Of a stretch of 64,000 bases of DNA, positions 1 to 64,000 are shown piece by piece (positions within the stretch are counted from its first letter, which is position 1; every line of letters starts with the position of its first letter). The stretch comes from Macrophomina tecta (Eukaryota > Ascomycota > Dothideomycetes > Botryosphaeriales > Botryosphaeriaceae): assembly GCA_024180945.1 (NCBI GenBank), contig JAKSGN010000042.1, positions 248,001 through 312,000 of the forward strand, read 5' to 3'. The notes below the pieces were generated by a model, which was not told the origin of the DNA, made no database searches, and saw only the letters and a list, made by a program, of their open reading frames with translations. The translations under genes were made by a program, and so were the position numbers.

Positions 1-370
1 TGTTCCGGGAATTTGGCATGCAGCTCGTAGTTACAGCCTGCGTAGTGCCGGTCGGCCAGGTCGCGAAGCTCTAGGAGCATCTGGAGATACTCTGCTGCGC
101 GAGGGAGTTGATCTCTGAAGAACTCATGCTGCCCATCTCCGATCCTAACTTTCCTCGATTTGTAACCCGTCCAGAACGTTGGAAAACATTTGATAGGCAC
201 AATAATGGTGCGGAGCTCACAGTCGGCGGACGGATTGATCTCGATTAAAGTTGTCTGAGTGTTGCTTTCGAAGAATGAAGTGCGGAAGTGGCTGCCGAAA
301 TCTGCTTCTTCGTAAGTGCATACCCAAGCAACGCTTGATCTCCAAATACATACTACCTGCTTGGTACTTC
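1..370 (-). CDS. Partial unidentified gene, runs off left edge
   Basis: On the minus strand one frame stays open from about 370 to the window edge with no stop. It reads acidic and aromatic sequence such as EEADFGSHFRTSFFESN and, nearer the edge, LLELRDLADRHYAGCNYEL. Neither end is in view, so the start, any introns and the stop are unknown. I do not recognise the family. Codon use looks like a normal host gene, with no RIP-like stops. hAT-1 begins at 417, just upstream of this coding stretch, and may sit in its promoter or first intron. Another minus frame over 217-432 has a formal ATG, but this frame is longer and reads more like protein. Confidence 0.4.
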
Positions 371-416
371 CTCGTATGCGTCTCAGCTCCAGGCGCCTCC
401 TTCCTTTCATCTTGAC

Positions 417-3385
417 CAGTGCTTCCAATCACCCGACCGTCGGCTGGTCGGGTGGCAGGTGGCTGCTTAGTAATCCACCCACCCGACGGGTCTTGCGGGC
501 GTCGGGAGGTGGGTGGCAGGTGGCAGGTTGCCCGCCCCGGGAATCGTCGGGATGCTTGGCATGGTGTTGAGGCCCTCCCCCTCGCTTAGAAGAGATCAAA
601 GTACCAGGATGTGACTAGTTCCACCTGTGTTTCAGCGTGTGCCGCATCACCATTACTTCTACGTACGACATCTTATAGTGCTACACCGGCTTCTCTCGTT
701 TCCGACACTTTCTAACACTATTTTATGCTTCCGTACGGTCGCTCCTTTATATAGGTACCTAGTAGATAGCACAGTTCCTGCAATCAAGCTTCTTGATCTA
801 CATAGCCCTCCTTCAACCGGCCGACAAGTCGTCATGATTCAGGACTTTTTCCATAAATCTTCGGCTCGTACCTCCTCTTCCCCCTTTTCCGGGCTTAGCC
901 TAACACGTGTACCTGATCCTAATCAGGCTCTCCCATCGAGCGAGCGCTGTTCTGCCCTGTCGACTCGCTCCACCCCATCCTCAGACGATTCTAGCCACTC
1001 CTGCACATTCCCCATACAGTGGAACAAGGTGACGAAGAATGGGCGCATTTTCAACGGTCTACATTATCGACCAAGACATAAAACCTTACTTGGCACGAAT
1101 AGACGTCCTTCCTGGATCTTTGATCATGGAGCCGATCTAGAGGATAGTAATAGGACCCGCGTGTAGGTATGTAGGCGTTGTCATCTTACTAAACGCTATC
1201 ATGATGGTGTTTATCAAGGAGAAGGCACTCAACACGAATCCGAGCACCTCTAGAAGGCTCATAAGTTATCGAATCCCAACAAGCCTGCACCAATTGAGCG
1301 AGTGGCGACAGAGGAAGGCACGCCTGCTACGTACTACGTTACTGCACCCTTCCAAGACCTTCGTTTCAAGCGCGAATTCGTCGATTTAGTTATTGCTAAG
1401 GATCTAAGCTTCAAGCAAGCTACCAGCGAACGTTTTCAGACGGTTGTCTGTCATAGAGGTCAGCAGGCCCAGCAAATCTTCGCCCAGAGCGCGACAAGCG
1501 CGTCCTCCTGGGTCAGATCCACGTTCGAATCGCGCCGTCAAGTCGTCAAGGATATCCTTCTAAAGGCTCGCAGCAAAATCAACATCAGCACAAATATATA
1601 GAGTAGCACCAACAAGCGCTCTTACGTCGCTATTTGCGCCCACTTCATCGATCAGATCGGCAAGCTTCGCGTGCTCCTTATCGGCCTCCCACGACTCCTC
1701 GGCGAACACACTGGCGAAAATATTACGTATTGTCTCTTACGAATCTTCAAGATCTACGAAATTAAGCCTAGAATCGGGTCCTTCGTTACTGACAACGCGT
1801 CCAACAATAACACCCTTCTGAGGTCTCTTGCGGAACATTTGCCAGGACTTCATAGCAAGGAGGACCGTCTTCGTTGCGTAGGGCATATCATCAACCTAAT
1901 TATTAAGGCCCTCCTCTTCGGCAAAGGCCTTGGCAAGCTTAAGAAGGACCTTCTAAGCGCAGGCGACAAAGAGACGTTCACACGTTAGAGGCAAGAGGCT
2001 CCTATTAACAAGCTCCACAACCTCTGTGTATAGATAAATCGGCCTAATCTAAGACGTCAAAAGTTCTTCTCTGGTCAGGCTAATTCTACCGAATTGGACG
2101 ACGATCCGGATGAAGATTCCGATCCTCAATTTCATTACCAGTTACTTGGTGACGGTGGAGTAAGATGGAACTCTGTGTACTACATGATTAAGAGGGGTAA
2201 GAATGTCCTCCGTTTGCTAGTTCTCCCGCTAATAAGTCTGAAAAAGCTCTCCAGCTTCGCACTGCGATTGACCTTTTCTTCCACCGATTCCGCCCCACCG
2301 ACCACGACGATAATAATATAAGCCAAGACGCACTTAGCGAAGACGATTGGCACCAACTCGAGCTCTTCTCTACGCTGCTCAAGCCCTTCAAGGATCTTAC
2401 AAGACACATAGAAGGTAACGCGAACAAGACAGGCTTGGAGGGCAGTCACGGAGCGCTATAGGAAACGCTAAAGAGCATAGATTACATATACGCGCACCTT
2501 AAGCGCGCTACAGAAGCCATTAACAGCAACCCTGGAGCCTTCAGCGAACCCTATACGCTTAGGGTTGATGCTGCTTTCTACAAGCTCAACGAGTACTACG
2601 ATGAGACGGACAAGACTCCTCTCTATCGTACTGCTATTGCCCTCCACCCTAGTATGAAGTACGACTACTTCAACGAGTACTGGGCCAAGCACCCCAACTG
2701 GATTTCACGCGCTAAAGGCTCTGTTCGTAAGCTGTATAAGCGCTACGAAGCAGCTTGGATTGAAGAGGACGCCGCTGCTCGCAGGGCTGCTGCACAAGCT
2801 GCAGAATCTACGGAGGACTCACCCTCTGAGGACGATTTCGTGAAGTTTGGCCGCGTTACAACAAGATTCACTCAAGTCAACGGCAAGAGGAGGAAAATCG
2901 CTTCGGAACTTGAGGCTTTTATGGAGCTCGGAGTCACTGAAAGCAAGGTTAAGGATCCGCTCGCCTGGTGGCTTGAAAAAGGGGGCAAGTGGCCTATACT
3001 TCAACGAATGGCCCTGGACTTGTTTAGTATTCCTGCAATGAGCTCTGAGTGTGAGCGTGTTTTCAGTCAGACAAAGCGCATCATTACCGATGAGAGGAAC
3101 TGTCTCAACAACATCACGGTGGAATCTATTGAGTGCCAAAAGCATTGGATGAGAGCGGGACTCTTTGACGAAGGCGGTGTGTGGGAGAAGATGTACGATA
3201 TTTGACAAATTCAGCATTTCCCCAACCCAATGATATATCGCGGGTTTCCTATCTAGGAAAGATTTCTTCCGCCCACCCACCCGACGGATGAGCGGGTTAC
3301 GTAATCACCCACCCGACAGGCCTTCGCCTGCCACCCACCCGACGGAAGCCCTCCGTCGGGGTCGGTCGGGTGGATGGAAGCACTG
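417..3385 (+). mobile_element. hAT-1, degenerate hAT transposon with both terminal repeats
   Basis: The left end begins CAGTGCTTCCAATCACCCGA and the right end, reverse-complemented, begins CAGTGCTTCCATCCACCCGA. Both fit the CAG-type hAT terminus. Inside each end is a GC-rich subterminal array of CACCCGACGG-type motifs (about 425-545 and 3270-3380), probably transposase-binding sites. The 8 bp outside each end (ATCTTGAC at 409-416, CCCGTACC at 3386-3393) do not match, so no target duplication is visible. Length is 2.97 kb. The transposase inside is broken. Confidence 0.85.
835..3205 (+). pseudogene. hAT-1 transposase pseudogene
   Basis: Degraded transposase readable in pieces. An N-terminal region near 1010-1140 carries SWIFDHGADLED, followed by a BED-type finger piece (CRRCHLTKRYHDG, about 1165-1210). 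The core holds SFVTDNASNN and RCVGHIINL (about 1775-1900). The C-terminal dimerisation region (2654-3205) contains AWWLEKGGKWP, SIPAMSSECERVFSQ and a terminal helix. In-frame TAG stops near 1600, 1986 and 2030 fall where relatives have Trp, and one near 1250 where they have another residue. TGG-to-TAG is the G-to-A change expected from RIP. It lies entirely within hAT-1 and cannot encode a working enzyme. Confidence 0.85.
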
Positions 3386-5497
3386 CCCGTACCTGGTGCC
3401 TCTCTTCCGGAAAGTGTCCCGCACATCGCTTCTTTCCTTGTGGGCCCTTTTCCCCTACGGGATCGTATTCTCTAGCGGTTCGTCTGTTGGCATAGCCCGG
3501 GCGTGCATGTTAGCCGCCCGAAAGGAAGTATACCTCACTTATATTTGGTAGAGTTGGGCGCTTTATGAGGCATTTATGTGAAACCCCAAAGTTCACGTCT
3601 TTTGCGTTGCATCCTGTGGGGTCAGCACGGATCTGCGAGCCGACTCGCTAACGTGAGCGTCAATCTACAAGCCACAATCCTATTCTGCTCAAGCATATCC
3701 ACACACACGGACCTTTGACGCTGAGCTCCGTTTCCCATTGGGCAATGACAGCGGTCATAGCTGTTCCCATGCTCCCTCCCCGGCTCGGAACTGCATGCAG
3801 ATCTTGTATCAACATCTCCATAACTCAAGCAAGACATTCCCCACTTCATTCGCTTTATCGGTGTGCACTATGGTCTGAGTTGTCTCAGGGATTTCTCTAC
3901 GGTGATGTCCGAATAACCACTTCGTTCGAACCCTTATACCAGTACCTCAGCTGACCTGCCCACTTAGGTTTGTACCGTCACTCCGACAGCCCAACTCTCA
4001 GTACCTGTCAACCATCACCACCATTGCCGTTACGGATTGCCGTCATTCGTATCTTTTCAGCCACCAGTTTTATACTTTTTGCATCACACCACCAAGACAC
4101 CATCATCACCTCATGTACCTTCCCCACTATCATGTATATATACTGTCGCCTCAACACTATTCAATGAAGCAGCAGTGAACCTCAATTCCTCACTGTTCAA
4201 CAGTACCCTTCCCACTGACTCATGGGATCTTTTCTGATATTGGTCTGTTTGGTGCCAGCTTCGCCAAACATGCTTGTGTTCAAAGATCCACCAGACTTTG
4301 ACGTTTCGACCCAGTCATAAAATTGCTTCATCCTTTTGCCGGTCCTTGAAGTGCCCGTCTGATGTCCCTGATCCGCTTTTGGAGACATCTTTCGGGGTTC
4401 GACGTGGGCGTTTCATCCGCTTGGCTGGAAATTGATGCAACGCATGGCTCTTTAGACCGGCCGCGGCCCTGGTCTTGGGTCAAAATGCTCTGCAATGTCT
4501 TCTACCAATTTAGGTCTACTCATTTTTCTGTTTCGCTCGGAATATGCACTTACAGGACTGATTGTAAGGAACCGTCTCTTTGTCACAGAGAGACCCTCTG
4601 TAGAGAGTGGTGTACAGCACGTTGTCCAGAAGGGGAGACCGTGGTGTCTGGGCTACTAGCCTGTCGATTATAACGTCAGGTTGCTTAGACATCACGAGAA
4701 GTTAGAAAGATGTTCGCGCTTCAGCAGCTTTGATCAGATTGTGGCTGTTTTATACACATTGTGCATACGGCGTGCCCAGTCCGATTGCTTTTGAAAGGCA
4801 ATGAGAACCCTAGATTATCGTTCTTATCCATTTAGACGAGAGTGCCACATGATCATGCATCCTCGGAGCGAGCACCCTGGCAGTTACAACTGTCCCCACG
4901 ATACCGTCATGCAATGCTCTAATGAAGGCTATCGGCATTGCCGACTTGTACTAACCCTATTACTGAATCGGGTGATTGACCCTTCTCTTGCGACATACAA
5001 GGGGAGGAAACCTGAGCCGCATTAGCCGATCATCTAAGGCTAGCTTGAGCCCCGGCAATCCGCGTTGCAAGGGAACCAATCCTTTACACACATGGGCTGA
5101 CCGGGTGAGCCGGACTGTGCTCAGCCAACGGTGCTTAGAGTTGTCAGAATGTGTGAAGTCTCCAAGAACCCCCAACACCCCTGGGAGTTGGATAATGTGC
5201 ATCAAAGCCGGCACTACGGTCAATCGCAGCTCTCTCTAAAGGTGTATTACTTCTTCAATTCTCCGTACCAATAGGGATAGTCATTTACCTTGGCGTTTAC
5301 CTCGTATTTCGCAGGTTCACAACTGATCATTAGCCTTGTTTGATAGAGACGGGCTGGTTGCCGCTAAGTCTCACATCAAGTCAAGCGGGGAGTTTGCCAT
5401 CTCTGGATACTGGGCTAACCAATTGTCAAGCCGGATGGATATCTACCGTCTGCATGTGTCATGTGCGAAGAAACCGGATGTAGGAGCTCTCAACGCA
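3386..5497. other. Gene-poor intergenic stretch
   Basis: I see no convincing gene, RNA gene or recognisable repeat here. The open frames are short, overlap on both strands and show no family motif. The last few hundred bases are the upstream region of the gene starting at 5587. Confidence 0.5.
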
Positions 5498-5505
5498 TAT
5501 AAAAG
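5498..5505 (+). promoter_or_regulatory. TATA box of the 5587 gene
   Basis: TATAAAAG lies 82 bp upstream of the chosen ATG, a normal distance for a fungal RNA polymerase II promoter with a short leader. Confidence 0.5.
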
Positions 5506-5586
5506 CTCTTTCGCTGGTCACTACTCCAGCCCAACTCCTTACCATCGACCGTCCCGCCGAGTATTCAGTTAGAAGCACTTTTCACA

Positions 5587-6497
5587 ATGACTCCGTCGAC
5601 ATACAATGAAGAAGCCCAACTGGCAGCTGTGGAGCCCCTTGGAGGTATCATCTCATTCAGCAGTTCCCATGGTTGGCTAATGTCTGAGACTTCATTACAT
5701 AGACCGCAAGACCCACATAGAGGCGTACGAGGAAGCGTTCGCCTTCGATGGAGTCTCGTTGCCCCTTGAATCCGGTACTCCGCCGGCTGAAAATCCTGTA
5801 ATGACTCCCTTGTCGGCATCCTCAGGCACTCTGCCTCTGCACGCCGAACCTTTCCCTCCGGACCGGTACGATACCTCCTGCATCACCCACCCTCAGCCAG
5901 TCAAGGCTCTCACGGGTAAGCGTACAGAGTATGCATGTATTGGTTTTCCATACTTACGTTGGAACAGGTGAAGAAACCCTTCGGAACATCTGCGCGGGCA
6001 TCGTTTCGGGGCGACCTCTTCCAACACCACCTCAATCTCAAGCTCCGACGGAAACGCAGCAGGCGCCATTGACTCCGTTCGATCAACTCTCGGATGTTGT
6101 TTGTGCTATCGAGGTCCAAGCCTTTCCATCTAGAGGGTTCGAATATCGAAAGAAAGTCCTCCCTTGCCAGAAACTTGATCAAGTCGGATACTGTGCACTG
6201 GTCGATCGAGGGGTTGGCGTTCATTCTGTCTGGTTCCGGGGCCGGATGCTTCCTGGCTATTTCCTGGACTGGATTTTGGAAGACCGCGCCGGTCTTTATG
6301 AGGATGTTTTGGTGGTTCGGGCAAGCTCCTGGTCTGCATGGTTACCTCGGCATAATTACGATGCTGATTTTGCTTTCTACCAGCGTTACATTCAGGTAAT
6401 GGCTGATGGAGATACGGCCGGTATTTTTGAGGAGGGGAGGACCAGATATGATGGCCAAGATCAAGAGAGTCATGTAACGGACATCGAGGAGGATTGA
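5587..6497 (+). CDS. Hypothetical protein, 266 aa, three exons
   Basis: I model exons 5587-5644, 5703-5915 and 5968-6497. Both introns (58 and 52 nt) start GTATCA or GTAAGC and end in AG. Splicing removes all in-frame stops and gives 266 codons plus TGA. The first half is low in complexity and rich in Pro, Thr and Ser (TPPQSQAPTETQ). The second half (about residues 115-245) is denser and aromatic (VWFRGRMLPGYFLDWILED, then WLPRHNYDADFAFYQRYIQ) and is probably the folded part. The C-terminus is acidic. I see no signal peptide or membrane segment and do not recognise the family. A TATA box sits 82 bp upstream. No RIP-like damage is visible, so this looks like a live host gene. Confidence 0.7.
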
Positions 6498-7390
6498 TGA
6501 GAAGAGCAAATGACTTTATATTCTAGTGCTTTCCCGTTCTTGCAAATTGTTGAATCTTAGTTTCTTCCCCTAACAACATGCGATCTATTTGTTGCTGTTT
6601 GATTCATATGATTGGTGTAAGAGCGCCGGGTGATGATAAATACTGAACGGCATCGAATGTAAGCGACGGTAAGCCATAGATCACCGCTAATATCACCAGA
6701 TGTACTAGATCGAAGGTGAGTTCCTCCTTACTAGCACAGCCACGCGGATAGAAGCGCTCCGTCGGTTTGGTGTCATCGCGCGCCTACTATTAGCAACTAG
6801 GATGCAACCACCAGTCAACTTGTCCGTTTCCTGGATTCGATCCACAGGCCTCTGGAAGCTGGCCAACGCTATTTGGAGCCAGTTACGGGACATACGAACC
6901 GATTACTTTCTGGTGATTATGCCCCGAAAAATGGCACCTCGCTCTAAACTCGAGTGCATGAGGTCTCAGCTCTGGCGGGGCTCTCCGGCGCAGATATTAG
7001 GCTAGTCGAAGGCCGAGATATTCTCAACGCAATGTTCGGCGAAGGTAACGACTGTTGTTCGGGCGCGTGTTATAAATAGTAGTCGATCTAGCCCTGGGCG
7101 CGTTTTGGTTGCTCGCGTATTGGTTGCTCTGCGTTCGAGGGCAACGAATGAGTTGTGGAATCGCCCATATAAGCGCTTCGACGAACGCAACGTTTTGGAC
7201 CGGGCGTGCAAGGGCGCATGGCTGAAACACATGACTCATTATCGGACCACTGGCGGTTTAGCCGGATATTTGCCGAGCGGCGCCCGTGCGATCAACGCCT
7301 TCGTCACAGCGCTTCGCCATCCACCTCTACAACTCCGCCAACTCCGCTTACTCTCTACATAAAGCTCACTCCTTCTCACTCCTCATCAAC
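6498..7390. other. Intergenic stretch
   Basis: No supported gene. Open frames here are short and mutually overlapping. The final part is the leader and promoter of the DUF7924 gene that starts at 7391. Confidence 0.5.
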
Positions 7391-9073
7391 ATGGTTCGCA
7401 CAAATATCTACAGCTGTCGCTCAACATCGCTCGCTCGAGGTATGTTGTTACGCAAGTCGTCTTGTACGTTGGCTGATCGTTTCGTAGGAGAGCGACCCCA
7501 AGGAATCAGGAAAGAAACAAGACCTCTCCGAAGGAGCGCACGCCTTCAGCAGGGTCGCACGTATCAGTTGATCCAAAGTCTACTTCCTGCGCCTGAGAAC
7601 AGCGGTCCTAGCAGTCCAGTGAGTCTCCCCTCCTTGGCCGTATGGCGCACTGAGCTTATGGGGTTGTAGCTGCCACCGTCGACGACCACACAGCCCACGG
7701 GCTCGAAGCGCAGACGTTCTTGCGAGGTGGACACATCGGATCAACCAACACAAAAGCGGCAGCGGCCGACTTCCACCACGGCGGAGGACGCGCACACGGA
7801 AACGGCGGGCGACGACGCGGATAGCAATAATCCTATTGACTACTGGCGGAAACACCTACACTGGCCACGGACATATTTCGAGTCGAAGGTGACCATGAGT
7901 AACCCACTCACGAGGAAGAAGTCTGATTCGACTCTCCGCCGAACGTCGTCTAGAACTTCACTCAACTCCGGCGGGACAACACCATCAGATAGTACGTCTA
8001 GGGAAAACAAGGGTTCCGTGTATAAGGACAAGCGCTTTGATGGCTTACTTGCGGCTCATGGAAGTTTCCTAAAGAAGGATGGTTTAGGGGTTACTGATAG
8101 AAGCAAGCTTCTCTGCAAGGACTTGCTTGAGGCTGAGCAGCCGGTGCCCCAAGATTCCCTGTTTAACGACGACTTGTTCGAAAAGACATGCGACTACCTA
8201 GTGAACAGGAGTGAAGCTATGGTTATCCGCGAGATTGGGCTTCTTATCGTGCCTTCTGCAATACATTTCGCCCGCCGCGGAGCAAAGCATCTGGATATTC
8301 TCGCCGAAACTGTTAACGAGCGCTGGAGCGAATCAATCCCTTTATTTAAGGCTCGCCCCCAGCCCGACTATTCAGTTGGCTTCGATTCGTCGGCGTTTTC
8401 GAAGGAGCAAACCAAACGTCTCAAGCCCTTCATCGGAACTCTCTGGGACGAGTCAAAACTCGCAGCTACGTGGTACATGTACTTCCCCTTCCTCACCAGC
8501 GAGGTCAAGTGCGGGGCCGAGGCCCTCAACATCGCAGACCGGCAGAACGCGCACAGCGCGACGCTCGCGGTGCGTGCCGTGGTGGAGCTGTTCCGGCTGG
8601 TCAAGCGCGAGCAGGAGATCGACCGCGAGATCCTGGCTTTTTCGGTGTCGCACGACCACAGCAATGTCCGCATCTACGGCCACTACCCTGTCATCGACGG
8701 GAAGGACACGAAGTACTACCGCCATCCAATCCACAAGTTCGACTTCACGGTTATGGGTGGCAAGGACAAGTGGACGGCCTACAAGTTCACGAAGAACGTC
8801 TACGACAACTGGATGCCTGACCACTTCAAGCGCATTTGCTCTGCGATCGATAGTCTTCCTGACGGCGTCAACTTTGATGTCTCGCAGGAGTCGGAACTGC
8901 AGTTTTCAAGCCAGACGGGACTCTCGCAAGAGCTGGAAAGCCACCACCTTTCGCAGTCGGAGGGGTCGGCATCGGTCGCTGGTCGAGACGATGGGTCAAG
9001 CGTTGCTCCTGTTGAAGCCACGACTCCTGATACGTCTGTTTCTCAGAGCTTCAAGAAGCCGAGGCGGAAGTAG
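7391..9073 (+). CDS. DUF7924-type fungal protein, 527 aa, possible PD-(D/E)XK nuclease fold
   Basis: Exons 7391-7439, 7488-7618 and 7670-9073, with introns of 48 nt (GTATGT...GTAG) and 51 nt (GTGAGT...GTAG). The 48-nt intron is a multiple of three without stops, so its retention would not break the frame. The N-terminus is basic and carries RPLRRSARLQQ and the NLS-like SKRRRS and KRQR. The family domain (about residues 210-440) includes PDYSVGF, SEVKCGAEAL, DRQNAHS, FSVSHDHSNVRIYGHYPV and KFTKNVYDNWMP. I recognise this signature from the fungal DUF7924 family. D293, E338 and K340 are spaced like a PD-(D/E)XK site; that function is inference. The tail is Ser-rich and ends in a basic KKPRRK. 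The gene appears intact. Confidence 0.8.
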
Positions 9074-10512
9074 TGACATTGATTGCTGCTTGTCTGTTTC
9101 TTTAACGGGATTCCGGAGGCGTGTGCACGGTTCTTTCGGAAATTATGTTTCCCAATGTCTTGCTATAGGTTTTGAATCTCAGTATTCATATATAGATTAT
9201 CAGAGCACACCACCATGAGTGGCGTCAACTTGTGGCTGTGAAGTCAGATTTCTCCGCATCCTCTCCATGGGCGTAGATATCTGCATGCCCATCTCTCTTT
9301 CGCGTCCATCTGTCTTAGCCTGCTATGCCTCGAGCGCGTTGGCCTCGTTCTCGCTCTGGCGCCCCGCTTATCAAAGCCGTGTGTTCGGTAAGCACGTTGT
9401 TCTACTCGGCGACAACATCGAGCAGATCGAAGATACCGTTCGATTTTGGCTCTTTTGAAGACACAGCGCGGCAGTCTGTCTCGCAACGCGAGACGCGCCC
9501 GGTCGCGTTGGTGGATGCGCTAATGACTAGTGTATACGCTAACATCCCGCTCCAGCCGGGCCAGTACGGAGTAGCCATTCTTAACACGTGATCCTCTTGC
9601 GAGTGAGGGGAGAAGGTCCTAACACCGTAGCCCCCTCGCGCCCATGAACGGGCCGTTCCACTCCTACCGCCGCCCGCACGATGCGTTTCCACGCAATGGC
9701 CGACGAACCGCATTCTCGACCAGGACGCTACGCGGCACCTGATCGATTGGCGTGGAACGGGTCCTACGACGCGCAAACCTATAAACCTGCGACGTGGGAA
9801 CCTAACTCGTCGCTGACTAACCTGTAGACAAAAAGTGGCCCGTAGAACGCATCCCCGACGAGAAGAACAGACGGCACGCGGATAGTTAGGAGCTGAAGGA
9901 TTACGTGGCCGCGGACTTGTTGAGACTTGAGAGGAAGCGGAGAGGAAGGAGACGGAATAGGGAAAGTGGGCTTCCCGTTCTTCCATTTCCCTATCGTATA
10001 CTGACTTTGTTAGTGACAGCGCTCGGAATGGGTCAAGGTATCCGCCACTCCTTCACACAACGCGCGAAACGACGGTCGAAACGTAGATGACGCGAGAGCC
10101 GCAGGAGAGACGCAGGATAACAGCAAAGAGGAGGAGGAGGAGGAGGAGGAGGAGGAGGAGGAGGAGAAAGCCTCAACCGCCGGCAATATGTTGTTACTCC
10201 ATAAATCTCATCTCTTAATAGTTTCGTCTGACTGAACCGTACGGTCGCAGGGAAGCTGCTCCGTCGTGTTGATGGAGGCACACCTGCAGCCACTGTTGCA
10301 GCCTATGGCCCGCCCGGTATCCTGACCCATCCCGCACATTTCCCTCGCTCTAGATTCTGCCTGTCCAGTGCATTCTACCCATTCGGCACGCGATAATATG
10401 TCTGCAGAGACGCTTTGAGCTTCTATAGCTGATGCAGGAGGGTTTGGCAGCTTATCCATAGTTGCAGGCGTTTTTGTTACTGGTACTGGGTAGCACTTTG
10501 CCTAAAGCCAAT
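9074..10512. other. Intergenic stretch with a GAG microsatellite
   Basis: No supported gene. A minus-strand frame at 10033-10293 owes its proline run to the GAG repeat. The sequence next to 10512 is the left flank of pogo-A copy 1. Confidence 0.5.
10128..10166. repeat. (GAG)n microsatellite
   Basis: About 13 uninterrupted GAG units. It reads as poly-Glu or poly-Pro depending on strand and lies outside any supported gene. Confidence 0.95.
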
Positions 10513-10514
10513 TA

Positions 10515-11636
10515 ACGTATCGGATAAGCGAGTGTGCCAGACAAGCGAGTGTGCCACCCCATCAACAAACGCGTCACCTTAAGTTCTATCAACCATGCAA
10601 CAACCAAACCACGCGCAATCTCCCTTATATGAATCTCGTCTATTCTTAGCAAAGCAGGCTATCGATCAAGGCAGAATTCTGAGTAATCGGGGCGCTGCGG
10701 AGACGTATCACGTCAATCGAATGACTCTTAAGCGACGACGCGACGGGACCCATTCACGACGCGATTGCACGCCCAATTCGCGAAAGCTTACCGATCCCGA
10801 GGAATCTGTAATTGTTCAACGCATTCTCGACCTAGATTCGCGAGGGTTTCCGCCGCGGTTGAGTGCTGTTGAAGATACGGCAAATAAGCTACTCGCCGAC
10901 CGCGCCGGACGTATCGTTGGCAAGAACTGGCCCTCCAACTTCGTGAAACGGATTCCCGGGCTTAAAACGCGTCTGAATCACAAGTACGACTACCAGCGAG
11001 CGAAATGCGAGGACCCAGAGCTCATCGCGCAATGGTTCGAGCTCGTCCGGAACACTATCGCGAAGTACGGGATCGTGGACGGAGACATGTACAACTTCGA
11101 CGAAGCCGGCTTCCTTATGGGCATGATCGCAGCTGGAATGGTTGTTACAGCATCGGAGCAATGTACTCGATCAAAGACTGTTCAGTCAGGCAATCGCGAA
11201 TGGGTTACGGTGACGATGGCGCATTCGGCTGTCCTTTTGCAGGCGGAAGCCGCGAATCTTCAAAGGGCAAACTAGGCCGCAACGAGACGCAAGAAGCGGC
11301 AAAAAAAGCGGATTCAGAAGCGCAGGACGCTAACGATTCAAGCTGGGCAGGATTTGGTCGATAAAATGCTGTTAACCAGCAGATTTCGACGGAAACGCGC
11401 GAAGGTGGTGCGTAAACGGATGGGCCTGCGACGAAGCGACGGCGATGTGGGCAATGCGGTGAGCCTGGTCACGACTCTCGCACATGTCAAAAAGATGCGT
11501 AAACTACTATAGAATAGGCTGTGTATTATAGATAGTCGATTTTATAACGCGTTGTGGAGTTATTCGTCTTTAAAGCGATCGAGCTTTGATGGGGTGGCAC
11601 ACTCGCTTGTCTGGCACACTCGCTTATCCGATACGT
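10515..11636 (+). mobile_element. Pogo-A copy 1, internally deleted Fot1/pogo element
   Basis: 1122 bp flanked by TA (10513-10514 and 11637-11638). The inverted termini begin ACGTATCGGATAAGCGAG and contain two direct copies of AAGCGAGTGTGCCA about 2 bp apart. Length and translations are identical to the inverted copy at 48901-50022. Compared with pogo-C it lacks about 0.7 kb of the DDE catalytic region, so it is non-autonomous and must have moved using a transposase supplied elsewhere. It sits exactly at the broken end of hAT-A. Confidence 0.95.
10595..11275 (+). pseudogene. Pogo-A transposase, DDE domain deleted (226 aa)
   Basis: Keeps the N-terminal DNA-binding part: a psq-type helix-turn-helix (ILSNRGAAETYHVNRMTLK) and a CENP-B-type HTH (ANKLLADRAGRIVGKNWPSNF). 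It also keeps the first catalytic strand with YNFDEAGFLMGM (first Asp). The frame then jumps from REWVTV directly to MAHSAVLLQAE, a segment that lies near the C-terminus in full-length relatives. The second and third Asp are therefore missing. The junction looks like a deletion at a short GATG/TGA microhomology. The protein could still bind termini, perhaps as a repressor, but could not catalyse transposition. Confidence 0.9.
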
Positions 11637-12795
11637 TAGCGATATTATGGACTTTACTAAGAGGTTTTATTTCGCGCTAGCCAAGGCCTTTGCTTCTCTT
11701 CTAAGCCTCGATCATATCTATGTCGTAAGAAGCCTTATCGAGCTCCTTAATTTGTTTATAAGCAGCTTCGACAGCCTCCTGCGAATGCATAAAGAGGAAG
11801 GCTTATACGATAAGGTTAACAACGTGGCCGTGGTAGCGGATACGGCGATGTTCTACCCGCTATATAGTGCCTTTCTCCCTTAGGTAGCCGCTGAGCGCAC
11901 GGCAAAGGACGTCATTAGCGCTATGGTTATCGCCTATAATATATCCTATCTTATGCCAGATGCCATATTCTTCAAGCACTAGCTAAAGGAGTTTCTATTA
12001 CTTAGCCCCACTATGGCTACCGGGGCCATCTATGCCAGGAAGCTCGGACAGAGCGAGTAGAGCCTAACGGACTTTCTTTATATCCTCCTCTACTAATTGT
12101 ACGCAAGTTCCGAGGAAAGCTTTATAGTTTGGCGCGCTCCATACGTCGGCGGAAAGATAAAGCTTTAAGACCGAGGATTAGAGCTTCTGTCGCAGGATGT
12201 CTTTATAAACAAAGTAGAAGTTAGAAATAAGCTTCTAGACTGAGCCGTGGGAGAGGCTGATAATGTCCCCTACAGTGTAGTTAACTGCCAGAAGTAAAGC
12301 GTGTAGCTCCGGCCATTGGCTATAATTGTAAGGAAGGTTCCGCACTGTGACCAGCTGAACCAAAGCCTTAATTGCAGCCTTTGGATTTAGAGCGTCCTGG
12401 AGTACCTGCTCCTCGCGCATTTGAAGCTTGACGGTGTTTACATGGCCGGCCTTAGCAAAGGCGTCTTTAAGGAGCGAATTCCGTGCCCTCTTTACCGGAT
12501 GTGCCTCTGAGTATTCTACCTCGATTGAGTGGACCTTCAATAGGTGATTGCGGAAGGTAGTTGAGACATAAGTAGAATAAGATGGGCTGACGTAGTATTT
12601 ATAGTAGAAGACGAGGTCCTTCTTTTGGCCTCTACGTTCGGGCTTAGAGCTTTGCGGCCGACGAGCATGCTCCCAGGTAGAATCCGTTGTGCGAGCACGC
12701 CTTTTTTTCGAGGAGGTTGAGGATAGGGTCTTCGGGGTCTCGGTTTGCTCAGATGAACTCTCGATCGACTCCACGACCGAGAAGGAGGAGGACAT
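11637..12795 (-). pseudogene. hAT-A transposase, N-terminal half
   Basis: Reads from the ATG at 12795. A Ser/Glu-rich start is followed by a BED-like finger (TFRNHLLKVHSIE), then LSADVWSAPNYKAFLG, YIIGDNHSANDVLC and GHVVNLI, ending KVHNIA at the pogo border. These parallel hAT-2 residues about 60-390. At least eight in-frame stops after 12235 are TAG or TAA at positions where Gln is expected, the CAR-to-TAR change typical of RIP. The reading frame continues without loss of a codon into the half at 50025. Confidence 0.88.
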
Positions 12796-13229
12796 TATTA
12801 AAAAAAATATTGGTGGTTTTAGACAGAAATGCTTGGTTAGATGGCATAAACTTGGGGCTGAATTGGGCATCGAAGGAATGAATCTTTTGATGTCGCCTTC
12901 TTGAGCGACGGTAGTGAATATATCTACCTAAACTGCTGCTAGCCCAATCTAGATGAGGTGTGACGTGTATCAGAATCTAAACTATAGTGTAACCGCTTAG
13001 AGTATTACCTCCTTATTTTAATGTATGGTGATATAGGCATTAATAATTCATGCGTTCTAGAGCTATCCAGGAACCTCTCTTACGCAACACCAACCAAGTC
13101 CGGAATAAGAATTTTCCGGCGTATGATCATACTTAAACCATACGGCCGAGCTGTATGGTATAGGTGTATGGTTTATATATGGTTTATATATGGTTTAACT
13201 AAACCATACGCGTATGGTTAGAAAGCCTG
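11637..13229 (-). mobile_element. hAT-A, 5' half of a split hAT transposon
   Basis: The 5' terminus (minus strand) begins CAGGCTTTCTAACCATACG at 13229 and is followed inward by a subterminal array of ACCATACG and TATGGTTTA motifs (13130-13220). The half element stops exactly at the TA target of pogo-A copy 1. The missing 3' half is at 50025-51162, where the matching terminus CGTATGGTTAGAAAGCCTG is found. Confidence 0.9.
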
Positions 13230-13908
13230 TCCCGTACGCCTTCTTAAGGGCCGCAAAACAACTGACATCAAGTGGTTGGAGGAGGTGGGATGAATGCGCA
13301 GGCATACAGAGCGTGATAATCTTATGTTCCTGGCAAAACGACTCGAATTCAGCCGAATGATGGCTCTCGTGGCCGTCAAGAATTAAAAGACGATATGCTC
13401 CAGTTGTACGATCCTTCGTGTGCTTTTCGAAGTGCTGCAGCTACTAGAACGTAAGCTTATTTATCGTCCAACCGTTATCGCTCGTTGCGATAACCCAATC
13501 GCCTAGTATATAGTCGCTGTACCAAGCTAAAAGGTGGTATTATCCCTTAAATATTACGAAACGGCGGGATCGCCCACCCTTTCGCGTTGACTCCCTGGAT
13601 CACCGAAACCCACTCGCGATTGCCGGCTGCCTTGTCTTTGGTCGAGCACGTCGTTCGGAGGCTGTGACAACCATTCCGGCTGCAATAACGCCCATAAGGA
13701 AGCCCGCTTCGTTAAAGTTGAAGATATCGTCGTCTACGATCCCGTACTTCGCGATTATATTCCGTACGAGGTTAAACCAGCCTGTAATAGGCTCTGGATC
13801 CTCGCACTTAGCCCTCTGGTCATCGTACTTACGATTCAGACGTGTTCTGAGCTCAGGGGTCCGCTTTATAAAGTTAATAGGCCAGTTCTTGCCAACCTCG
13901 CCTCCAGC
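13230..13908 (-). pseudogene. Relic of a pogo transposase, both ends missing
   Basis: Minus-strand translation gives GKNWPINFIKRTPELRTRLN, RAKCEDPEP, IFNFNEAGFLMGVIAAGMVV and, toward 13300, pieces matching LLILDGHESHNSAEF of pogo-C. Terminal repeats are absent and stops are frequent. One end abuts the hAT-A terminus at 13229, so hAT-A probably inserted into this relic. The other end abuts a Gypsy LTR fragment. Confidence 0.8.
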
Positions 13909-14078
13909 TGTAACGAGCGGGCCTCTGCCTCTAAGGGTCTAAACACCAAAGAGGGAGAAAACCTGTCGAAGGGTTTCCTTGAGTGGGTACAAGAAGAGGG
14001 TGAGAGCAAGTCGAACACGTGATGAGACTGAGCACTGCGTGCGAAGGCCGTGTTACTAACAATGTGCTGAATTGTTAT
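13909..14078 (-). repeat. Gypsy LTR fragment
   Basis: Starts TGTAACGAGCGGGCC, the same boundary as the complete solo LTR at 39223, and matches the LTR at 62078-62519 in reverse orientation. It is cut after GAATTGTTAT, where the TIR element at 14079 begins. The rest of the LTR is not found beyond that element, so this is a broken copy. Confidence 0.8.
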
Positions 14079-15010
14079 GGGGTAAATTCGAAATCCACAC
14101 ACCCGCTCTGAATCCACACCTGCGTGGATAGGCCGCGGCCGTGCGCTGTCGCTTGGCGCCGCTAATTTCTTAGCGGCCGAGCGCAGACTAGGGTCGCCTC
14201 GTATACGCCGCCACTGCTTGCAGGATCGCCGCCCTATCGTATGTCTTGGCACGGTGTTGACATTTACCCCCCGCTCTGCGCGCGCTAGCGCCTAAACGCA
14301 TTCTACAATGCAATGAGGCGCCTTGTGCCCTCGTTGGACACACGGTATAAAGTCTAAGATTGTAAGTCTCCCTTATTTCTTAGCAGAATAGTCCAACATC
14401 TGAATCCACATGTCTAAACAAGCTTGGTCCAAATCCACATCTCTATCAACTACACTGATCTAAACCCACACTGCTCTTAATTTTTGCTGATCCAAATCCA
14501 CACATCTTTGTCAATTATCCTCATCTAATTGTCCTGGGACGCTTGCCCGCGAGCGCTACGTAGTCGACTATCGGCCTGGCGCGCTTGCTTCTGCGCTGCG
14601 GCCCTTGCGAGGGCTCCGATGCGCGCCCCGGTATACGCCCTAGTGTAGGCGCAGGTGCAGGCGCAGGTGTGTGCGCTGGCGAGGGAGTAGGAGTAGGTAT
14701 TATCTGCGTGCTGGATAACGGCGATGATGCTAGCGTCCGTAGACGCCGCGCGCGTGGTGTTGAGGGCGATTGGAGGACGTAAATCTCTCGCTCAAGGCTC
14801 TCAAGCCTTGAGTTCACGACCTCATCGCTTAAATTAGGTGTAGAAATCCCTGTCAGTGCGACGGGCGCCAAACAAGCGAGAATACAATAAGGTAAAGCGA
14901 CTGTCTGTGCCATCGCACTAATGCGGTGGCACGTCGGAGGTGTGGATTCAGAGCGGGTGTGTGGATTTGGTGAATTTGACCCTCTGAGGTGTGGATTTCG
15001 AATTTACCCC
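14079..15010. mobile_element. Unclassified 0.93-kb TIR element with AATCCACA subterminal repeats
   Basis: Both ends read GGGGTAAATTCGAAATCCAC inward and are flanked by TTAT (14075-14078 and 15011-15014), consistent with a 4-bp target duplication. The right arm has an extra segment between two AATCCACAC repeats that the left arm lacks. Further AATCCACA-type repeats occur near 14115, 14400-14510 and 14940. No transposase is encoded, so it is probably non-autonomous. A lone end of the same kind lies at 22008-22037. Confidence 0.75.
14521..14913 (-). CDS. Small ORF inside the TIR element (130 aa)
   Basis: Predicted protein with a hydrophobic start (MAQTVALPYCILACLAPVAL), a middle of TPTPSPAHTPAPAPAP repeats and a basic end (RRSKRARP). 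I do not recognise it. The repeat stretch could be chance coding of a GT-rich tract. It may be a remnant of a larger element gene or non-functional. Confidence 0.3.
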   Translation of the reverse strand: MAQTVALPYCILACLAPVALTGISTPNLSDEVVNSRLESLEREIYVLQSPSTPRARRLRTLASSPLSSTQIIPTPTPSPAHTPAPAPAPTLGRIPGRASEPSQGPQRRSKRARPIVDYVALAGKRPRTIR

Positions 15011-15014
15011 TTAT

Positions 15015-16439
15015 CCAGAACCCGTTCTCGCAGCCATGTTTGCCAGAGTGTTATACTCTTGGGACGGAATTGAAGGTGTCTTCGAATGGTTCATGGCCGC
15101 CATTGATGATGCCACTTTTGACTCTACTATCATAGCCATTTTTTGGTCTCTTTAACCCGCTCAAATGACCAGGCTGTGACGAAAGGTGCCGGAACGATAA
15201 TGATAAGCCAAGTGTTTCGCTCGACCGCTGGTTCATTGCTATGCTTCACATATTGGTCCCTACCAATAACACATAAATGGATACGAAGATTAAGTCAACC
15301 GACAAAAGTACGATGCCGCGTTATCACCAATGGTGCTAAACAACCCTTATATCCTGCCAGATTATGATTCACAAAACACGTTGTCCTCTATCAGCCATAA
15401 AACCTGACGCTACACAGATGTTTTAAGTATATTGATCTCTGTCTTGTAACATTTCCTGAGACCACGCCAGTAAATCATCTGCTCTAGTAGATTGAAATAT
15501 CTTGTTTGCCGCGTATCCTCCCCTGCCTCGCCCACAGCCGAGCAAGGCGAATAGTTACATGAGAGCAGTGGTAAGGTTCTTAGGCTAAGTGAGTCTAACT
15601 GTCCTGGTCTGTCGGACTGGCATGGCCTTAGGCACAACCATCGGATTGATCGGTCACGTTGTCTCTGTCATCCAGCGCGACGCAGCAAGAATCTTCAGAG
15701 CTGTTCGCCGTACAAGCATTATACACCTTAGGGCCGTCGAGCTGGCCAGAAAGGCCGGAGCACTAATAACTTAGTCACTATTCTAAGACAATCACGAGTT
15801 CTACTTACCCAATTTCCAGTGAGTCCTTCGTACGACTTGAGCTCTGAAGTAGATTAGACGGTAATATCAAAACACGGATGTGAATTGTCTTACCTAACAC
15901 TCCACCGACACTTGGACACGCTTTTTGGATAGCACAAGTCTGAGGAGTCGTGGTTGACTTCGCCTTGATGCAGATGCAACTATCCCACTTTAAGGTAAGC
16001 CCAGTGGTGGCAGAACTGAATTTTTAGTAACAAAAGTGCCATTTTCTTAGGGACTATACTAAGAACAGTAAAATGATAGCATTTCCGAACCGCATTGTGT
16101 GAGAAGAAGATTTTGAACAGTTAGTAACAGTCAATGATGATTTTTGTCGATGTCTCCAGACATGGAAGGAAGAGGATATATATCTTGTTATGCCTCGTAT
16201 CTCTAAGTATAGCTAAACCCTAAGTAGCATAGTCTTGATAAACAAAAAGGTTTACTTGATGAAGATTATAAATGTTAAAAGAAAATTCAGGATTACGAAC
16301 ACAAACTCAAAGATACGAGAAAAGTGAGATACTTTGGAGTAGTCTAGGATTCCCCCGCTGATGGCGGTGGGAAAAGGGATATTAACCCTCACTGCTTCTC
16401 CTTGACATTGATAGGGACAATAATCTCATCGAAATCTTC
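15015..16439. other. AT-rich stretch without a supported gene
   Basis: Only short frames. One at 15589-15774 (+) reads TIGLIGHVVSVIQRDAARIF but has no family match that I recognise. The last 100 bp hold the promoter of the secreted-protein gene at 16466. Confidence 0.45.
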
Positions 16440-16447
16440 TATATAAA
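16440..16447 (+). promoter_or_regulatory. TATA box of the secreted-protein gene
   Basis: TATATAAA, 19 bp upstream of the ATG at 16466. This is close but possible for a short-leader fungal gene. Confidence 0.4.
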
Positions 16448-16465
16448 CTATCTTTCGTCACTACT

Positions 16466-16711
16466 ATGCGTCCAGCCTACCTTTCTATTCTCTTTTTTGC
16501 TGGGGCTCTCGCTGTTCCCCAACTGGAAGAGAGCCCAAGGTTAGCGCAATGGATATCCAGATGCATTAGAATCCTACTGAATCATACAGCGATCTGAACA
16601 GCCTCCAATCTCGTGCAGTTGATCTTATCAAAATTCGTGCACTGTAAGTTCGACAACCCACAGTATGAACGAAAAATTGCTAATTCCTGTGGAGTGACCT
16701 CAACAGTGTAG
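16466..16711 (+). pseudogene. Small secreted cysteine-containing protein gene, truncated by hAT-2
   Basis: The ATG opens a clear signal peptide (MRPAYLSILFFAGALAVPQ) with a likely cleavage site near residue 18. The frame has one TGA at 16595-16597 (codon 44) and is otherwise open across 81 codons, with three Cys (one before, two after the stop). The final stop, TAG at 16709, is supplied by the hAT-2 terminus, so the original 3' end is lost. Small size, a secretion signal and a few Cys resemble fungal effector-type proteins; that is inference from architecture only. The TGA could be a CGA-to-TGA mutation or could lie in an unrecognised intron. The remainder of the gene is not found beyond hAT-2. 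Confidence 0.55.
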
Positions 16712-19199
16712 TTTTCAATCCTGTCAATCCTTATCAATCGATATCGACGATTGAATTGAATTGAGATGGAATTGACAGGAAATTGATCAATCCTCCTGGA
16801 ATTTCCGCCACCGGGGCACCACCGGGGCGCCACCCCTCTTCTATCACAGATATCACAACGCCAACTCCCACTGTGGCTTGTTGGCAGGACAACCAGTAGG
16901 AAAAAAAAATTCAATTTCAAAGTCTAATCAAGCATTTCGATGCCAGCTCTTCATACATTCGAGCATTTCAATTGTTTGAGCGGATAACTGCGCTCTATCC
17001 CATGAGATTGTACGACGAGCTCCTGAAAAGACTCGCTCCGCCTCGTCACTCATTGCTGGGATTGAGAGGATATCAAGTGCCATTCTTGAAAGCCTTGGAA
17101 AGCGTCTTCTTTGTGGCTCTTGTAGCCACCACTCAATAGCACTCATATTCCCGAGGTCGTAAGGCTCTTGATCGCAATAGTCGTCAAACTCATCCAGGCT
17201 GCGTGGCCGAGAGTAACCCTCCAGGTCTCGTGCAATCTTACGGAATGCGGAGACTGGCTTTTGAGTCTCTTGACTCGCTTCGACTTCGTATGATGGTATT
17301 ACAGGAAGGTGTGTGCTACCCCGGTAGCCCCGCCAAAGCTTTCTGACGCTATTGATGGCCGTTTTTTGCCAGGATGCTTTCCAGTTGCTTTGGATATACT
17401 TCGTACGGCGGTTTGGATGAAGTATGATACCAGCGGCATAGAGAGGTGAGTCATCTGTCTTGCTATAATACTTGTCGAGAGTCTCCCAGCTACTGGTAAT
17501 CCGAGAACAGAGCTCCTTGTCGTCTTTGAACTCATCGAGCGCCGATTCCAGGTGCCTGATCAGCACATCCATAGTGAAGAGCACAAAGTCGATTGTCGCC
17601 TTATGTCCTTGGCAGTACAGAGTTGCCTCCTGAAACGGCCCCAGAAACGTCTGGATAGTACGAATCTTTTGCCAGTCTAGGGGAGACAGGAAGTCATCCT
17701 TCAGGTCCGCCCAATAGGCTTTGCAGAACTCGTCAATCTTGCTTTCATACTTGAGTGCAATATCGCACATGCTGGTCCAGCTATTCCATCTTGTACGGTT
17801 GTCCAGCGGAATCAACCTTCCCACCAGGTCGATGAAGGCCTGAGTGCGGCCGCTTGATGCTCGCACGAAGACAACGATGTTGTGAAGCTTGCCTAGGGGA
17901 CCCATAACTCGAAATGACTGCCGTAAGGCTTCGGTAGCTCCAACTGGGCCATCTCTCGCGATAATCTCCTGCTCTTCGAATGAGTCCAGCTCCTCCACCT
18001 GCATGAAATTGTGGAAGAGGAATGCCTGAACGGCCAAATTAATTATATGGCCAATGCAACGTATACGATGAGTAAGTATGTCCCAAGGGACATCTTGTTC
18101 TTCAAGATAGCCACCAATCGCAGAACAAAGAGTATCGTTTGAGCTTGCGTTGTCGCTAATGATGGATCCAATCTTTTGAACGATGGCGAAGTCTTCGAGA
18201 ATTGGTTTGAGAGCCTTAAATTGCCCCTCTCCAGCATGATTAGGAATCGTGCGAAGACCAATGAGAAGCCTGGACACTTCGATTTCGCCTTCTGCAATGT
18301 AATGGGCGCAGATTCCAAGCAGAAGGAGCCTATTGGGAGATGACCATACATCGACTGCAAGATTGACCTTCGAGATCGACGACTGAAGCCTCTTTCGTAT
18401 GGAATCTTTCCGGCATTCGTAGAGCATCTTGATCTTCTTTCTGACCTCCGAGTGTGCGGTTGTGATGCAGCCTTCGACCTCCGGGTTGAGAAGCTGGCAA
18501 AAGGCGTGAAATTCGGGCCACTCCACAATACGAAATGACAGATTCCGCGCAATGATTAACGTAGCCAGCGCCTCCGTGATGACCTCCTTGTTAAGAACCT
18601 TTCGAAAGACTTGAGCGTCTATCTTTTGCGACGTTTGCCCTGCTGATGCCGCCTTCAAGTAAAGGCGTTCGAGCTGGTCGGCGGTTGATTTACAAATCGC
18701 TCCAGGCTCTTCCACGACAGTGATTCCATGGACACTTGCGAGATGGTTTCGAAATGTGTTGCTTGCCTGGCTTCGATAGCCATTCGTACAGTATTTGCAA
18801 TAGAAAAGTCGGTTTTTCCCTTCCTTTTCCGGTTCATTTGGCCCTGGCTGACGACAGTGTGCCCTCGTTGCAGATGCTGCAGTTCCTCTTGTATTTCTGG
18901 ATCGTGATGTTGCCTCGGTGGTGAGACAGTCCTCAACGGAAAGGTTTGTAAAAGACGAATTGAGCTCGTCATCCATGCCCGATAATTGATAATGCAATAG
19001 AAGAGGACTGTTTGATGCATTTCGGGTCCTGCGGCTCCCTGCGGGCGTGTTTTATGGCGTTTGTTTGGTGGCGTTTGGCAGGGCAACCAGGAGGCTGTCG
19101 ATCCTTATCAATCGTCAATTCAATTCCATGATGGACTTGATATCGATTGATAGGGATCGATTGATAAGATTGATAAGATCGAGATTGAAAACCACACTG
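16704..19199 (-). mobile_element. hAT-2, complete hAT transposon
   Basis: 2.5 kb with termini CAGTGTAGTTTTCAATC (left) and CAGTGTGGTTTTCAATC (right, reverse complement). Both are followed by imperfect arrays of ATCAATC and CTTATCAAT. The transposase is full length and unbroken, so the element could be autonomous. The flanking 8-mers differ (GACCTCAA left, AGTAGTAT right). The left flank is a secreted-protein gene and the right flank is the interior of a Copia LTR. The two sides are therefore not one pre-insertion site. Confidence 0.9.
16928..18997 (-). CDS. hAT-2 transposase, 689 aa, intact
   Basis: Cuts and rejoins DNA at hAT termini. BED-type zinc finger with C67, C70, H85 and H90 (C-x2-C-x14-H-x4-H). 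The RNase H-like core has D216 in NLAVDVWSS, D282 in ISDNASSND and the C-x2-H motif C314/H317 in RCIGHIIN. The catalytic Glu is E654 in the dimerisation region (SIPAMSDEAERVFS), after EWWLQEPQRRRFPRL. Length is normal for fungal hAT enzymes. The second Met (M8) may be the true start, since it begins the acidic MDDELNSSF stretch. There are no stops or frameshifts, in contrast to hAT-1, hAT-A and hAT-3. It probably acts in the nucleus as an oligomer and could supply activity to deleted relatives such as hAT-A. Confidence 0.92.
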   Translation of the reverse strand: MHYQLSGMDDELNSSFTNLSVEDCLTTEATSRSRNTRGTAASATRAHCRQPGPNEPEKEGKNRLFYCKYCTNGYRSQASNTFRNHLASVHGITVVEEPGAICKSTADQLERLYLKAASAGQTSQKIDAQVFRKVLNKEVITEALATLIIARNLSFRIVEWPEFHAFCQLLNPEVEGCITTAHSEVRKKIKMLYECRKDSIRKRLQSSISKVNLAVDVWSSPNRLLLLGICAHYIAEGEIEVSRLLIGLRTIPNHAGEGQFKALKPILEDFAIVQKIGSIISDNASSNDTLCSAIGGYLEEQDVPWDILTHRIRCIGHIINLAVQAFLFHNFMQVEELDSFEEQEIIARDGPVGATEALRQSFRVMGPLGKLHNIVVFVRASSGRTQAFIDLVGRLIPLDNRTRWNSWTSMCDIALKYESKIDEFCKAYWADLKDDFLSPLDWQKIRTIQTFLGPFQEATLYCQGHKATIDFVLFTMDVLIRHLESALDEFKDDKELCSRITSSWETLDKYYSKTDDSPLYAAGIILHPNRRTKYIQSNWKASWQKTAINSVRKLWRGYRGSTHLPVIPSYEVEASQETQKPVSAFRKIARDLEGYSRPRSLDEFDDYCDQEPYDLGNMSAIEWWLQEPQRRRFPRLSRMALDILSIPAMSDEAERVFSGARRTISWDRAQLSAQTIEMLECMKSWHRNA

Positions 19200-19295
19200 A
19201 GTAGTATAGCTAGCGTTAGTTGCACGGATATAAGAGGGCACCCCCTCTTATTCCTGTCTATCACCGAGAATCTCATTTTTCCACCAAGTTCAACA
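19200..19295 (+). repeat. Partial 5' LTR
   Basis: Differs from the last 96 bp of the 3' LTR (20758-20853) by about one base and ends TTCAACA. The missing 5' part is replaced by hAT-2. Confidence 0.9.
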
Positions 19296-19309
19296 GTTAT
19301 GAGCCCGGA
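19296..19309 (+). other. Primer-binding site matching the initiator tRNA-Met anticodon arm
   Basis: GTTATGAGCCCGGA directly follows the LTR. It is complementary to a CCGGGCTCATAAC anticodon stem-loop, the half-tRNA(iMet) primer used by Drosophila copia and yeast Ty5. The match to this fungus's own tRNA is assumed, not checked. Confidence 0.65.
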
Positions 19310-19377
19310 GCCGCTAGGGCTGCCAAATTATTCTTGTGTCATCCATTCTAGCTATCTTAAGCGTTCTACCAATCACC

Positions 19378-20364
19378 ATGGCCGTTACCAACCGCACCAG
19401 CAACACCACTATCACTCTCTCAGAGCCTAGCCAGTGGGAGACATGGCTTTATCTAATCAAGTCTCGTGCACAGCAGTATCAGATTTGGGAGCTTATCAAT
19501 CCAGACCTTCCAGCCAAACCAGACGGTTATCCAGAGCCGGAGCTTCCAGAGCTTCCAGATACGGCCACGGCCCAAGCAACGAATACGTTCAACCTCCAGA
19601 TGTCTATCTATAACGCCAACTATAAGAGATACATCAAGCAGAGGCAGGCTTTCGCTAATATTACCTATATCATTCAGGGCTCCATTAAACCGGCTCTCCT
19701 TACGTATATTAAGAACGAACCCGACCCCCATCCGTATACCTTACTCCGCGCGCTCCGCACGCGAATTGCTCCCTCTGTCCGAGCAATCGAGCTTGAGCTT
19801 GAACACCAATAGCGCTTGCTTATTAAGAAAGGCCCTGTGGACTAGAATATTGAGAAGTGGCTCCAACGGGTGGAGGAAGTCTATACCAAGGCAAAGAACC
19901 GAGAATTGCCAGATATGGCGGGCCAGCGCGCTAGCCGTGACTTTATACTGGCAATCGAAAAGACCGATATTCCATAGGCAACGGCTCAGATGGTCAAGTA
20001 CGAAACGGAGGACTCCACAACACCTAGTCTCTACCAGATGGTTGAGAACTACCGGCGTTACTATCGAACTCGAAATCAGCAAACAACGCACACAGCCTTT
20101 ACAGCTACTCTTCGAGGCCGTAAAGCACCACCTCGGTGCCTATGCGATGAGGTCCACTACTGGGCAGACTGTCCGTACCTAAATAAGGCAGCAAGACCTG
20201 AGGGGTGGAAGCCGAATAACCAAATAATGACCAAGTGCGCAAAGGCATTGGCAAATCCGAAGACCAGGCAGCTTATCGAGAGAGCACTTAAGAAAGCAAT
20301 TCAACACCAGGACGTACAACAAACCAGCCTCGTTATTAACGATAAGGAGGATATCAGCTTTTAG
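19378..20364 (+). pseudogene. Copia-type gag with three in-frame TAG stops
   Basis: The ATG in a CACCATGG context opens 328 codons containing WETWLYLIKSRAQQYQIWELI, a helical gag core (TLLRALRTRI, WLQRVEEVY) and a zinc-knuckle-like CLCDEVHYWADC near the end. TAG stops at 19810, 19843 and 19975 interrupt an otherwise open frame. They fit CAG-to-TAG or TGG-to-TAG changes. The frame ends at TAG 20364 and no pol frame follows. Confidence 0.8.
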
Positions 20365-20698
20365 CTTCTTCCAACCAACCAACCAAGTACCGCGTGGCCG
20401 GGTTACATAGCCATACCATCCAACATACCGAACGGCCGGGAGATAGCCGTCCAGAGTACTCACCACCACCGACCGTGCCGGATTATAATAGCCGGACCGA
20501 GCTAACCCGGGAGGTGCCCTGATCAAGCACTAAACCAACCACCAGACCAGCCAGCACGGCATTTATTAACATTTTCTTTGTACCGAGCGTAGCCAGCACT
20601 AGCTAGGCGTCCACTCATTTGCTTTACCTACTTGTACCAACATCAACACTATACCAAGTGTCACGAGTTACCCTTTTAGGCCAACTCGTGAAGGGGTG

Positions 20699-20853
20699 TG
20701 TTGGAATAGCGGTTTCACGAGCGTTATAACTATACTAGTTAGCTTTACAAGTGTCTCAGTAGTATAGCTAGCGTTAGTTGCACGGATATAAGAGGGCACC
20801 CCCTCTTATTCCTGTCTATCACCGAGAATCTCATTTTTCCACTAAGTTCAACA
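20699..20853 (+). repeat. 3' LTR of the gag-only Copia element
   Basis: TGTTGGAATAGCGG... to ...AAGTTCAACA, TG...CA ends, 155 bp, preceded by a short purine tract (GAAGGGG). It contains TATAAGAGGG near 20790. Confidence 0.85.
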
Positions 20854-21147
20854 TTTTCTTAAGCTAATTCTGAGTAAGATAAGCATGCATAGCGACTCTA
20901 GACCCGTTGTGTCGACTCACGCTGCGTTGTTCGGTGGGTGGGCAGTCAGCCCGTGTCAGGCCGGCCCAGAACTTTTATCCTAGTACTGTATATCAAGGTA
21001 AATACGACTTTCTACTAGCTGATAATTGTTGGAACATTACGTGTATTTGGCTTTTTGCCAAGTGTAGTCTATGCAGGAGAGGACAAAAGGCCACGCCAGG
21101 GCCGCCCTCCTCCAACACCGTGCCAATCTATGCCTTCATCACTGAAT

Positions 21148-21640
21148 AAGCTGTCACTTCACTTGCTCCAACAGCATATAAGACAGCTAAGAAAGCCGCT
21201 AGGCTGCCCTCGAAGGAGCTTAAAGCTACTTCCCTTAGCTATCTGAAGCAGACGATCTGGAAGCGTAGGAACACGCTAGCAAAGAAAAACGACCCACGAA
21301 TACTCGACGCCCCTAAAGAGATATCAGCGCGCTACCTGCAGCTAAAGACGAATCACGCCTGCACAGGAGCCTACCTCTATAGATTCCGCAACACAGACAG
21401 CCCCAGATGCTGGTGGTGCAACCACGACTCTCAAACAGTTGATCACCTATTGTTCGCTTGCAGGAGGTGGCACCAGCAAAGAGAATCTCCTTTTGGCGAC
21501 GGAGGGCGAAACCGATTTTGCAAGCGACTGTAGGCGTCAGAGATTGCGCGGGCTAGACGTTTGTACAGCCTACCATGAATTACTGCGTGAAACTTAAGTG
21601 GGCGTGACATTCCCCGGCCCATGGATACGAATAATTACTG
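21148..21640 (+). pseudogene. LINE ORF2 C-terminal relic
   Basis: Reads LPSKELKATSLSYLKQTIWK, YLQLKTNHACTGAYLYRF and a zinc knuckle PRCWWCNHDSQTVDHLLFAC, the C-terminal end of Tad-type LINE proteins after RNase H. Everything upstream is missing and the frame breaks after 21490. Part of it (about 21648-21685) also resembles 44400-44430 in reverse. Confidence 0.75.
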
Positions 21641-21860
21641 GGGTTGTCCAGGCGAGAAGGACATGGGGTAGGACGATTGTAGCTAAAGAGATAAGGACAG
21701 GCAACACTCAGGAAAATGCTCTTTATGGAAACCAGGAGGCAGGAAGGTCAAGAAATCAGGGTAAGGATGGCTTCATATTCTACTAACTTTAGGGATACTT
21801 TTTTCTTTTCTTCTCTTTTTATTGCTGGTGGACTGCTTGCACTACGATGTTGTTCACTCA

Positions 21861-21978
21861 ACGTTTGGGCTTTGGATGAACCGGGATCTTTATGCAACTT
21901 AAGAGTGTTCTGTAGCGCGTCTTTTCCCTATGGCCCGTGGAGGCCGACGGGGTGTATGAATCATCATGATGATGAATG
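21861..21978 (+). repeat. LINE 3' tail with TCATCATGATGATG end
   Basis: Shares TGAACCGGGATC, CCCTATGGCC and GGAGGCCGACGGGGTGTATG with the tails at 28.7-29.0 kb and 54.7-55.1 kb, ending in a TCA-rich microsatellite. It marks the 3' terminus of a LINE family. Confidence 0.75.
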
Positions 21979-22007
21979 GAGTCACCTGAACAGAGCTGCT
22001 ATTCTCA

Positions 22008-22037
22008 ACGGCGCGGGTGGATTTTGAATTTACCCCT
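22008..22037 (+). repeat. Lone end of the GGGGTAAATTC TIR element
   Basis: GGGTGGATTTTGAATTTACCCC matches the right terminus of the element at 14079-15010. The partner end is not seen. Confidence 0.55.
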
Positions 22038-23335
22038 ATTTTTTTTTTTTAGCTTCTGGTGCAAGTGTGCAGCGCGGCAAGTCCCATGCTCGGCTTTCGA
22101 CCTAGCGCGGATCCAGTATTAGTGGACAGGAACCGGCACCGGGTGTGCTCGGAAGTGTCGGAAGGCGTCCCGCGAACCAAACAACATCCCCTCGGAGCCT
22201 CGTTGGTTGGGGCAGAAAGCCATCGAGGGCTAAAGTTCAGCTCGAGAAACAGTAGACCCTAGCATAGCTATTGAAATCCTTTTCACCCGGACCTTACAGC
22301 ACCGTAGCATCTCACACGATTTACGTTGCCGCTTGGCGATCATTTGTGCAATATTAAGCGGGCCGGCAGCGCCCCGCTGGAAAATGAACCCTGCGCCTGC
22401 CGCCTGTTAGCATAGGTCCCTAAACCCGTAAGCACTGTAATGGCCTGCAGCTGCTTCCTAATAGACCGCACCTTTATTTAAATTCATGCAACGAGTTTTT
22501 CGCGAACATGCAAGAATGATGCGGAAAGGGAAAAAGATATGGGAAGATCTTTTTGAGTAGCACGACATTGTCGCACTAAGACTCCAGCATTTGAGATGAT
22601 CAAAGTGACGTGCAAGCTACCGCTCAGAAGTTTACGTGCTGACAGGGGGTCAATGAACCGAAGCCAATGACTGCATGCTACATATATTGCTTTTTGCCGC
22701 TTGGCCTTGGGTGCTCAAGTGTTGCTTGGGTGTACTATAGGACATCGGGTAAGATGCACGATCGGCATGAATTTGGGGATGGACGTCCAGCCTGGTCCCG
22801 AACCATTGAGGCACAGCGGATAGGATGGTCTTCCAGGATGCGGGCGAAGTTTCTGAGGCTTGAAAGACCACTGGTGGAGAGATAGAGTTGCGGGAACATG
22901 ATGATCTTTGAATAGTCAGGCTCAGCTGAGATGGCGCGCCTTTCCTCCTTGAGACGGATCTACCAAGAGTAATACACCCCGGATTTACCCAGGGGCTATC
23001 GAAAGCGCACGCCGCATTATTATTGCCTTTACCTTATGATTTGCAAAATCCTATTCGGCCTAAGAACGTTCCTAGCTGAGAGTCAACGAAGGCGGGCAAG
23101 TAAAGCGAGCGCTCTTTTGAGAGTGGGAGCGCCAAATGCCTAGGAGGAGTAGCTAGCCTCTTAGGTTTTCGTCTTGCTTGAACGGTTTGGTTCGGAAATC
23201 CAGGTCGATCGTAATGCATAGCCTTTCTAACCTCTCAGAACTTTTAAAAGGTGGGTAGCTACTCCCCCTACTGGCTTGTAGGTGCTAATTGTGTAGCTTT
23301 TGAACTTCGTTCCCTCTGACCTCCCTTATTGCAAA
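22038..23335. other. Intergenic stretch
   Basis: No supported gene or known repeat. The right part is the upstream region of the seven-helix gene. Confidence 0.5.
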
Positions 23336-24743
23336 ATGACGGGATTCCTCGTTCCACCATGGTATCACGCTCCTACGCCTATTCCGGATGATATGTATAT
23401 CGCCAGCTTCGTGTGGGGCTTTTCCGTCTCCTGTTGCATTTTCACCGCCGTCAAAGGAATCCACCAAACGATGGTGTCATTGAGATGGGGGAAAAAGATG
23501 TCGCTATATATAATAATGGTATGGATGGAGTGGCTTTCGAGCGTCATCATGGGGGTTTTGTGTTGGTTGTTCCTGCGTGGTATCATTGAACCGAGGTAAG
23601 GGGGTTTATAAGCGCTGTGTTACGTGTAGCTGTGACTGACACATGGCGTTGCAGTTTTCAACTATTCTTCCTGCTTGGTAAGTAGTCCTATACGGGTTAC
23701 CTGTCCGAATGAAACGGAGCTGACTCCTGTCTGGTAGTGTGCTTGTGGGTTGTCCAGGTACGCCAATGAAAATGCTCTGTTCAGTGTACGTCTGTGTGCT
23801 CACGAAAGGCCAGATCCAAGTTCTAATGCAAATCATCATCAATCGCATCTCTCTTCTCATAGTTTACCGCCCTCTAGCCAAGAGGATCAAGTGGACCGTG
23901 GCGGCAATTCTAGGGGTAATTAATATCAGCGTATTTTGCGTCTGGATTCCGGCCCGCCTGCAAACCTCCGAGACATTTATCCACGTCAACGAAATATGGG
24001 ACAGGATCGAAAAAGTCCTCTTCTGTCTGATCGACGGTAGCTTGAATGTCTACTTTATCTACTTGGTCAGGAGCAGACTGATTTCCAACGGCCTGAACAA
24101 GTACATGCGACTCTTCCGGTTCAACCTTTTGATGATTGCCATTTCATTGTCTCAAGATGTAAGATCCTGCAACGTTTTGTTCAAATGGTTTTAAGGCACT
24201 CGAGGACTAAGTACCATAACAGGTTATCCTCATCGGCATGATGTCACTACGAAACGGATTCGTGTAAGTCCGCGTCCGCCAGATCTTCCGGTGCATTGCT
24301 ACTATGCAAGCGTTAAAATGAGCATCGACAATTAACCTGCCACCAGATATGTCCAATTTCACCCGCTTGTATATCTCATCAAACTTCACATCGAAATGAA
24401 CAACGCCGACCTTATCACCAAAGTCGCCAAAGCCACCAACCACAACGAGTACAGCTCTAGCCACGGCACCGAATTCCGGTCGTTCCAAAAGGGCAAATCT
24501 CAAGCACATCAGAGCGTACCTGGAGGACTCAAATCGCATGTCAGTGCTACGGCATCAGATGATCACGGTCACATCGTGATCATACCGGACGCGGAGAACG
24601 AAGCGCCTATTGTGCTCGATGGAATACAGAAGACCGTGACAACGGCGGTGGTGTCGAGGTTGTACGAGGAAGACGGGGTTGTGAGTGAGAGTTCTTCAAC
24701 GAGGCATTTAAGGAACTGGGCGACTGCAGGGAAAGATCAGTAA
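23336..24743 (+). CDS. Seven-helix integral membrane protein, 361 aa, six exons
   Basis: Exons 23336-23595, 23655-23677, 23738-23757, 23814-24158, 24223-24263 and 24347-24743. All five introns are GT...AG, 56-83 nt, and the join stays in frame to TAA. Seven hydrophobic helices follow one another: MYIASFVWGFSVSCCIF, IIMVWMEWLSSVIMGVL, LFFLLVCLWVVQIQVLM, VAAILGVINISVFCVW, IEKVLFCLIDGSLNVYFI, FNLLMIAISLSQDVILI and QFHPLVYLIKLHIEMN. A soluble, partly Ser-rich tail of about 100 residues follows. I recognise the RISLL, RIEK and EMNNADLI signature from unnamed Pezizomycotina membrane proteins related in topology to fungal receptor-like families. The ligand and role are unknown. The tiny exons 2 and 3 (23 and 20 nt) encode one helix and look conserved. 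No damage is seen. Confidence 0.82.
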
Positions 24744-24997
24744 GGGTGCGATTCACCAGTCCATCCCCTCTTCCTGTTCAGCCAATCCCGCTTAAACAAT
24801 CAATGCTGGCTGAGTGACAGTCCTGCTTCGTATGTTTGCGGCTGGATCGTCTGTTTCATGCGGTAGGGTCGACTCGTTAGCGTGAGCTATAGGTGGATTG
24901 GAAAGTAGAATCCACCAAAAATCCCCCCCGGCGAAGTGGACAAGCTGGTTACCCTGTTGGAGGCGGCAAAGCGCCTCCTCGCGTGGTGTTAATATTG

Positions 24998-25280
24998 TGT
25001 CAACCAGTATCCCATATATATCAGGCATTCTTGTTTGATTCCTTAGGCAATACACTTTCTTGAATCTTTTACCGGAAACATGGAGGGCATCAATCGTACC
25101 AAACCCCCTCACTACATCACATCACATCCTCGGATATTCGCAATCCATCAGTTATACTACTTCAGACTTATGTATTTAAGGACACTCATTCACCTCTCTA
25201 TCGAGAGACAGGCAGAACTCAATTCTTCTCTTCTGACCTCACTTGATTTGAGTAAATAGGTGCCCACACAAAATTCAACA
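24998..25280 (+). repeat. Solo LTR, family S, copy 1
   Basis: Starts TGTCAACCAGTATCCC, has TCCTCGGATA, a TGTATTTAAGGACACTCATT promoter-like core and CTTCTGACCTCAC, and ends AAATTCAACA. Related copies are at 27367, 31944 (minus), 38832 and 54023 (minus). It lies immediately before the Helitron relic. Confidence 0.65.
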
Positions 25281-25284
25281 AATG

Positions 25285-27316
25285 GTATCTTCGCGGAGGC
25301 CACGAGAGGATAAGGACGTGGTTCTTTGATGACGATGATGGCGAGAAGTATCTTGACTGTAACGGCTGTCGTATCGATATCAGACAAGCTCGTAGCAGTC
25401 GTAGGGGCTCTATCTCTTTAAGCTCCTCCTCAAACGCGTCTCGTCGTAGCTCTATTTCGGAGCAGTTACAGCACTCAGAGCCTGCTACTCCAAGGTAATC
25501 TTCTGCAACGATCACCCTTCCTGACCCACCTCTTGATCCTCAAGCAGAAGATTTTTCCCTCACTGACGAGGCACTTTCTGCTGCGGACCTTAAGCTCGTC
25601 AAAGACTTCCATCGTGAGTTGGGAAAGGATAAGCTGGAAACTTGCACGAGATGTCAAGAGCGGTGGTTCCACATGAAACTGGATGCCTCTGGAGTCTGCA
25701 GCCGCTGTAGTCACCGTCGTGATCAAGGCAAGGCGGATGATATGCCATTTCTTTTCTCTGACGGAAACAGCCTGGATCCCGGCGAAATGCCTGATGCCGA
25801 CCTGCTTCAGCTTACACAAGTCGAAGAGATGTTGATCTCAAGAGTCCACGTCCATACCGAGGTGCACCGGATCCGCGGAGTTCAATATCAATACACAGGC
25901 CATGTCATCAATTTCTTGCGTGACACGGGAAAAAGTGTACGATCAATTATCCATGCTACCGCGGGATCTTGAAGTTATTATCGTCCGCCCAGCCGACACT
26001 GCCGACGATCCCGGATTACAACGTCAGTTCTGGCGAGACTTCCGTGTACGACAGTCTGCCGTCAGGAAATGGCTCGTATTCTTACGCGAAAATCACCCTG
26101 GCTATGCCGATTTTACCATTGATGAGCATGCTCTCTCTCAATTGCCAGAGAACGGCGACGTCCTGGATGATATGGCCATTCTCGAAAACCCACCGGAGGA
26201 CGACGAGTTGCGGCGTATAGATATCGCCCCAAACGCTGAACCGCTTCCCGAGGTCGAAGAATTCACCGCCCAGGTCTCCGCTGTGCCCAACGTGGCACCT
26301 GACCAAGGCCAATTGGATCAGCTCCGACAGCAGCTTTGGGAGGCCCGCCAGCGCCACAGCAGCAGGACTACCTAGAGCTACCGAGGATCAGGTCTACTCC
26401 TCTTTCAGAATTCAATCAAACGACGCAGCTGTTATCGCTAGCTTTCCCAACCCTCTACCCGCTTGGCAAGGCGGACTTCTTGATGCCGCGTCCCCGTGCA
26501 GTTAAATACCCGGACTACTTGGACCACCTTATGAAGTATAAGGACGGCCGCTTTGCTCGCCGTCCCCGTTGGCGGTACGTCGTTTTCAACACCCTGATGT
26601 GCCGACAGGTCAACGCACGCAGTCAGTTCTACGCCAAGCGGAAGGAAGGCGATTCTGTGTGGTCAGTCGAAGATCTCAAGGTGGCATTTGCATCAGACGA
26701 GAGTCCCGAGGCGCAGTCTCTCCTGAACAGCCTTGTACGCTTTGCGGACAGTCTTCGTGGTACCCGTCCCTTTTGGGGAGCAAAGAGATCTTAACTCGAG
26801 GCTCATATAAAGCAGCTAGACAGTCCAAGTCTGTTTCTCACCTTCAGTGCGGCTGATTACCAATGGGAATCCCTTGCAAGACACATACCGCATTATGAGG
26901 AATGGAAGTTTGCTACGCCTGAGCGCCGTATACGTTTCCTCCGCGAGGATGTGCGCGACAATCCTCACATTGCCGCGTATCACTACCATCGTCGGTTCAA
27001 CGTATTTATGGAGAAAGTCATCTTCCCCAAGTATGCCGTTCAGGATTACTGGAACGGCTATGAGTGGCAGGCTCGAGGCAGTACCCATAATCAAGGCTTC
27101 GTCTTCTCGGAGAGAGCCCCTAATACCGCCGCTATAGAAGATGATGAGGCCCTACGCAAGTCCTTTGCCGACTTTTGGAGTATTACTATTACGGCAATGA
27201 ACCCGGAGCCTCTCAGAACTGCTGCGCCTATTACTGAAGCTACATCTCTCCAGGCCAGCCCCGAGCAGCATCTCAACAATTTCGAGTATCTGTCCGGTAT
27301 TACCAACCGCGTGTAG
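25285..27316 (+). pseudogene. Helitron Rep/helicase N-terminal relic
   Basis: Pieces in changing frames. A Ser-rich region follows FFDDDDGEKYLDCNGC. Then comes a cysteine motif region (CTRCQERWFHMKLDASGVCSRC), then LTQVEEMLISRVHVHTEV, matching the DUF6570 region found before Helitron proteins. Next are the Helitron_like_N features LSLAFPTLYPLGKADF, RWRYVVFNTLMCRQV, YHHRRFNVFMEKV and YWNGYEWQARGSTHNQGF. In active Helitrons the last motif carries the HUH Rep residues (GSTHIHGF); here the second His is Gln. Frameshifts near 25960, 26375 and 26795 and the absence of the helicase end make it non-functional. Confidence 0.75.
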
Positions 27317-27366
27317 AAGCACAAAGCACAGTACTTACTGTGAGCCTAAGAAAAGGGATACGGATG

Positions 27367-27544
27367 TGTCAGACTTTATTGTGTTACTACCTTAGGCATC
27401 TCATTTATCTCGAACATTCTATCCTTTATATAACAACACTTATTGATGTTCAACCCCGCATCGACACTCGTTCTCGGATCTTCAGTATCCTCGGTTATTC
27501 AGTTATCTCTCATGTATATAAGCAAGCCTACCTACCTCCCTCTC
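27367..27544 (+). repeat. Family S LTR, copy 2, 3' end replaced
   Basis: TGTCAGACTTTATTG to CCTACCTCCCTCTC. It matches copy 5 up to the CTCCCTCTC stretch and is cut where the 379-bp chimera segment begins. Confidence 0.6.
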
Positions 27545-27923
27545 GCTCTGACCCTCGGTGCACCTGGATGGCAGGCAGGATCACGTCCTGGCCGGAGAGA
27601 CTGCTGCGTGGCTCGAGAGAACGGATGCGCGTGTCGGTATGCGTAGAGACGGGACTGTTCGCCTCCAAACCCAATGCTGAAGCAAACGAGAATGAACAAA
27701 TGGGAGGTTTTAGGACAGAAGGCCGGCGATGCATGCTTAAGGAGCAAACAGGGATCACTCAGGCAGGAGGGGTTTGGCCCGGCCCTGACTGTGGAGGCCG
27801 CAATGAGAGAAGCCGGCTGAAAACTGAGGTAGGGGCCTGGATAGACCTTTAGGAGACTGGAGGTTATAGGCATGTCGAACCCTACTGCAACTTGTATATA
27901 GATACAATTGTATGATTACCTGC
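27545..27923 (+). repeat. 379-bp chimera segment, copy 1
   Basis: GCTCTGACCCTCGGTGCACC to TGTATGATTACCTGC. It differs by only a handful of bases from 35745-36123 (also 379 bp), and its 3' part recurs inverted at 54551-54717. Each copy is followed directly by the 3' part of a different LINE. It has no long frame of its own and I do not recognise its source RNA. Confidence 0.85.
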
Positions 27924-28522
27924 CAGAATGCCCTCCAAGTACCTGGCTCCGGTCCTCAGCACTGGCTCAATGCAAAGAGATCGTTTCGAAACAGTGGAAA
28001 ACCTTCGAAGCTTCCAAGGTCGGCGAGTCGACCCGCAAGCTCGACCGCGCATTGGCACATTTCCACACCAAGAAGCTCTATGACCAGCTAAGTTGCAAAG
28101 AAGCATCAGCAATCGCACAGTTGAGGACGTCGAAAGCGAGCCTAAATGAGCCGCTGTACAAAATCAAGCGAGCGGAATCGTCCGCGTGTGACTGCGGAGC
28201 AGAGAAGGAAACAGTGAAGCACTTCCTCTTGGAGTGTCCGCGTTGGATGGATCTCCGGGCTAAAATACAGACCGACCTGGGAAGTAGATTTGGAGATCTC
28301 GCGTTCATGCTAGGCGGATGGTCGGGCACGAAAAAGCCCGACGGTAGGTATATGGACGGCCCACCGGAAAAGTGGCGGGCAGACATGCGCGCGGTCAAAG
28401 CAACAGCAGCCTTTGCTTTTGGCTACCGGAAGACTGATTGCAACCAAAGACTGAGAGCTCAGTCCTTCTCTAAGCAAATCGATCCCTTCTCCAACCAGCC
28501 GTCACGCCGTTACAGGGACTGA
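27924..28522 (+). pseudogene. LINE ORF2 C-terminal fragment fused to chimera segment 1
   Basis: Reads ARLKLYDQLSCKEAS-like sequence (HTKKLYDQLSCKEASAIAQL), a zinc knuckle CDCGAEKETVKHFLLECP and FAFGYRKTD before the stop. This is the end of a Tad-like LINE protein. Reverse transcriptase and most of RNase H are absent. It joins the chimera segment without a LINE 5' part and runs into the LINE 3' tail. Confidence 0.8.
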
Positions 28523-28659
28523 CAGCACTCGAGAAGTGGTCTCGAAGGGGATGGCACGAGGGGTTTATGAAGGATAGCTCTACTTTCACGTTTCCTTACT
28601 TTTATTTCTTGCGTTTCGTCCAGCTTCCTCGAGTCGTGCTTTCATTTGCATCTGGGTTT

Positions 28660-28978
28660 TAGATCATTGGATGGGAGAGAAGGGATAGTTTCTCTGTATA
28701 CAGCGTGCTGGGCCTTGAATGAACCGGGATCCCAATGTAGATTAGCGTAGATTAGCGTTCCTTGTCCCTATGGCCTGCGGAGGCCGACGGGGTGTATAAA
28801 TCATCATCATCATCATCGTCACGGATAGGAGAGAAGGGATGTTTTCTTTGTATGCAGCGTGCTGGGCCTCGAATGAACCGGGATCACAATGTAGACTTAA
28901 CGTAGAATAGCGTCTCTTGTCCCTATGGTCCGCTGAGGCCGACGGGGTGTATGAATCATCATCATCATCATCATCATC
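28660..28978 (+). repeat. Two LINE 3' tails in tandem, each ending (TCA)n
   Basis: 28660-28822 and 28823-28978 are related: GGAGAGAAGGGAT, TGGGCC, TGAACCGGGATC, CCTATGG, GAGGCCGACGGGGTGTAT, then ATCATCATC. The first belongs to the LINE above. The second looks like a short 5'-truncated insertion into its microsatellite. Confidence 0.8.
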
Positions 28979-29292
28979 ACCTCTCGTCACTTCGTTCCTC
29001 AAGGCATATCACCGCCTGCTCGAGCATCCTCGACCCGATCAACTATCTTCTTTCTCCGCATTCCATAACATAAGGCCTAAACTTAACACCAGAGCTTATT
29101 ATACAACTCGCCCAATAGGGACACACGGTTTAGAATATTTACGCAGCGGCTCCCTCGGAGGACGCGCCCGACCAGCATTTGCCTGCGAAACCCCCTGCAA
29201 CTGGGTGCATTTTGTCCTTGTGGGTGGATTTTGTCAAAAACCAGTAAATGGGTGTGCATTTTGTCTTTCACTCCTAAAAATAGGACCCCCAA

Positions 29293-29831
29293 ATGATTCA
29301 ACCATATAAAAAAGGAAAGGATATATCTGTTATGGTATGGGCAGGCTTTTCTGGCTTACGAGGAAGGTCTCCTTTTTATATAATGGTACGTGATCCTTTG
29401 GCTAAGAGGTGGCTATTCAGCCAATTCTTACCTCGAAGTTCTTAATGAAAATATACCAAAAGTGCATAGGAGCGGCATGATTCTTATGCAGGATAATGCT
29501 CCAATTTATACTGCAATAAAAGTAAGGGAACGGTTTCAAGGAAAGCAAATAAATCTATTAGATTGGCCACCTTATAGCCCGGATTTAAATCCAATTGAAC
29601 ACCTCTGGTTTCATTTAAAAGCTAAGGTATTAGAACTACATCCAGAGCTAAAATATGTAACTAGATCAGTAGATTTTTTTTAGGGAGAAGCTGGGACAAG
29701 CATTGCAAGAAGCATGGGAGGCTTTACCACAATCTTTATTTGACTTGGTGCTAGGTAGTATGAAACGTAGGTGCGAGGCAGTTATTGCAGCAGAGGGCTG
29801 GCATACCAATATTAGTAAAGAAAAATACTAA
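29293..29831 (+). pseudogene. Tc1/mariner transposase relic (DD34E)
   Basis: Contains KKGKDISVMVWAGFSGLRG, MILMQDNAPIYTA and PPYSPDLNPIEHLW. The Asp of QDNAP and the Glu of NPIEH are 34 residues apart, as in Tc1. The N-terminal DNA-binding part is missing. There are two frameshifts: one after DPLAKR (about 29407) and one in a T run near 29675. After the second the frame continues REKLGQALQEAWEALPQ to TAA at 29831. I could not identify terminal repeats. Confidence 0.85.
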
Positions 29832-30202
29832 AACCTTTCTCTCCACTCAATTCTAACTAGGAAACAACTTTGTATGGGAGGGCAGGAAGCATGCGTTGAG
29901 AATTAGTGAATTGATAGGGTGAGAAGGTCATCGCTTTGAAAGCGCCCGTGCGAGAACTTTTGTCATAGTACTGTAGGTGCCAGTGAGAGCTGTTATTCTT
30001 AACATCAAGTAACTTTCCCATTATTGCCGCTTCCCCCTATCCCCCTTATTTGGTTGCCTCTTGGATAGCCCGTGTTCAATAGTCCCCGACTCTAGCTAGC
30101 ACGATAAACTGAATACATGCATACATATAGGTGACTTGGCAAATCAGGGTTCGATAGAAAAGGACGAAGTTTGCAGAAAAGAGAAGTCATCTAAAGACGT
30201 GC

Positions 30203-31588
30203 TCAAAGGCCACACATCGCAAGAATAACTTCCGTCGTCTCCTCCTGGGCATTAACGTCCCCAACGTACCCGACTTGGCCCCGCCCAACACTCGCCCAAG
30301 CGATGGGTGTTTGGCTGCGACAGATGAACTCGTCTGTAAGGTAGAGTGCGGAATGGTGCCCGACATGCATAAGATGGAGTGCTTTCTGCGAGAAAGTAGA
30401 TGTAAGGCGCCTCTCGGAAGGCAGCTCCTCCGTAGCGGTTGAGTTAATGCAAAGTGTTGCCCTGGTGTAGGATCCCGCCTTCCAGGAGAGCCCGAAGTGC
30501 GAGTAGAAGATGGTGTCTAGGTCGGAAAATTGGACGAAAGAGCTGAAATGGCAGCAGAAGATGGCTGTGCCACCACATACCACGTACTCTTTCAGCTTGT
30601 CCAAGACCTTCTGGTTGCCCTGCTCCGTGATGCTGGCGTCGACTACGAGGATAGCGGCAGGTAATTCAGCGCTCTCCAAGTGCTCTAGGGCATTCTGAGC
30701 AGTTTTCATGCGTCGGACATGCGCCAAAGTACCAAGCTTACTGAGAAGTCCGCTATACATGTCCTCAAAGAAAGGAATGTCATCTAAAGAGAGCAGCCCG
30801 ACCGTACGACAAATGTTGCTTTCGTGTATCTGGGACTTCTCTTCTGCTATCGGAGCGCGGTGCACGATCACCGGACCTATAGCAATCAACGCCGGCCGTT
30901 CAACTTCTTCCAGTGCTCTTCTCGCTGCCGCGTCAGCCTCCCGATTACGGTGCCTAGGGACGTGAAAGAACTGAACTAGCACACCCGCATGTTCGAGCGT
31001 TTCGATGCGATCTTCAAGCAGCCGAAAGAGGTCTTGGTTGACGACTGGAGCACCCTTCGCGTTTGTCCAGCCGCGGCTTTTCCATTTGTGGATCCACACG
31101 GTTGCGCCACCCATGAGGTACGCGGAGTCTGTCTTGATGACAACTTGATTGAGGCTTGTATATCCCGCTTCTTCTGAGTAGTCCACTAGGCGCTTGGCAG
31201 CCTCTAGCGCCTTGATGCCTCCCATCAGCTCGGCCCGCTGGCTCGTAACAGGCGTGAATTCATCTCCGGAAAGCACATGAGTTTCGTTGTAGGGGGAGTC
31301 CTGGGAGAAGAAGATAGCGCACGCGGCGGTAGCGTCGGGCCGGCCATTGCCTCGGCACGCACCGTCAACGGCGACCATGATCGAGTCGTAGTGCACAGAC
31401 GGGAGGACACAACCTGACCAACTGGACAGGTTAGGACACGGTGCATGGATGACTATGCAACCTTGCTGAGCGGAGTCGAGAGCGGCATGCGGGTACGTTG
31501 GGCTGAGCAAGTTTCCGCCATCGAAGACGCGACCGGCAGTATCGCCTATGCACTTGTCGCGATATATTGAATGCGCCGGCAAAGACAT
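30203..31588 (-). CDS. RNase H domain protein with fungal C-terminal domain, 461 aa
   Basis: Single-exon frame. RNase HI fold with the four acidic residues D75 (VAVDGACRGNG), E120 (SQRAELMGG), D154 (VIKTDSAYLMGG) and D219 (RHRNREADAAARRAL), all in place. That fold cleaves the RNA strand of RNA-DNA hybrids. The C-terminal half (about 255-461) starts with a Rossmann-like strand (AILVVDASI), continues GGTAIFCCHFSSFVQF and ends GYVGDVNAQEETTEVILAMCGL. I know this domain from Pezizomycotina proteins of unresolved function, and it looks ThuA/amidotransferase-like. There is no signal peptide. It is not part of a retroelement: no reverse transcriptase flanks it and the frame is clean. The ATG gives a longer N-terminus than the domain needs, so a later start is possible. 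Confidence 0.82.
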   Translation of the reverse strand: MSLPAHSIYRDKCIGDTAGRVFDGGNLLSPTYPHAALDSAQQGCIVIHAPCPNLSSWSGCVLPSVHYDSIMVAVDGACRGNGRPDATAACAIFFSQDSPYNETHVLSGDEFTPVTSQRAELMGGIKALEAAKRLVDYSEEAGYTSLNQVVIKTDSAYLMGGATVWIHKWKSRGWTNAKGAPVVNQDLFRLLEDRIETLEHAGVLVQFFHVPRHRNREADAAARRALEEVERPALIAIGPVIVHRAPIAEEKSQIHESNICRTVGLLSLDDIPFFEDMYSGLLSKLGTLAHVRRMKTAQNALEHLESAELPAAILVVDASITEQGNQKVLDKLKEYVVCGGTAIFCCHFSSFVQFSDLDTIFYSHFGLSWKAGSYTRATLCINSTATEELPSERRLTSTFSQKALHLMHVGHHSALYLTDEFICRSQTPIAWASVGRGQVGYVGDVNAQEETTEVILAMCGL

Positions 31589-31943
31589 TATGAGTACGGT
31601 GAGAGGCTAAGGAAGCGGTTGATTGAGGGATCGAGAAGCGCATTGGATGAAGAGCTAGCGCGGGTATAAATAAGCTGCGCTCTCGGTACGCTAGCGTAGC
31701 CGGGAGATCCGTTTGTGTGGCCCGTACTATGGCCCCTGTGTTCTAAACCAATGAGGACCACCCTCTATCGGCCAATCCACCTAACGCATTTGGCTAGCCC
31801 GCATAACTTTTCCTGAGGACCAACTCCCTGGTCCTAAAGATGCATGCTATTGGCTGAACGAATAGGTGTTATGCGTAGCTTGAGGGGATTCTGGGAGAGG
31901 TAACAGGGGTGCGTTGCAAAAATCTGCGCCAGGCGCCCAACAC

Positions 31944-32203
31944 TGTAACATATTTATCGAACTTTGTGAGGTCGGCACCAGCAAGAAGAATTGGTGAATT
32001 TCCGCCTAGTATTTGAAGAGAGGTGAAAGAGTATCTTTATATACACAACTTCAGACAGTATAACCGAGGAAGTCAGATATCCGAGGAAGTGCTATACCGA
32101 GGGTGTTGGGCATGATGATGCTTTCCATGTTCCCGATAGAAGATTCGCGAAACTGAGATGCCTAAGGAATGATGCCTAAGAATAGAGGGGATACTGGTTG
32201 ACA
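31944..32203 (-). repeat. Solo LTR, family S, copy 3
   Basis: Minus strand TGTCAACCAGTATCCCC ... TTCCTCGGATATCTGAC, TCCTCGGTTATACTG, TGTATATAAAGATACTC ... ATGTTACA. No clear target duplication. A T run of about 18 follows on the plus strand. Confidence 0.6.
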
Positions 32204-32253
32204 CTTTTCTTTTTTTTTTTTTTTTGCTTTTAATAACTAACCTTAATTAGTTA

Positions 32254-34115
32254 ACGTATTCCATAAGCGAGATGGCCACCCAAGCGAGATGGCCACTTTC
32301 CACCAACACCAATTGATTAAGTCCTATTTTTCTACCACAACACAACAAATCTACTATAATTTCACTTTAAATCAATGAACTAGATGATTCTACAGCTTTC
32401 TGGCAAGTGCGCGCATTATGGCCGGGTTTGCCGCAAATTCCACAGCTCCGAACGTTCGTACGAGCCCCGCCTACACGACTACTACTTTGGCGCATTTCTT
32501 GCTCTATCTGCCCATCCACATCCTTTTGATCCAACGAGTCCTGTGCATCTTGTATAGTAAGTGATCCTCCAAGTCGCACGCGTGTCTTTTTGGCCCTCCG
32601 GCGCTTGCTTAATGCTTCGTTGGCTTTGCGAAGTGAGGAGTTCTCTGCGCGAAGAAGAGCCACCTCGTGCATCATAGCTTTCGTCCCCTTCGCAAGCTGG
32701 TTGATAGCATTAAACATTGACGTTGGCGAGCTATTCTGGTGGTTGGAAATGCGAGTCTTAATAAGTTCCGACTGCGAGGTAGCCTCTCGAGGGTTTTGCG
32801 GCGTCTTTGAAACCCAGGGTTGTGCCGTGCTAGGCCGGGAGTTTGGGGGAGTCGGGGTCCGAAGCTGTACATCTAACTTGGAAAGCACCCTCTGTGGATC
32901 GTACGGTACCAGCCCAGCTCCTACAAAGCCACTTCGTACGTTTCTTTCCGTCATAGAAGCAAAAAAGGCTGTGCGGAAGGCGCAAAGGAACTCGAGCTTG
33001 CTTACGTGATTGATATGCGCGCGCATTAAGTCCTCGATCTGGCGACCGTACGCCTGCTTTAGCGGTCCAAAACAGCTGACATCTAATGGCTGGAGGTAGT
33101 GCGAGGAGTGTGGAGGCATGCAAAGAGTGATAATGTCATGCTCTTGGCAGTAGAGCTCGAATGCGGTCGAGTGGTGGCTTTCGTGGCCATCGAGTACTAG
33201 CAACCGATATTTGCCCTTTGTTCGAGCTGCTGTATGGCGATCGAAGTGTTTAATCCAATCCAGGCCTATGTCGTTTGTGGTCCAGCCATTGTTGGATGTC
33301 GCAATAACCCAATCAGGCGGCAGGTTACATTCCGTATACCAATTGGCAAGATGGTGTTGAGCCGCGAGAATGATGAACGGAGGGATGGACCAGCCTTGAG
33401 CATTAATGCCTTGGATAACCGTTGCCCACTCCCGGTTGCCAGGCTGGGCCAATTTAGCTTTGCCACGGACCATCCGAAGTGGTTACCACCATGCCGGCAA
33501 AAATAATGCCCATCATAAACCCAGTCTCGTCAAAGTTGAAAGAATCCTCATCTAGTATACCGTACTTGGCTTTCACGTTTCCCACAAGCGAAAACCATTC
33601 GCAAATGACCTTTGGATCTTCGCATTTGGCCCTCTGGTAATCGTATTTGCGAGAAAAATGCGTGCGCAGCTCTGGTTGGCGCTTAACAAAGTTGGAGGCC
33701 CAGTGCTTGCCGACGCATGGCGCGTCGCGTGCGCGCAATAATTGGTTGGCCATATCTTCCACGCCGCGCAGCCTAGGTGGAAATGAACGCGTAGATAGCT
33801 CGACTATATGCTCAATTACAGCTCTTTCTTCCAGATCCGTAAGCTTGCGCGAGTTGGCTGGAATATCGCGTCGTGCAGGCTTACCGACCCGTCGGTTTTG
33901 CAATGTTGAACGCTGTACGTTATAGATCTTTGCCGCAGCTCTAACGCTTAGATTTTTGTTTTTCTGGAGAGCTTCGAGGGCTAAATTGATCCTGGCTTCG
34001 TATTGAGTGGATTCCATTTTTCGTGGTGGAGGAATTGATGTTGTAGGTAGATGAGGCGCGCCGCGGTGGAAAGTGGCCATCTCGCTTGGGTGGCCATCTC
34101 GCTTATGGAATACGT
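32254..34115 (-). mobile_element. Pogo-B copy 1, full-length Fot1/pogo element
   Basis: 1862 bp with TA on both sides. Termini begin ACGTATTCCATAAGCGAG, with two direct AAGCGAGATGGCCAC units. Same length and same translations on both strands as copy 2 at 47022-48883, in opposite orientation. Its insertion lies 8 bp beyond the stop codon of the MADS-box-like gene. Confidence 0.95.
32367..34017 (-). pseudogene. Pogo-B transposase, copy 1, one frame break
   Basis: From ATG 34017: psq-type HTH (NLSVRAAAKIYNVQRSTLQNR), CENP-B HTH (DAPCVGKHWASNFVKRQPELR) and first Asp in FNFDETGFMMGI. Then, in another frame (32367-33473), VLDGHESH and QPLDVSCF with 35 residues between the Asp residues (DD35D), a coiled segment and a C-terminal zinc knuckle CGICGKPGHNARTC. 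The two frames overlap near 33460. One missing or extra base breaks the protein, or a 43-nt GTAACC...CCCAG segment with a GCTAAAT branch could be an intron restoring frame. Both copies share the same state. Confidence 0.85.
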
Positions 34116-34123
34116 TAGGCCAG

Positions 34124-34360
34124 CTAGGCTCTTACAATGTCTTCATGACTCGGCCACATTATCCTTTCATCAGACGTATAAACATAGTATCTCCCATAGA
34201 ACCGAAGGAGAATATGCACTTCGGCTTGGCAAAGCCGCCGTAATTCCTCCCCCTTCCTAAGTAGGCTCTCTTTCCGATTTCGAAACTTTTCCTTTAGCAC
34301 TCGGTTTGGTCGCCCATTCTTTGTTTGTAGAGTGGACATCGCTGATGTACTGCTCTGCAC
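34124..34360 (-). CDS. MADS-box-like small protein, 78 aa
   Basis: The core RNRKESLLRKGEELRRLCQAEVHILLRF follows the MADS-box pattern (R-K-x5-K-x2-E-L-x2-LC-x-AEV-x-hydrophobic), then GRYYVYTSDE. This resembles short SRF-type proteins expanded in some Pezizomycotina. The frame starts at ATG 34360 and stops at TAG 34124-34126, just before the TA of pogo-B copy 1. It is shorter than classical MADS regulators and lacks an activation region, so it could be a truncated or dominant form. The second TA-flanked terminus sits in its 3' UTR and may affect expression. Confidence 0.55.
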   Translation of the reverse strand: MQSSTSAMSTLQTKNGRPNRVLKEKFRNRKESLLRKGEELRRLCQAEVHILLRFYGRYYVYTSDERIMWPSHEDIVRA

Positions 34361-35040
34361 TAGCTAGCAGAAGAACAGCGATATTTATCTCTTTTTGGAA
34401 CTGCCCAAGAATCATAGATACCATGCCTTCTGCAAGACGTTTGCTAGGAAAGCGAAAGCTGACAACCGGACTTGGAGCCTGATAAACTGGATTCTGGATT
34501 CTGGGTTCTGGTTTTTGGTTTCTTGATTCACAAAAGCTGGATTATGGTTCGGTAAAGGGTGACAGCACGAGTGCTATAATAAGAAAATTTGGGCGCCAAA
34601 GTTACCCAATCAAATCGTCCTAGGCCGCGAAATCCTACTGCACGCGTCCTCGTCGCCGCGCCTGGTAATATTCATCAGAGGAGCGTCTCTGATGGGTAGC
34701 CGAGTGCAGAGGTGATGGATGGCAGCCTGCAACACGCCATTGCAGGCTGTTGGAGTGCGGCTTCGACGCGATGAAAATTTTTCATCGACGCGCCGACCGC
34801 AACCACAACCGCGCTACCTACTGCCTCCGCTTGGGCAACGCGACCATCTATCCAGGGAGGCTCATCGAGGGAAACTGGGATACGAAAACCACCCGACGTA
34901 CGACTACCTGGCTCGCAGCCAGGCCCGACGCTGGCCCTACCTGACCAGCCGATGTGGACGCGCCCTAGGCGTACGACAGGACACCCTTGGGCTTGCACCG
35001 GCTCTGAGATCGCTGGGAATGCGGCGAGGGCGCAGGGGAA
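34361..35040. other. Intergenic stretch
   Basis: No supported gene. GC content rises after about 34650. Short frames on both strands have no recognisable motif. Confidence 0.45.
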
Positions 35041-35744
35041 CCTCTTTTCTGAGAATTTGTTAAGGCTAACGTGTTGTAGACCCTCGGTACGAAACCTGTT
35101 AAGGCCTCGAGGCCTCCGACCGCGAAGACCTTGTTAAGGCTCAACCTCGAGAACTCGTTAAGGCCTCTCCGAGAGAGCCGATCCGGAGCGCACACAGGAG
35201 ACCTAGCGGAGGGTCTTAATAGGCGTGGTGCTCGCAACCTAGTACGATGCGACCGGTCGGCTCGACGAGACGGAAACACGGGCAAGCTCTGGGGAAGGGA
35301 AACACAGGCCAGCTTCGACGGCCCTCAGCGAACCTGTTAAGCGGGCGTCTAGGCGACTCATTGGAGGGTCTTAATAGGCGTGGAGCGCGCAACCTACGAC
35401 GATGACACAGGCCAGCGGTGGCCAGCGGTGGGGGGAGGCTCTTGAGGAATCACAGGCCAGTTGTGCAGAGACTCAACTCGTTGGAGACACAGGCCAGCTC
35501 AGAACAGGAGGGGACACAAGCTTGGTTAGTAGGAGAGGGCGGAGTAGGTCGCCCGGCGTGGGATCTGGTCCGTTACCCCTTCTGCAAGACACGGTCGGCC
35601 TGTCATGGGGAGACCCTTACAGGCAACGCGAAACGGGCACCTGGTGAGTGTAGGGTGTTGCGCCCCTGCACAATATTCAGGCTGCCCGCGGGGCGTAGTG
35701 CGCAGCAGCCACTGCTGGCTCCGAGGACCTCACCCCTTCACTGG
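35041..35744 (+). repeat. GC-rich region of dispersed short direct repeats
   Basis: TGTTAAGGC-type motifs at about 35056, 35096, 35133, 35157 and 35334; GGTCTTAATAGGCGTGG at about 35213 and 35367, each followed by CGCAACCTA-like sequence; ACACAGGCCAG-type motifs at about 35305, 35405, 35449 and 35487. No long frame. It ends where chimera segment 2 starts. Confidence 0.55.
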
Positions 35745-36123
35745 GCTCTGACCCTCGGTGCACCTGGATGGCAGGCAGGATCACGTCCTGGCCGGAGAGA
35801 CTGCTGCGTGGCTCGAGAGAACGGATGCGCGTGTCGGTATGCATAGAGACGGGACTGTTCGCCTCCAAACCCAATGCTGAAGCAAACGAGAATGAACAAG
35901 TGGGAGGTTTTAGGACAGAAGGCCGGCGATGCATGCTTAAGGAGCAAACAGGGATCACTCAGGCAGGAGGGGTTTGGCCCGGCCCTGACTGTGGAGGCCG
36001 CAATGAGAGAAGCCGGCTGAAAACTGAGGTAGGGGCCTGGATAGACCTTTGGGACACTGGAGGTTATAGGCATGCCGAACCCTACTGCAACTTGTATATA
36101 GATACAATTGTATGATTACCTGC
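35745..36123 (+). repeat. 379-bp chimera segment, copy 2
   Basis: Same length as copy 1 at 27545 with only a few substitutions. The flanks differ on both sides: the short-repeat region upstream and a different LINE family downstream. Confidence 0.88.
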
Positions 36124-36735
36124 TCTCTTCAGTGGGTTCCAAGCCACAGTGGGATCAGAGGGAATGAAGAAGCGGATAAGCTTGCCAAAGCTGCAACCAC
36201 ACGCCTTAGAGAACACAGTTTTGGACCACTAGCATCACTTCAGGCCCAAGCAGCCAAGGAAACAGCGCATGCAACCTGGGCAGCAGAATGGGAAAACTCG
36301 GACAAAGGCCAACACCTCCGAAGCATTGACACAGCACCACCAGGCCCCCACACCCGGCATCTATATGACAAGCTTCCACGGAGTCAGACTGGTCTTCTTG
36401 CCCAGTTGCGAACTGGCCACTGCTGGCTCAATCAACACCGCACTCGAATGGGCCGGATCAATAATGAACAATGCGAATGTGGAGAAGTTGAATCAGTTTT
36501 CCATGTCCTTCTTGACTGCTGCTTGCTCCAGCAACGCCGACAAAAGATGTACGAAGACAGTGGGCTAGAACGGAACAACTTATCTGCTCTACTTGGTGGA
36601 AAGCCTCTAAGCAATGCTGCACCTACCCAGAGCAAAAGTCACAAAGGGAAGACAACAGCATCCCAGCTTCAGGCTGTGCTAAGCTTTGCACAAGACTCGC
36701 AACGGTTTAAGAATAGAGATGAACCCGCAGCTTAG
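36124..36735 (+). pseudogene. LINE RNase H/C-terminal fragment fused to chimera segment 2
   Basis: Continues from the segment straight into the end of RNase H (LQWVPSHSGIRGNEEADKLA), then LYDKLPRSQTGLLAQLRTGH, and a zinc knuckle CECGEVESVFHVLLDC, to TAG at 36735. Sequence differs clearly from the LINE of chimera 1, so it is another family. Catalytic RT parts are absent. The 3' UTR runs to about 36890. Confidence 0.85.
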
Positions 36736-36891
36736 AAATTCTTCACTTCACATCCCTTACACCTTACTATCCGCCCTCCCTTATCCTTTCTTTTCCTCCC
36801 AGATTGACACTCAACATGTATACTAGTAGCAAAACACCTTGAATAGTTGTAGCCTGCATATCGCTCAGGGCGATGGGTCAGGGTAAATGAA

Positions 36892-36913
36892 TTCAACTCA
36901 ACTCAACTCATTG
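36892..36913 (+). repeat. LINE 3' tail (CAACT)n
   Basis: TTCAACTCAACTCAACTCA closes the LINE fragment, a short tandem repeat as in many non-LTR element ends. Confidence 0.6.
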
Positions 36914-37184
36914 GGGACAGGGCCGCAGCCGTCTCCCGTGGCCCTAAGCCGTGGTGCTCGCCCCGTAGGTGAGTCCGGACCTGGTCGAGGCAGACGGCAT
37001 GCCTGCAGCTCTTACAAGCGAGCAAGCGGTACTCGGAGAGATAGGAGAAGTATTTATTCGATTGGTGGGTCATGTTTCTTTTGTGCAGATGGTTAGGGGG
37101 GAAAAAAGGATGTCTGGGTTTGTGTTCGCCAGCAGCGAGAAGACAGAGTGGAAAAGGAATAGAAGAAGCCATCTTACTCGACAC
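36914..37184 (-). pseudogene. OrsD-like (DUF3505) N-terminal fragment
   Basis: Minus-strand frame with YFSYLSEYRLLACKSCRHA, then VCLDQVRTHLRGEHHGLGP. The C-x2-C...H-x4-HH pattern and the EY-LLVC-x2-CRHAV context fit the DUF3505 domain of OrsD-type fungal proteins. The rest of the gene is absent. The frame runs into the LINE tail at 36913, so the LINE insertion probably truncated it. Confidence 0.5.
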
Positions 37185-37660
37185 GTCTTAAGCTGTTTTC
37201 TTACCCCGGCTAGAGCGCGTACGCGTCGCGTTGAAACAAGGTTCAATTACGGGATATTATCTGTTCTTCTCTCTACGAAGATGCGGCAGAATTTTAATGA
37301 GGCGAAAAAGGCGGCGAGGCCGCGGGAAGGCTTATACAAATCAGGCAAGACCCATGTAGAGTCGATTGAGAGGGTAGAGTCGATTCGAGCATATATCTTA
37401 GAGTAGACAGGACCTTCGTGGCCAACTTGTCCTTCGAATCCAGCACCTCTTTGCACACCTACAGAATCCCTGCGAACCTTCCTTGCCTGGCTACGGCTGC
37501 TATCCTCTGAGTGAATCCTCAGCGACACCCAGATAGCGGTAGTGAACCCTGTGGCGCACATGTTCTCTAGATTGTCTCAGATTCCGTGACCCATAGACCC
37601 TGGCCAGGGCTCACTGCTTAACAACGGCTAGCCGCACTGAAGGTTTCTAGTAGCTGCATA

Positions 37661-38128
37661 CAGCATCCACAGCATCAATCCAAAACATCGACCTTATACT
37701 CCTTAGCCCATTCGACTATTCAATCTGGATTTCAACGTAGGGGACAGGTGAGGAACAACTGAAAACAGCCGGCAGCCTAGACGAGCTCAAGAGAGAATTC
37801 AACTGCCTCTAGTTGAGCGACGACATGTCCGTCTCCGACTCGAAGCACGACGACGTAACGCGTCGGAATGTTACTCGTCCCGCTGATTCGGATGCTCAGA
37901 TTCGTCCGGAGATTCGGGCATTGATACCTGCATTACGCAGTAGTGCTTCGAGTCGGAGACGGACATGTCGTCGCTCAACTAGAGGCAGTTGAATTCTCTC
38001 TTGAGCTCGTCTAGGCTGCCGGCTGTTTTCAGTTGTTCCTCACCTGTCCCCTACGTTGAAATCCAGATTGAATAGTCGAATGGGCTGAGTATAAGGTCGA
38101 TGTTTTGGATTGATTCTGTGGATGCTGG
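37661..38128. repeat. Large inverted repeat (palindrome), arms about 187 bp, spacer 94 bp
   Basis: Left arm 37661-37848 (CAGCATCCACAGCATCAATC ... CGACTCGAAGCAC) and right arm 37943-38128 (its reverse complement), nearly identical with a few-base indel. Spacer 37849-37942. The right arm continues into further sequence of its own, so the left arm appears to be an inverted partial copy of the right. Confidence 0.9.
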
Positions 38129-38520
38129 ACTCGGGGAAAATAACATTTTCGTATCCAAATGGATCCGCACTATTACGCGGCCTTTTATTTCATTGACTAA
38201 TAGTTTAAGCTTGAGGCTGCCTGATGATAGCCCCAGCAGGCTGAATCCTTGCAGGTATAGTTGCTCTTGTGAAGGTTCTGGCAGCAGTTGCATGCGCCTG
38301 GACATCAAGGTGGAAAAACTTAAATTTACCTCTACAATCACGCTCAGACGCTCTTACGCGACAAACATAGCCCCTGAACCCACAAACTCTCCAGTACCAG
38401 ATGACACCAATCGCTGATCGCAGTATAATGCGCCGATTATCGGAGCGGTGGTTGGGCTAGCGGTAGTTCCGGCGATTCTCTTTTTATACTTGTGCCCCGG
38501 ATTAGTTAGTATATTAGCTT
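38100..38520 (+). pseudogene. Fragment of a single-span membrane protein
   Basis: Plus frame with NPCRYSCSCEGSGSSC (Cys-rich), a Pro/Thr stretch (NIAPEPTNSPVPDDTN), a stop TGA at about 38417 and then, in frame, NAPIIGAVVGLAVVPAILFL, which looks like a type I membrane helix as in fungal cell-wall-linked sensors. The start is not identifiable and one arm of the palindrome overlaps it. Function unknown; coding status uncertain. Confidence 0.35.
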
Positions 38521-38635
38521 AGTCATTCATTCTGAGACGGCTTGGGGATCAATACCACGAGCGCCTCAACAACGAGGCAATCAAGTCATTCATTCATCGA
38601 TTCCGACCGATCAAGCGCAAATTCCATCAGGTCTC
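38505..38635. repeat. Dispersed repeat, also at 55617-55745
   Basis: AGTATATTAGCTTAGTCA and CAAGTCATTCATTCATCG followed by ATTCCGACCGA occur in the same order in both places with a few differences. Not classified. Confidence 0.7.
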
Positions 38636-38831
38636 AAAGATTGTGATGGACGATCAGTGCGCATGAGAGGATGAGGACTGTGTTGATTGTTAACGAGTGT
38701 ATCTAGCTATCAATATATAGAAAGGAGTGATAGTAGGCAACCGGCCTAGTGTAAGCAGTGGGAGGCAGCAATAGACAGCAGTAGGCAACTATGCGCACAG
38801 ACGCCCACATCTCGAGAAAGTTAACAGGGAT

Positions 38832-39087
38832 TGTCAACCAGAATCCCCTCGTTTTTTATGCAACACTTATCATTGCTTCCTTAGGCTCTACATTGATTCC
38901 TTCCTCGGTATCCCCTACACCTCGGATCTTCTACTTTTCCTCGGATGTTCTCAATTCCTCGGTTATACTGTTTCAGAGTCATGTATTTAAGGACGCTCAT
39001 TCTCCTTCAGTTAGAAGGACAGGCAGAAATTCGATTCTTTCTTCTGACCTCACCGAGTTCGGGCCTGAGGCCCAACCAAATTCGACA
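38832..39087 (+). repeat. Family S LTR, copy 4
   Basis: TGTCAACCAGAATCCCCTC ... four TCCTCGG motifs, TGTATTTAAGGACGCTCATT, CTTCTGACCTCACC ... ACCAAATTCGACA. A short coding start follows at 39130, so this one may be a 5' LTR of an otherwise lost element. Confidence 0.65.
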
Positions 39088-39129
39088 CTATCATTGGGCA
39101 ATCGCAAACTTTTCGCTTGTACTCCAACT

Positions 39130-39222
39130 ATGGCGTGGAACTATCATTTTGGAGATATGGAGGCTTTCTATGCTGAGAGATTTGCGCAAGTCGATGCTCA
39201 GAATGCACTTATTGAGCCTCAA
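39130..39222 (+). pseudogene. Start of a retroelement-like ORF, interrupted by a Gypsy LTR
   Basis: MAWNYHFGDMEAFYAERF opens about 43 bp after LTR copy 4. The frame reaches 39222, where the solo Gypsy LTR sits. Removing that LTR and one CTCAA copy lets the frame continue as DVPTPWPKRAAAMAASEA to a TAG at about 39758 and a basic stretch beyond. Probably an N-terminal gag-like piece. Confidence 0.4.
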
Positions 39223-39696
39223 TGTAACGAGCGGGCCTCTGCCTCTAAGGATCCAAACACCAAAGAGGGAGAAAACCTGTCGAAGGGTTTCCTTGAGTGG
39301 GTACAAGGAGAGGGTGAGAGCAAGTCGAACACGTGATGAGACTGAGCACTGCGTGCGAAGGCCGTGTTACCAATAGAGTCCAAATTCTATTGTTGAAGTT
39401 GACCACGAAGGTCAAAGCTATCTAAGGAGTGTGGTTTATATACAAGTAGGAAAGTGTATACAATCTGTATGCTCAGTGGTACGTTGTGCTCAACCGCTAC
39501 CTCTTCTGAGCGCGGCGAAGTGACTGAGCGGGAGTGCTCAGTGGGCCCTGTCCGCTCATTGGTCTTGGCGAATGAGCGGGTGGGTCCAACTGATCGTGGG
39601 GGTCACGTGACCTCGGATCCTTGTGATCCCGACTTCTATCGTTTCCAGCGGGGCTGATTCCCAACTTCCTCGACCTGTGGAGGCTGCGCCGTAACA
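39223..39696 (-). repeat. Solo Gypsy LTR with perfect 5-bp target duplication
   Basis: TGTAACGAGCGGGCC ... GGCTGCGCCGTAACA, 474 bp, flanked by CTCAA at 39218-39222 and 39697-39701. Homologous in reverse orientation to the 5' LTR at 62078-62519. Confidence 0.9.
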
Positions 39697-39701
39697 CTCA
39701 A

Positions 39702-40209
39702 GATGTACCTACGCCGTGGCCTAAGCGCGCTGCAGCAATGGCGGCTTCAGAGGCATAGAAAACTCTTAGACCGCGTAAGAGACCTCGACATCAGTAGAAG
39801 ATTTTGAGCAAGTATTAGCCTCTATTTCGAGGTCAAGACACCGATGCACATTGATGGTTGTAATTTATTTTGGCGCTAGTTAAGGTATGGCTAGCGTCGG
39901 GGACAAATCTCACTAGCCCTGCACATCATCCCGAGACTCAATTTGCCACACGCTAACAATATTTACCCCGGCGACCACAGTTACGTTTCACTGAGGATGA
40001 TGATCAATCACATGCGATCCGGCCACTGACCAATTGCCAGTTGCGCGCGCAGCCACGCATAACGCCACCGACGACATCTGGATGATTTGCTGCTCCTCAA
40101 CGAGATATTCACATGCTTGCCTTCCTGGTTAAAACCTATCAACCCCAACTTTACCTTCCATCTCCTTGCTACCTTCGACTCAAGATAAACGAAGAGAATC
40201 ATACACGCA
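39702..40209. other. Intergenic region upstream of the VIP1-like gene
   Basis: The first 100 bp are tail of the interrupted ORF above. The rest is the promoter region of the next gene. I see no strong TATA box. Confidence 0.45.
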
Positions 40210-41106
40210 ATGGCTTCAGTTCACGTCGAGAATATCTCTGCCCAGACCAGCGAGAAGGAGATCTGCGACTTCTTTAGCTTTTGGTAAGCTCTCTTACCTC
40301 AACCCTTGCAATGACGTGCAGGTACAAATTTGATCCACAGCGGCAAAATCCGGTCCCTTTCCCTCGACTCGACCGCCGAGAACACACAATCTGCGACAGT
40401 CACCTTCGAAAAGGAAACCGCCGCGAAGACCGCTCTCCTTCTCGACAACACTCAGCTCGGCCATACTCAGGTTACGATCTCCGAGCATATTGAGCAAGAA
40501 GATAAGCCGCGCGGTCGTATCATGGCCGAGTATCTCGCATATGGCTACGCGATAAGCGATGAGGCGATTGAGAAGGCGCTGGAGCTCGATAAGCAGCACG
40601 GTGTGTCCTCGCGCTTTACTAATGCGCTTAAAGCCTTTGACCAGAAGCGCAAGGAGTCGGAGAAGGCCAACTCCGGCTGGCGCAGCCCTAGCTCCTACTT
40701 CGACAAAGCATTCAGCACATCGGCCGGCAGAGAGCTCCGCAAGTTCTACGAGCAGGGCAACAAGCAGGTTATTGACGTCCACAACGAGGCTCGCCATCTC
40801 GTCAACTTGAAGAAGCAGCAGGAAGCCGGCATGGAGCACATTCCTGGCACCGACAGGACCAAGTGCAACTGCGGTGCTACTGCCGAGAAGTGCCCTTGCA
40901 CCCCAGGAAAGTGCTGCTGCGCCGACTGTGCGAAGAACCCGGAGGCTGGTGCGAGCAAGGGCACGATCAGCCCTGGGGATGCCGGCATGGAACAAGTCCC
41001 TGGAGCCGACAGGACCAAGTGCAATTGCGGGGCTACCATTGAGAAATGCCCTTGCTTGCCCGGCAAGTGTGCTTGTGCCAGCTGCGCCAAGAACCCTGAG
41101 ATGTAG
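40210..41106 (+). CDS. VIP1-like RRM protein with duplicated Cys-rich tail, 279 aa
   Basis: Exons 40210-40283 and 40341-41106; intron 57 nt (GTAAGC...CACAG), which puts the Cys codon of FFSFCGK across the junction. RRM at about residues 3-75 with RNP2-like VHVENI and RNP1-like QSATVTFEK, then a helical middle with GRIMAEYLAYGYAISDEAIE, as in S. pombe Vip1-type proteins. The C-terminus has two copies of a 39-residue module (188-226 and 240-278), each with a DRTKCNCGAT, CPC and PGKC pattern, 8 and 7 Cys. The spacing suggests metal binding; that is inference. Likely a cytoplasmic RNA-binding or cytoskeleton-linked protein. The gene looks intact between transposons. Confidence 0.85.
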
Positions 41107-41413
41107 AGGATACTCATGATAACCCAGGTCAGGCCCAGGTGGAGAGTGGACTTAGTTGAGGGAAGTAGCTGTTGATCAGCAAAGGCGATATGGTTAAATG
41201 GGGAATTGAGTTTACTCTGAGTATGATGTATACCGGTACATTACTTCCTTTGCTTCTTGGAGCTCTTCCGTGATGACGAATGATGAACCTTATGATTCTT
41301 GAGTTTTCAGTCATCTGTGATTGACCCCACGGAGTACGAAAGTATCCAAAAGGCTTTCCGCTCCTTTATTCTACAAGGGTGCTCGCCAATTTGGGTCTCG
41401 CTGCGCTTGTGAC

Positions 41414-44272
41414 CAGGGTGGCAATCAATTCAATAATATTGACGGTCAATCAATATTGACCAATGTCTTGGCAATCAATCAATCAACTGAGGTCTGTCAT
41501 TTTCGTCAATCAATCAATTGCTCCGAGCCAGTTGATTGACGATATTGATTGACGGCTTACCTTGTATAGAAAGCAGCTTTGATGATCATCTCGCTCTTGT
41601 GGCGCTCAAGCCACGTCAGGCTAGCCTTTTATCTGATACACTCTTGGCACACAACGTGTCGGGCACATTCTCTTGGCAGCTAGTATATAAACGCTCTCTC
41701 AGAATGGCTAGAAGGGACAGCTGAATCTGCTCTTTCAGATCCGTTCTACATTTTCTCAGCAGCTCAGCAGCAACTCTCCCACTATCAAGATGGACTCTAG
41801 CAACGATCAACACTCTGTTTTAAGCCTCTCTAGCGCGCCCACTAGCCTCTTTTCCTCTCAACAGGACTCAGATCCTGCGCAACCCACCAATCTTGCCGTT
41901 GATGGCCGAGGACCTGTACGCGAAGGGTGGGAGTACTTCCCATGGCAGAAATTCCGTGGATATCATGTCACAGAGTCAAAGCAGCGCAGCGGGTGGACTT
42001 GGGAGCACGCATATGACATTGAGGACGTAGAAGGGCGTACCCGCTGGGTCTGTATGTACTGCGTGCACAAGAAAGCCCACAAACCAGCTAGCTTCGCTGC
42101 TGCTGGCACTGATAATCAGGCAAGGCACCTGGTGACTGAGCACAAGGTTGAGGATCCTACAGGGAAGCGTCACGTCAAACGGGCCAAGATTTCAGTTGCT
42201 CAGCGGCTTGGACTGGATACGAATAGGCCTTCAGAGCAGGCTATTGTCAATCGCCTTGTCACATCATTCAATCCGGCGTACTTCCAGCAACTACTCACTG
42301 ATTGGGTCTCATCCGATAACATTCCTTTCCGCAAGCTTGAAAGCGAGAGATTCAGGCGCGTTCTTAGCTATTTGAATCCTGCAGTAACGTCTACTGGCAG
42401 CCTTCCAACACACTCTACTGTTCGTAAATGGCTACTTGATGAATTCAACCGCCATAAAGGGATCGTTGCTGAGCTTCTTCAGAGCTCACCTGGCCTTATA
42501 CACCTTGCCTTTGACGGCTGGACGTCGTGTAATCACCTCTCTCTACTCGGTATTAACGTCTTCTTCCTTACGTTCTCTGGCACGCTTCGCAAGTTCCTTA
42601 TTGGCCTCCCACACGCCGAAGGACGGCATACTGGTGACAGCCTTGCGGAAGAGGTAGCCCAGATAATTATGGAATGGGGCATTGGAGGGCAACTTGGCTA
42701 CTTTGTCACGGATAACGCGTCAAACAACGACACGTGCATGGACGCGCTAGCTGAAGAGTTTGGCTTCAATCACAAGCACCGCCGCTTGCGCTGCATTGGC
42801 CATATCATAAACCTGGTAGTCCGCCAGATCCTCTTTGGCAAGGAAGCTGACGCGTTCGAGAACGACTGCGCTCAGCCAAAGGAGCTACTCGCTGAGCTCC
42901 TACTCTGGCGCAAGAAGGGCCCTATCGGCAAGCTTCACAATATCGTCCACTGGATTCAGCGCTCAAACCTTGTCTATCAGAGACTGCACCAACTTCAGCG
43001 GAACGAGCAAGCGTTGACTGGCGAAAACGGCCCTACCTACGAGGTTATAGAGGATAATGCGACACGATGGAACTCTACCTCCGCCATGATTGAGCGCGCA
43101 ATCAAGCTACAGTCAGTCATTGACGCCCTCGTCCTCCACGAAGTTCAAGAATGGGATAAATACGTCAAGCTTCGCACTGCCAGTAGGACTCAGCCAATGC
43201 CAGCTAAGACAAAGAACAAGCCGGCAATCGTGGATGATTATCTAACCTCAGATGATTGGGCAACTCTTGCTGAATATCACTCCATCTTGAAGCCTTTTCA
43301 TGAAGTCACAATCAGGCTACAAGCCAACCCAACTAGTGGTAGGTTTGGCGGCTTATGGGAAGTCCTTCCGTGCATGGAGTACCTGTTGAACAAGCTGGAG
43401 GAGGTCAAGATCCGCACAGATCAGTATCCTGACTCTCACTTCAAGGTGAACATCAATTTGGGGTGGGCTAAGCTAGATGAGTACTATCAGCTCCTTGATG
43501 ATACTCCAGCTTACGTCGCAGCTTGCGCCCTTCACCCTGCCTACCGCTGGGAGTGGATTGAGGATCAGTGGGCATTCAAGAAGAGCTGGATCAAGAAGGC
43601 AAAGGCAGCTGTTCTAAAGCTCTGGAAGGATGAGTATCAGTCAATTGCTATTGCTGAGGACCCACAGCTACCGCAGAAGCGTAAACGCGAACATCTCAGC
43701 GAATTTGACAGCTGGCTTGCTGCGTCCAGGAGGACCAAGCATCTAGATCTGACCGAGGATGAGTACACCTACTGGCAGCTCGATACCTCTCCTACAGATG
43801 ACGCAGTCACCAATCCAGTTGATTACTGGATACTACGCCGCCAGCAATACCCCGCCTATCACGTATGGCTCTGGACCTCTTTTCTATACCGGCAATGTCG
43901 GCAGAGGTGGAGAGGATATTCAGTTTGGCAGGACAAATGGTGACGCCATTGCGCAATAGGCTGGAGGCCAATACTATAGCAGTTGGGCAGATACTACGCT
44001 CATGGAACGCAGAAGGCATCATTGAAAGAAGTTGAGGACTCTATACACGCGGGAGTAGCTATAGCTAGCAAGAGTTAGCTAGATTGTATGGCTATCAATC
44101 TCAACACTATGCCAAGCATCACGAGATTTTGCTACGTGAACCGTGTGTCAATCAATTCAATTCAATCAATATCAACACCTTATTGATCAATCAATTTGAC
44201 CTTATTGGAAAATCCTATCAATCAATCAATCTGGACCCGATATTGACGTTGATTGAATTGATTGCCACCCTG
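41414..44272 (+). mobile_element. hAT-3, full-length hAT transposon with perfect 8-bp TSD
   Basis: Termini begin CAGGGTGGCAATCAATTCAA on both sides, followed by arrays of AATCAATC and ATATTGAC. CTTGTGAC flanks it at 41406-41413 and 44273-44280. 2859 bp. The exact target duplication indicates a recent insertion. Confidence 0.97.
41790..44033 (+). pseudogene. hAT-3 transposase with one frameshift near its C-terminus
   Basis: Frame 41790-43943 gives 717 aa. It contains an N-terminal WTWEHAYDIEDVEG block, a BED-type finger (WVCMYCVHKK ... ARHLVTEHKV), LAFDGWTSCNHL (first Asp), FVTDNASNND (second Asp), RCIGHIINLVV and TRWNSTSAMIE. Near 43845 a run of four C is one short: restoring frame gives MALDLFSIPAMSAEVERIFS with the catalytic Glu, then a normal end at TGA 44033. 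As written, the last 32 codons are out of frame and the catalytic Glu is lost. No other damage is seen. Confidence 0.9.
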
Positions 44273-44280
44273 CTTGTGAC

Positions 44281-44479
44281 GGCGTGCATCCGATGCACTC
44301 GCGGAAATGCAGTGGCATTGCCACCTACAAGAAGACTAAGCTAAAGAGAAAAAGAAAAGAGAACTTTCAGCAAAGTAAGTTGGACTCTTTTATCTCTTTA
44401 GCTACAATCGTCCTACCCCACGTCCTTGCCCACGTCCTTGCCTACGTCAGACGGGAAGTCCACCGAAGATTTAGCCTAA
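44281..44479 (-). repeat. Piece resembling LINE end, reverse orientation
   Basis: About 30 bp at 44400-44430, read in reverse (GGGGTAGGACGATTGTAGCT), matches 21655-21685 at the end of the LINE relic there. The rest is lysine-rich, low-complexity sequence. It lies just upstream of the LINE at 44480. Confidence 0.35.
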
Positions 44480-47019
44480 TCTCTCCAACATCCCCTATAG
44501 AAGTTAAAGAGGCCTACCTTCAAGCTAAGAATACCTACTTTTCAGCTATTAAGCGCAAAAAACGAGAGCACTGGGAAGAATTCCTTCAGAAAGAAGATCC
44601 AAAGTCCATCTATAAGGCTATGGCGTACACGAGAGACCGCCTAGTCGAACGGATTCCTCAGATACGCGCAAGGGATAACCAACTACAAGATAGCTTTACT
44701 GGAAAATGCTCCGCGTTCAGGGAATCCCTATTCCCCCGACCACCACATGCTGAATCCGTCACCTGGGAAGACTTCACTCCAGACCCCTCATGGGACTGGC
44801 CAGAGCTTACCCAAGCGGAGGTAGAGCAAGCCTGCTCTACCCAGGTTAAAGGAAAAACTCCAGGCCCTGACGCTATTACCCAGGACATTATAATAGCTGC
44901 CTATCAGGCCTATCCAGAGATTTTCTTTAAGGTGTTCTCTCTCCTTTTTAATAGTGGCTACCACCCTACTATATGGAGACAGGCAACCGGCGCAATTCTG
45001 AAGAAACTAGGAAAGAAGGACTATAGCGATCCAAAATCCTACCGGGTCATCTCCCTTCTAAACTGCCTAGGCAAAATCCTCGAACGGATCTTAGCGAAGC
45101 GGTTAAGCGCGCTAGCGGAAACTACGCACCTCCTCCATAAAACCCAAATAGGTGGTAGACTAAAGAAATCCGCCATCGATGCCGCCCTCCTTCTTACGAA
45201 CGAAGTAGAAACGAATAGGCGGTACCAACGAAAGACCTCTACTCTATTTCTCGATGTCAAAGGAGCCTTCGACCATGTAGCTAAAAACCAGCTACTAGCC
45301 ATTCTTAAGAAGCTTAGACTCCCAGGCCCACTTATCAGCTGGGTATCGACGTTTATGAGTAATCGGACTCTAAAGCTTTCATTCGACGGACAGTACGAAG
45401 AAACGAAGTCGGTAGATACAGGCATCCCACAAGGAAGCCCCATCTCACCTATCCTCTTCCTTATCTATATAAGGGACCTCTTTAAATCGTCCGCAGTTAA
45501 ATTCCTTTCTTATATCGACGACATCTCTCTAACAGTTAGCTCTACTAGCTTTAAGAAGAACGTCAAGATTCTAGAAAGAGAGGCAAAAAAGCTCTATCAA
45601 CTCGGAGAGAAAAGCCGTGATAGAATTCGACCTTAAAAAGACGGATCTAATGCACTTCTCTACTGGGAAGGGGTCGGATATACCTCTTACTCTCCCCAAC
45701 GGAGAAATAATCCAGCCAAAAGAGCTCGTCCGATGGCTAGGTATCTGGTTTGACCCACGGCTCTCCTTTAAGCAGCACCGTGCTTTGAGGATAAGCCAAG
45801 GCCGATCCGCCTTTCAAAGACTCTCCCGCCTAGCAAATACTGAACGAGGACTTAGCCCCTATGCAATAAGACAGCTATATCAAGCCTGTATTACCAGCGT
45901 AGCGGACTACGGCTCTATTATATGGTGGAAGGGTCAGGAGAACGCCAAAAGGCCTGCTCAAGCACTCCAGAATCTCGGCCTACGTAAGATTCTAGGGGTC
46001 TTTAAAACGTCTCCAATCCTCCCACTAGAAGTAGAAGCCGCTCTACCCCCTCCAGAGATCCGTTTTAGTGCTCAGCTCCGCCAGTACGCATTTCGGATCC
46101 TAAAGCTTCCAAAGGACCACCCAGTCCACCAGGAACTCGACAAGATCAGATCTCCTCACTATCAATCCCGCGGCCCAAAGACCCAATTAGAACGAATTTG
46201 GGAGTCTATCCAAGAGGTCCTACACGATGGACCCCTAGAGAAGATCATCCCGAATTACTTTCTCCCGTGGAAGCGGCGTACACCGTACAACGTAGAGATA
46301 GATCCTAACCCGAAGGAAATTGCCGCCCAAAACCACCTCAATCAACTTCGGGCGCTTCAAGGGAAAGTGTAGCAATATACTCCGATGCATCCTCACAGCC
46401 AAACGGTAAAGGAATCGGGGTTGGGCTTATTGCCTACCAAAACGGCCAACCAGTATACTCGAGAACCTCGAATATAAGCTACGAGAATATCGTCTACAAC
46501 GGCGAACTCGAAGGTATTGCCCAGGCTTTTGAGTACGCTGGGAGACAGGCGAAACCCGGCCAAACCTTTAGAATCTACGCAGATAACCAGGCTGCTATTC
46601 TCAGGCTCAAAACCCCCTCAAACAACCCCGGTCAAGCGTGGCAGATTCGGGCTATAAACGCCGCGCTATCCGCTCAGTCAAAGGGAGCATCCACCTCCTT
46701 ACACTGGGTCCCAGGCCACTGCCAAGTCCCCGGGAACGAAGAAGCCGATAACCTTGCTAAAGACGCTACAAAGCTTTCCCCCAGCTCTAGTAATACGAGC
46801 TTCGCCCTCCTAGGAATTAGGATTAAAGGCCTAGACCGAAGAGACTGGAAACTAAAGCTCGAGAGCTATAGCAAGCGGCCAGATCAATCCCAAAACTCAT
46901 ATACCCGTAATTTCAGCTGGAAGATTAGAAAGAAACCAGCCGTCCCATCATGCTCACGAGAAACGGCCAGCGCCTTCTACCAGCTTAAATTAGGCCATGG
47001 GTACTTTAAGGCCTATCTA
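44480..47019 (+). pseudogene. LINE ORF2: RT and RNase H, frameshifted, cut by pogo-B
   Basis: Non-LTR reverse transcriptase: KTPGPDAITQDI, SYRVISLLNCLGKILERILAK, STLFLDVKGAFDHV, GIPQGSPISPILF and the catalytic FLSYIDDISL (about 45502-45531). A frameshift near 45615 leads into 45617-46372 (RWLGIWFDPRLSFKQH), and another near 46372 into RNase H (AIYSDAS, YNGELEGIA, YADNQAAI, LHWVPGHCQVPGNEEAD). The protein reaches SAFYQLKLGHGYFKAYL and is then cut by pogo-B copy 2 at 47020. The endonuclease and 5' end are missing. The zinc-knuckle end expected next is not found on the far side. Confidence 0.9.
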
Positions 47020-47021
47020 TA

Positions 47022-48883
47022 ACGTATTCCATAAGCGAGATGGCCACCCAAGCGAGATGGCCACTTTCCACCGCGGCGCGCCTCATCTACCTACAACATC
47101 AATTCCTCCACCACGAAAAATGGAATCCACTCAATACGAAGCCAGGATCAATTTAGCCCTCGAAGCTCTCCAGAAAAACAAAAATCTAAGCGTTAGAGCT
47201 GCGGCAAAGATCTATAACGTACAGCGTTCAACATTGCAAAACCGACGGGTCGGTAAGCCTGCACGACGCGATATTCCAGCCAACTCGCGCAAGCTTACGG
47301 ATCTGGAAGAAAGAGCTGTAATTGAGCATATAGTCGAGCTATCTACGCGTTCATTTCCACCTAGGCTGCGCGGCGTGGAAGATATGGCCAACCAATTATT
47401 GCGCGCACGCGACGCGCCATGCGTCGGCAAGCACTGGGCCTCCAACTTTGTTAAGCGCCAACCAGAGCTGCGCACGCATTTTTCTCGCAAATACGATTAC
47501 CAGAGGGCCAAATGCGAAGATCCAAAGGTCATTTGCGAATGGTTTTCGCTTGTGGGAAACGTGAAAGCCAAGTACGGTATACTAGATGAGGATTCTTTCA
47601 ACTTTGACGAGACTGGGTTTATGATGGGCATTATTTTTGCCGGCATGGTGGTAACCACTTCGGATGGTCCGTGGCAAAGCTAAATTGGCCCAGCCTGGCA
47701 ACCGGGAGTGGGCAACGGTTATCCAAGGCATTAATGCTCAAGGCTGGTCCATCCCTCCGTTCATCATTCTCGCGGCTCAACACCATCTTGCCAATTGGTA
47801 TACGGAATGTAACCTGCCGCCTGATTGGGTTATTGCGACATCCAACAATGGCTGGACCACAAACGACATAGGCCTGGATTGGATTAAACACTTCGATCGC
47901 CATACAGCAGCTCGAACAAAGGGCAAATATCGGTTGCTAGTACTCGATGGCCACGAAAGCCACCACTCGACCGCATTCGAGCTCTACTGCCAAGAGCATG
48001 ACATTATCACTCTTTGCATGCCTCCACACTCCTCGCACTACCTCCAGCCATTAGATGTCAGCTGTTTTGGACCGCTAAAGCAGGCGTACGGTCGCCAGAT
48101 CGAGGACTTAATGCGCGCGCATATCAATCACGTAAGCAAGCTCGAGTTCCTTTGCGCCTTCCGCACAGCCTTTTTTGCTTCTATGACGGAAAGAAACGTA
48201 CGAAGTGGCTTTGTAGGAGCTGGGCTGGTACCGTACGATCCACAGAGGGTGCTTTCCAAGTTAGATGTACAGCTTCGGACCCCGACTCCCCCAAACTCCC
48301 GGCCTAGCACGGCACAACCCTGGGTTTCAAAGACGCCGCAAAACCCTCGAGAGGCTACCTCGCAGTCGGAACTTATTAAGACTCGCATTTCCAACCACCA
48401 GAATAGCTCGCCAACGTCAATGTTTAATGCTATCAACCAGCTTGCGAAGGGGACGAAAGCTATGATGCACGAGGTGGCTCTTCTTCGCGCAGAGAACTCC
48501 TCACTTCGCAAAGCCAACGAAGCATTAAGCAAGCGCCGGAGGGCCAAAAAGACACGCGTGCGACTTGGAGGATCACTTACTATACAAGATGCACAGGACT
48601 CGTTGGATCAAAAGGATGTGGATGGGCAGATAGAGCAAGAAATGCGCCAAAGTAGTAGTCGTGTAGGCGGGGCTCGTACGAACGTTCGGAGCTGTGGAAT
48701 TTGCGGCAAACCCGGCCATAATGCGCGCACTTGCCAGAAAGCTGTAGAATCATCTAGTTCATTGATTTAAAGTGAAATTATAGTAGATTTGTTGTGTTGT
48801 GGTAGAAAAATAGGACTTAATCAATTGGTGTTGGTGGAAAGTGGCCATCTCGCTTGGGTGGCCATCTCGCTTATGGAATACGT
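47022..48883 (+). mobile_element. Pogo-B copy 2
   Basis: 1862 bp, TA at 47020-47021 and 48884-48885, inserted in the LINE above. Same termini and translations as copy 1. Only 15 bp separate it from the next pogo element. Confidence 0.95.
47120..48770 (+). pseudogene. Pogo-B transposase, copy 2, same frame break
   Basis: Two overlapping frames (47120-47683 and 47664-48770) carry the HTH domains, FNFDETGFMMGI, VLDGHESH, QPLDVSCF (DD35D) and the C-terminal zinc knuckle CGICGKPGHNARTC. The frame change near 47670 is identical to copy 1. Either a shared disabling indel or a 43-nt intron explains both. Confidence 0.85.
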
Positions 48884-48900
48884 TATATGATGTGTAACTA

Positions 48901-50022
48901 ACGTATCGGATAAGCGAGTGTGCCAGACAAGCGAGTGTGCCACCCCATCAAAGCTCGATCGCTTTAAAGACGAATAACTCCACAACGCGTTATAAAATCG
49001 ACTATCTATAATACACAGCCTATTCTATAGTAGTTTACGCATCTTTTTGACATGTGCGAGAGTCGTGACCAGGCTCACCGCATTGCCCACATCGCCGTCG
49101 CTTCGTCGCAGGCCCATCCGATTACGCACCACCTTCGCGCGTTTCCGTCGAAATCTGCTGGTTAACAGCATTTTATCGACCAAATCCTGCCCAGCTTGAA
49201 TCGTTAGCGTCCTGCGCTTCTGAATCCGCTTTTTTTGCCGCTTCTTGCGTCTCGTTGCGGCCTAGTTTGCCCTTTGAAGATTCGCGGCTTCCGCCTGCAA
49301 AAGGACAGCCGAATGCGCCATCGTCACCGTAACCCATTCGCGATTGCCTGACTGAACAGTCTTTGATCGAGTACATTGCTCCGATGCTGTAACAACCATT
49401 CCAGCTGCGATCATGCCCATAAGGAAGCCGGCTTCGTCGAAGTTGTACATGTCTCCGTCCACGATCCCGTACTTCGCGATAGTGTTCCGGACGAGCTCGA
49501 ACCATTGCGCGATGAGCTCTGGGTCCTCGCATTTCGCTCGCTGGTAGTCGTACTTGTGATTCAGACGCGTTTTAAGCCCGGGAATCCGTTTCACGAAGTT
49601 GGAGGGCCAGTTCTTGCCAACGATACGTCCGGCGCGGTCGGCGAGTAGCTTATTTGCCGTATCTTCAACAGCACTCAACCGCGGCGGAAACCCTCGCGAA
49701 TCTAGGTCGAGAATGCGTTGAACAATTACAGATTCCTCGGGATCGGTAAGCTTTCGCGAATTGGGCGTGCAATCGCGTCGTGAATGGGTCCCGTCGCGTC
49801 GTCGCTTAAGAGTCATTCGATTGACGTGATACGTCTCCGCAGCGCCCCGATTACTCAGAATTCTGCCTTGATCGATAGCCTGCTTTGCTAAGAATAGACG
49901 AGATTCATATAAGGGAGATTGCGCGTGGTTTGGTTGTTGCATGGTTGATAGAACTTAAGGTGACGCGTTTGTTGATGGGGTGGCACACTCGCTTGTCTGG
50001 CACACTCGCTTATCCGATACGT
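48901..50022 (-). mobile_element. Pogo-A copy 2
   Basis: 1122 bp, TA at 48899-48900 and 50023-50024. Inverted twin of 10515-11636. Its right border is the broken end of the hAT-A 3' half. Confidence 0.95.
49262..49942 (-). pseudogene. Pogo-A transposase, DDE domain deleted, copy 2
   Basis: 226-aa frame identical to 10595-11275, including the REWVTV-MAHSAV deletion junction. The deletion therefore predates the copying. Confidence 0.9.
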
Positions 50023-50024
50023 TA

Positions 50025-51010
50025 TCCATATAAGGGCGAACGACTATAAATATAATCTGTTCAAGAGGCGTGCTGGCAGGGTGCTAGGGCTTAACAATAA
50101 TACGCGCTAGAACTCGTGGTTTCTTCTTCTTAACGTAACACTTGAGAAGCAGAAGCACGTAAAGTAGTATTAAGACAAGTACTACGACAGTCTAATGGGT
50201 AACTATCTAATACCGCAGGATTGGCAAACTCTTTATCGTACCCGAAACTTCCTCTAGCTATTCTAGAGGATAACGCTGCTAACGGAGGGCTATCGCACGA
50301 CGCTCGACCATACGTTATTCACCATGGACGTTCTTTATAAGCACTATAATCACGCTTTCGACAAATATAGAGATGACCAATAGCTGCTGGGCTGTGTGCT
50401 TACTAGCTGGCATGTCTTCGACAAATATTATCAGCTATCGGACGAGAGTCCTACGTACGCCGCGGCACTTATTCTTTATCCTTTACGAAGAAAGGCCCAT
50501 ATTTAGAAGAACTAGCCGAAGCCTTGGCATAAGAAGGTCTTCAACAACGTCTAAAGACTATGGGAGAATGACTACAAAGGGCTGCTAATCATACGCTCGG
50601 TACCTTCCTTAGTGCCACTAGTACAGCCGGACGAGTACGATCTTCTTGCTCAGGAGCTTAATGTTGTAGGCACAATGCCCGACGTCGACGAATATAAAGC
50701 CTATACTACACAGACACCTATCTAAATCCACTATTCGCCGCTTAGCTGGTGGCTTCGTAATGAGCAGCGGGAACGTTTTCCACGTCTATTAAAGATAGCT
50801 ATTGATATCCTCTCGATCCCCGCCATGTCCGCCGACCCCGAACGGGTCTTTTCCGGTGCACGCCGTACGATATCATGGGATCGGATGCTGCTAGGATCCT
50901 CCACTATTAAGAAGGGGGAGTGCTTAAAGAGCTGGATCCGCAGCGGTATTACGTCTGGACTACCAGTTGAAATGGTGGAGCAATATCTCGAGGAAAGCGC
51001 AACAGACTAG
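50025..51010 (+). pseudogene. hAT-A transposase, C-terminal half
   Basis: Opens in the frame left by the 5' half: HIRANDYKYNLFKRRAG, then NNTR-stop-NSW (hAT-2 has NRTRWNSW, so TGG-to-TAG), PQDWQTLYRTRNFL, LFTMDVLYKHYNHAF, FDKYYQLSDESPTYAAALIL, SWWLRNEQRERFPRL and SIPAMSADPERVFS, to TAG at 51010. Several further in-frame stops are TAG or TAA at Gln or Trp positions. Confidence 0.88.
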
Positions 51011-51162
51011 ATAGGAGCTACACTGCCAAGCTAAGAGCGCGGTCATGTATGACGTCATTTACTGTATGGGCAATATATGGTTTACAGTACCATACGGAGA
51101 TAAACCATACGCCATAAACCATACAAGCCCGTATGGCGTATGGCGTATGGTTAGAAAGCCTG
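50025..51162 (+). mobile_element. hAT-A, 3' half of the split hAT transposon
   Basis: Starts at the TA of pogo-A copy 2 and ends CGTATGGTTAGAAAGCCTG at 51162, the inverse of the 5' terminus at 13229. Subterminal CATACG/TATGG repeats lie at 51065-51150. The sequence after 51162 (TTGTGAAA) does not match the 5' flank (GTACGGGA in hAT orientation), though four of five differences are transitions. Confidence 0.9.
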
Positions 51163-52158
51163 TTGTGAAAGAGAGGCGGAGAGAAGAGCTGTTTGAATAC
51201 TTATACGAAAGCGAAAGACGCCATAGCCTTTTTTCTCTCTTTTTTCTTTTTTTTTTTCTTTTTGCGAAATGCGATAGGGGCACTACACATGATTCATGAC
51301 CCCTGATAAAACTCTTGCGGCAGGGGTTCGACGGGTGGTTCCTTAAGTTACGACCAAAGAGAGAGGTGTTGTGGAGGCTTAGGAGGATGCGGAATCGCGA
51401 GTGCGCGTTTGGCGCGAGCTGAGCAGGATTTGGCTTGGGAAATGTGGAGATTGCCTCGACGTGTGGAAGCTTCCCGGAGAAGCCAACAAAGCCTCGTGAG
51501 CTCGGTGATCCAAGGCACAGTTAGCCGTGAGAGATGTGCAGCAACATGCTGCCAATATTACAGGGTCGAAGCGTGGGCGAGAGCGTGCAAAGATATAAGC
51601 TCTCCTACAACAAATATAATTTAGCACTGAGCCACCTCTCCGCGATCGCTGGATTGTGCGCCAGCTAGTAAGGACTCCGATCAAAGCTTATGTTAATGCT
51701 ATACTATAGTTCTTCAATAGTCAATGTAATCGGCAAAGATGTCTTGCCAGTGTGATGTCTGCAGTACAGTGTTGAGGGGACGACTTTAAGGTGTCAGCGG
51801 GAGAAGACCGAGACGGGGACGTGAGAAGGATCAAGAAACTAGTGTCTTGGCGAATTTCCACGGCGTATTTATTTGAAGGATGTCTTCGCCCTTCGGCTCC
51901 CCACCCGACTTGCGACTCCGTGTTGCCTCTGCTTGCTCTTACGCTCGATTTTGCGAGAACCCATTGGCTTCGATAAAACCAATCGTCTTCGATTGTCTCT
52001 TTTTGTCAGGCACAAGAAATACCTATAGTAGCGCAAGATCAGTAGGCACGATTTTCAGTAGAATAACTGGACAAATAGAGTGGTGTCATTCGCCCGGACG
52101 TACGAGTGCATCAATATAGACGCTAAACCTGTACGCAGCATTCCTTCAGCTCCCTAAT
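51163..52158. other. Intergenic stretch
   Basis: A pyrimidine tract near 51225-51262 and short frames only. No supported gene. Confidence 0.45.
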
Positions 52159-53457
52159 TAGGGGTGGACTATTGCCGGCAATTTGAAACGTATTGCCGGC
52201 AGCCGTCAATTGCGGGAAATACCGGTAATTGACGCTGGCAATTACCATCTGCTTATGTGTAAGTGTATATCCATGAGAGGCTTAGCGCAAAGGCTTGGTG
52301 TTGAGTCCCACATGCAAAAATTGCGTATACACGTTGCTGTCTCTCTATCCTATTCCTCGTGTTATTCGCGTTCAGCGCCTCTCGTCTCTCTTGTACATCA
52401 TTATGAGAGGTCCACGTAACGGGAATCAGGCGGTATACAATGAGTTCACCATCATCGAGCCGGTCTGCAACGGGTACGAAGCTTGGGCTCCGTGAGTGTA
52501 ACCACTGCGGCTGGCGGCGTTCAGCAACCAAGGTAGGGGTGTTGAAGGGGCACTTGCGGACGTGCACGGCGTACCAAAAGGCCCTCAGAGGCTCCCGCTG
52601 TTCTTCAGCTCAACGCCTGAGTCTTCGTTCGTTGGCTCGCCGGCTCCTTCTCAAGCCTCGTCGGTATCATCCCTTGGTGTTGCGCGTACGCCTGAGCCTC
52701 GGCTTCACCAGCGGAGGCTCACTGGGAGTATGAGCCTTTATACTGAGGAGCAGCTGCAGCAGCTGCCTGCTACTACTATCTTCGAAGCCGGCCTCCCGTT
52801 CAGTGTATTTGAGCAGCCGGCTATGCTGAAATATCTGAACGCACTGAACGCGAGCCATGAGCCGCCCAAGCGGAATAAGTTTGCTAAGTTGCTGTTGCTT
52901 GCGCTAACGAAGGATCAATGCGAGGCGGAGGTACTGGCTCTTATCCGCACGCAGAAGCAGCTGAACTTCGTTTCTGACGAAAGTGACGCACGCAGCGGCG
53001 CGCGTATATTAAGCACGTCAGTAGTGATGCCTGGTTCAGATTCGCTCTTCTTAAAGATGACTGAACTTGGTTTGCACGAGGCTACTCCAGCTGCTCTCTG
53101 GGAGGCGAACCGCGCAGTCGTTCCTCAGGCTGTAGGCGGCGCTGAACACGCTTGGAAGGTTAACAGCTGGGTAGTAGATACGTGCGCAACGACGAGAGCC
53201 ATGCTCAAGCTTATAAGCGCTGGCCCTCTATTCAAGCACGTGTTTCCTGTGCTATGCGACTCACACGGCCTCCAGCTGCTGATGAAGGACATTCTGTCGT
53301 TGGTGCCGGTGTATGCGCGTACCTATAAGCAGATAACTTAATCAGTGCGTTTATTCGCAAGGCTTCGAAGACTCGGCAGCTGCTCAAGGATATATGCGTC
53401 AGAAACAACGGCTCTATCACCAGCCTCGTCCTAGGCGTCTTAACGCGCTGGGGCAGT
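52159..53457 (+). mobile_element. hAT-4, 5' part of a different hAT lineage
   Basis: Likely terminus TAGGGGTGGACTATTGCCGG at 52159, followed by repeats of TTGCC and CAATT. The element is cut at 53457, where a LINE has inserted. The 3' part is not seen in the window. Confidence 0.65.
52440..53457 (+). pseudogene. hAT-4 transposase, N-terminal and central part
   Basis: From ATG 52440: BED-type finger CNHCGWRRSATKV ... HLRTC. A frame change near 52565 leads to the long frame ending 53341: LYTEEQLQQLPATTIFEAGL, AWKVNSWVVDTCATTRAML and VLCDSHGLQLLMKDIL. These are the DUF659-like and Cys-Asp-x-His hAT features. A further frame change at about 53338 continues LISAFIRKASKTRQLLKDI and LGVLTRWGSF until the LINE. 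No DDE end remains. Confidence 0.75.
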
Positions 53458-54550
53458 TTTAAGGGACTTATTTATTTATTTTTTTAGTTTAACGTCCTTT
53501 TAGAGTCGGAGACTATTAAAGACGGGCCGTAAGAGCGTTTTCTGCTTTTAGAGTTCTATATAGGGGTTGGTCGAGGTTCGTACTAGGAATAGTTGGCTTA
53601 AATGCCTAAAGAGAGGTTTTCCCTCTAAGGAAAGACTAGAGACATTATGAAATAATCGAAGAACTAATAAAATAAAAAGAGTGTGAGCGTCGAGCGTATT
53701 TATATCCCGTCGGGAAGGTCGTTAAGCATCCACCGACGCGTGGATATCTTCGTTTTTTGAAGTGAGTCTACAGTAGCAGAGATTCCTTCGGCTGTAGAGA
53801 GGAGGTACCGGAGGTTCATTCGGTTTGCGCTTAGAGTATTCTTTACTGAGAGCCTTTCGGTTCTATACAGAGGACATTCTAGAGTAGGCGCCTTGGCGTT
53901 TGTTTTGTAGTACTAGAGCATGGGCATCCATCGTCTTCTGCATGGTTGAAACGATGGAGATAGGACCTGAAGTAGCCGTGTCCTATCTTCAGCTGGTAGA
54001 AGGCAGATGCTGTTTCCTTAACTGTTGGATTTAGAGTGAAGAGTAGTGAGGTCAGAAAAGAGAGTAGATTCTGCCTGTCTCCTGAGAGGGAGGGAGGTAG
54101 GCTTTCTTATATACATAAATGAGTGTTTGAATAACCGAGGAGAGTAGAAGCCGATATCGCTATCCGATGCTTGTGAAGATGAGGAGTAGTGAGGTGGTGG
54201 CAAAGAGTAGATGCTGATCTGAGGCAGTAAGGCAAAATAGTCTGACACTTATCGAAGTAGGGGGCTTAAGCTTCCGTTTGATCTTCCAACCGAAAGTCTT
54301 GCTGTACGTGGATGAGGGAGTCGACTTCCGCCGATTTCCCCACTCGTCATATAGCCGTCTCTTGACTTGCATACCGTAGTACACGAGGCTGGGTCGGTCT
54401 GTGTCCGGTGGTAGGGTGGCGGCCTTCTCTGCTAGTAAGTCGGCTTCCTCACTGCAATGGACATTGAGATGTTCTGGGACCCATTTGATTACGACTCTGT
54501 TGCCCTTATCCTTTAGCTTCTGGGCAGCCGTAATTGCCCGGAGTTGCCAT
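53458..54550 (-). pseudogene. LINE RNase H/C-terminal fragment fused to chimera segment 3
   Basis: Minus strand from 54550: RAITAAQKLKDKGNRVVIKW, EEADLLAEKAATLPPDTDRP and WKIKRKLKPPTSI, then an inserted solo LTR. The frame resumes as SAFYQLKIGHGYFRSYLHRF with a zinc-knuckle piece CPC. The 3' end is an AT-rich tail of AATAAATAAATAA type at about 53470-53490. It interrupts hAT-4. Many TAG/TAA stops occur in the last part. Confidence 0.8.
54023..54247 (-). repeat. Solo LTR, family S, copy 5, inside the LINE
   Basis: TGTCAGACTATTTTGCC to CTAAATCCAACA, 225 bp, flanked by CTTAAC (54017-54022) and CTTATC (54248-54253), a 6-bp target duplication with one mismatch. It splits the LINE frame between PPTSI and the ETASAFYQ block, which fixes both LTR ends. 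Confidence 0.8.
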
Positions 54551-54717
54551 CAGGAAATCATACAATTATATCTATATACAAGTTGCAGTAGGGTTCGACA
54601 TGCCTATAACCTCCAGTGTCCCAAAGGTCTATCCAGGCCCCTACCTCAGTTTTCAGCCGACTTCTCTCATTGCGGCCTCCACAGTCAGGGCCGGGCCAAA
54701 CCCCTCCCGCTTGAGTG
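54551..54717 (-). repeat. Chimera segment, copy 3, 5'-truncated
   Basis: The last ~165 bp of the 379-bp segment, in reverse orientation, ending GTATGATTTCCTG before the LINE. More diverged than copies 1 and 2. Its upstream end meets a LINE 3' tail. Confidence 0.8.
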
Positions 54718-55093
54718 GGGATCCCAATACAGATTAGCGTAGATTAGCGTCCTTGTCCCTATGGCCTGCGGAGGCCGACGGGGTGTATAAATGTTGGACT
54801 GTTGATGAACAGTGATAATTCATTGATAATGGCATGAAGAGGGAGAGGGTAGGTGACCCGCTTACCTCTTATACAAGTGATTGTGGCTAAGCTATATGGT
54901 GCGACACGAACAGTCCCCAAAACGAGTGATATCCAACAATAAATCATCATTAAATCCCAGATTAGCGTTCCTTATCCCAATGGCCTGTAGAGGCCGACGG
55001 GGAGTATGGATAATCATCATCATCATCATTATTAAATCCTAATGTAGTTTAGCGTAGATTAACGTTTCTTGTCCTATGGCCCATCATCATAGG
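54718..55093 (+). repeat. Three LINE 3' tails in a row, the first split by a solo LTR
   Basis: Each shows AGATTAGCGT or a close variant, CCTATGGCC or CCAATGGCC and, in the first two, GAGGCCGACGGGG followed by (ATC)n. Approximate limits: 54718-54950, 54951-55043 and 55044-55093. Confidence 0.7.
54792..54938 (+). repeat. 147-bp solo LTR with perfect ATAAA duplication
   Basis: TGTTGGACTGTTGATG ... GTGATATCCAACA, flanked by ATAAA at 54787-54791 and 54939-54943. The TGTTGGA/TCCAACA ends resemble small Copia LTRs. Confidence 0.88.
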
Positions 55094-57255
55094 AATCGAA
55101 CGTCTCGAGAACTACTTCTATGCCCTGCCATTTCAACCAGTTGCGTCAAACCACAGCGCGCCCCAGTAACTTGCGATTGCGCTCCAAGCCTCAGCTGCAA
55201 AACCATCTTGTGCGCTGCACAGACGTACGGCGCAACAGCCACCCACCCAGTTTCCGCCTTCAAAATAACAGGGCGCCGCAGATGGCGTACCAACAAAACC
55301 AGGTGGAAAGACCGACCGTTACGCTAAACACGGATCGCAAATATTTGGCTCACACCATCTCTAAGTGCAATCAGGCCACGCGGAATTTTCCGTTCAAGGT
55401 TGCGAATTGCAACTTGCAGGTAATAGTGAATACAAATTCACTCCTATCCCGTCTTTTAGTACGGCCCTGCCAAGGCTCCCGCTTACCACAATGGCTTAGG
55501 GGGAATGGTTTCCGGATTTTGCCACGAACGGGTTGCCCGCCAATGGAGTACTAAGTAGAATAAACAAAGCAATTTGATGGAAAATGAGCTCAATCACCTC
55601 CGTTATATGCTATTGGATAGTATATTAGCTTAGTCACTCATTCTGAGACGCCTTGGGAATTAACACCAACAATGTCTCAACAACCAAGCAATCAAGTCAT
55701 TCATTCATCGATTCCGACCGACCAAGCGCAAATTCCATCATAATTCAACAAGAGGCAATGCTCGCTAGAAGGTTCTAACACGCTGCATCTCTGAGCACCT
55801 GGTTCTTTTCCATTAGATTTAATTCCCGTTCTCGACACAAGAAAGAAAGCAAAGGGTGGGACGTTCCGCGCTCAAAAGCATACTGGGATTGAAAGCCAGC
55901 CAGGCGGAGCCGCAAACGGTCAGAGTTTCACCCAGGAAGAAAGGGAGAGTAGGAGAACGTGTCGGGGCTAGAAATCACTTGCACGTCCTTAGCTTGTATA
56001 TGCTCTTGAGGCAACAACACTTATCCTCTCGCAGTGAACACGCTTTATGGCGCCCCTCAGAAGGAGTTCCCCGTCGACAAGCCTAGCTCCCCTGGTTATG
56101 AGTTAATGTACAAACGATACCACATGAAACAGCCAGTTGGTCTACCTTCGCAGTTTATGATGCTCAAATGAAGGCATGGTGGTAGTGGAAGCTGGATTAT
56201 TTGGAATGATGAATTTGATATCCTTAACTGGCGCTGTGGCAGGAATCTGAGGGCTCCTGCAGCACCCAGAAGGTCCGGGCGCAGCGAGGACTTAAGCCTC
56301 TCGACCACAGTTAGCTACTGAGGGCAACACACCTCCAAACTGTTTAAATCGCAGTTGCATAAGGCTCGTATGGGTTGCGCATATATGCAGTGTGCTTGGC
56401 ATCCCACATTTAGTCTTGTCCTTATCGAATGGGACTCTTCCCGCGGCGAATGTTGCCAACAGGCCAGCCAATCGGAAACGAGCCACGCGTGAGTCAGTTA
56501 TGTTCTGTGCGCGTTCTAGAAAGTGCGCCACGAGCCTTTTATGTTCCGACGTTTGCACTCCACTAATGAGCTCTCTGCATGTGCTAACCTGATCAGCAGG
56601 GGGCAAAATAAATCTTGCGCCCGGGGGAACTTGACCAATAAGACACCAAGTCGCACGTGATTTCTCCAACCTACTATCACAAAGTGAATTTTCTAAGTTC
56701 TGTGAAGATTTACCCTTCGCAGGAAGACTTGCAAGCACAGATGGATGGACTATTTTATTGCATTCCACAATCAAAACGGACTTGCGTCAGGTGCGTACTA
56801 AGTTTATCCAGCTTTTTGCGTTCGAAGTAGCTTTATGGTTGACAAGCTTGTGGCGTATTGGGTGGCGTGAATAGTTGCATGAAAGTGAGCCTATGGTGGA
56901 GAACAGAAAAGGTTATTTGGAGATGCCAGAGGGCCCGGCGTCCCAAATTTACATCCTTCCACTACTGCAACAGCAATTTCAGTTCAGCTAGGCCCGCATG
57001 GTGTGCGGCATGCCCATATTTAGTTCGTGGCGCAACAGTATCCTGGAACTTCCCGCCAGACTGGAAAGGATTCGCAACGTTGAATACAGACTATGACTCT
57101 CAGTACATGCAAAGCTCTGCAGGGATGGGGTCCAATATAGGATAAATTGCCCGTGTCTCCCGCAATAAACTTGGGGCACCAAGGTCCTACCCTTTCCAGC
57201 GCATTGATAGTACCTACTACTGTCTTTCCGGCGTGCTTCGCCCACTCGAACAGCC
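55094..57255. other. Intergenic stretch
   Basis: Holds the repeat shared with 38505 (55617-55745). A 160-codon minus frame at 56292-56774 has no motif I recognise, and I do not call it a gene. The last ~100 bp is the promoter of the gene at 57256. Confidence 0.4.
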
Positions 57256-58798
57256 ATGAGCTTTAGCCTTATAACCGCAAAGGAAGAGATCGTAGGTGCA
57301 GCACCTGCCCCTCCTGGAACCGTTCCTTCTTTTGGGCATCCCGAGTATAGTGGAAGGCCTATTGTTGTCTCCAATATAACATGCGTTGTCCTCGCTACTA
57401 TAGTCTTGGGTGTGCGAATTTACACGAGAATGTGGATTACTCGGGCACTTGAGTATAGCGATTGTAAGTACAAAAACGATTAGGTAATAAGCTATCCTAC
57501 TGACGGTTGGTAGATTCTATTTTAGCTGCTTGGGTATGATCCTGCTCCTTCGAGAAAGTCATGGAGTCCGGGCACGTACAGTTGACTTTTCTCCAGATTT
57601 GCACATTCGCATTCGCCATAGTCAATATGACTCGTACGTGCGTTTTCCAAATCCGCGCTCAGGAAACTGAGATCTTCTAGAATGCAATTACGGTCTGGGG
57701 GTCCACATATGGGACATCCCACTTAGGGCATTCAGTCCAACTTTCCTACGGGTACGTTGTCTTCTCATGCGTAATGCCTCATCCTACCTCTCAGAGCAGT
57801 TCGAGTGGAGGGCTAACACCATCTTTCTGAAGTTACAAGTAGCCACCCAGGCAATATACTGCACCGCCATGATGTTCGCAAAGCTGTCAATCCTGCTCCT
57901 CTATGTTCGAATATCGCCAAAACCTCGGTTCAGAGCAGTTGTGTATGGGATGATGGTAGTCGTGGTTACTTATTCGGCCGCATCAGTGCTGATAGCCATA
58001 TTTCAGTGCATTCCCATAGCTAAGAGCTGGGATATCACGATTGGCTATGGGTCCTGCATCAACCGCATTGCTTACTTTTTTGCGATTTTGGCGCTCAACG
58101 TCGCGACTGACGTTGTGATGTTAGTTTTACCAATTCCGATGCTGTGGCACACGAGGATGCCCCGAAGGCAGAAGGCTGGATTATGTGGTATCTTTATGAC
58201 TGGATCATTGTAAGCCTTCGCTTCCCTTTCCCACAGATGCTGGGTTCTGATATTGGCTAGTGTTTGTATTGTCGGCATACTCCGGATCAAGTCGCTTTTC
58301 AGCTTAATTCAACAATCTGATCCTACCTGGCATCTCGTCGAAGGATATGTCTGGTGGTAAGCTGCCCGTTCCCCTGTCAGTCATTCAAACCTAAAAGGCT
58401 GTAGCGTAATCGAGCTGAACACGGGAATCATTTGCGCCTGCCTCCCATTCGCGAAGCCTTTTCTACGACATCACTTCCCTCTGATCCTTGGCAGCACCCG
58501 TCGTACTGGCTTCGCAACGAGGTCAAAAAGCAAGTCTGGAACCTTCCCAGCTACTTCAAACGAGCCTGGCCTGGAGCTTAATCAAGATATGGGAAAGACA
58601 CAATCCCTCGTCGCAACGTCACAACATCGCAGCCAGGGCGCTAGTTATCGAAGTGAGAGTCAGGAAGATATTATGCACGTGGGGGTTGATGGTGATAGTA
58701 TCGCCGCTCCAGACACTGAATCGCAAGAGGCACTTTGTCACGATCAATGCAGACACGAGTGCAAGGCACGGCCGAAAGCGGTCGATGCAGATACTTAA
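57256..58798 (+). CDS. Rhodopsin-domain (PTH11-type) membrane protein, 400 aa, seven exons
   Basis: Exons 57256-57463, 57514-57533, 57597-57633, 57681-57751, 57833-58209, 58261-58356 and 58405-58798. All introns are GT...AG, 47-81 nt, several with CTGAC or GCTAAC branch sites. The join is in frame to TAA. Seven helices fit the fungal rhodopsin domain: SNITCVVLATIVLGVRIYTR, ILAAWICTFAFAIVNMTQC with NYGLGVHIWDIPL, IYCTAMMFAKLSILLLYVRI, MVVVVTYSAASVLIAIFQC, YFFAILALNVATDVVMLVLP, GIFMTGSFVCIVGILRI and VIELNTGIICACLPFAKPF. A Ser/Gln-rich cytosolic tail follows. Members are predicted G-protein-coupled-type receptors; the ligand is unknown. Without this splicing the gene appears broken. A truncated paralogue start lies at 62009. 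Confidence 0.85.
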
Positions 58799-59224
58799 TT
58801 GACTAAGGACAACAAACGTAAGGAGAAGAAGAGAAACGATAAGAAACGAAATTCGTTTGTTAGGTTCCTTCGCTAACCCTAGTCCATGGTGTTGCTTTTT
58901 CCGCTTAGGGTCACGTGTACAATCGGGCAGTATCCTTCCATCAGTATGTGCTGGGTCACTTGTCACTTAGCACCGAACCAAAGCATTTGTCGAGGTACTG
59001 TAAATTAAGCGAAAATCCTGTTACGAAAAATAAAATAATTCGTAGACTAAGAACTACGTATAAATAAAAGTTTCTAAATAGACAGGATTTATGTCCGTAG
59101 CTTATATTATAATTAGACGGATTTCTAGAATTTATTTAGCTGGTGGTATGGAGATTTTATTGTGGGAAGTTGGCTGTTTTTGGTGTAAATTGGCGGAGCG
59201 CGCAAACTTCTGTCCTAGTAACGT
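58799..59224. other. Intergenic stretch
   Basis: AT-rich. No supported gene between the rhodopsin-domain gene and pogo-C. Confidence 0.5.
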
Positions 59225-59226
59225 TA

Positions 59227-61077
59227 ACGTATCCCACAAGCGAGCGGACCACCGAAGCGAGCGGACCACCCCCATCAACAAAACGCATCACCTTACTTTA
59301 ATCATCTATGCCTCAACCAACGCGTCCTCAATCTAGTTCTTATAAAGCTCATCTATTCCTAGCATCCCAAGCTATCGATCAAGGCCAAATTCAGATTAAG
59401 CGGGGCGCTGCAGCGACGTATAACGTCGCCCGAACTACGCTTAAGCGACGACGCGACGGGATCCTTTCACGACACGATTGTACGCCCAATTCGCGAAAGC
59501 TTCCCAATCTCGAGGAATCCGTAGTTATTCAACGTATCCTAGACCTAGATTCGCGAGGATTTCCCCCCGACTACGTGCTGTTGAAGATATGGCTAATAAA
59601 CTACTCGCCGACCGTGCCGGCGGTAAGGTTAGCAAGAACTGGCCTACTAACTTCGTAAACCGGACTCCCGAGCTAAAAAAAACGCGTCTAAATCGCAAGT
59701 ACGACTACCAGCGAGCGAAATGCGAGAATCCTGAGATTATTACGAAGTGGTTTGAGCTCGTGCAGAATACAATCGCGAAGTACGGGATCGTGGACGGTGA
59801 TATCTACAACTTCGACGAAATCGGCTTCCTTATGGGCATGATTGCAGCCGCAATGGTTGTCACAGCCTCCGAACGACGTGATCGACCAAAATCAGTTCAG
59901 CCAGGCAATTGTGAGTGGGTTACGGTGATCCAGGGAGTCAACGCGCAGGGCTGGGCTATCCCGCCGTTCGTGATCTTCAAGGGCCAATACCACCTCTCCG
60001 CCTGGTATAGCGACGACGTGCCACGTAATTGGGCTATCGCATTAAGCGATAATGGTTGGACGACGAATGAGCTTGGTCTGCAGTGGCTCGAGCACTTCGA
60101 AAAGCACACAAAGGACCGCGTAACTGGAGCATACCGCCTTCTCATTCTTGACGGCCATGAGAGCCACAATTCGGCCGAATTCGACGCGTTCTGCCAGGAA
60201 CACAAGGTCATCACGCTCTGCATGCCTGCGCATTCATCGCACCTCCTCCAGCCGCTCGATGTAGGCTGTTTTGCGCCTCTCAAGGAGGCGTACGGAAAGC
60301 AGGTTGAAGAGCTGATGCGATCCCACATCAACCACATCACGAAGCTCGAGTTTCTGCCTGCGTTTAAAACGGCGTTCGAAGCCGCATTCACGCAGCAGAA
60401 TATCGTAGGCGGGTTCCGAGGCGCAGGACTGGTTCCGCTCGATCCAGAGGCCGTGATTTCCAAGCTCGATGTCAAGCTTCGGACGCCGACACCCCCCGGG
60501 GTAGAGGCTGCAACTTGGGACTCCCAAACACCGCACAACCCAGCTGAATTGGCCGCTCAAACTGAGCTTATTAGGAACCGGATTGCAAGACATCAGGATA
60601 GTTCACCAACGCCAATAAATGAAGCGCTGAATCAGCTTGCTAAGGGGGCTCAAATGATGGCGCATTCGGCTGTTCTTTTACAGGCGGAAGTCGCGAATCT
60701 TCAAAAGGCAAATGAGGCCGCAACGCGACGCAAAAGGCGCCAGAGAAAGCGGATTCAGAAGCGAGGGGCTCTTAGAGCTCAGGGGGGACAGGATTTGATC
60801 GATGAAGCTGCTGTTAATCAGCAGATTTCGCAGGAAATGCGTCAAAATGGTGCGCAATCGGGTGGGCCTGCGACGAAGCGACGGCGATGTGGGCAATGCG
60901 GCGAAACTGGACATAATTCTCGTACATGTCAAAAAGGTGCGGAAACGACTGTAGAATAGAATGTGCATTATAGATAATCGATTTATTAAGCGTTGTGGAT
61001 TTATCTAGGCTTAAGGTAGTTGGGTTCTGGCGAGGTGGCTCACTCGCTTGGGTGGCTCACTCGCTTGTGGGATACGT
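59227..61077 (+). mobile_element. Pogo-C, full-length Fot1/pogo element
   Basis: 1851 bp with TA at 59225-59226 and 61078-61079. Left terminus ACGTATCCCACAAGCGAG, with two direct AAGCGAGCGGACCACC units. The right terminus has the same layout, but its units read AAGCGAGTGAGCCAC, so the two ends differ in the variable part. Confidence 0.93.
59308..60959 (+). pseudogene. Pogo-C transposase with one frameshift
   Basis: ATG 59308 starts the psq-type HTH (QIKRGAAATYNVARTTLK). In a C run at 59561-59566 the frame shifts, because six C are present where GFPPRLRAVED needs seven. The second frame (to 60959) has a CENP-B HTH (GGKVSKNWPTNFVNRTPEL), FDEIGFLMGM, LILDGHESHN and LLQPLDVGCF, giving DD35D. A coiled, Lys/Arg-rich segment follows, then a zinc knuckle CGQCGETGHNSRTC. 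All catalytic residues are present, so a single base would give an intact protein of about 550 residues. It is the natural template for pogo-A, which lacks the middle. Confidence 0.9.
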
Positions 61078-62008
61078 TACGTTAACTATGTTTTGTGTTT
61101 TTCTATATATATTCAGCGAAGTGACGGAGGGGGCCAAATCGAGAGAGCCGGGGCCGGCGGAGGACTGGGGCAAGGGAAGTCAGGGACGCACGGACGTTTC
61201 GGTGGTTGGTAGATAGATCGTTTCAGAACAGCTTCATTCACCAAAAGCTGCTGGGGATCTAAAAAAAAAAAATAAAAAAATAAAAACGCTTGGTGAGCCA
61301 AAGCGTGTGGAGGGGCAGCCCAACTGAGCGGAGCAGGAAAAAAAAAAAAAAAGCGCGGACCACGAGAGACGCGCAAACGCGAGAAGGTTGCGAGAGGGAT
61401 GCGGTAGCAGGTGCAGAGCCAGGCGCGGAATCACGTGATTTTTGAGTGGGGGAGGAGCCTTTCGTTCCTCAAGGCAGCAAATTGTGGAGGCTGCGCCGTA
61501 ACTACTCTGGCGGAAAACTCCGACGTTCGCGGCTGCGTGTGTTCTAATCTAAGGTCCAGCTAATATACCTTTCCGGGCCCCGCCCACCCAACCAGAAGAT
61601 AATTCGCGGATGTTTCCGTCACCCGGGCTGATCAGCTCACCTCGAAATGATGCATATGCAGGATGCTTCGCTTGGTAGCTTGGCTTGAGGTGCGGACGCT
61701 TATCGGACTTCCCTAAGCTTAAACCTTAGCGCCTCGGTGGGCCGGGGGTCCCCCGCAATTATGGTTTGAGGAAGGATTTGCTTGTGATTGATGCTGCTCC
61801 CGCTCCCCCGAACCTATCAGGACGAATGAGAAAACAGCAACGACGTCACTTGTAAGGGGCTGTGGACCTATACCGACGAGAAGTAAAGGAGTTGCTATTT
61901 GTTAAGGACAATTTATACTGCAACAATATCTGAATCCAACCTTAGCATAGCTAATAGACTGCGCCGCTCACTTTTTTTTACTATCAGATTTCTCATTCCA
62001 GTTTCGCG
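61078..62008. other. Intergenic stretch with A runs and an LTR end fragment
   Basis: A-rich tracts at 61261-61284 and 61338-61352. TGTGGAGGCTGCGCCGTAAC at about 61490 matches one end of the Gypsy LTR (39677-39696). No gene. Confidence 0.5.
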
Positions 62009-62077
62009 ATGCAACTACATATCCGCACTCCGAAAGAGGAAATCGTTGGTGCTATTCCACCGCCGCCAGGGATAGTA
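62009..62077 (+). pseudogene. Rhodopsin-domain gene start, interrupted by Gypsy
   Basis: MQLHIRTPKEEIVGAIPPPP opens at ATG 62009. It lines up with the start of the intact gene at 57256 (ITAKEEIVGAAPAPPGTV) before either reaches its first helix. The Gypsy LTR begins at 62078, after 23 codons. Any remaining gene would lie beyond the retroelement, outside the window. Confidence 0.7.
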
Positions 62078-62519
62078 TGTTACGGCGCAGCCTACACAGG
62101 ACCTGGGTAAGAAGGATAAGAAGGACAAGCGGGGCGCCTACGCGCCCGCGAGAAAGATCCACCGGCAAGGAGTCACGTGACTCCCGGTTCAACTGTTCAG
62201 AGCCTTGGCACTCTGAACTCCTGAACTCGCGAAGTTCAGACGTTCAACCGCTTGGCAGAATGAACCCATGAACTATCAGATTGTATACACTCTCCCACTA
62301 TTATATAAACCACACTCTTTAGATAGCTTTGACCTTCGTGGTCAACTTCAATAACAATTCGCACATTGTTAGTAACACGGCCTTCGCACGCAGTGCTCAG
62401 TCTTGTCACGTGTTCGACTTGCTCTCACCCTCTTCTTGTACCCACTCAAGGAAATCCTTCGACAGGTTTTCTCCCTCTTCGGTGTTTGGATCCTTAGAGG
62501 CAGAGGCCCGCTCGTTACA
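62078..62519 (+). repeat. Gypsy 5' LTR
   Basis: TGTTACGGCGCAGCC ... GCCCGCTCGTTACA, 442 bp. The limits are fixed by the solo copy at 39223-39696, which has a perfect target duplication. A TATATAAACCACAC promoter-like core lies at about 62301. Confidence 0.85.
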
Positions 62520-62610
62520 CTTTGACCACCATCCTTGCAAGGAGAGGAAGGTTCCGAGATCAAGTCTCATCGGGTAAGGTATCACCCCCTAACGAGTTTA
62601 GGAAACAGCA

Positions 62611-64000
62611 ATGGCACCAGGATCTCAGATGGAGGTCGACCCGGTCGAGGGTCAGGTTCAGGGTGCCCAGGGGCCAGCTCAGCCCACACAGCAAACGGAG
62701 CCCACCAGAGCTGAGCTCTTGCAGCTCATCGAGGAGCTGAAGGCTCAGAACGCTCGACTGATCGAGCATACGACAAAGCGGAGCGCTACTAAGGTTAAAG
62801 TAGCGGCACCCGAGAAGTTCGATGGGGACAGGAAGAAGCTTCAATCCTTCCTCCTCCAGATGCAACGCTACCTCCAGTTCAATCAAGCGCAATTCGACAG
62901 CGACGCCGAGGAAGTACTCTTCGCATCGACCTACCTCAGAGGAACGGCAGAGGCATGGATGGAACCATACCTTCGCGACCACCTAGCCAACGAACACTCT
63001 CTCGAGAAGAGACGAGAAAAGACCAAGGAAATCTTCGGCACCTATACGGGATTCGCAGACAACCTTAGGGCCACTTTCAACGATCGAGATGAAGTCCGCA
63101 AAGCCTCCAACGATATCATGACCGTTAAACAATTGGGATCTGTAGCTGTCTACGCAACCAAGTTTCAACAGCTTGCAGCCTACCTCGAATGGTCAGACGA
63201 GACTTTCCGCGACCTCTTCTACAAAGGCCTGAAGGAAGAAGTCAAGAAGAACATGATTACCCACGAATACCCGGCCACCTTTCAAAAGATGGTAGACCTT
63301 GCGTCTCAGATCGACGGTCGCATGTACGAATGGAAAATGGGTTCCCGACAAGCCAACACCTCGAAACCTCGCCGTGAAAGAACAACCCTCGAAGGCGGAG
63401 ACGCTATGGCCCTCGACGCGGCCAACAGACAGGACTCCAAGAAGGGCAACAACAACGGTCGAAACAAGAAGCCCAAAGGACCTAACCCGAACTGGACGGA
63501 CGAGCAAAAACAGCGCTACAAGGATCGACTCTGCATCACCTGCGGAAGTGACAAGCACTTCTCTCCTAAGTGCCCGCAGAACCCTCGCAACAAGAAGGAT
63601 GGAAAGCAGACCTCGAGCGCTCAACGCGAAGCATCGGTTGCATCCCGTCAAGACAATCACGATATGCTGCACTGGACAGCCTGCTACAACGATGACTGTC
63701 AGACGCACCAAAGCAGCAAGGACATATCGGGATGGTACCCCCACGAACCGCGACAATTCGGTATGATGACTAGGAACGAGGAAGTCATCGAGACCGACGA
63801 TATTATCGACAGTTTCCCCTTGGACGAAGAACTGGTCAACAGCGAAACAGGAGAACTCTACGAGAGCACGACCGAAAGCGGCGATAGCGTACGGTCAGGG
63901 GACCCTCCGATGCTGTCCGATAAATGGGATACCCTCATCTCATTGGAAGTTCTTGCCGAAAGATACGGCATTAGCAAGCACTTACATGACGAATGGGGCA
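62611..64000 (+). CDS. Gypsy gag (open to window end)
   Basis: ATG in a good context (AACAGCAATGG) starts a frame without stops to the window edge, at least 463 codons. An N-terminal coiled coil (ELLQLIEELKAQNARLIE) leads to the retrotransposon gag core with KFDGDRKKLQSFLLQMQRYL, TYLRGTAEAWMEPYL and FRDLFYKGLKEEVKKNMI. A zinc knuckle CITCGSDKHFSPKC (C-x2-C-x4-H-x4-C) follows, then an acidic region. Gag forms the particle and binds the element RNA. Whether pol is fused or separate cannot be seen. Antisense frames in this region are shadows. Confidence 0.9.
   Translation, partial: MAPGSQMEVDPVEGQVQGAQGPAQPTQQTEPTRAELLQLIEELKAQNARLIEHTTKRSATKVKVAAPEKFDGDRKKLQSFLLQMQRYLQFNQAQFDSDAEEVLFASTYLRGTAEAWMEPYLRDHLANEHSLEKRREKTKEIFGTYTGFADNLRATFNDRDEVRKASNDIMTVKQLGSVAVYATKFQQLAAYLEWSDETFRDLFYKGLKEEVKKNMITHEYPATFQKMVDLASQIDGRMYEWKMGSRQANTSKPRRERTTLEGGDAMALDAANRQDSKKGNNNGRNKKPKGPNPNWTDEQKQRYKDRLCITCGSDKHFSPKCPQNPRNKKDGKQTSSAQREASVASRQDNHDMLHWTACYNDDCQTHQSSKDISGWYPHEPRQFGMMTRNEEVIETDDIIDSFPLDEELVNSETGELYESTTESGDSVRSGDPPMLSDKWDTLISLEVLAERYGISKHLHDEWG

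Follow-up and report, generated by a model that had tools for sequence, protein, structure and literature searches.

A MADS-box-like gene broken into three pieces records two nested inversions, each of which is bounded by a pair of near-identical, oppositely oriented pogo transposons (Table 1). Undoing the inversion between the pogo-A copies (11639-48898) together with that between the pogo-B copies (34118-47019) renders the gene pieces collinear save for two insertions, and lets the two halves of a hAT transposon meet through pogo-A. Both inversions most likely go back to homologous recombination between inverted pogo copies of recent duplication, with a probability that we put at roughly 0.55; in this we infer both the type of exchange and the prior position of the elements in an intron of the gene. 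Not every joint is accounted for by the two inversions, because the target duplications of hAT are unequal, the reciprocal junctions were not found with up to 2 mismatches and the flank of a LINE element remains unmatched. The locus nevertheless provides an unusually legible case, in which two nested inversions are readable to the base and one gene witnesses both.

Setting of the locus

The window, i.e. the whole stretch of 64,000 nt analyzed here (C36:248001-312000), belongs to a contig of 347,566 bp in an assembly comprising 54.1 Mb in 37 contigs. When one window protein was searched, 5 of the 8 matches carrying an organism name (22 matches in total) were from Macrophomina, Diplodia, Neofusicoccum or Botryosphaeria, which we take to belong to the Botryosphaeriaceae. 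One repeat occurs at equal coordinates (2779-4279) on C36 and on contig C22, close to both contig starts. The two contigs may open with one common subtelomere, and C36 may represent a small chromosome or a chromosome end. Additional repeats are present in the window: a hairpin with 160-bp arms that are 97% complementary and separated by a 68-bp spacer (37702-38089), and direct repeats of 300 bp that are 99% identical (27545-27844 and 35745-36044), the second of which is directly followed by an RNase H-like frame (36112-36735).

Table 1. Features at the breakpoints and in their surroundings. Positions refer to the window.
Feature	Position	Strand	Remarks
DUF7924 gene	7727..9073	+	adjoins the MADS-box-like gene, in the window and in the paralogues alike
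MADS-box-like gene, second exon side	9619..10514	-	open reading 10208-10501; lies directly left of pogo-A copy 1
pogo-A copy 1	10515..11636	+	non-autonomous; 1122 bp; TIRs of ~53 bp; TA at 10513-10514 and 11637-11638
hAT-A 5' half	11639..13229	-	1591 bp; RIP-like mutation pattern
Outer 8 bp of hAT 5' end, GTACGGGA	13230..13237	-	within pogo-C gene
pogo-B copy 1	32254..34115	-	1862 bp; TA-flanked
MADS-box-like gene, first exon side	34116..34614	-	open reading 34124-34363; lies directly right of pogo-B copy 1
LINE (reverse transcriptase)	44284..47021	+	interrupted at the TA that borders pogo-B copy 2; 44284 is the listed start, not necessarily the true LINE start
pogo-B copy 2, inverted	47022..48883	+	0 differences from copy 1 over 1862 bp
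MADS-box-like gene, putative intron middle piece	48884..48898	+	15 bp; between pogo-B copy 2 and pogo-A copy 2
pogo-A copy 2, inverted	48901..50022	-	1122 bp; TA at 48899-48900 and 50023-50024
hAT-A 3' half	50025..51162	+	1138 bp; RIP-like mutation pattern
Outer 8 bp of hAT 3' end, TTGTGAAA	51163..51170	+	within repeat R

Inverted pogo pairs bound both segments

The sequence-only reading of this DNA had proposed one inversion of the segment 11.64-48.90 kb between two identical pogo-A copies, one of them inserted in a hAT element. The inversion itself gains support from its flanks: the sequence on the outer side of copy 1 (up to 10512) and that on the inner side of copy 2 (from 48898 inwards) join gap-free into the MADS-box-like gene. 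A single inversion is not sufficient, however, as a second one is nested within the first and is bounded by the identical pogo-B pair.

Both elements show the features of the pogo group of Tc1/mariner transposons. The TA target duplication and the terminal inverted repeats are present. The truncated ORF of pogo-A (10595-11275) gives a weak HTH_Tnp_Tc5 match below the Pfam cut-off and lacks a DDE domain. In pogo-B, the DDE_1 domain typical of the group is combined with a helix-turn-helix domain (HTH_psq/HTH_Tnp_Tc5), and the domains are spread across two ORFs. The pogo-A copies are of equal size and inverted as claimed, but they are not strictly identical: 1 of 1122 bases differs (position 902), and copy 1 is the deviant, since copy 2 agrees with 6/6 aligned relatives. 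The next copies found deviate by ~6%: these six relatives differ at 70-90 bases, and the nearest other pogo-A copy is 93% identical among the best 40 of 274 genome candidates scored. The copy closest to the pogo-B pair, L075, is likewise located on C36 and deviates by 5 substitutions and one gap (best 40 of 123 candidates scored).

Ectopic recombination is expected to involve homologous copies in inverted orientation at both breakpoints, and these are present for pogo-A as well as for pogo-B. It is also expected to exchange the flanks; here the gene is restored at both joints and hAT at one, but the LINE joint is not restored. Chimeric copies are a further expectation, but both pairs are too alike (1/1122 and 0/1862 differences) for any crossover point to show. 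Alternatively, hybrid-element (sister-chromatid) transposition could have produced copy and inversion together, separately for A and for B; the transposase would then have taken one end each of two sister copies of the same pogo element and inserted them at a nearby TA. According to the excerpt considered of PMC2775673, this model predicts identical copies, whereas ectopic recombination leaves chimeric ones. Indeed, the pogo-B copies are mutually identical and the pogo-A copies are so apart from one later change, and the twins are closest relatives among the copies compared (pogo-A: 1/1122 versus at least 70 differences; pogo-B: 0/1862 versus 5 plus a gap). However, recent transposition gives the same picture, and near-identical copies are expected under either model if the duplication was recent. 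Non-standard transposition is cited for the fungal impala element in the part considered of PMC8225341, which speaks for the one-step route. Against it, local copy-transposition followed by recombination would yield an equal structure, and with no DDE domain in the scanned pogo-A frame a transposase would be required in trans. Hybrid-element transposition is a possible but not a probable origin of the inversions, and it is rather doubtful that this happened to two distinct pogo-family elements, with transposase generating a nearby second copy along with an inversion each time and the same short intron as target in both cases. If hybrid insertion did take place twice, the gene on this small fungal contig would have been taken apart by transposition itself, and not by later homologous recombination. 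With near-identical copies at both inversions, the two routes should be distinguishable in related isolates.

The MADS-box-like gene as witness of both inversions

The MADS-box-like gene is uncut in the paralogous loci L062 (C37:477330) and L063 (C10:16772) and in the M. phaseolina protein P0023, whereas it lies in three pieces in the window, where its breaks are pogo-A and pogo-B. L062 and L063 are identical over 3833 bp, carry both the DUF7924 and the MADS-box-like gene, and constitute a recent segmental copy. The window matches them at 7822-9163 and 9619-10514 with 82% and 77% identity, respectively, and bases 2350-2817 of L062 continue into the window sequence to the right of pogo-B copy 1 (34119-34614; 77%). 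The 15 bp at 48884-48898, read on the minus strand, correspond to the L062 bases between these two gene parts. When both flips are undone, 27 bp across the intron align gap-free with L062 with 19/27 bases matching, and all 8 differences are transitions. In comparison, the present neighbor sequence of pogo-A copy 1 matches the L062 intron stretch at 7/27 bases. The 15-bp piece alone matches at 10/15 positions, a level that is reached by 93 of the 127,970 15-mers of the window (0.07%).

The exon structure follows from P0023 (180 aa), the single match of the paralogue protein search among 21 candidates. Its residues 23-99 align with 34357-34127 (E 1e-36) and its residues 97-179 with 10501-10214 (E 2e-29). 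On L062 the same protein aligns with 2654-2358 and 2320-2030 and skips a short stretch in between, which we read as an intron. The first gene part gives a sub-threshold match to SRF-TF (MADS). The earlier view that the MADS-like gene was merely flipped along with the segment does not hold, as the flipped block contains its first exon but not its second, which is found at 10.2-10.5 kb. Most likely, pogo-A and pogo-B both sat in one short intron of this gene, which is now in three pieces.

A wrong join at inverted repeats would equally produce a gene that lines up after two flips. The assembler could have flipped the segments that lie between the 1.1-kb and the 1.9-kb inverted repeats, and the true gene and hAT would then be uninverted. 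The repeats are suited to mislead an assembler, given that the pogo-B copies are identical over 1862 bp and that pogo-B copy 2 and pogo-A copy 2 adjoin each other in one repeat block of 3 kb. Nonetheless, 54.1 Mb in no more than 37 contigs suggests long reads that would span 3 kb. Moreover, by our reasoning, re-pairing the flanks of pogo-A in any order leaves the hAT duplications unequal, and a search of the assembly with up to 2 mismatches gave none of the junctions needed to complete both hAT insertions. We consider misassembly unlikely.

The LINE flank requires a further event

At the inner end of pogo-B copy 2, a LINE is cut at position 47021. Its continuation, seen in the loci L050 and L051, does not match the flank of pogo-B copy 1, and no match to it was found on C36 (22/22 candidates scored). 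The pogo-B/LINE site has therefore experienced at least one additional event beyond the inversions, since the LINE is not continued beside pogo-B copy 1. We considered L075 as the location of the missing LINE partner and dismissed it: by eye, the continuation of the LINE is not seen in the 50 bases on either side of this third pogo-B copy, and nor is the flank of pogo-B copy 1. A paralogue on contig C32 was also compared with the flank of pogo-B copy 1. Its similarity to the window ends at 31948; therefore, a further insert seems to be present there.

The two hAT halves join in frame

The sequence-only reading had further held that the hAT halves meet in frame at one TA and that they carry matching 5' and 3' termini. 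Both claims were confirmed. The termini at 13229 and 51162 are matching inverted ends (CAGGCTTTCTAACCATACG), and in 8/8 full-length copies elsewhere (L030-L036, L038) exactly TA lies between the sequences of the two halves. Partial copies on C23 and C30 show the same separation by TA alone, and seven copies read CATAATATCGC-TA-TCCACATAAGG. Translated by eye, the joint reads KVHNIA-IHIR in frame. Both halves align over their full length with one set of eight copies at 89-96% identity, which rules out chance as the source of the joint. The hAT joint is real.

A distant hAT fragment on C31 (L020) carries ~168 extra bases just ahead of the joint (~1333-1500), followed by GC-TA-TCC. By eye, the extra sequence resembles a solo LTR, and it is similar to 54830-54904 and 21121-21173 of the window.

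The hAT ends probably derive from two insertions

That the two halves stem from a single hAT insertion, as had been assumed, was not borne out. The outer 8 bp differ (GTACGGGA versus TTGTGAAA), although one insertion would leave equal duplications, and each flank has an empty site of its own. The 5' flank, belonging to pogo-C, is continuous in 8/9 fetched loci (L040-L047; the ninth, L048, lacks an exact 16-base anchor), and the 3' flank, repeat R, is continuous in 5/5 loci (L021-L025). In view of the differing outer 8 bp and the two distinct empty sites, we rejected one hAT insertion combined with one inversion. The hAT ends are two half-insertions. With unequal duplications and an empty site elsewhere for each flank, they call for an additional exchange between hAT elements or a deletion. 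Such an exchange would have occurred earlier between two hAT copies, for example as a deletion between direct copies. The reciprocal hAT junctions gave 0 matches genome-wide with up to 2 mismatches, a search that a more mutated or truncated partner end would escape. Matching termini and an in-frame joint are hence insufficient proof of one insertion; the target duplications must agree too.

The unequal GTACGGGA and TTGTGAAA and the two empty sites would also be accounted for by two separate hAT insertions that each carried pogo-A at the same TA, as copies of a composite hAT::pogo that had moved as a unit, and were later rearranged through a third pogo-A copy. This would call for three near-identical pogo-A copies, but two were found, the next being 93% alike among the best 40 of 274 candidates. 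In addition, the RIP load is equal in both halves (29% and 28% of CpA), which fits one element, or two elements treated alike. We judge this composite origin unlikely; our estimate concerns the hAT fusion alone and overlaps with those for the other readings.

Perfect 8-bp duplications flank 6/8 other full-length hAT-A copies, whereas they are unequal in the copy on C30 (GGGAACTG, CCACTGAC). Matching duplications are lacking in 3/3 hAT-A copies on C36 versus 0/6 full copies on the remaining contigs (Fisher p 0.012), which becomes 1/7 on inclusion of the C30 copy (p 0.033); the C23 copy, which lacks the 5' end, was not counted. We did not adopt the idea of C36 as the contig on which hAT-A loses its duplications: the contrast is weak, the C30 copy is also without a duplication, and hAT-3 on C36 keeps one. 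The latter element (41414-44272) lies within both inverted segments and has the perfect 8-bp duplication CTTGTGAC. The unequal duplications of L030 and L034 may have other causes. The 5' flank of L034 sits in a dispersed repeat, and a nested insertion could account for its unequal duplication. Nested insertion may likewise be the cause in hAT-2 (16704-19199), which has good terminal repeats and unequal outer 8 bp (GACCTCAA, AGTAGTAT); a dispersed repeat starts at ~19197, at the edge of this element.

Two nested arrangements were noted elsewhere in the genome. A related hAT (~80%) at C30:2041986-2046815 contains a pogo-A-like insertion close to its 3' end and is without a matching 8-bp duplication, and at L026 (C12:430052-430147) a hAT-2 copy is found next to the final 96 bp of hAT-A.

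RIP and exchange between hAT copies

C>T changes concentrated at CpA are the mark of repeat-induced point mutation (RIP) in fungal transposons. Compared with L032, the hAT 5' half has C>T changes at 58/201 CpA and 15/586 other C, and the 3' half at 41/149 CpA and 10/428 other C. The CpA load of the halves is thus alike, 29% and 28%, and about elevenfold above that of other C contexts. This agrees with RIP as known from fungal transposons, with both halves CpA-mutated and no difference, and we used the pattern solely to order events. pogo-A is without the RIP mark: relative to the consensus of six relatives, copy 1 has C>T changes at 6/126 CpA and 13/463 other C. As hAT shows the RIP pattern and pogo-A does not, pogo-A probably entered hAT after RIP, and its duplication is probably recent.

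hAT copies on C36 do visibly exchange sequence with each other, which speaks for the explanation that we favor. One hAT-A copy on this contig, L030 (C36:232432-235162), has 16 diagnostic sites at 195-718 in common with the 5' half in the window, zero after position 718 and zero in the 3' half. Four bases at 947-1327 point the opposite way, and site 146 as well as the 3' part follow L032. A crossover was considered for L030 and rejected, as the first informative site (146) is not window-like and a conversion tract at ~195-747 fits better; this probably is a tract of conversion between copies on C36. L034 was also considered as a mosaic, which was not borne out, as the two sites lie at opposite ends.

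Proposed course of events

Recombination between inverted copies is a usual cause of inversions, and it accounts for the exchanged flanks. According to the proposal that we favor, ectopic recombination between pogo copies, pogo-A and pogo-B would have inserted into the short intron of the MADS-box-like gene, at TA sites separated by 15 bp. Near-identical, inverted second copies would have come to lie within 40 kb, that of A inside a hAT element already mutated by RIP and that of B beside the LINE. Another exchange or a deletion would by then have joined two insertions into this hAT element. Ectopic homologous recombination between the A copies would have inverted 37.26 kb, and recombination between the B copies would have inverted the nested 12.9 kb, leaving the gene in three pieces and hAT in two. 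The order of the flips is not recoverable, because the two copies of pogo-B sit within the pogo-A interval at either stage, which makes the flips commute.

Comparison with known systems

Transposon-bounded inversions are a known kind of rearrangement, of which this locus is a new example. A literature search yielded such inversions in other organisms, and none of its hits describes this locus in title or abstract opening. A close parallel is provided by Galileo in Drosophila buzzatii, for which the excerpt of PMC2775673 describes oppositely oriented DNA transposon copies at both breakpoints and exchanged flanks, as seen here. In that case, however, the copies are chimeric and the 7-bp duplications traceable, whereas the copies here are near-identical and the 2-bp TA is untraceable. 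Unlike in the Galileo case as given there (PMC2775673), two element families are involved here at one intron. Alternative transposition of maize Ac/fAc, as presented in the part considered of PMC8225341, similarly generates DNA-transposon-bounded inversions that disrupt or rewire genes. Ac/fAc belong to the hAT elements, are directly oriented and have matching 8-bp duplications where the new junction forms, in contrast to the inverted pogo elements with TA found here (PMC8225341). Finally, for isolates of M. phaseolina, which represents the genus of the closest protein match, the excerpt of PMC6829926 reports inverted or translocated parts of contigs and, in one isolate, transposon-rich small contigs. 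In that excerpt the rearrangements are resolved at dot-plot scale and the breakpoints are not assigned to a transposon (PMC6829926).
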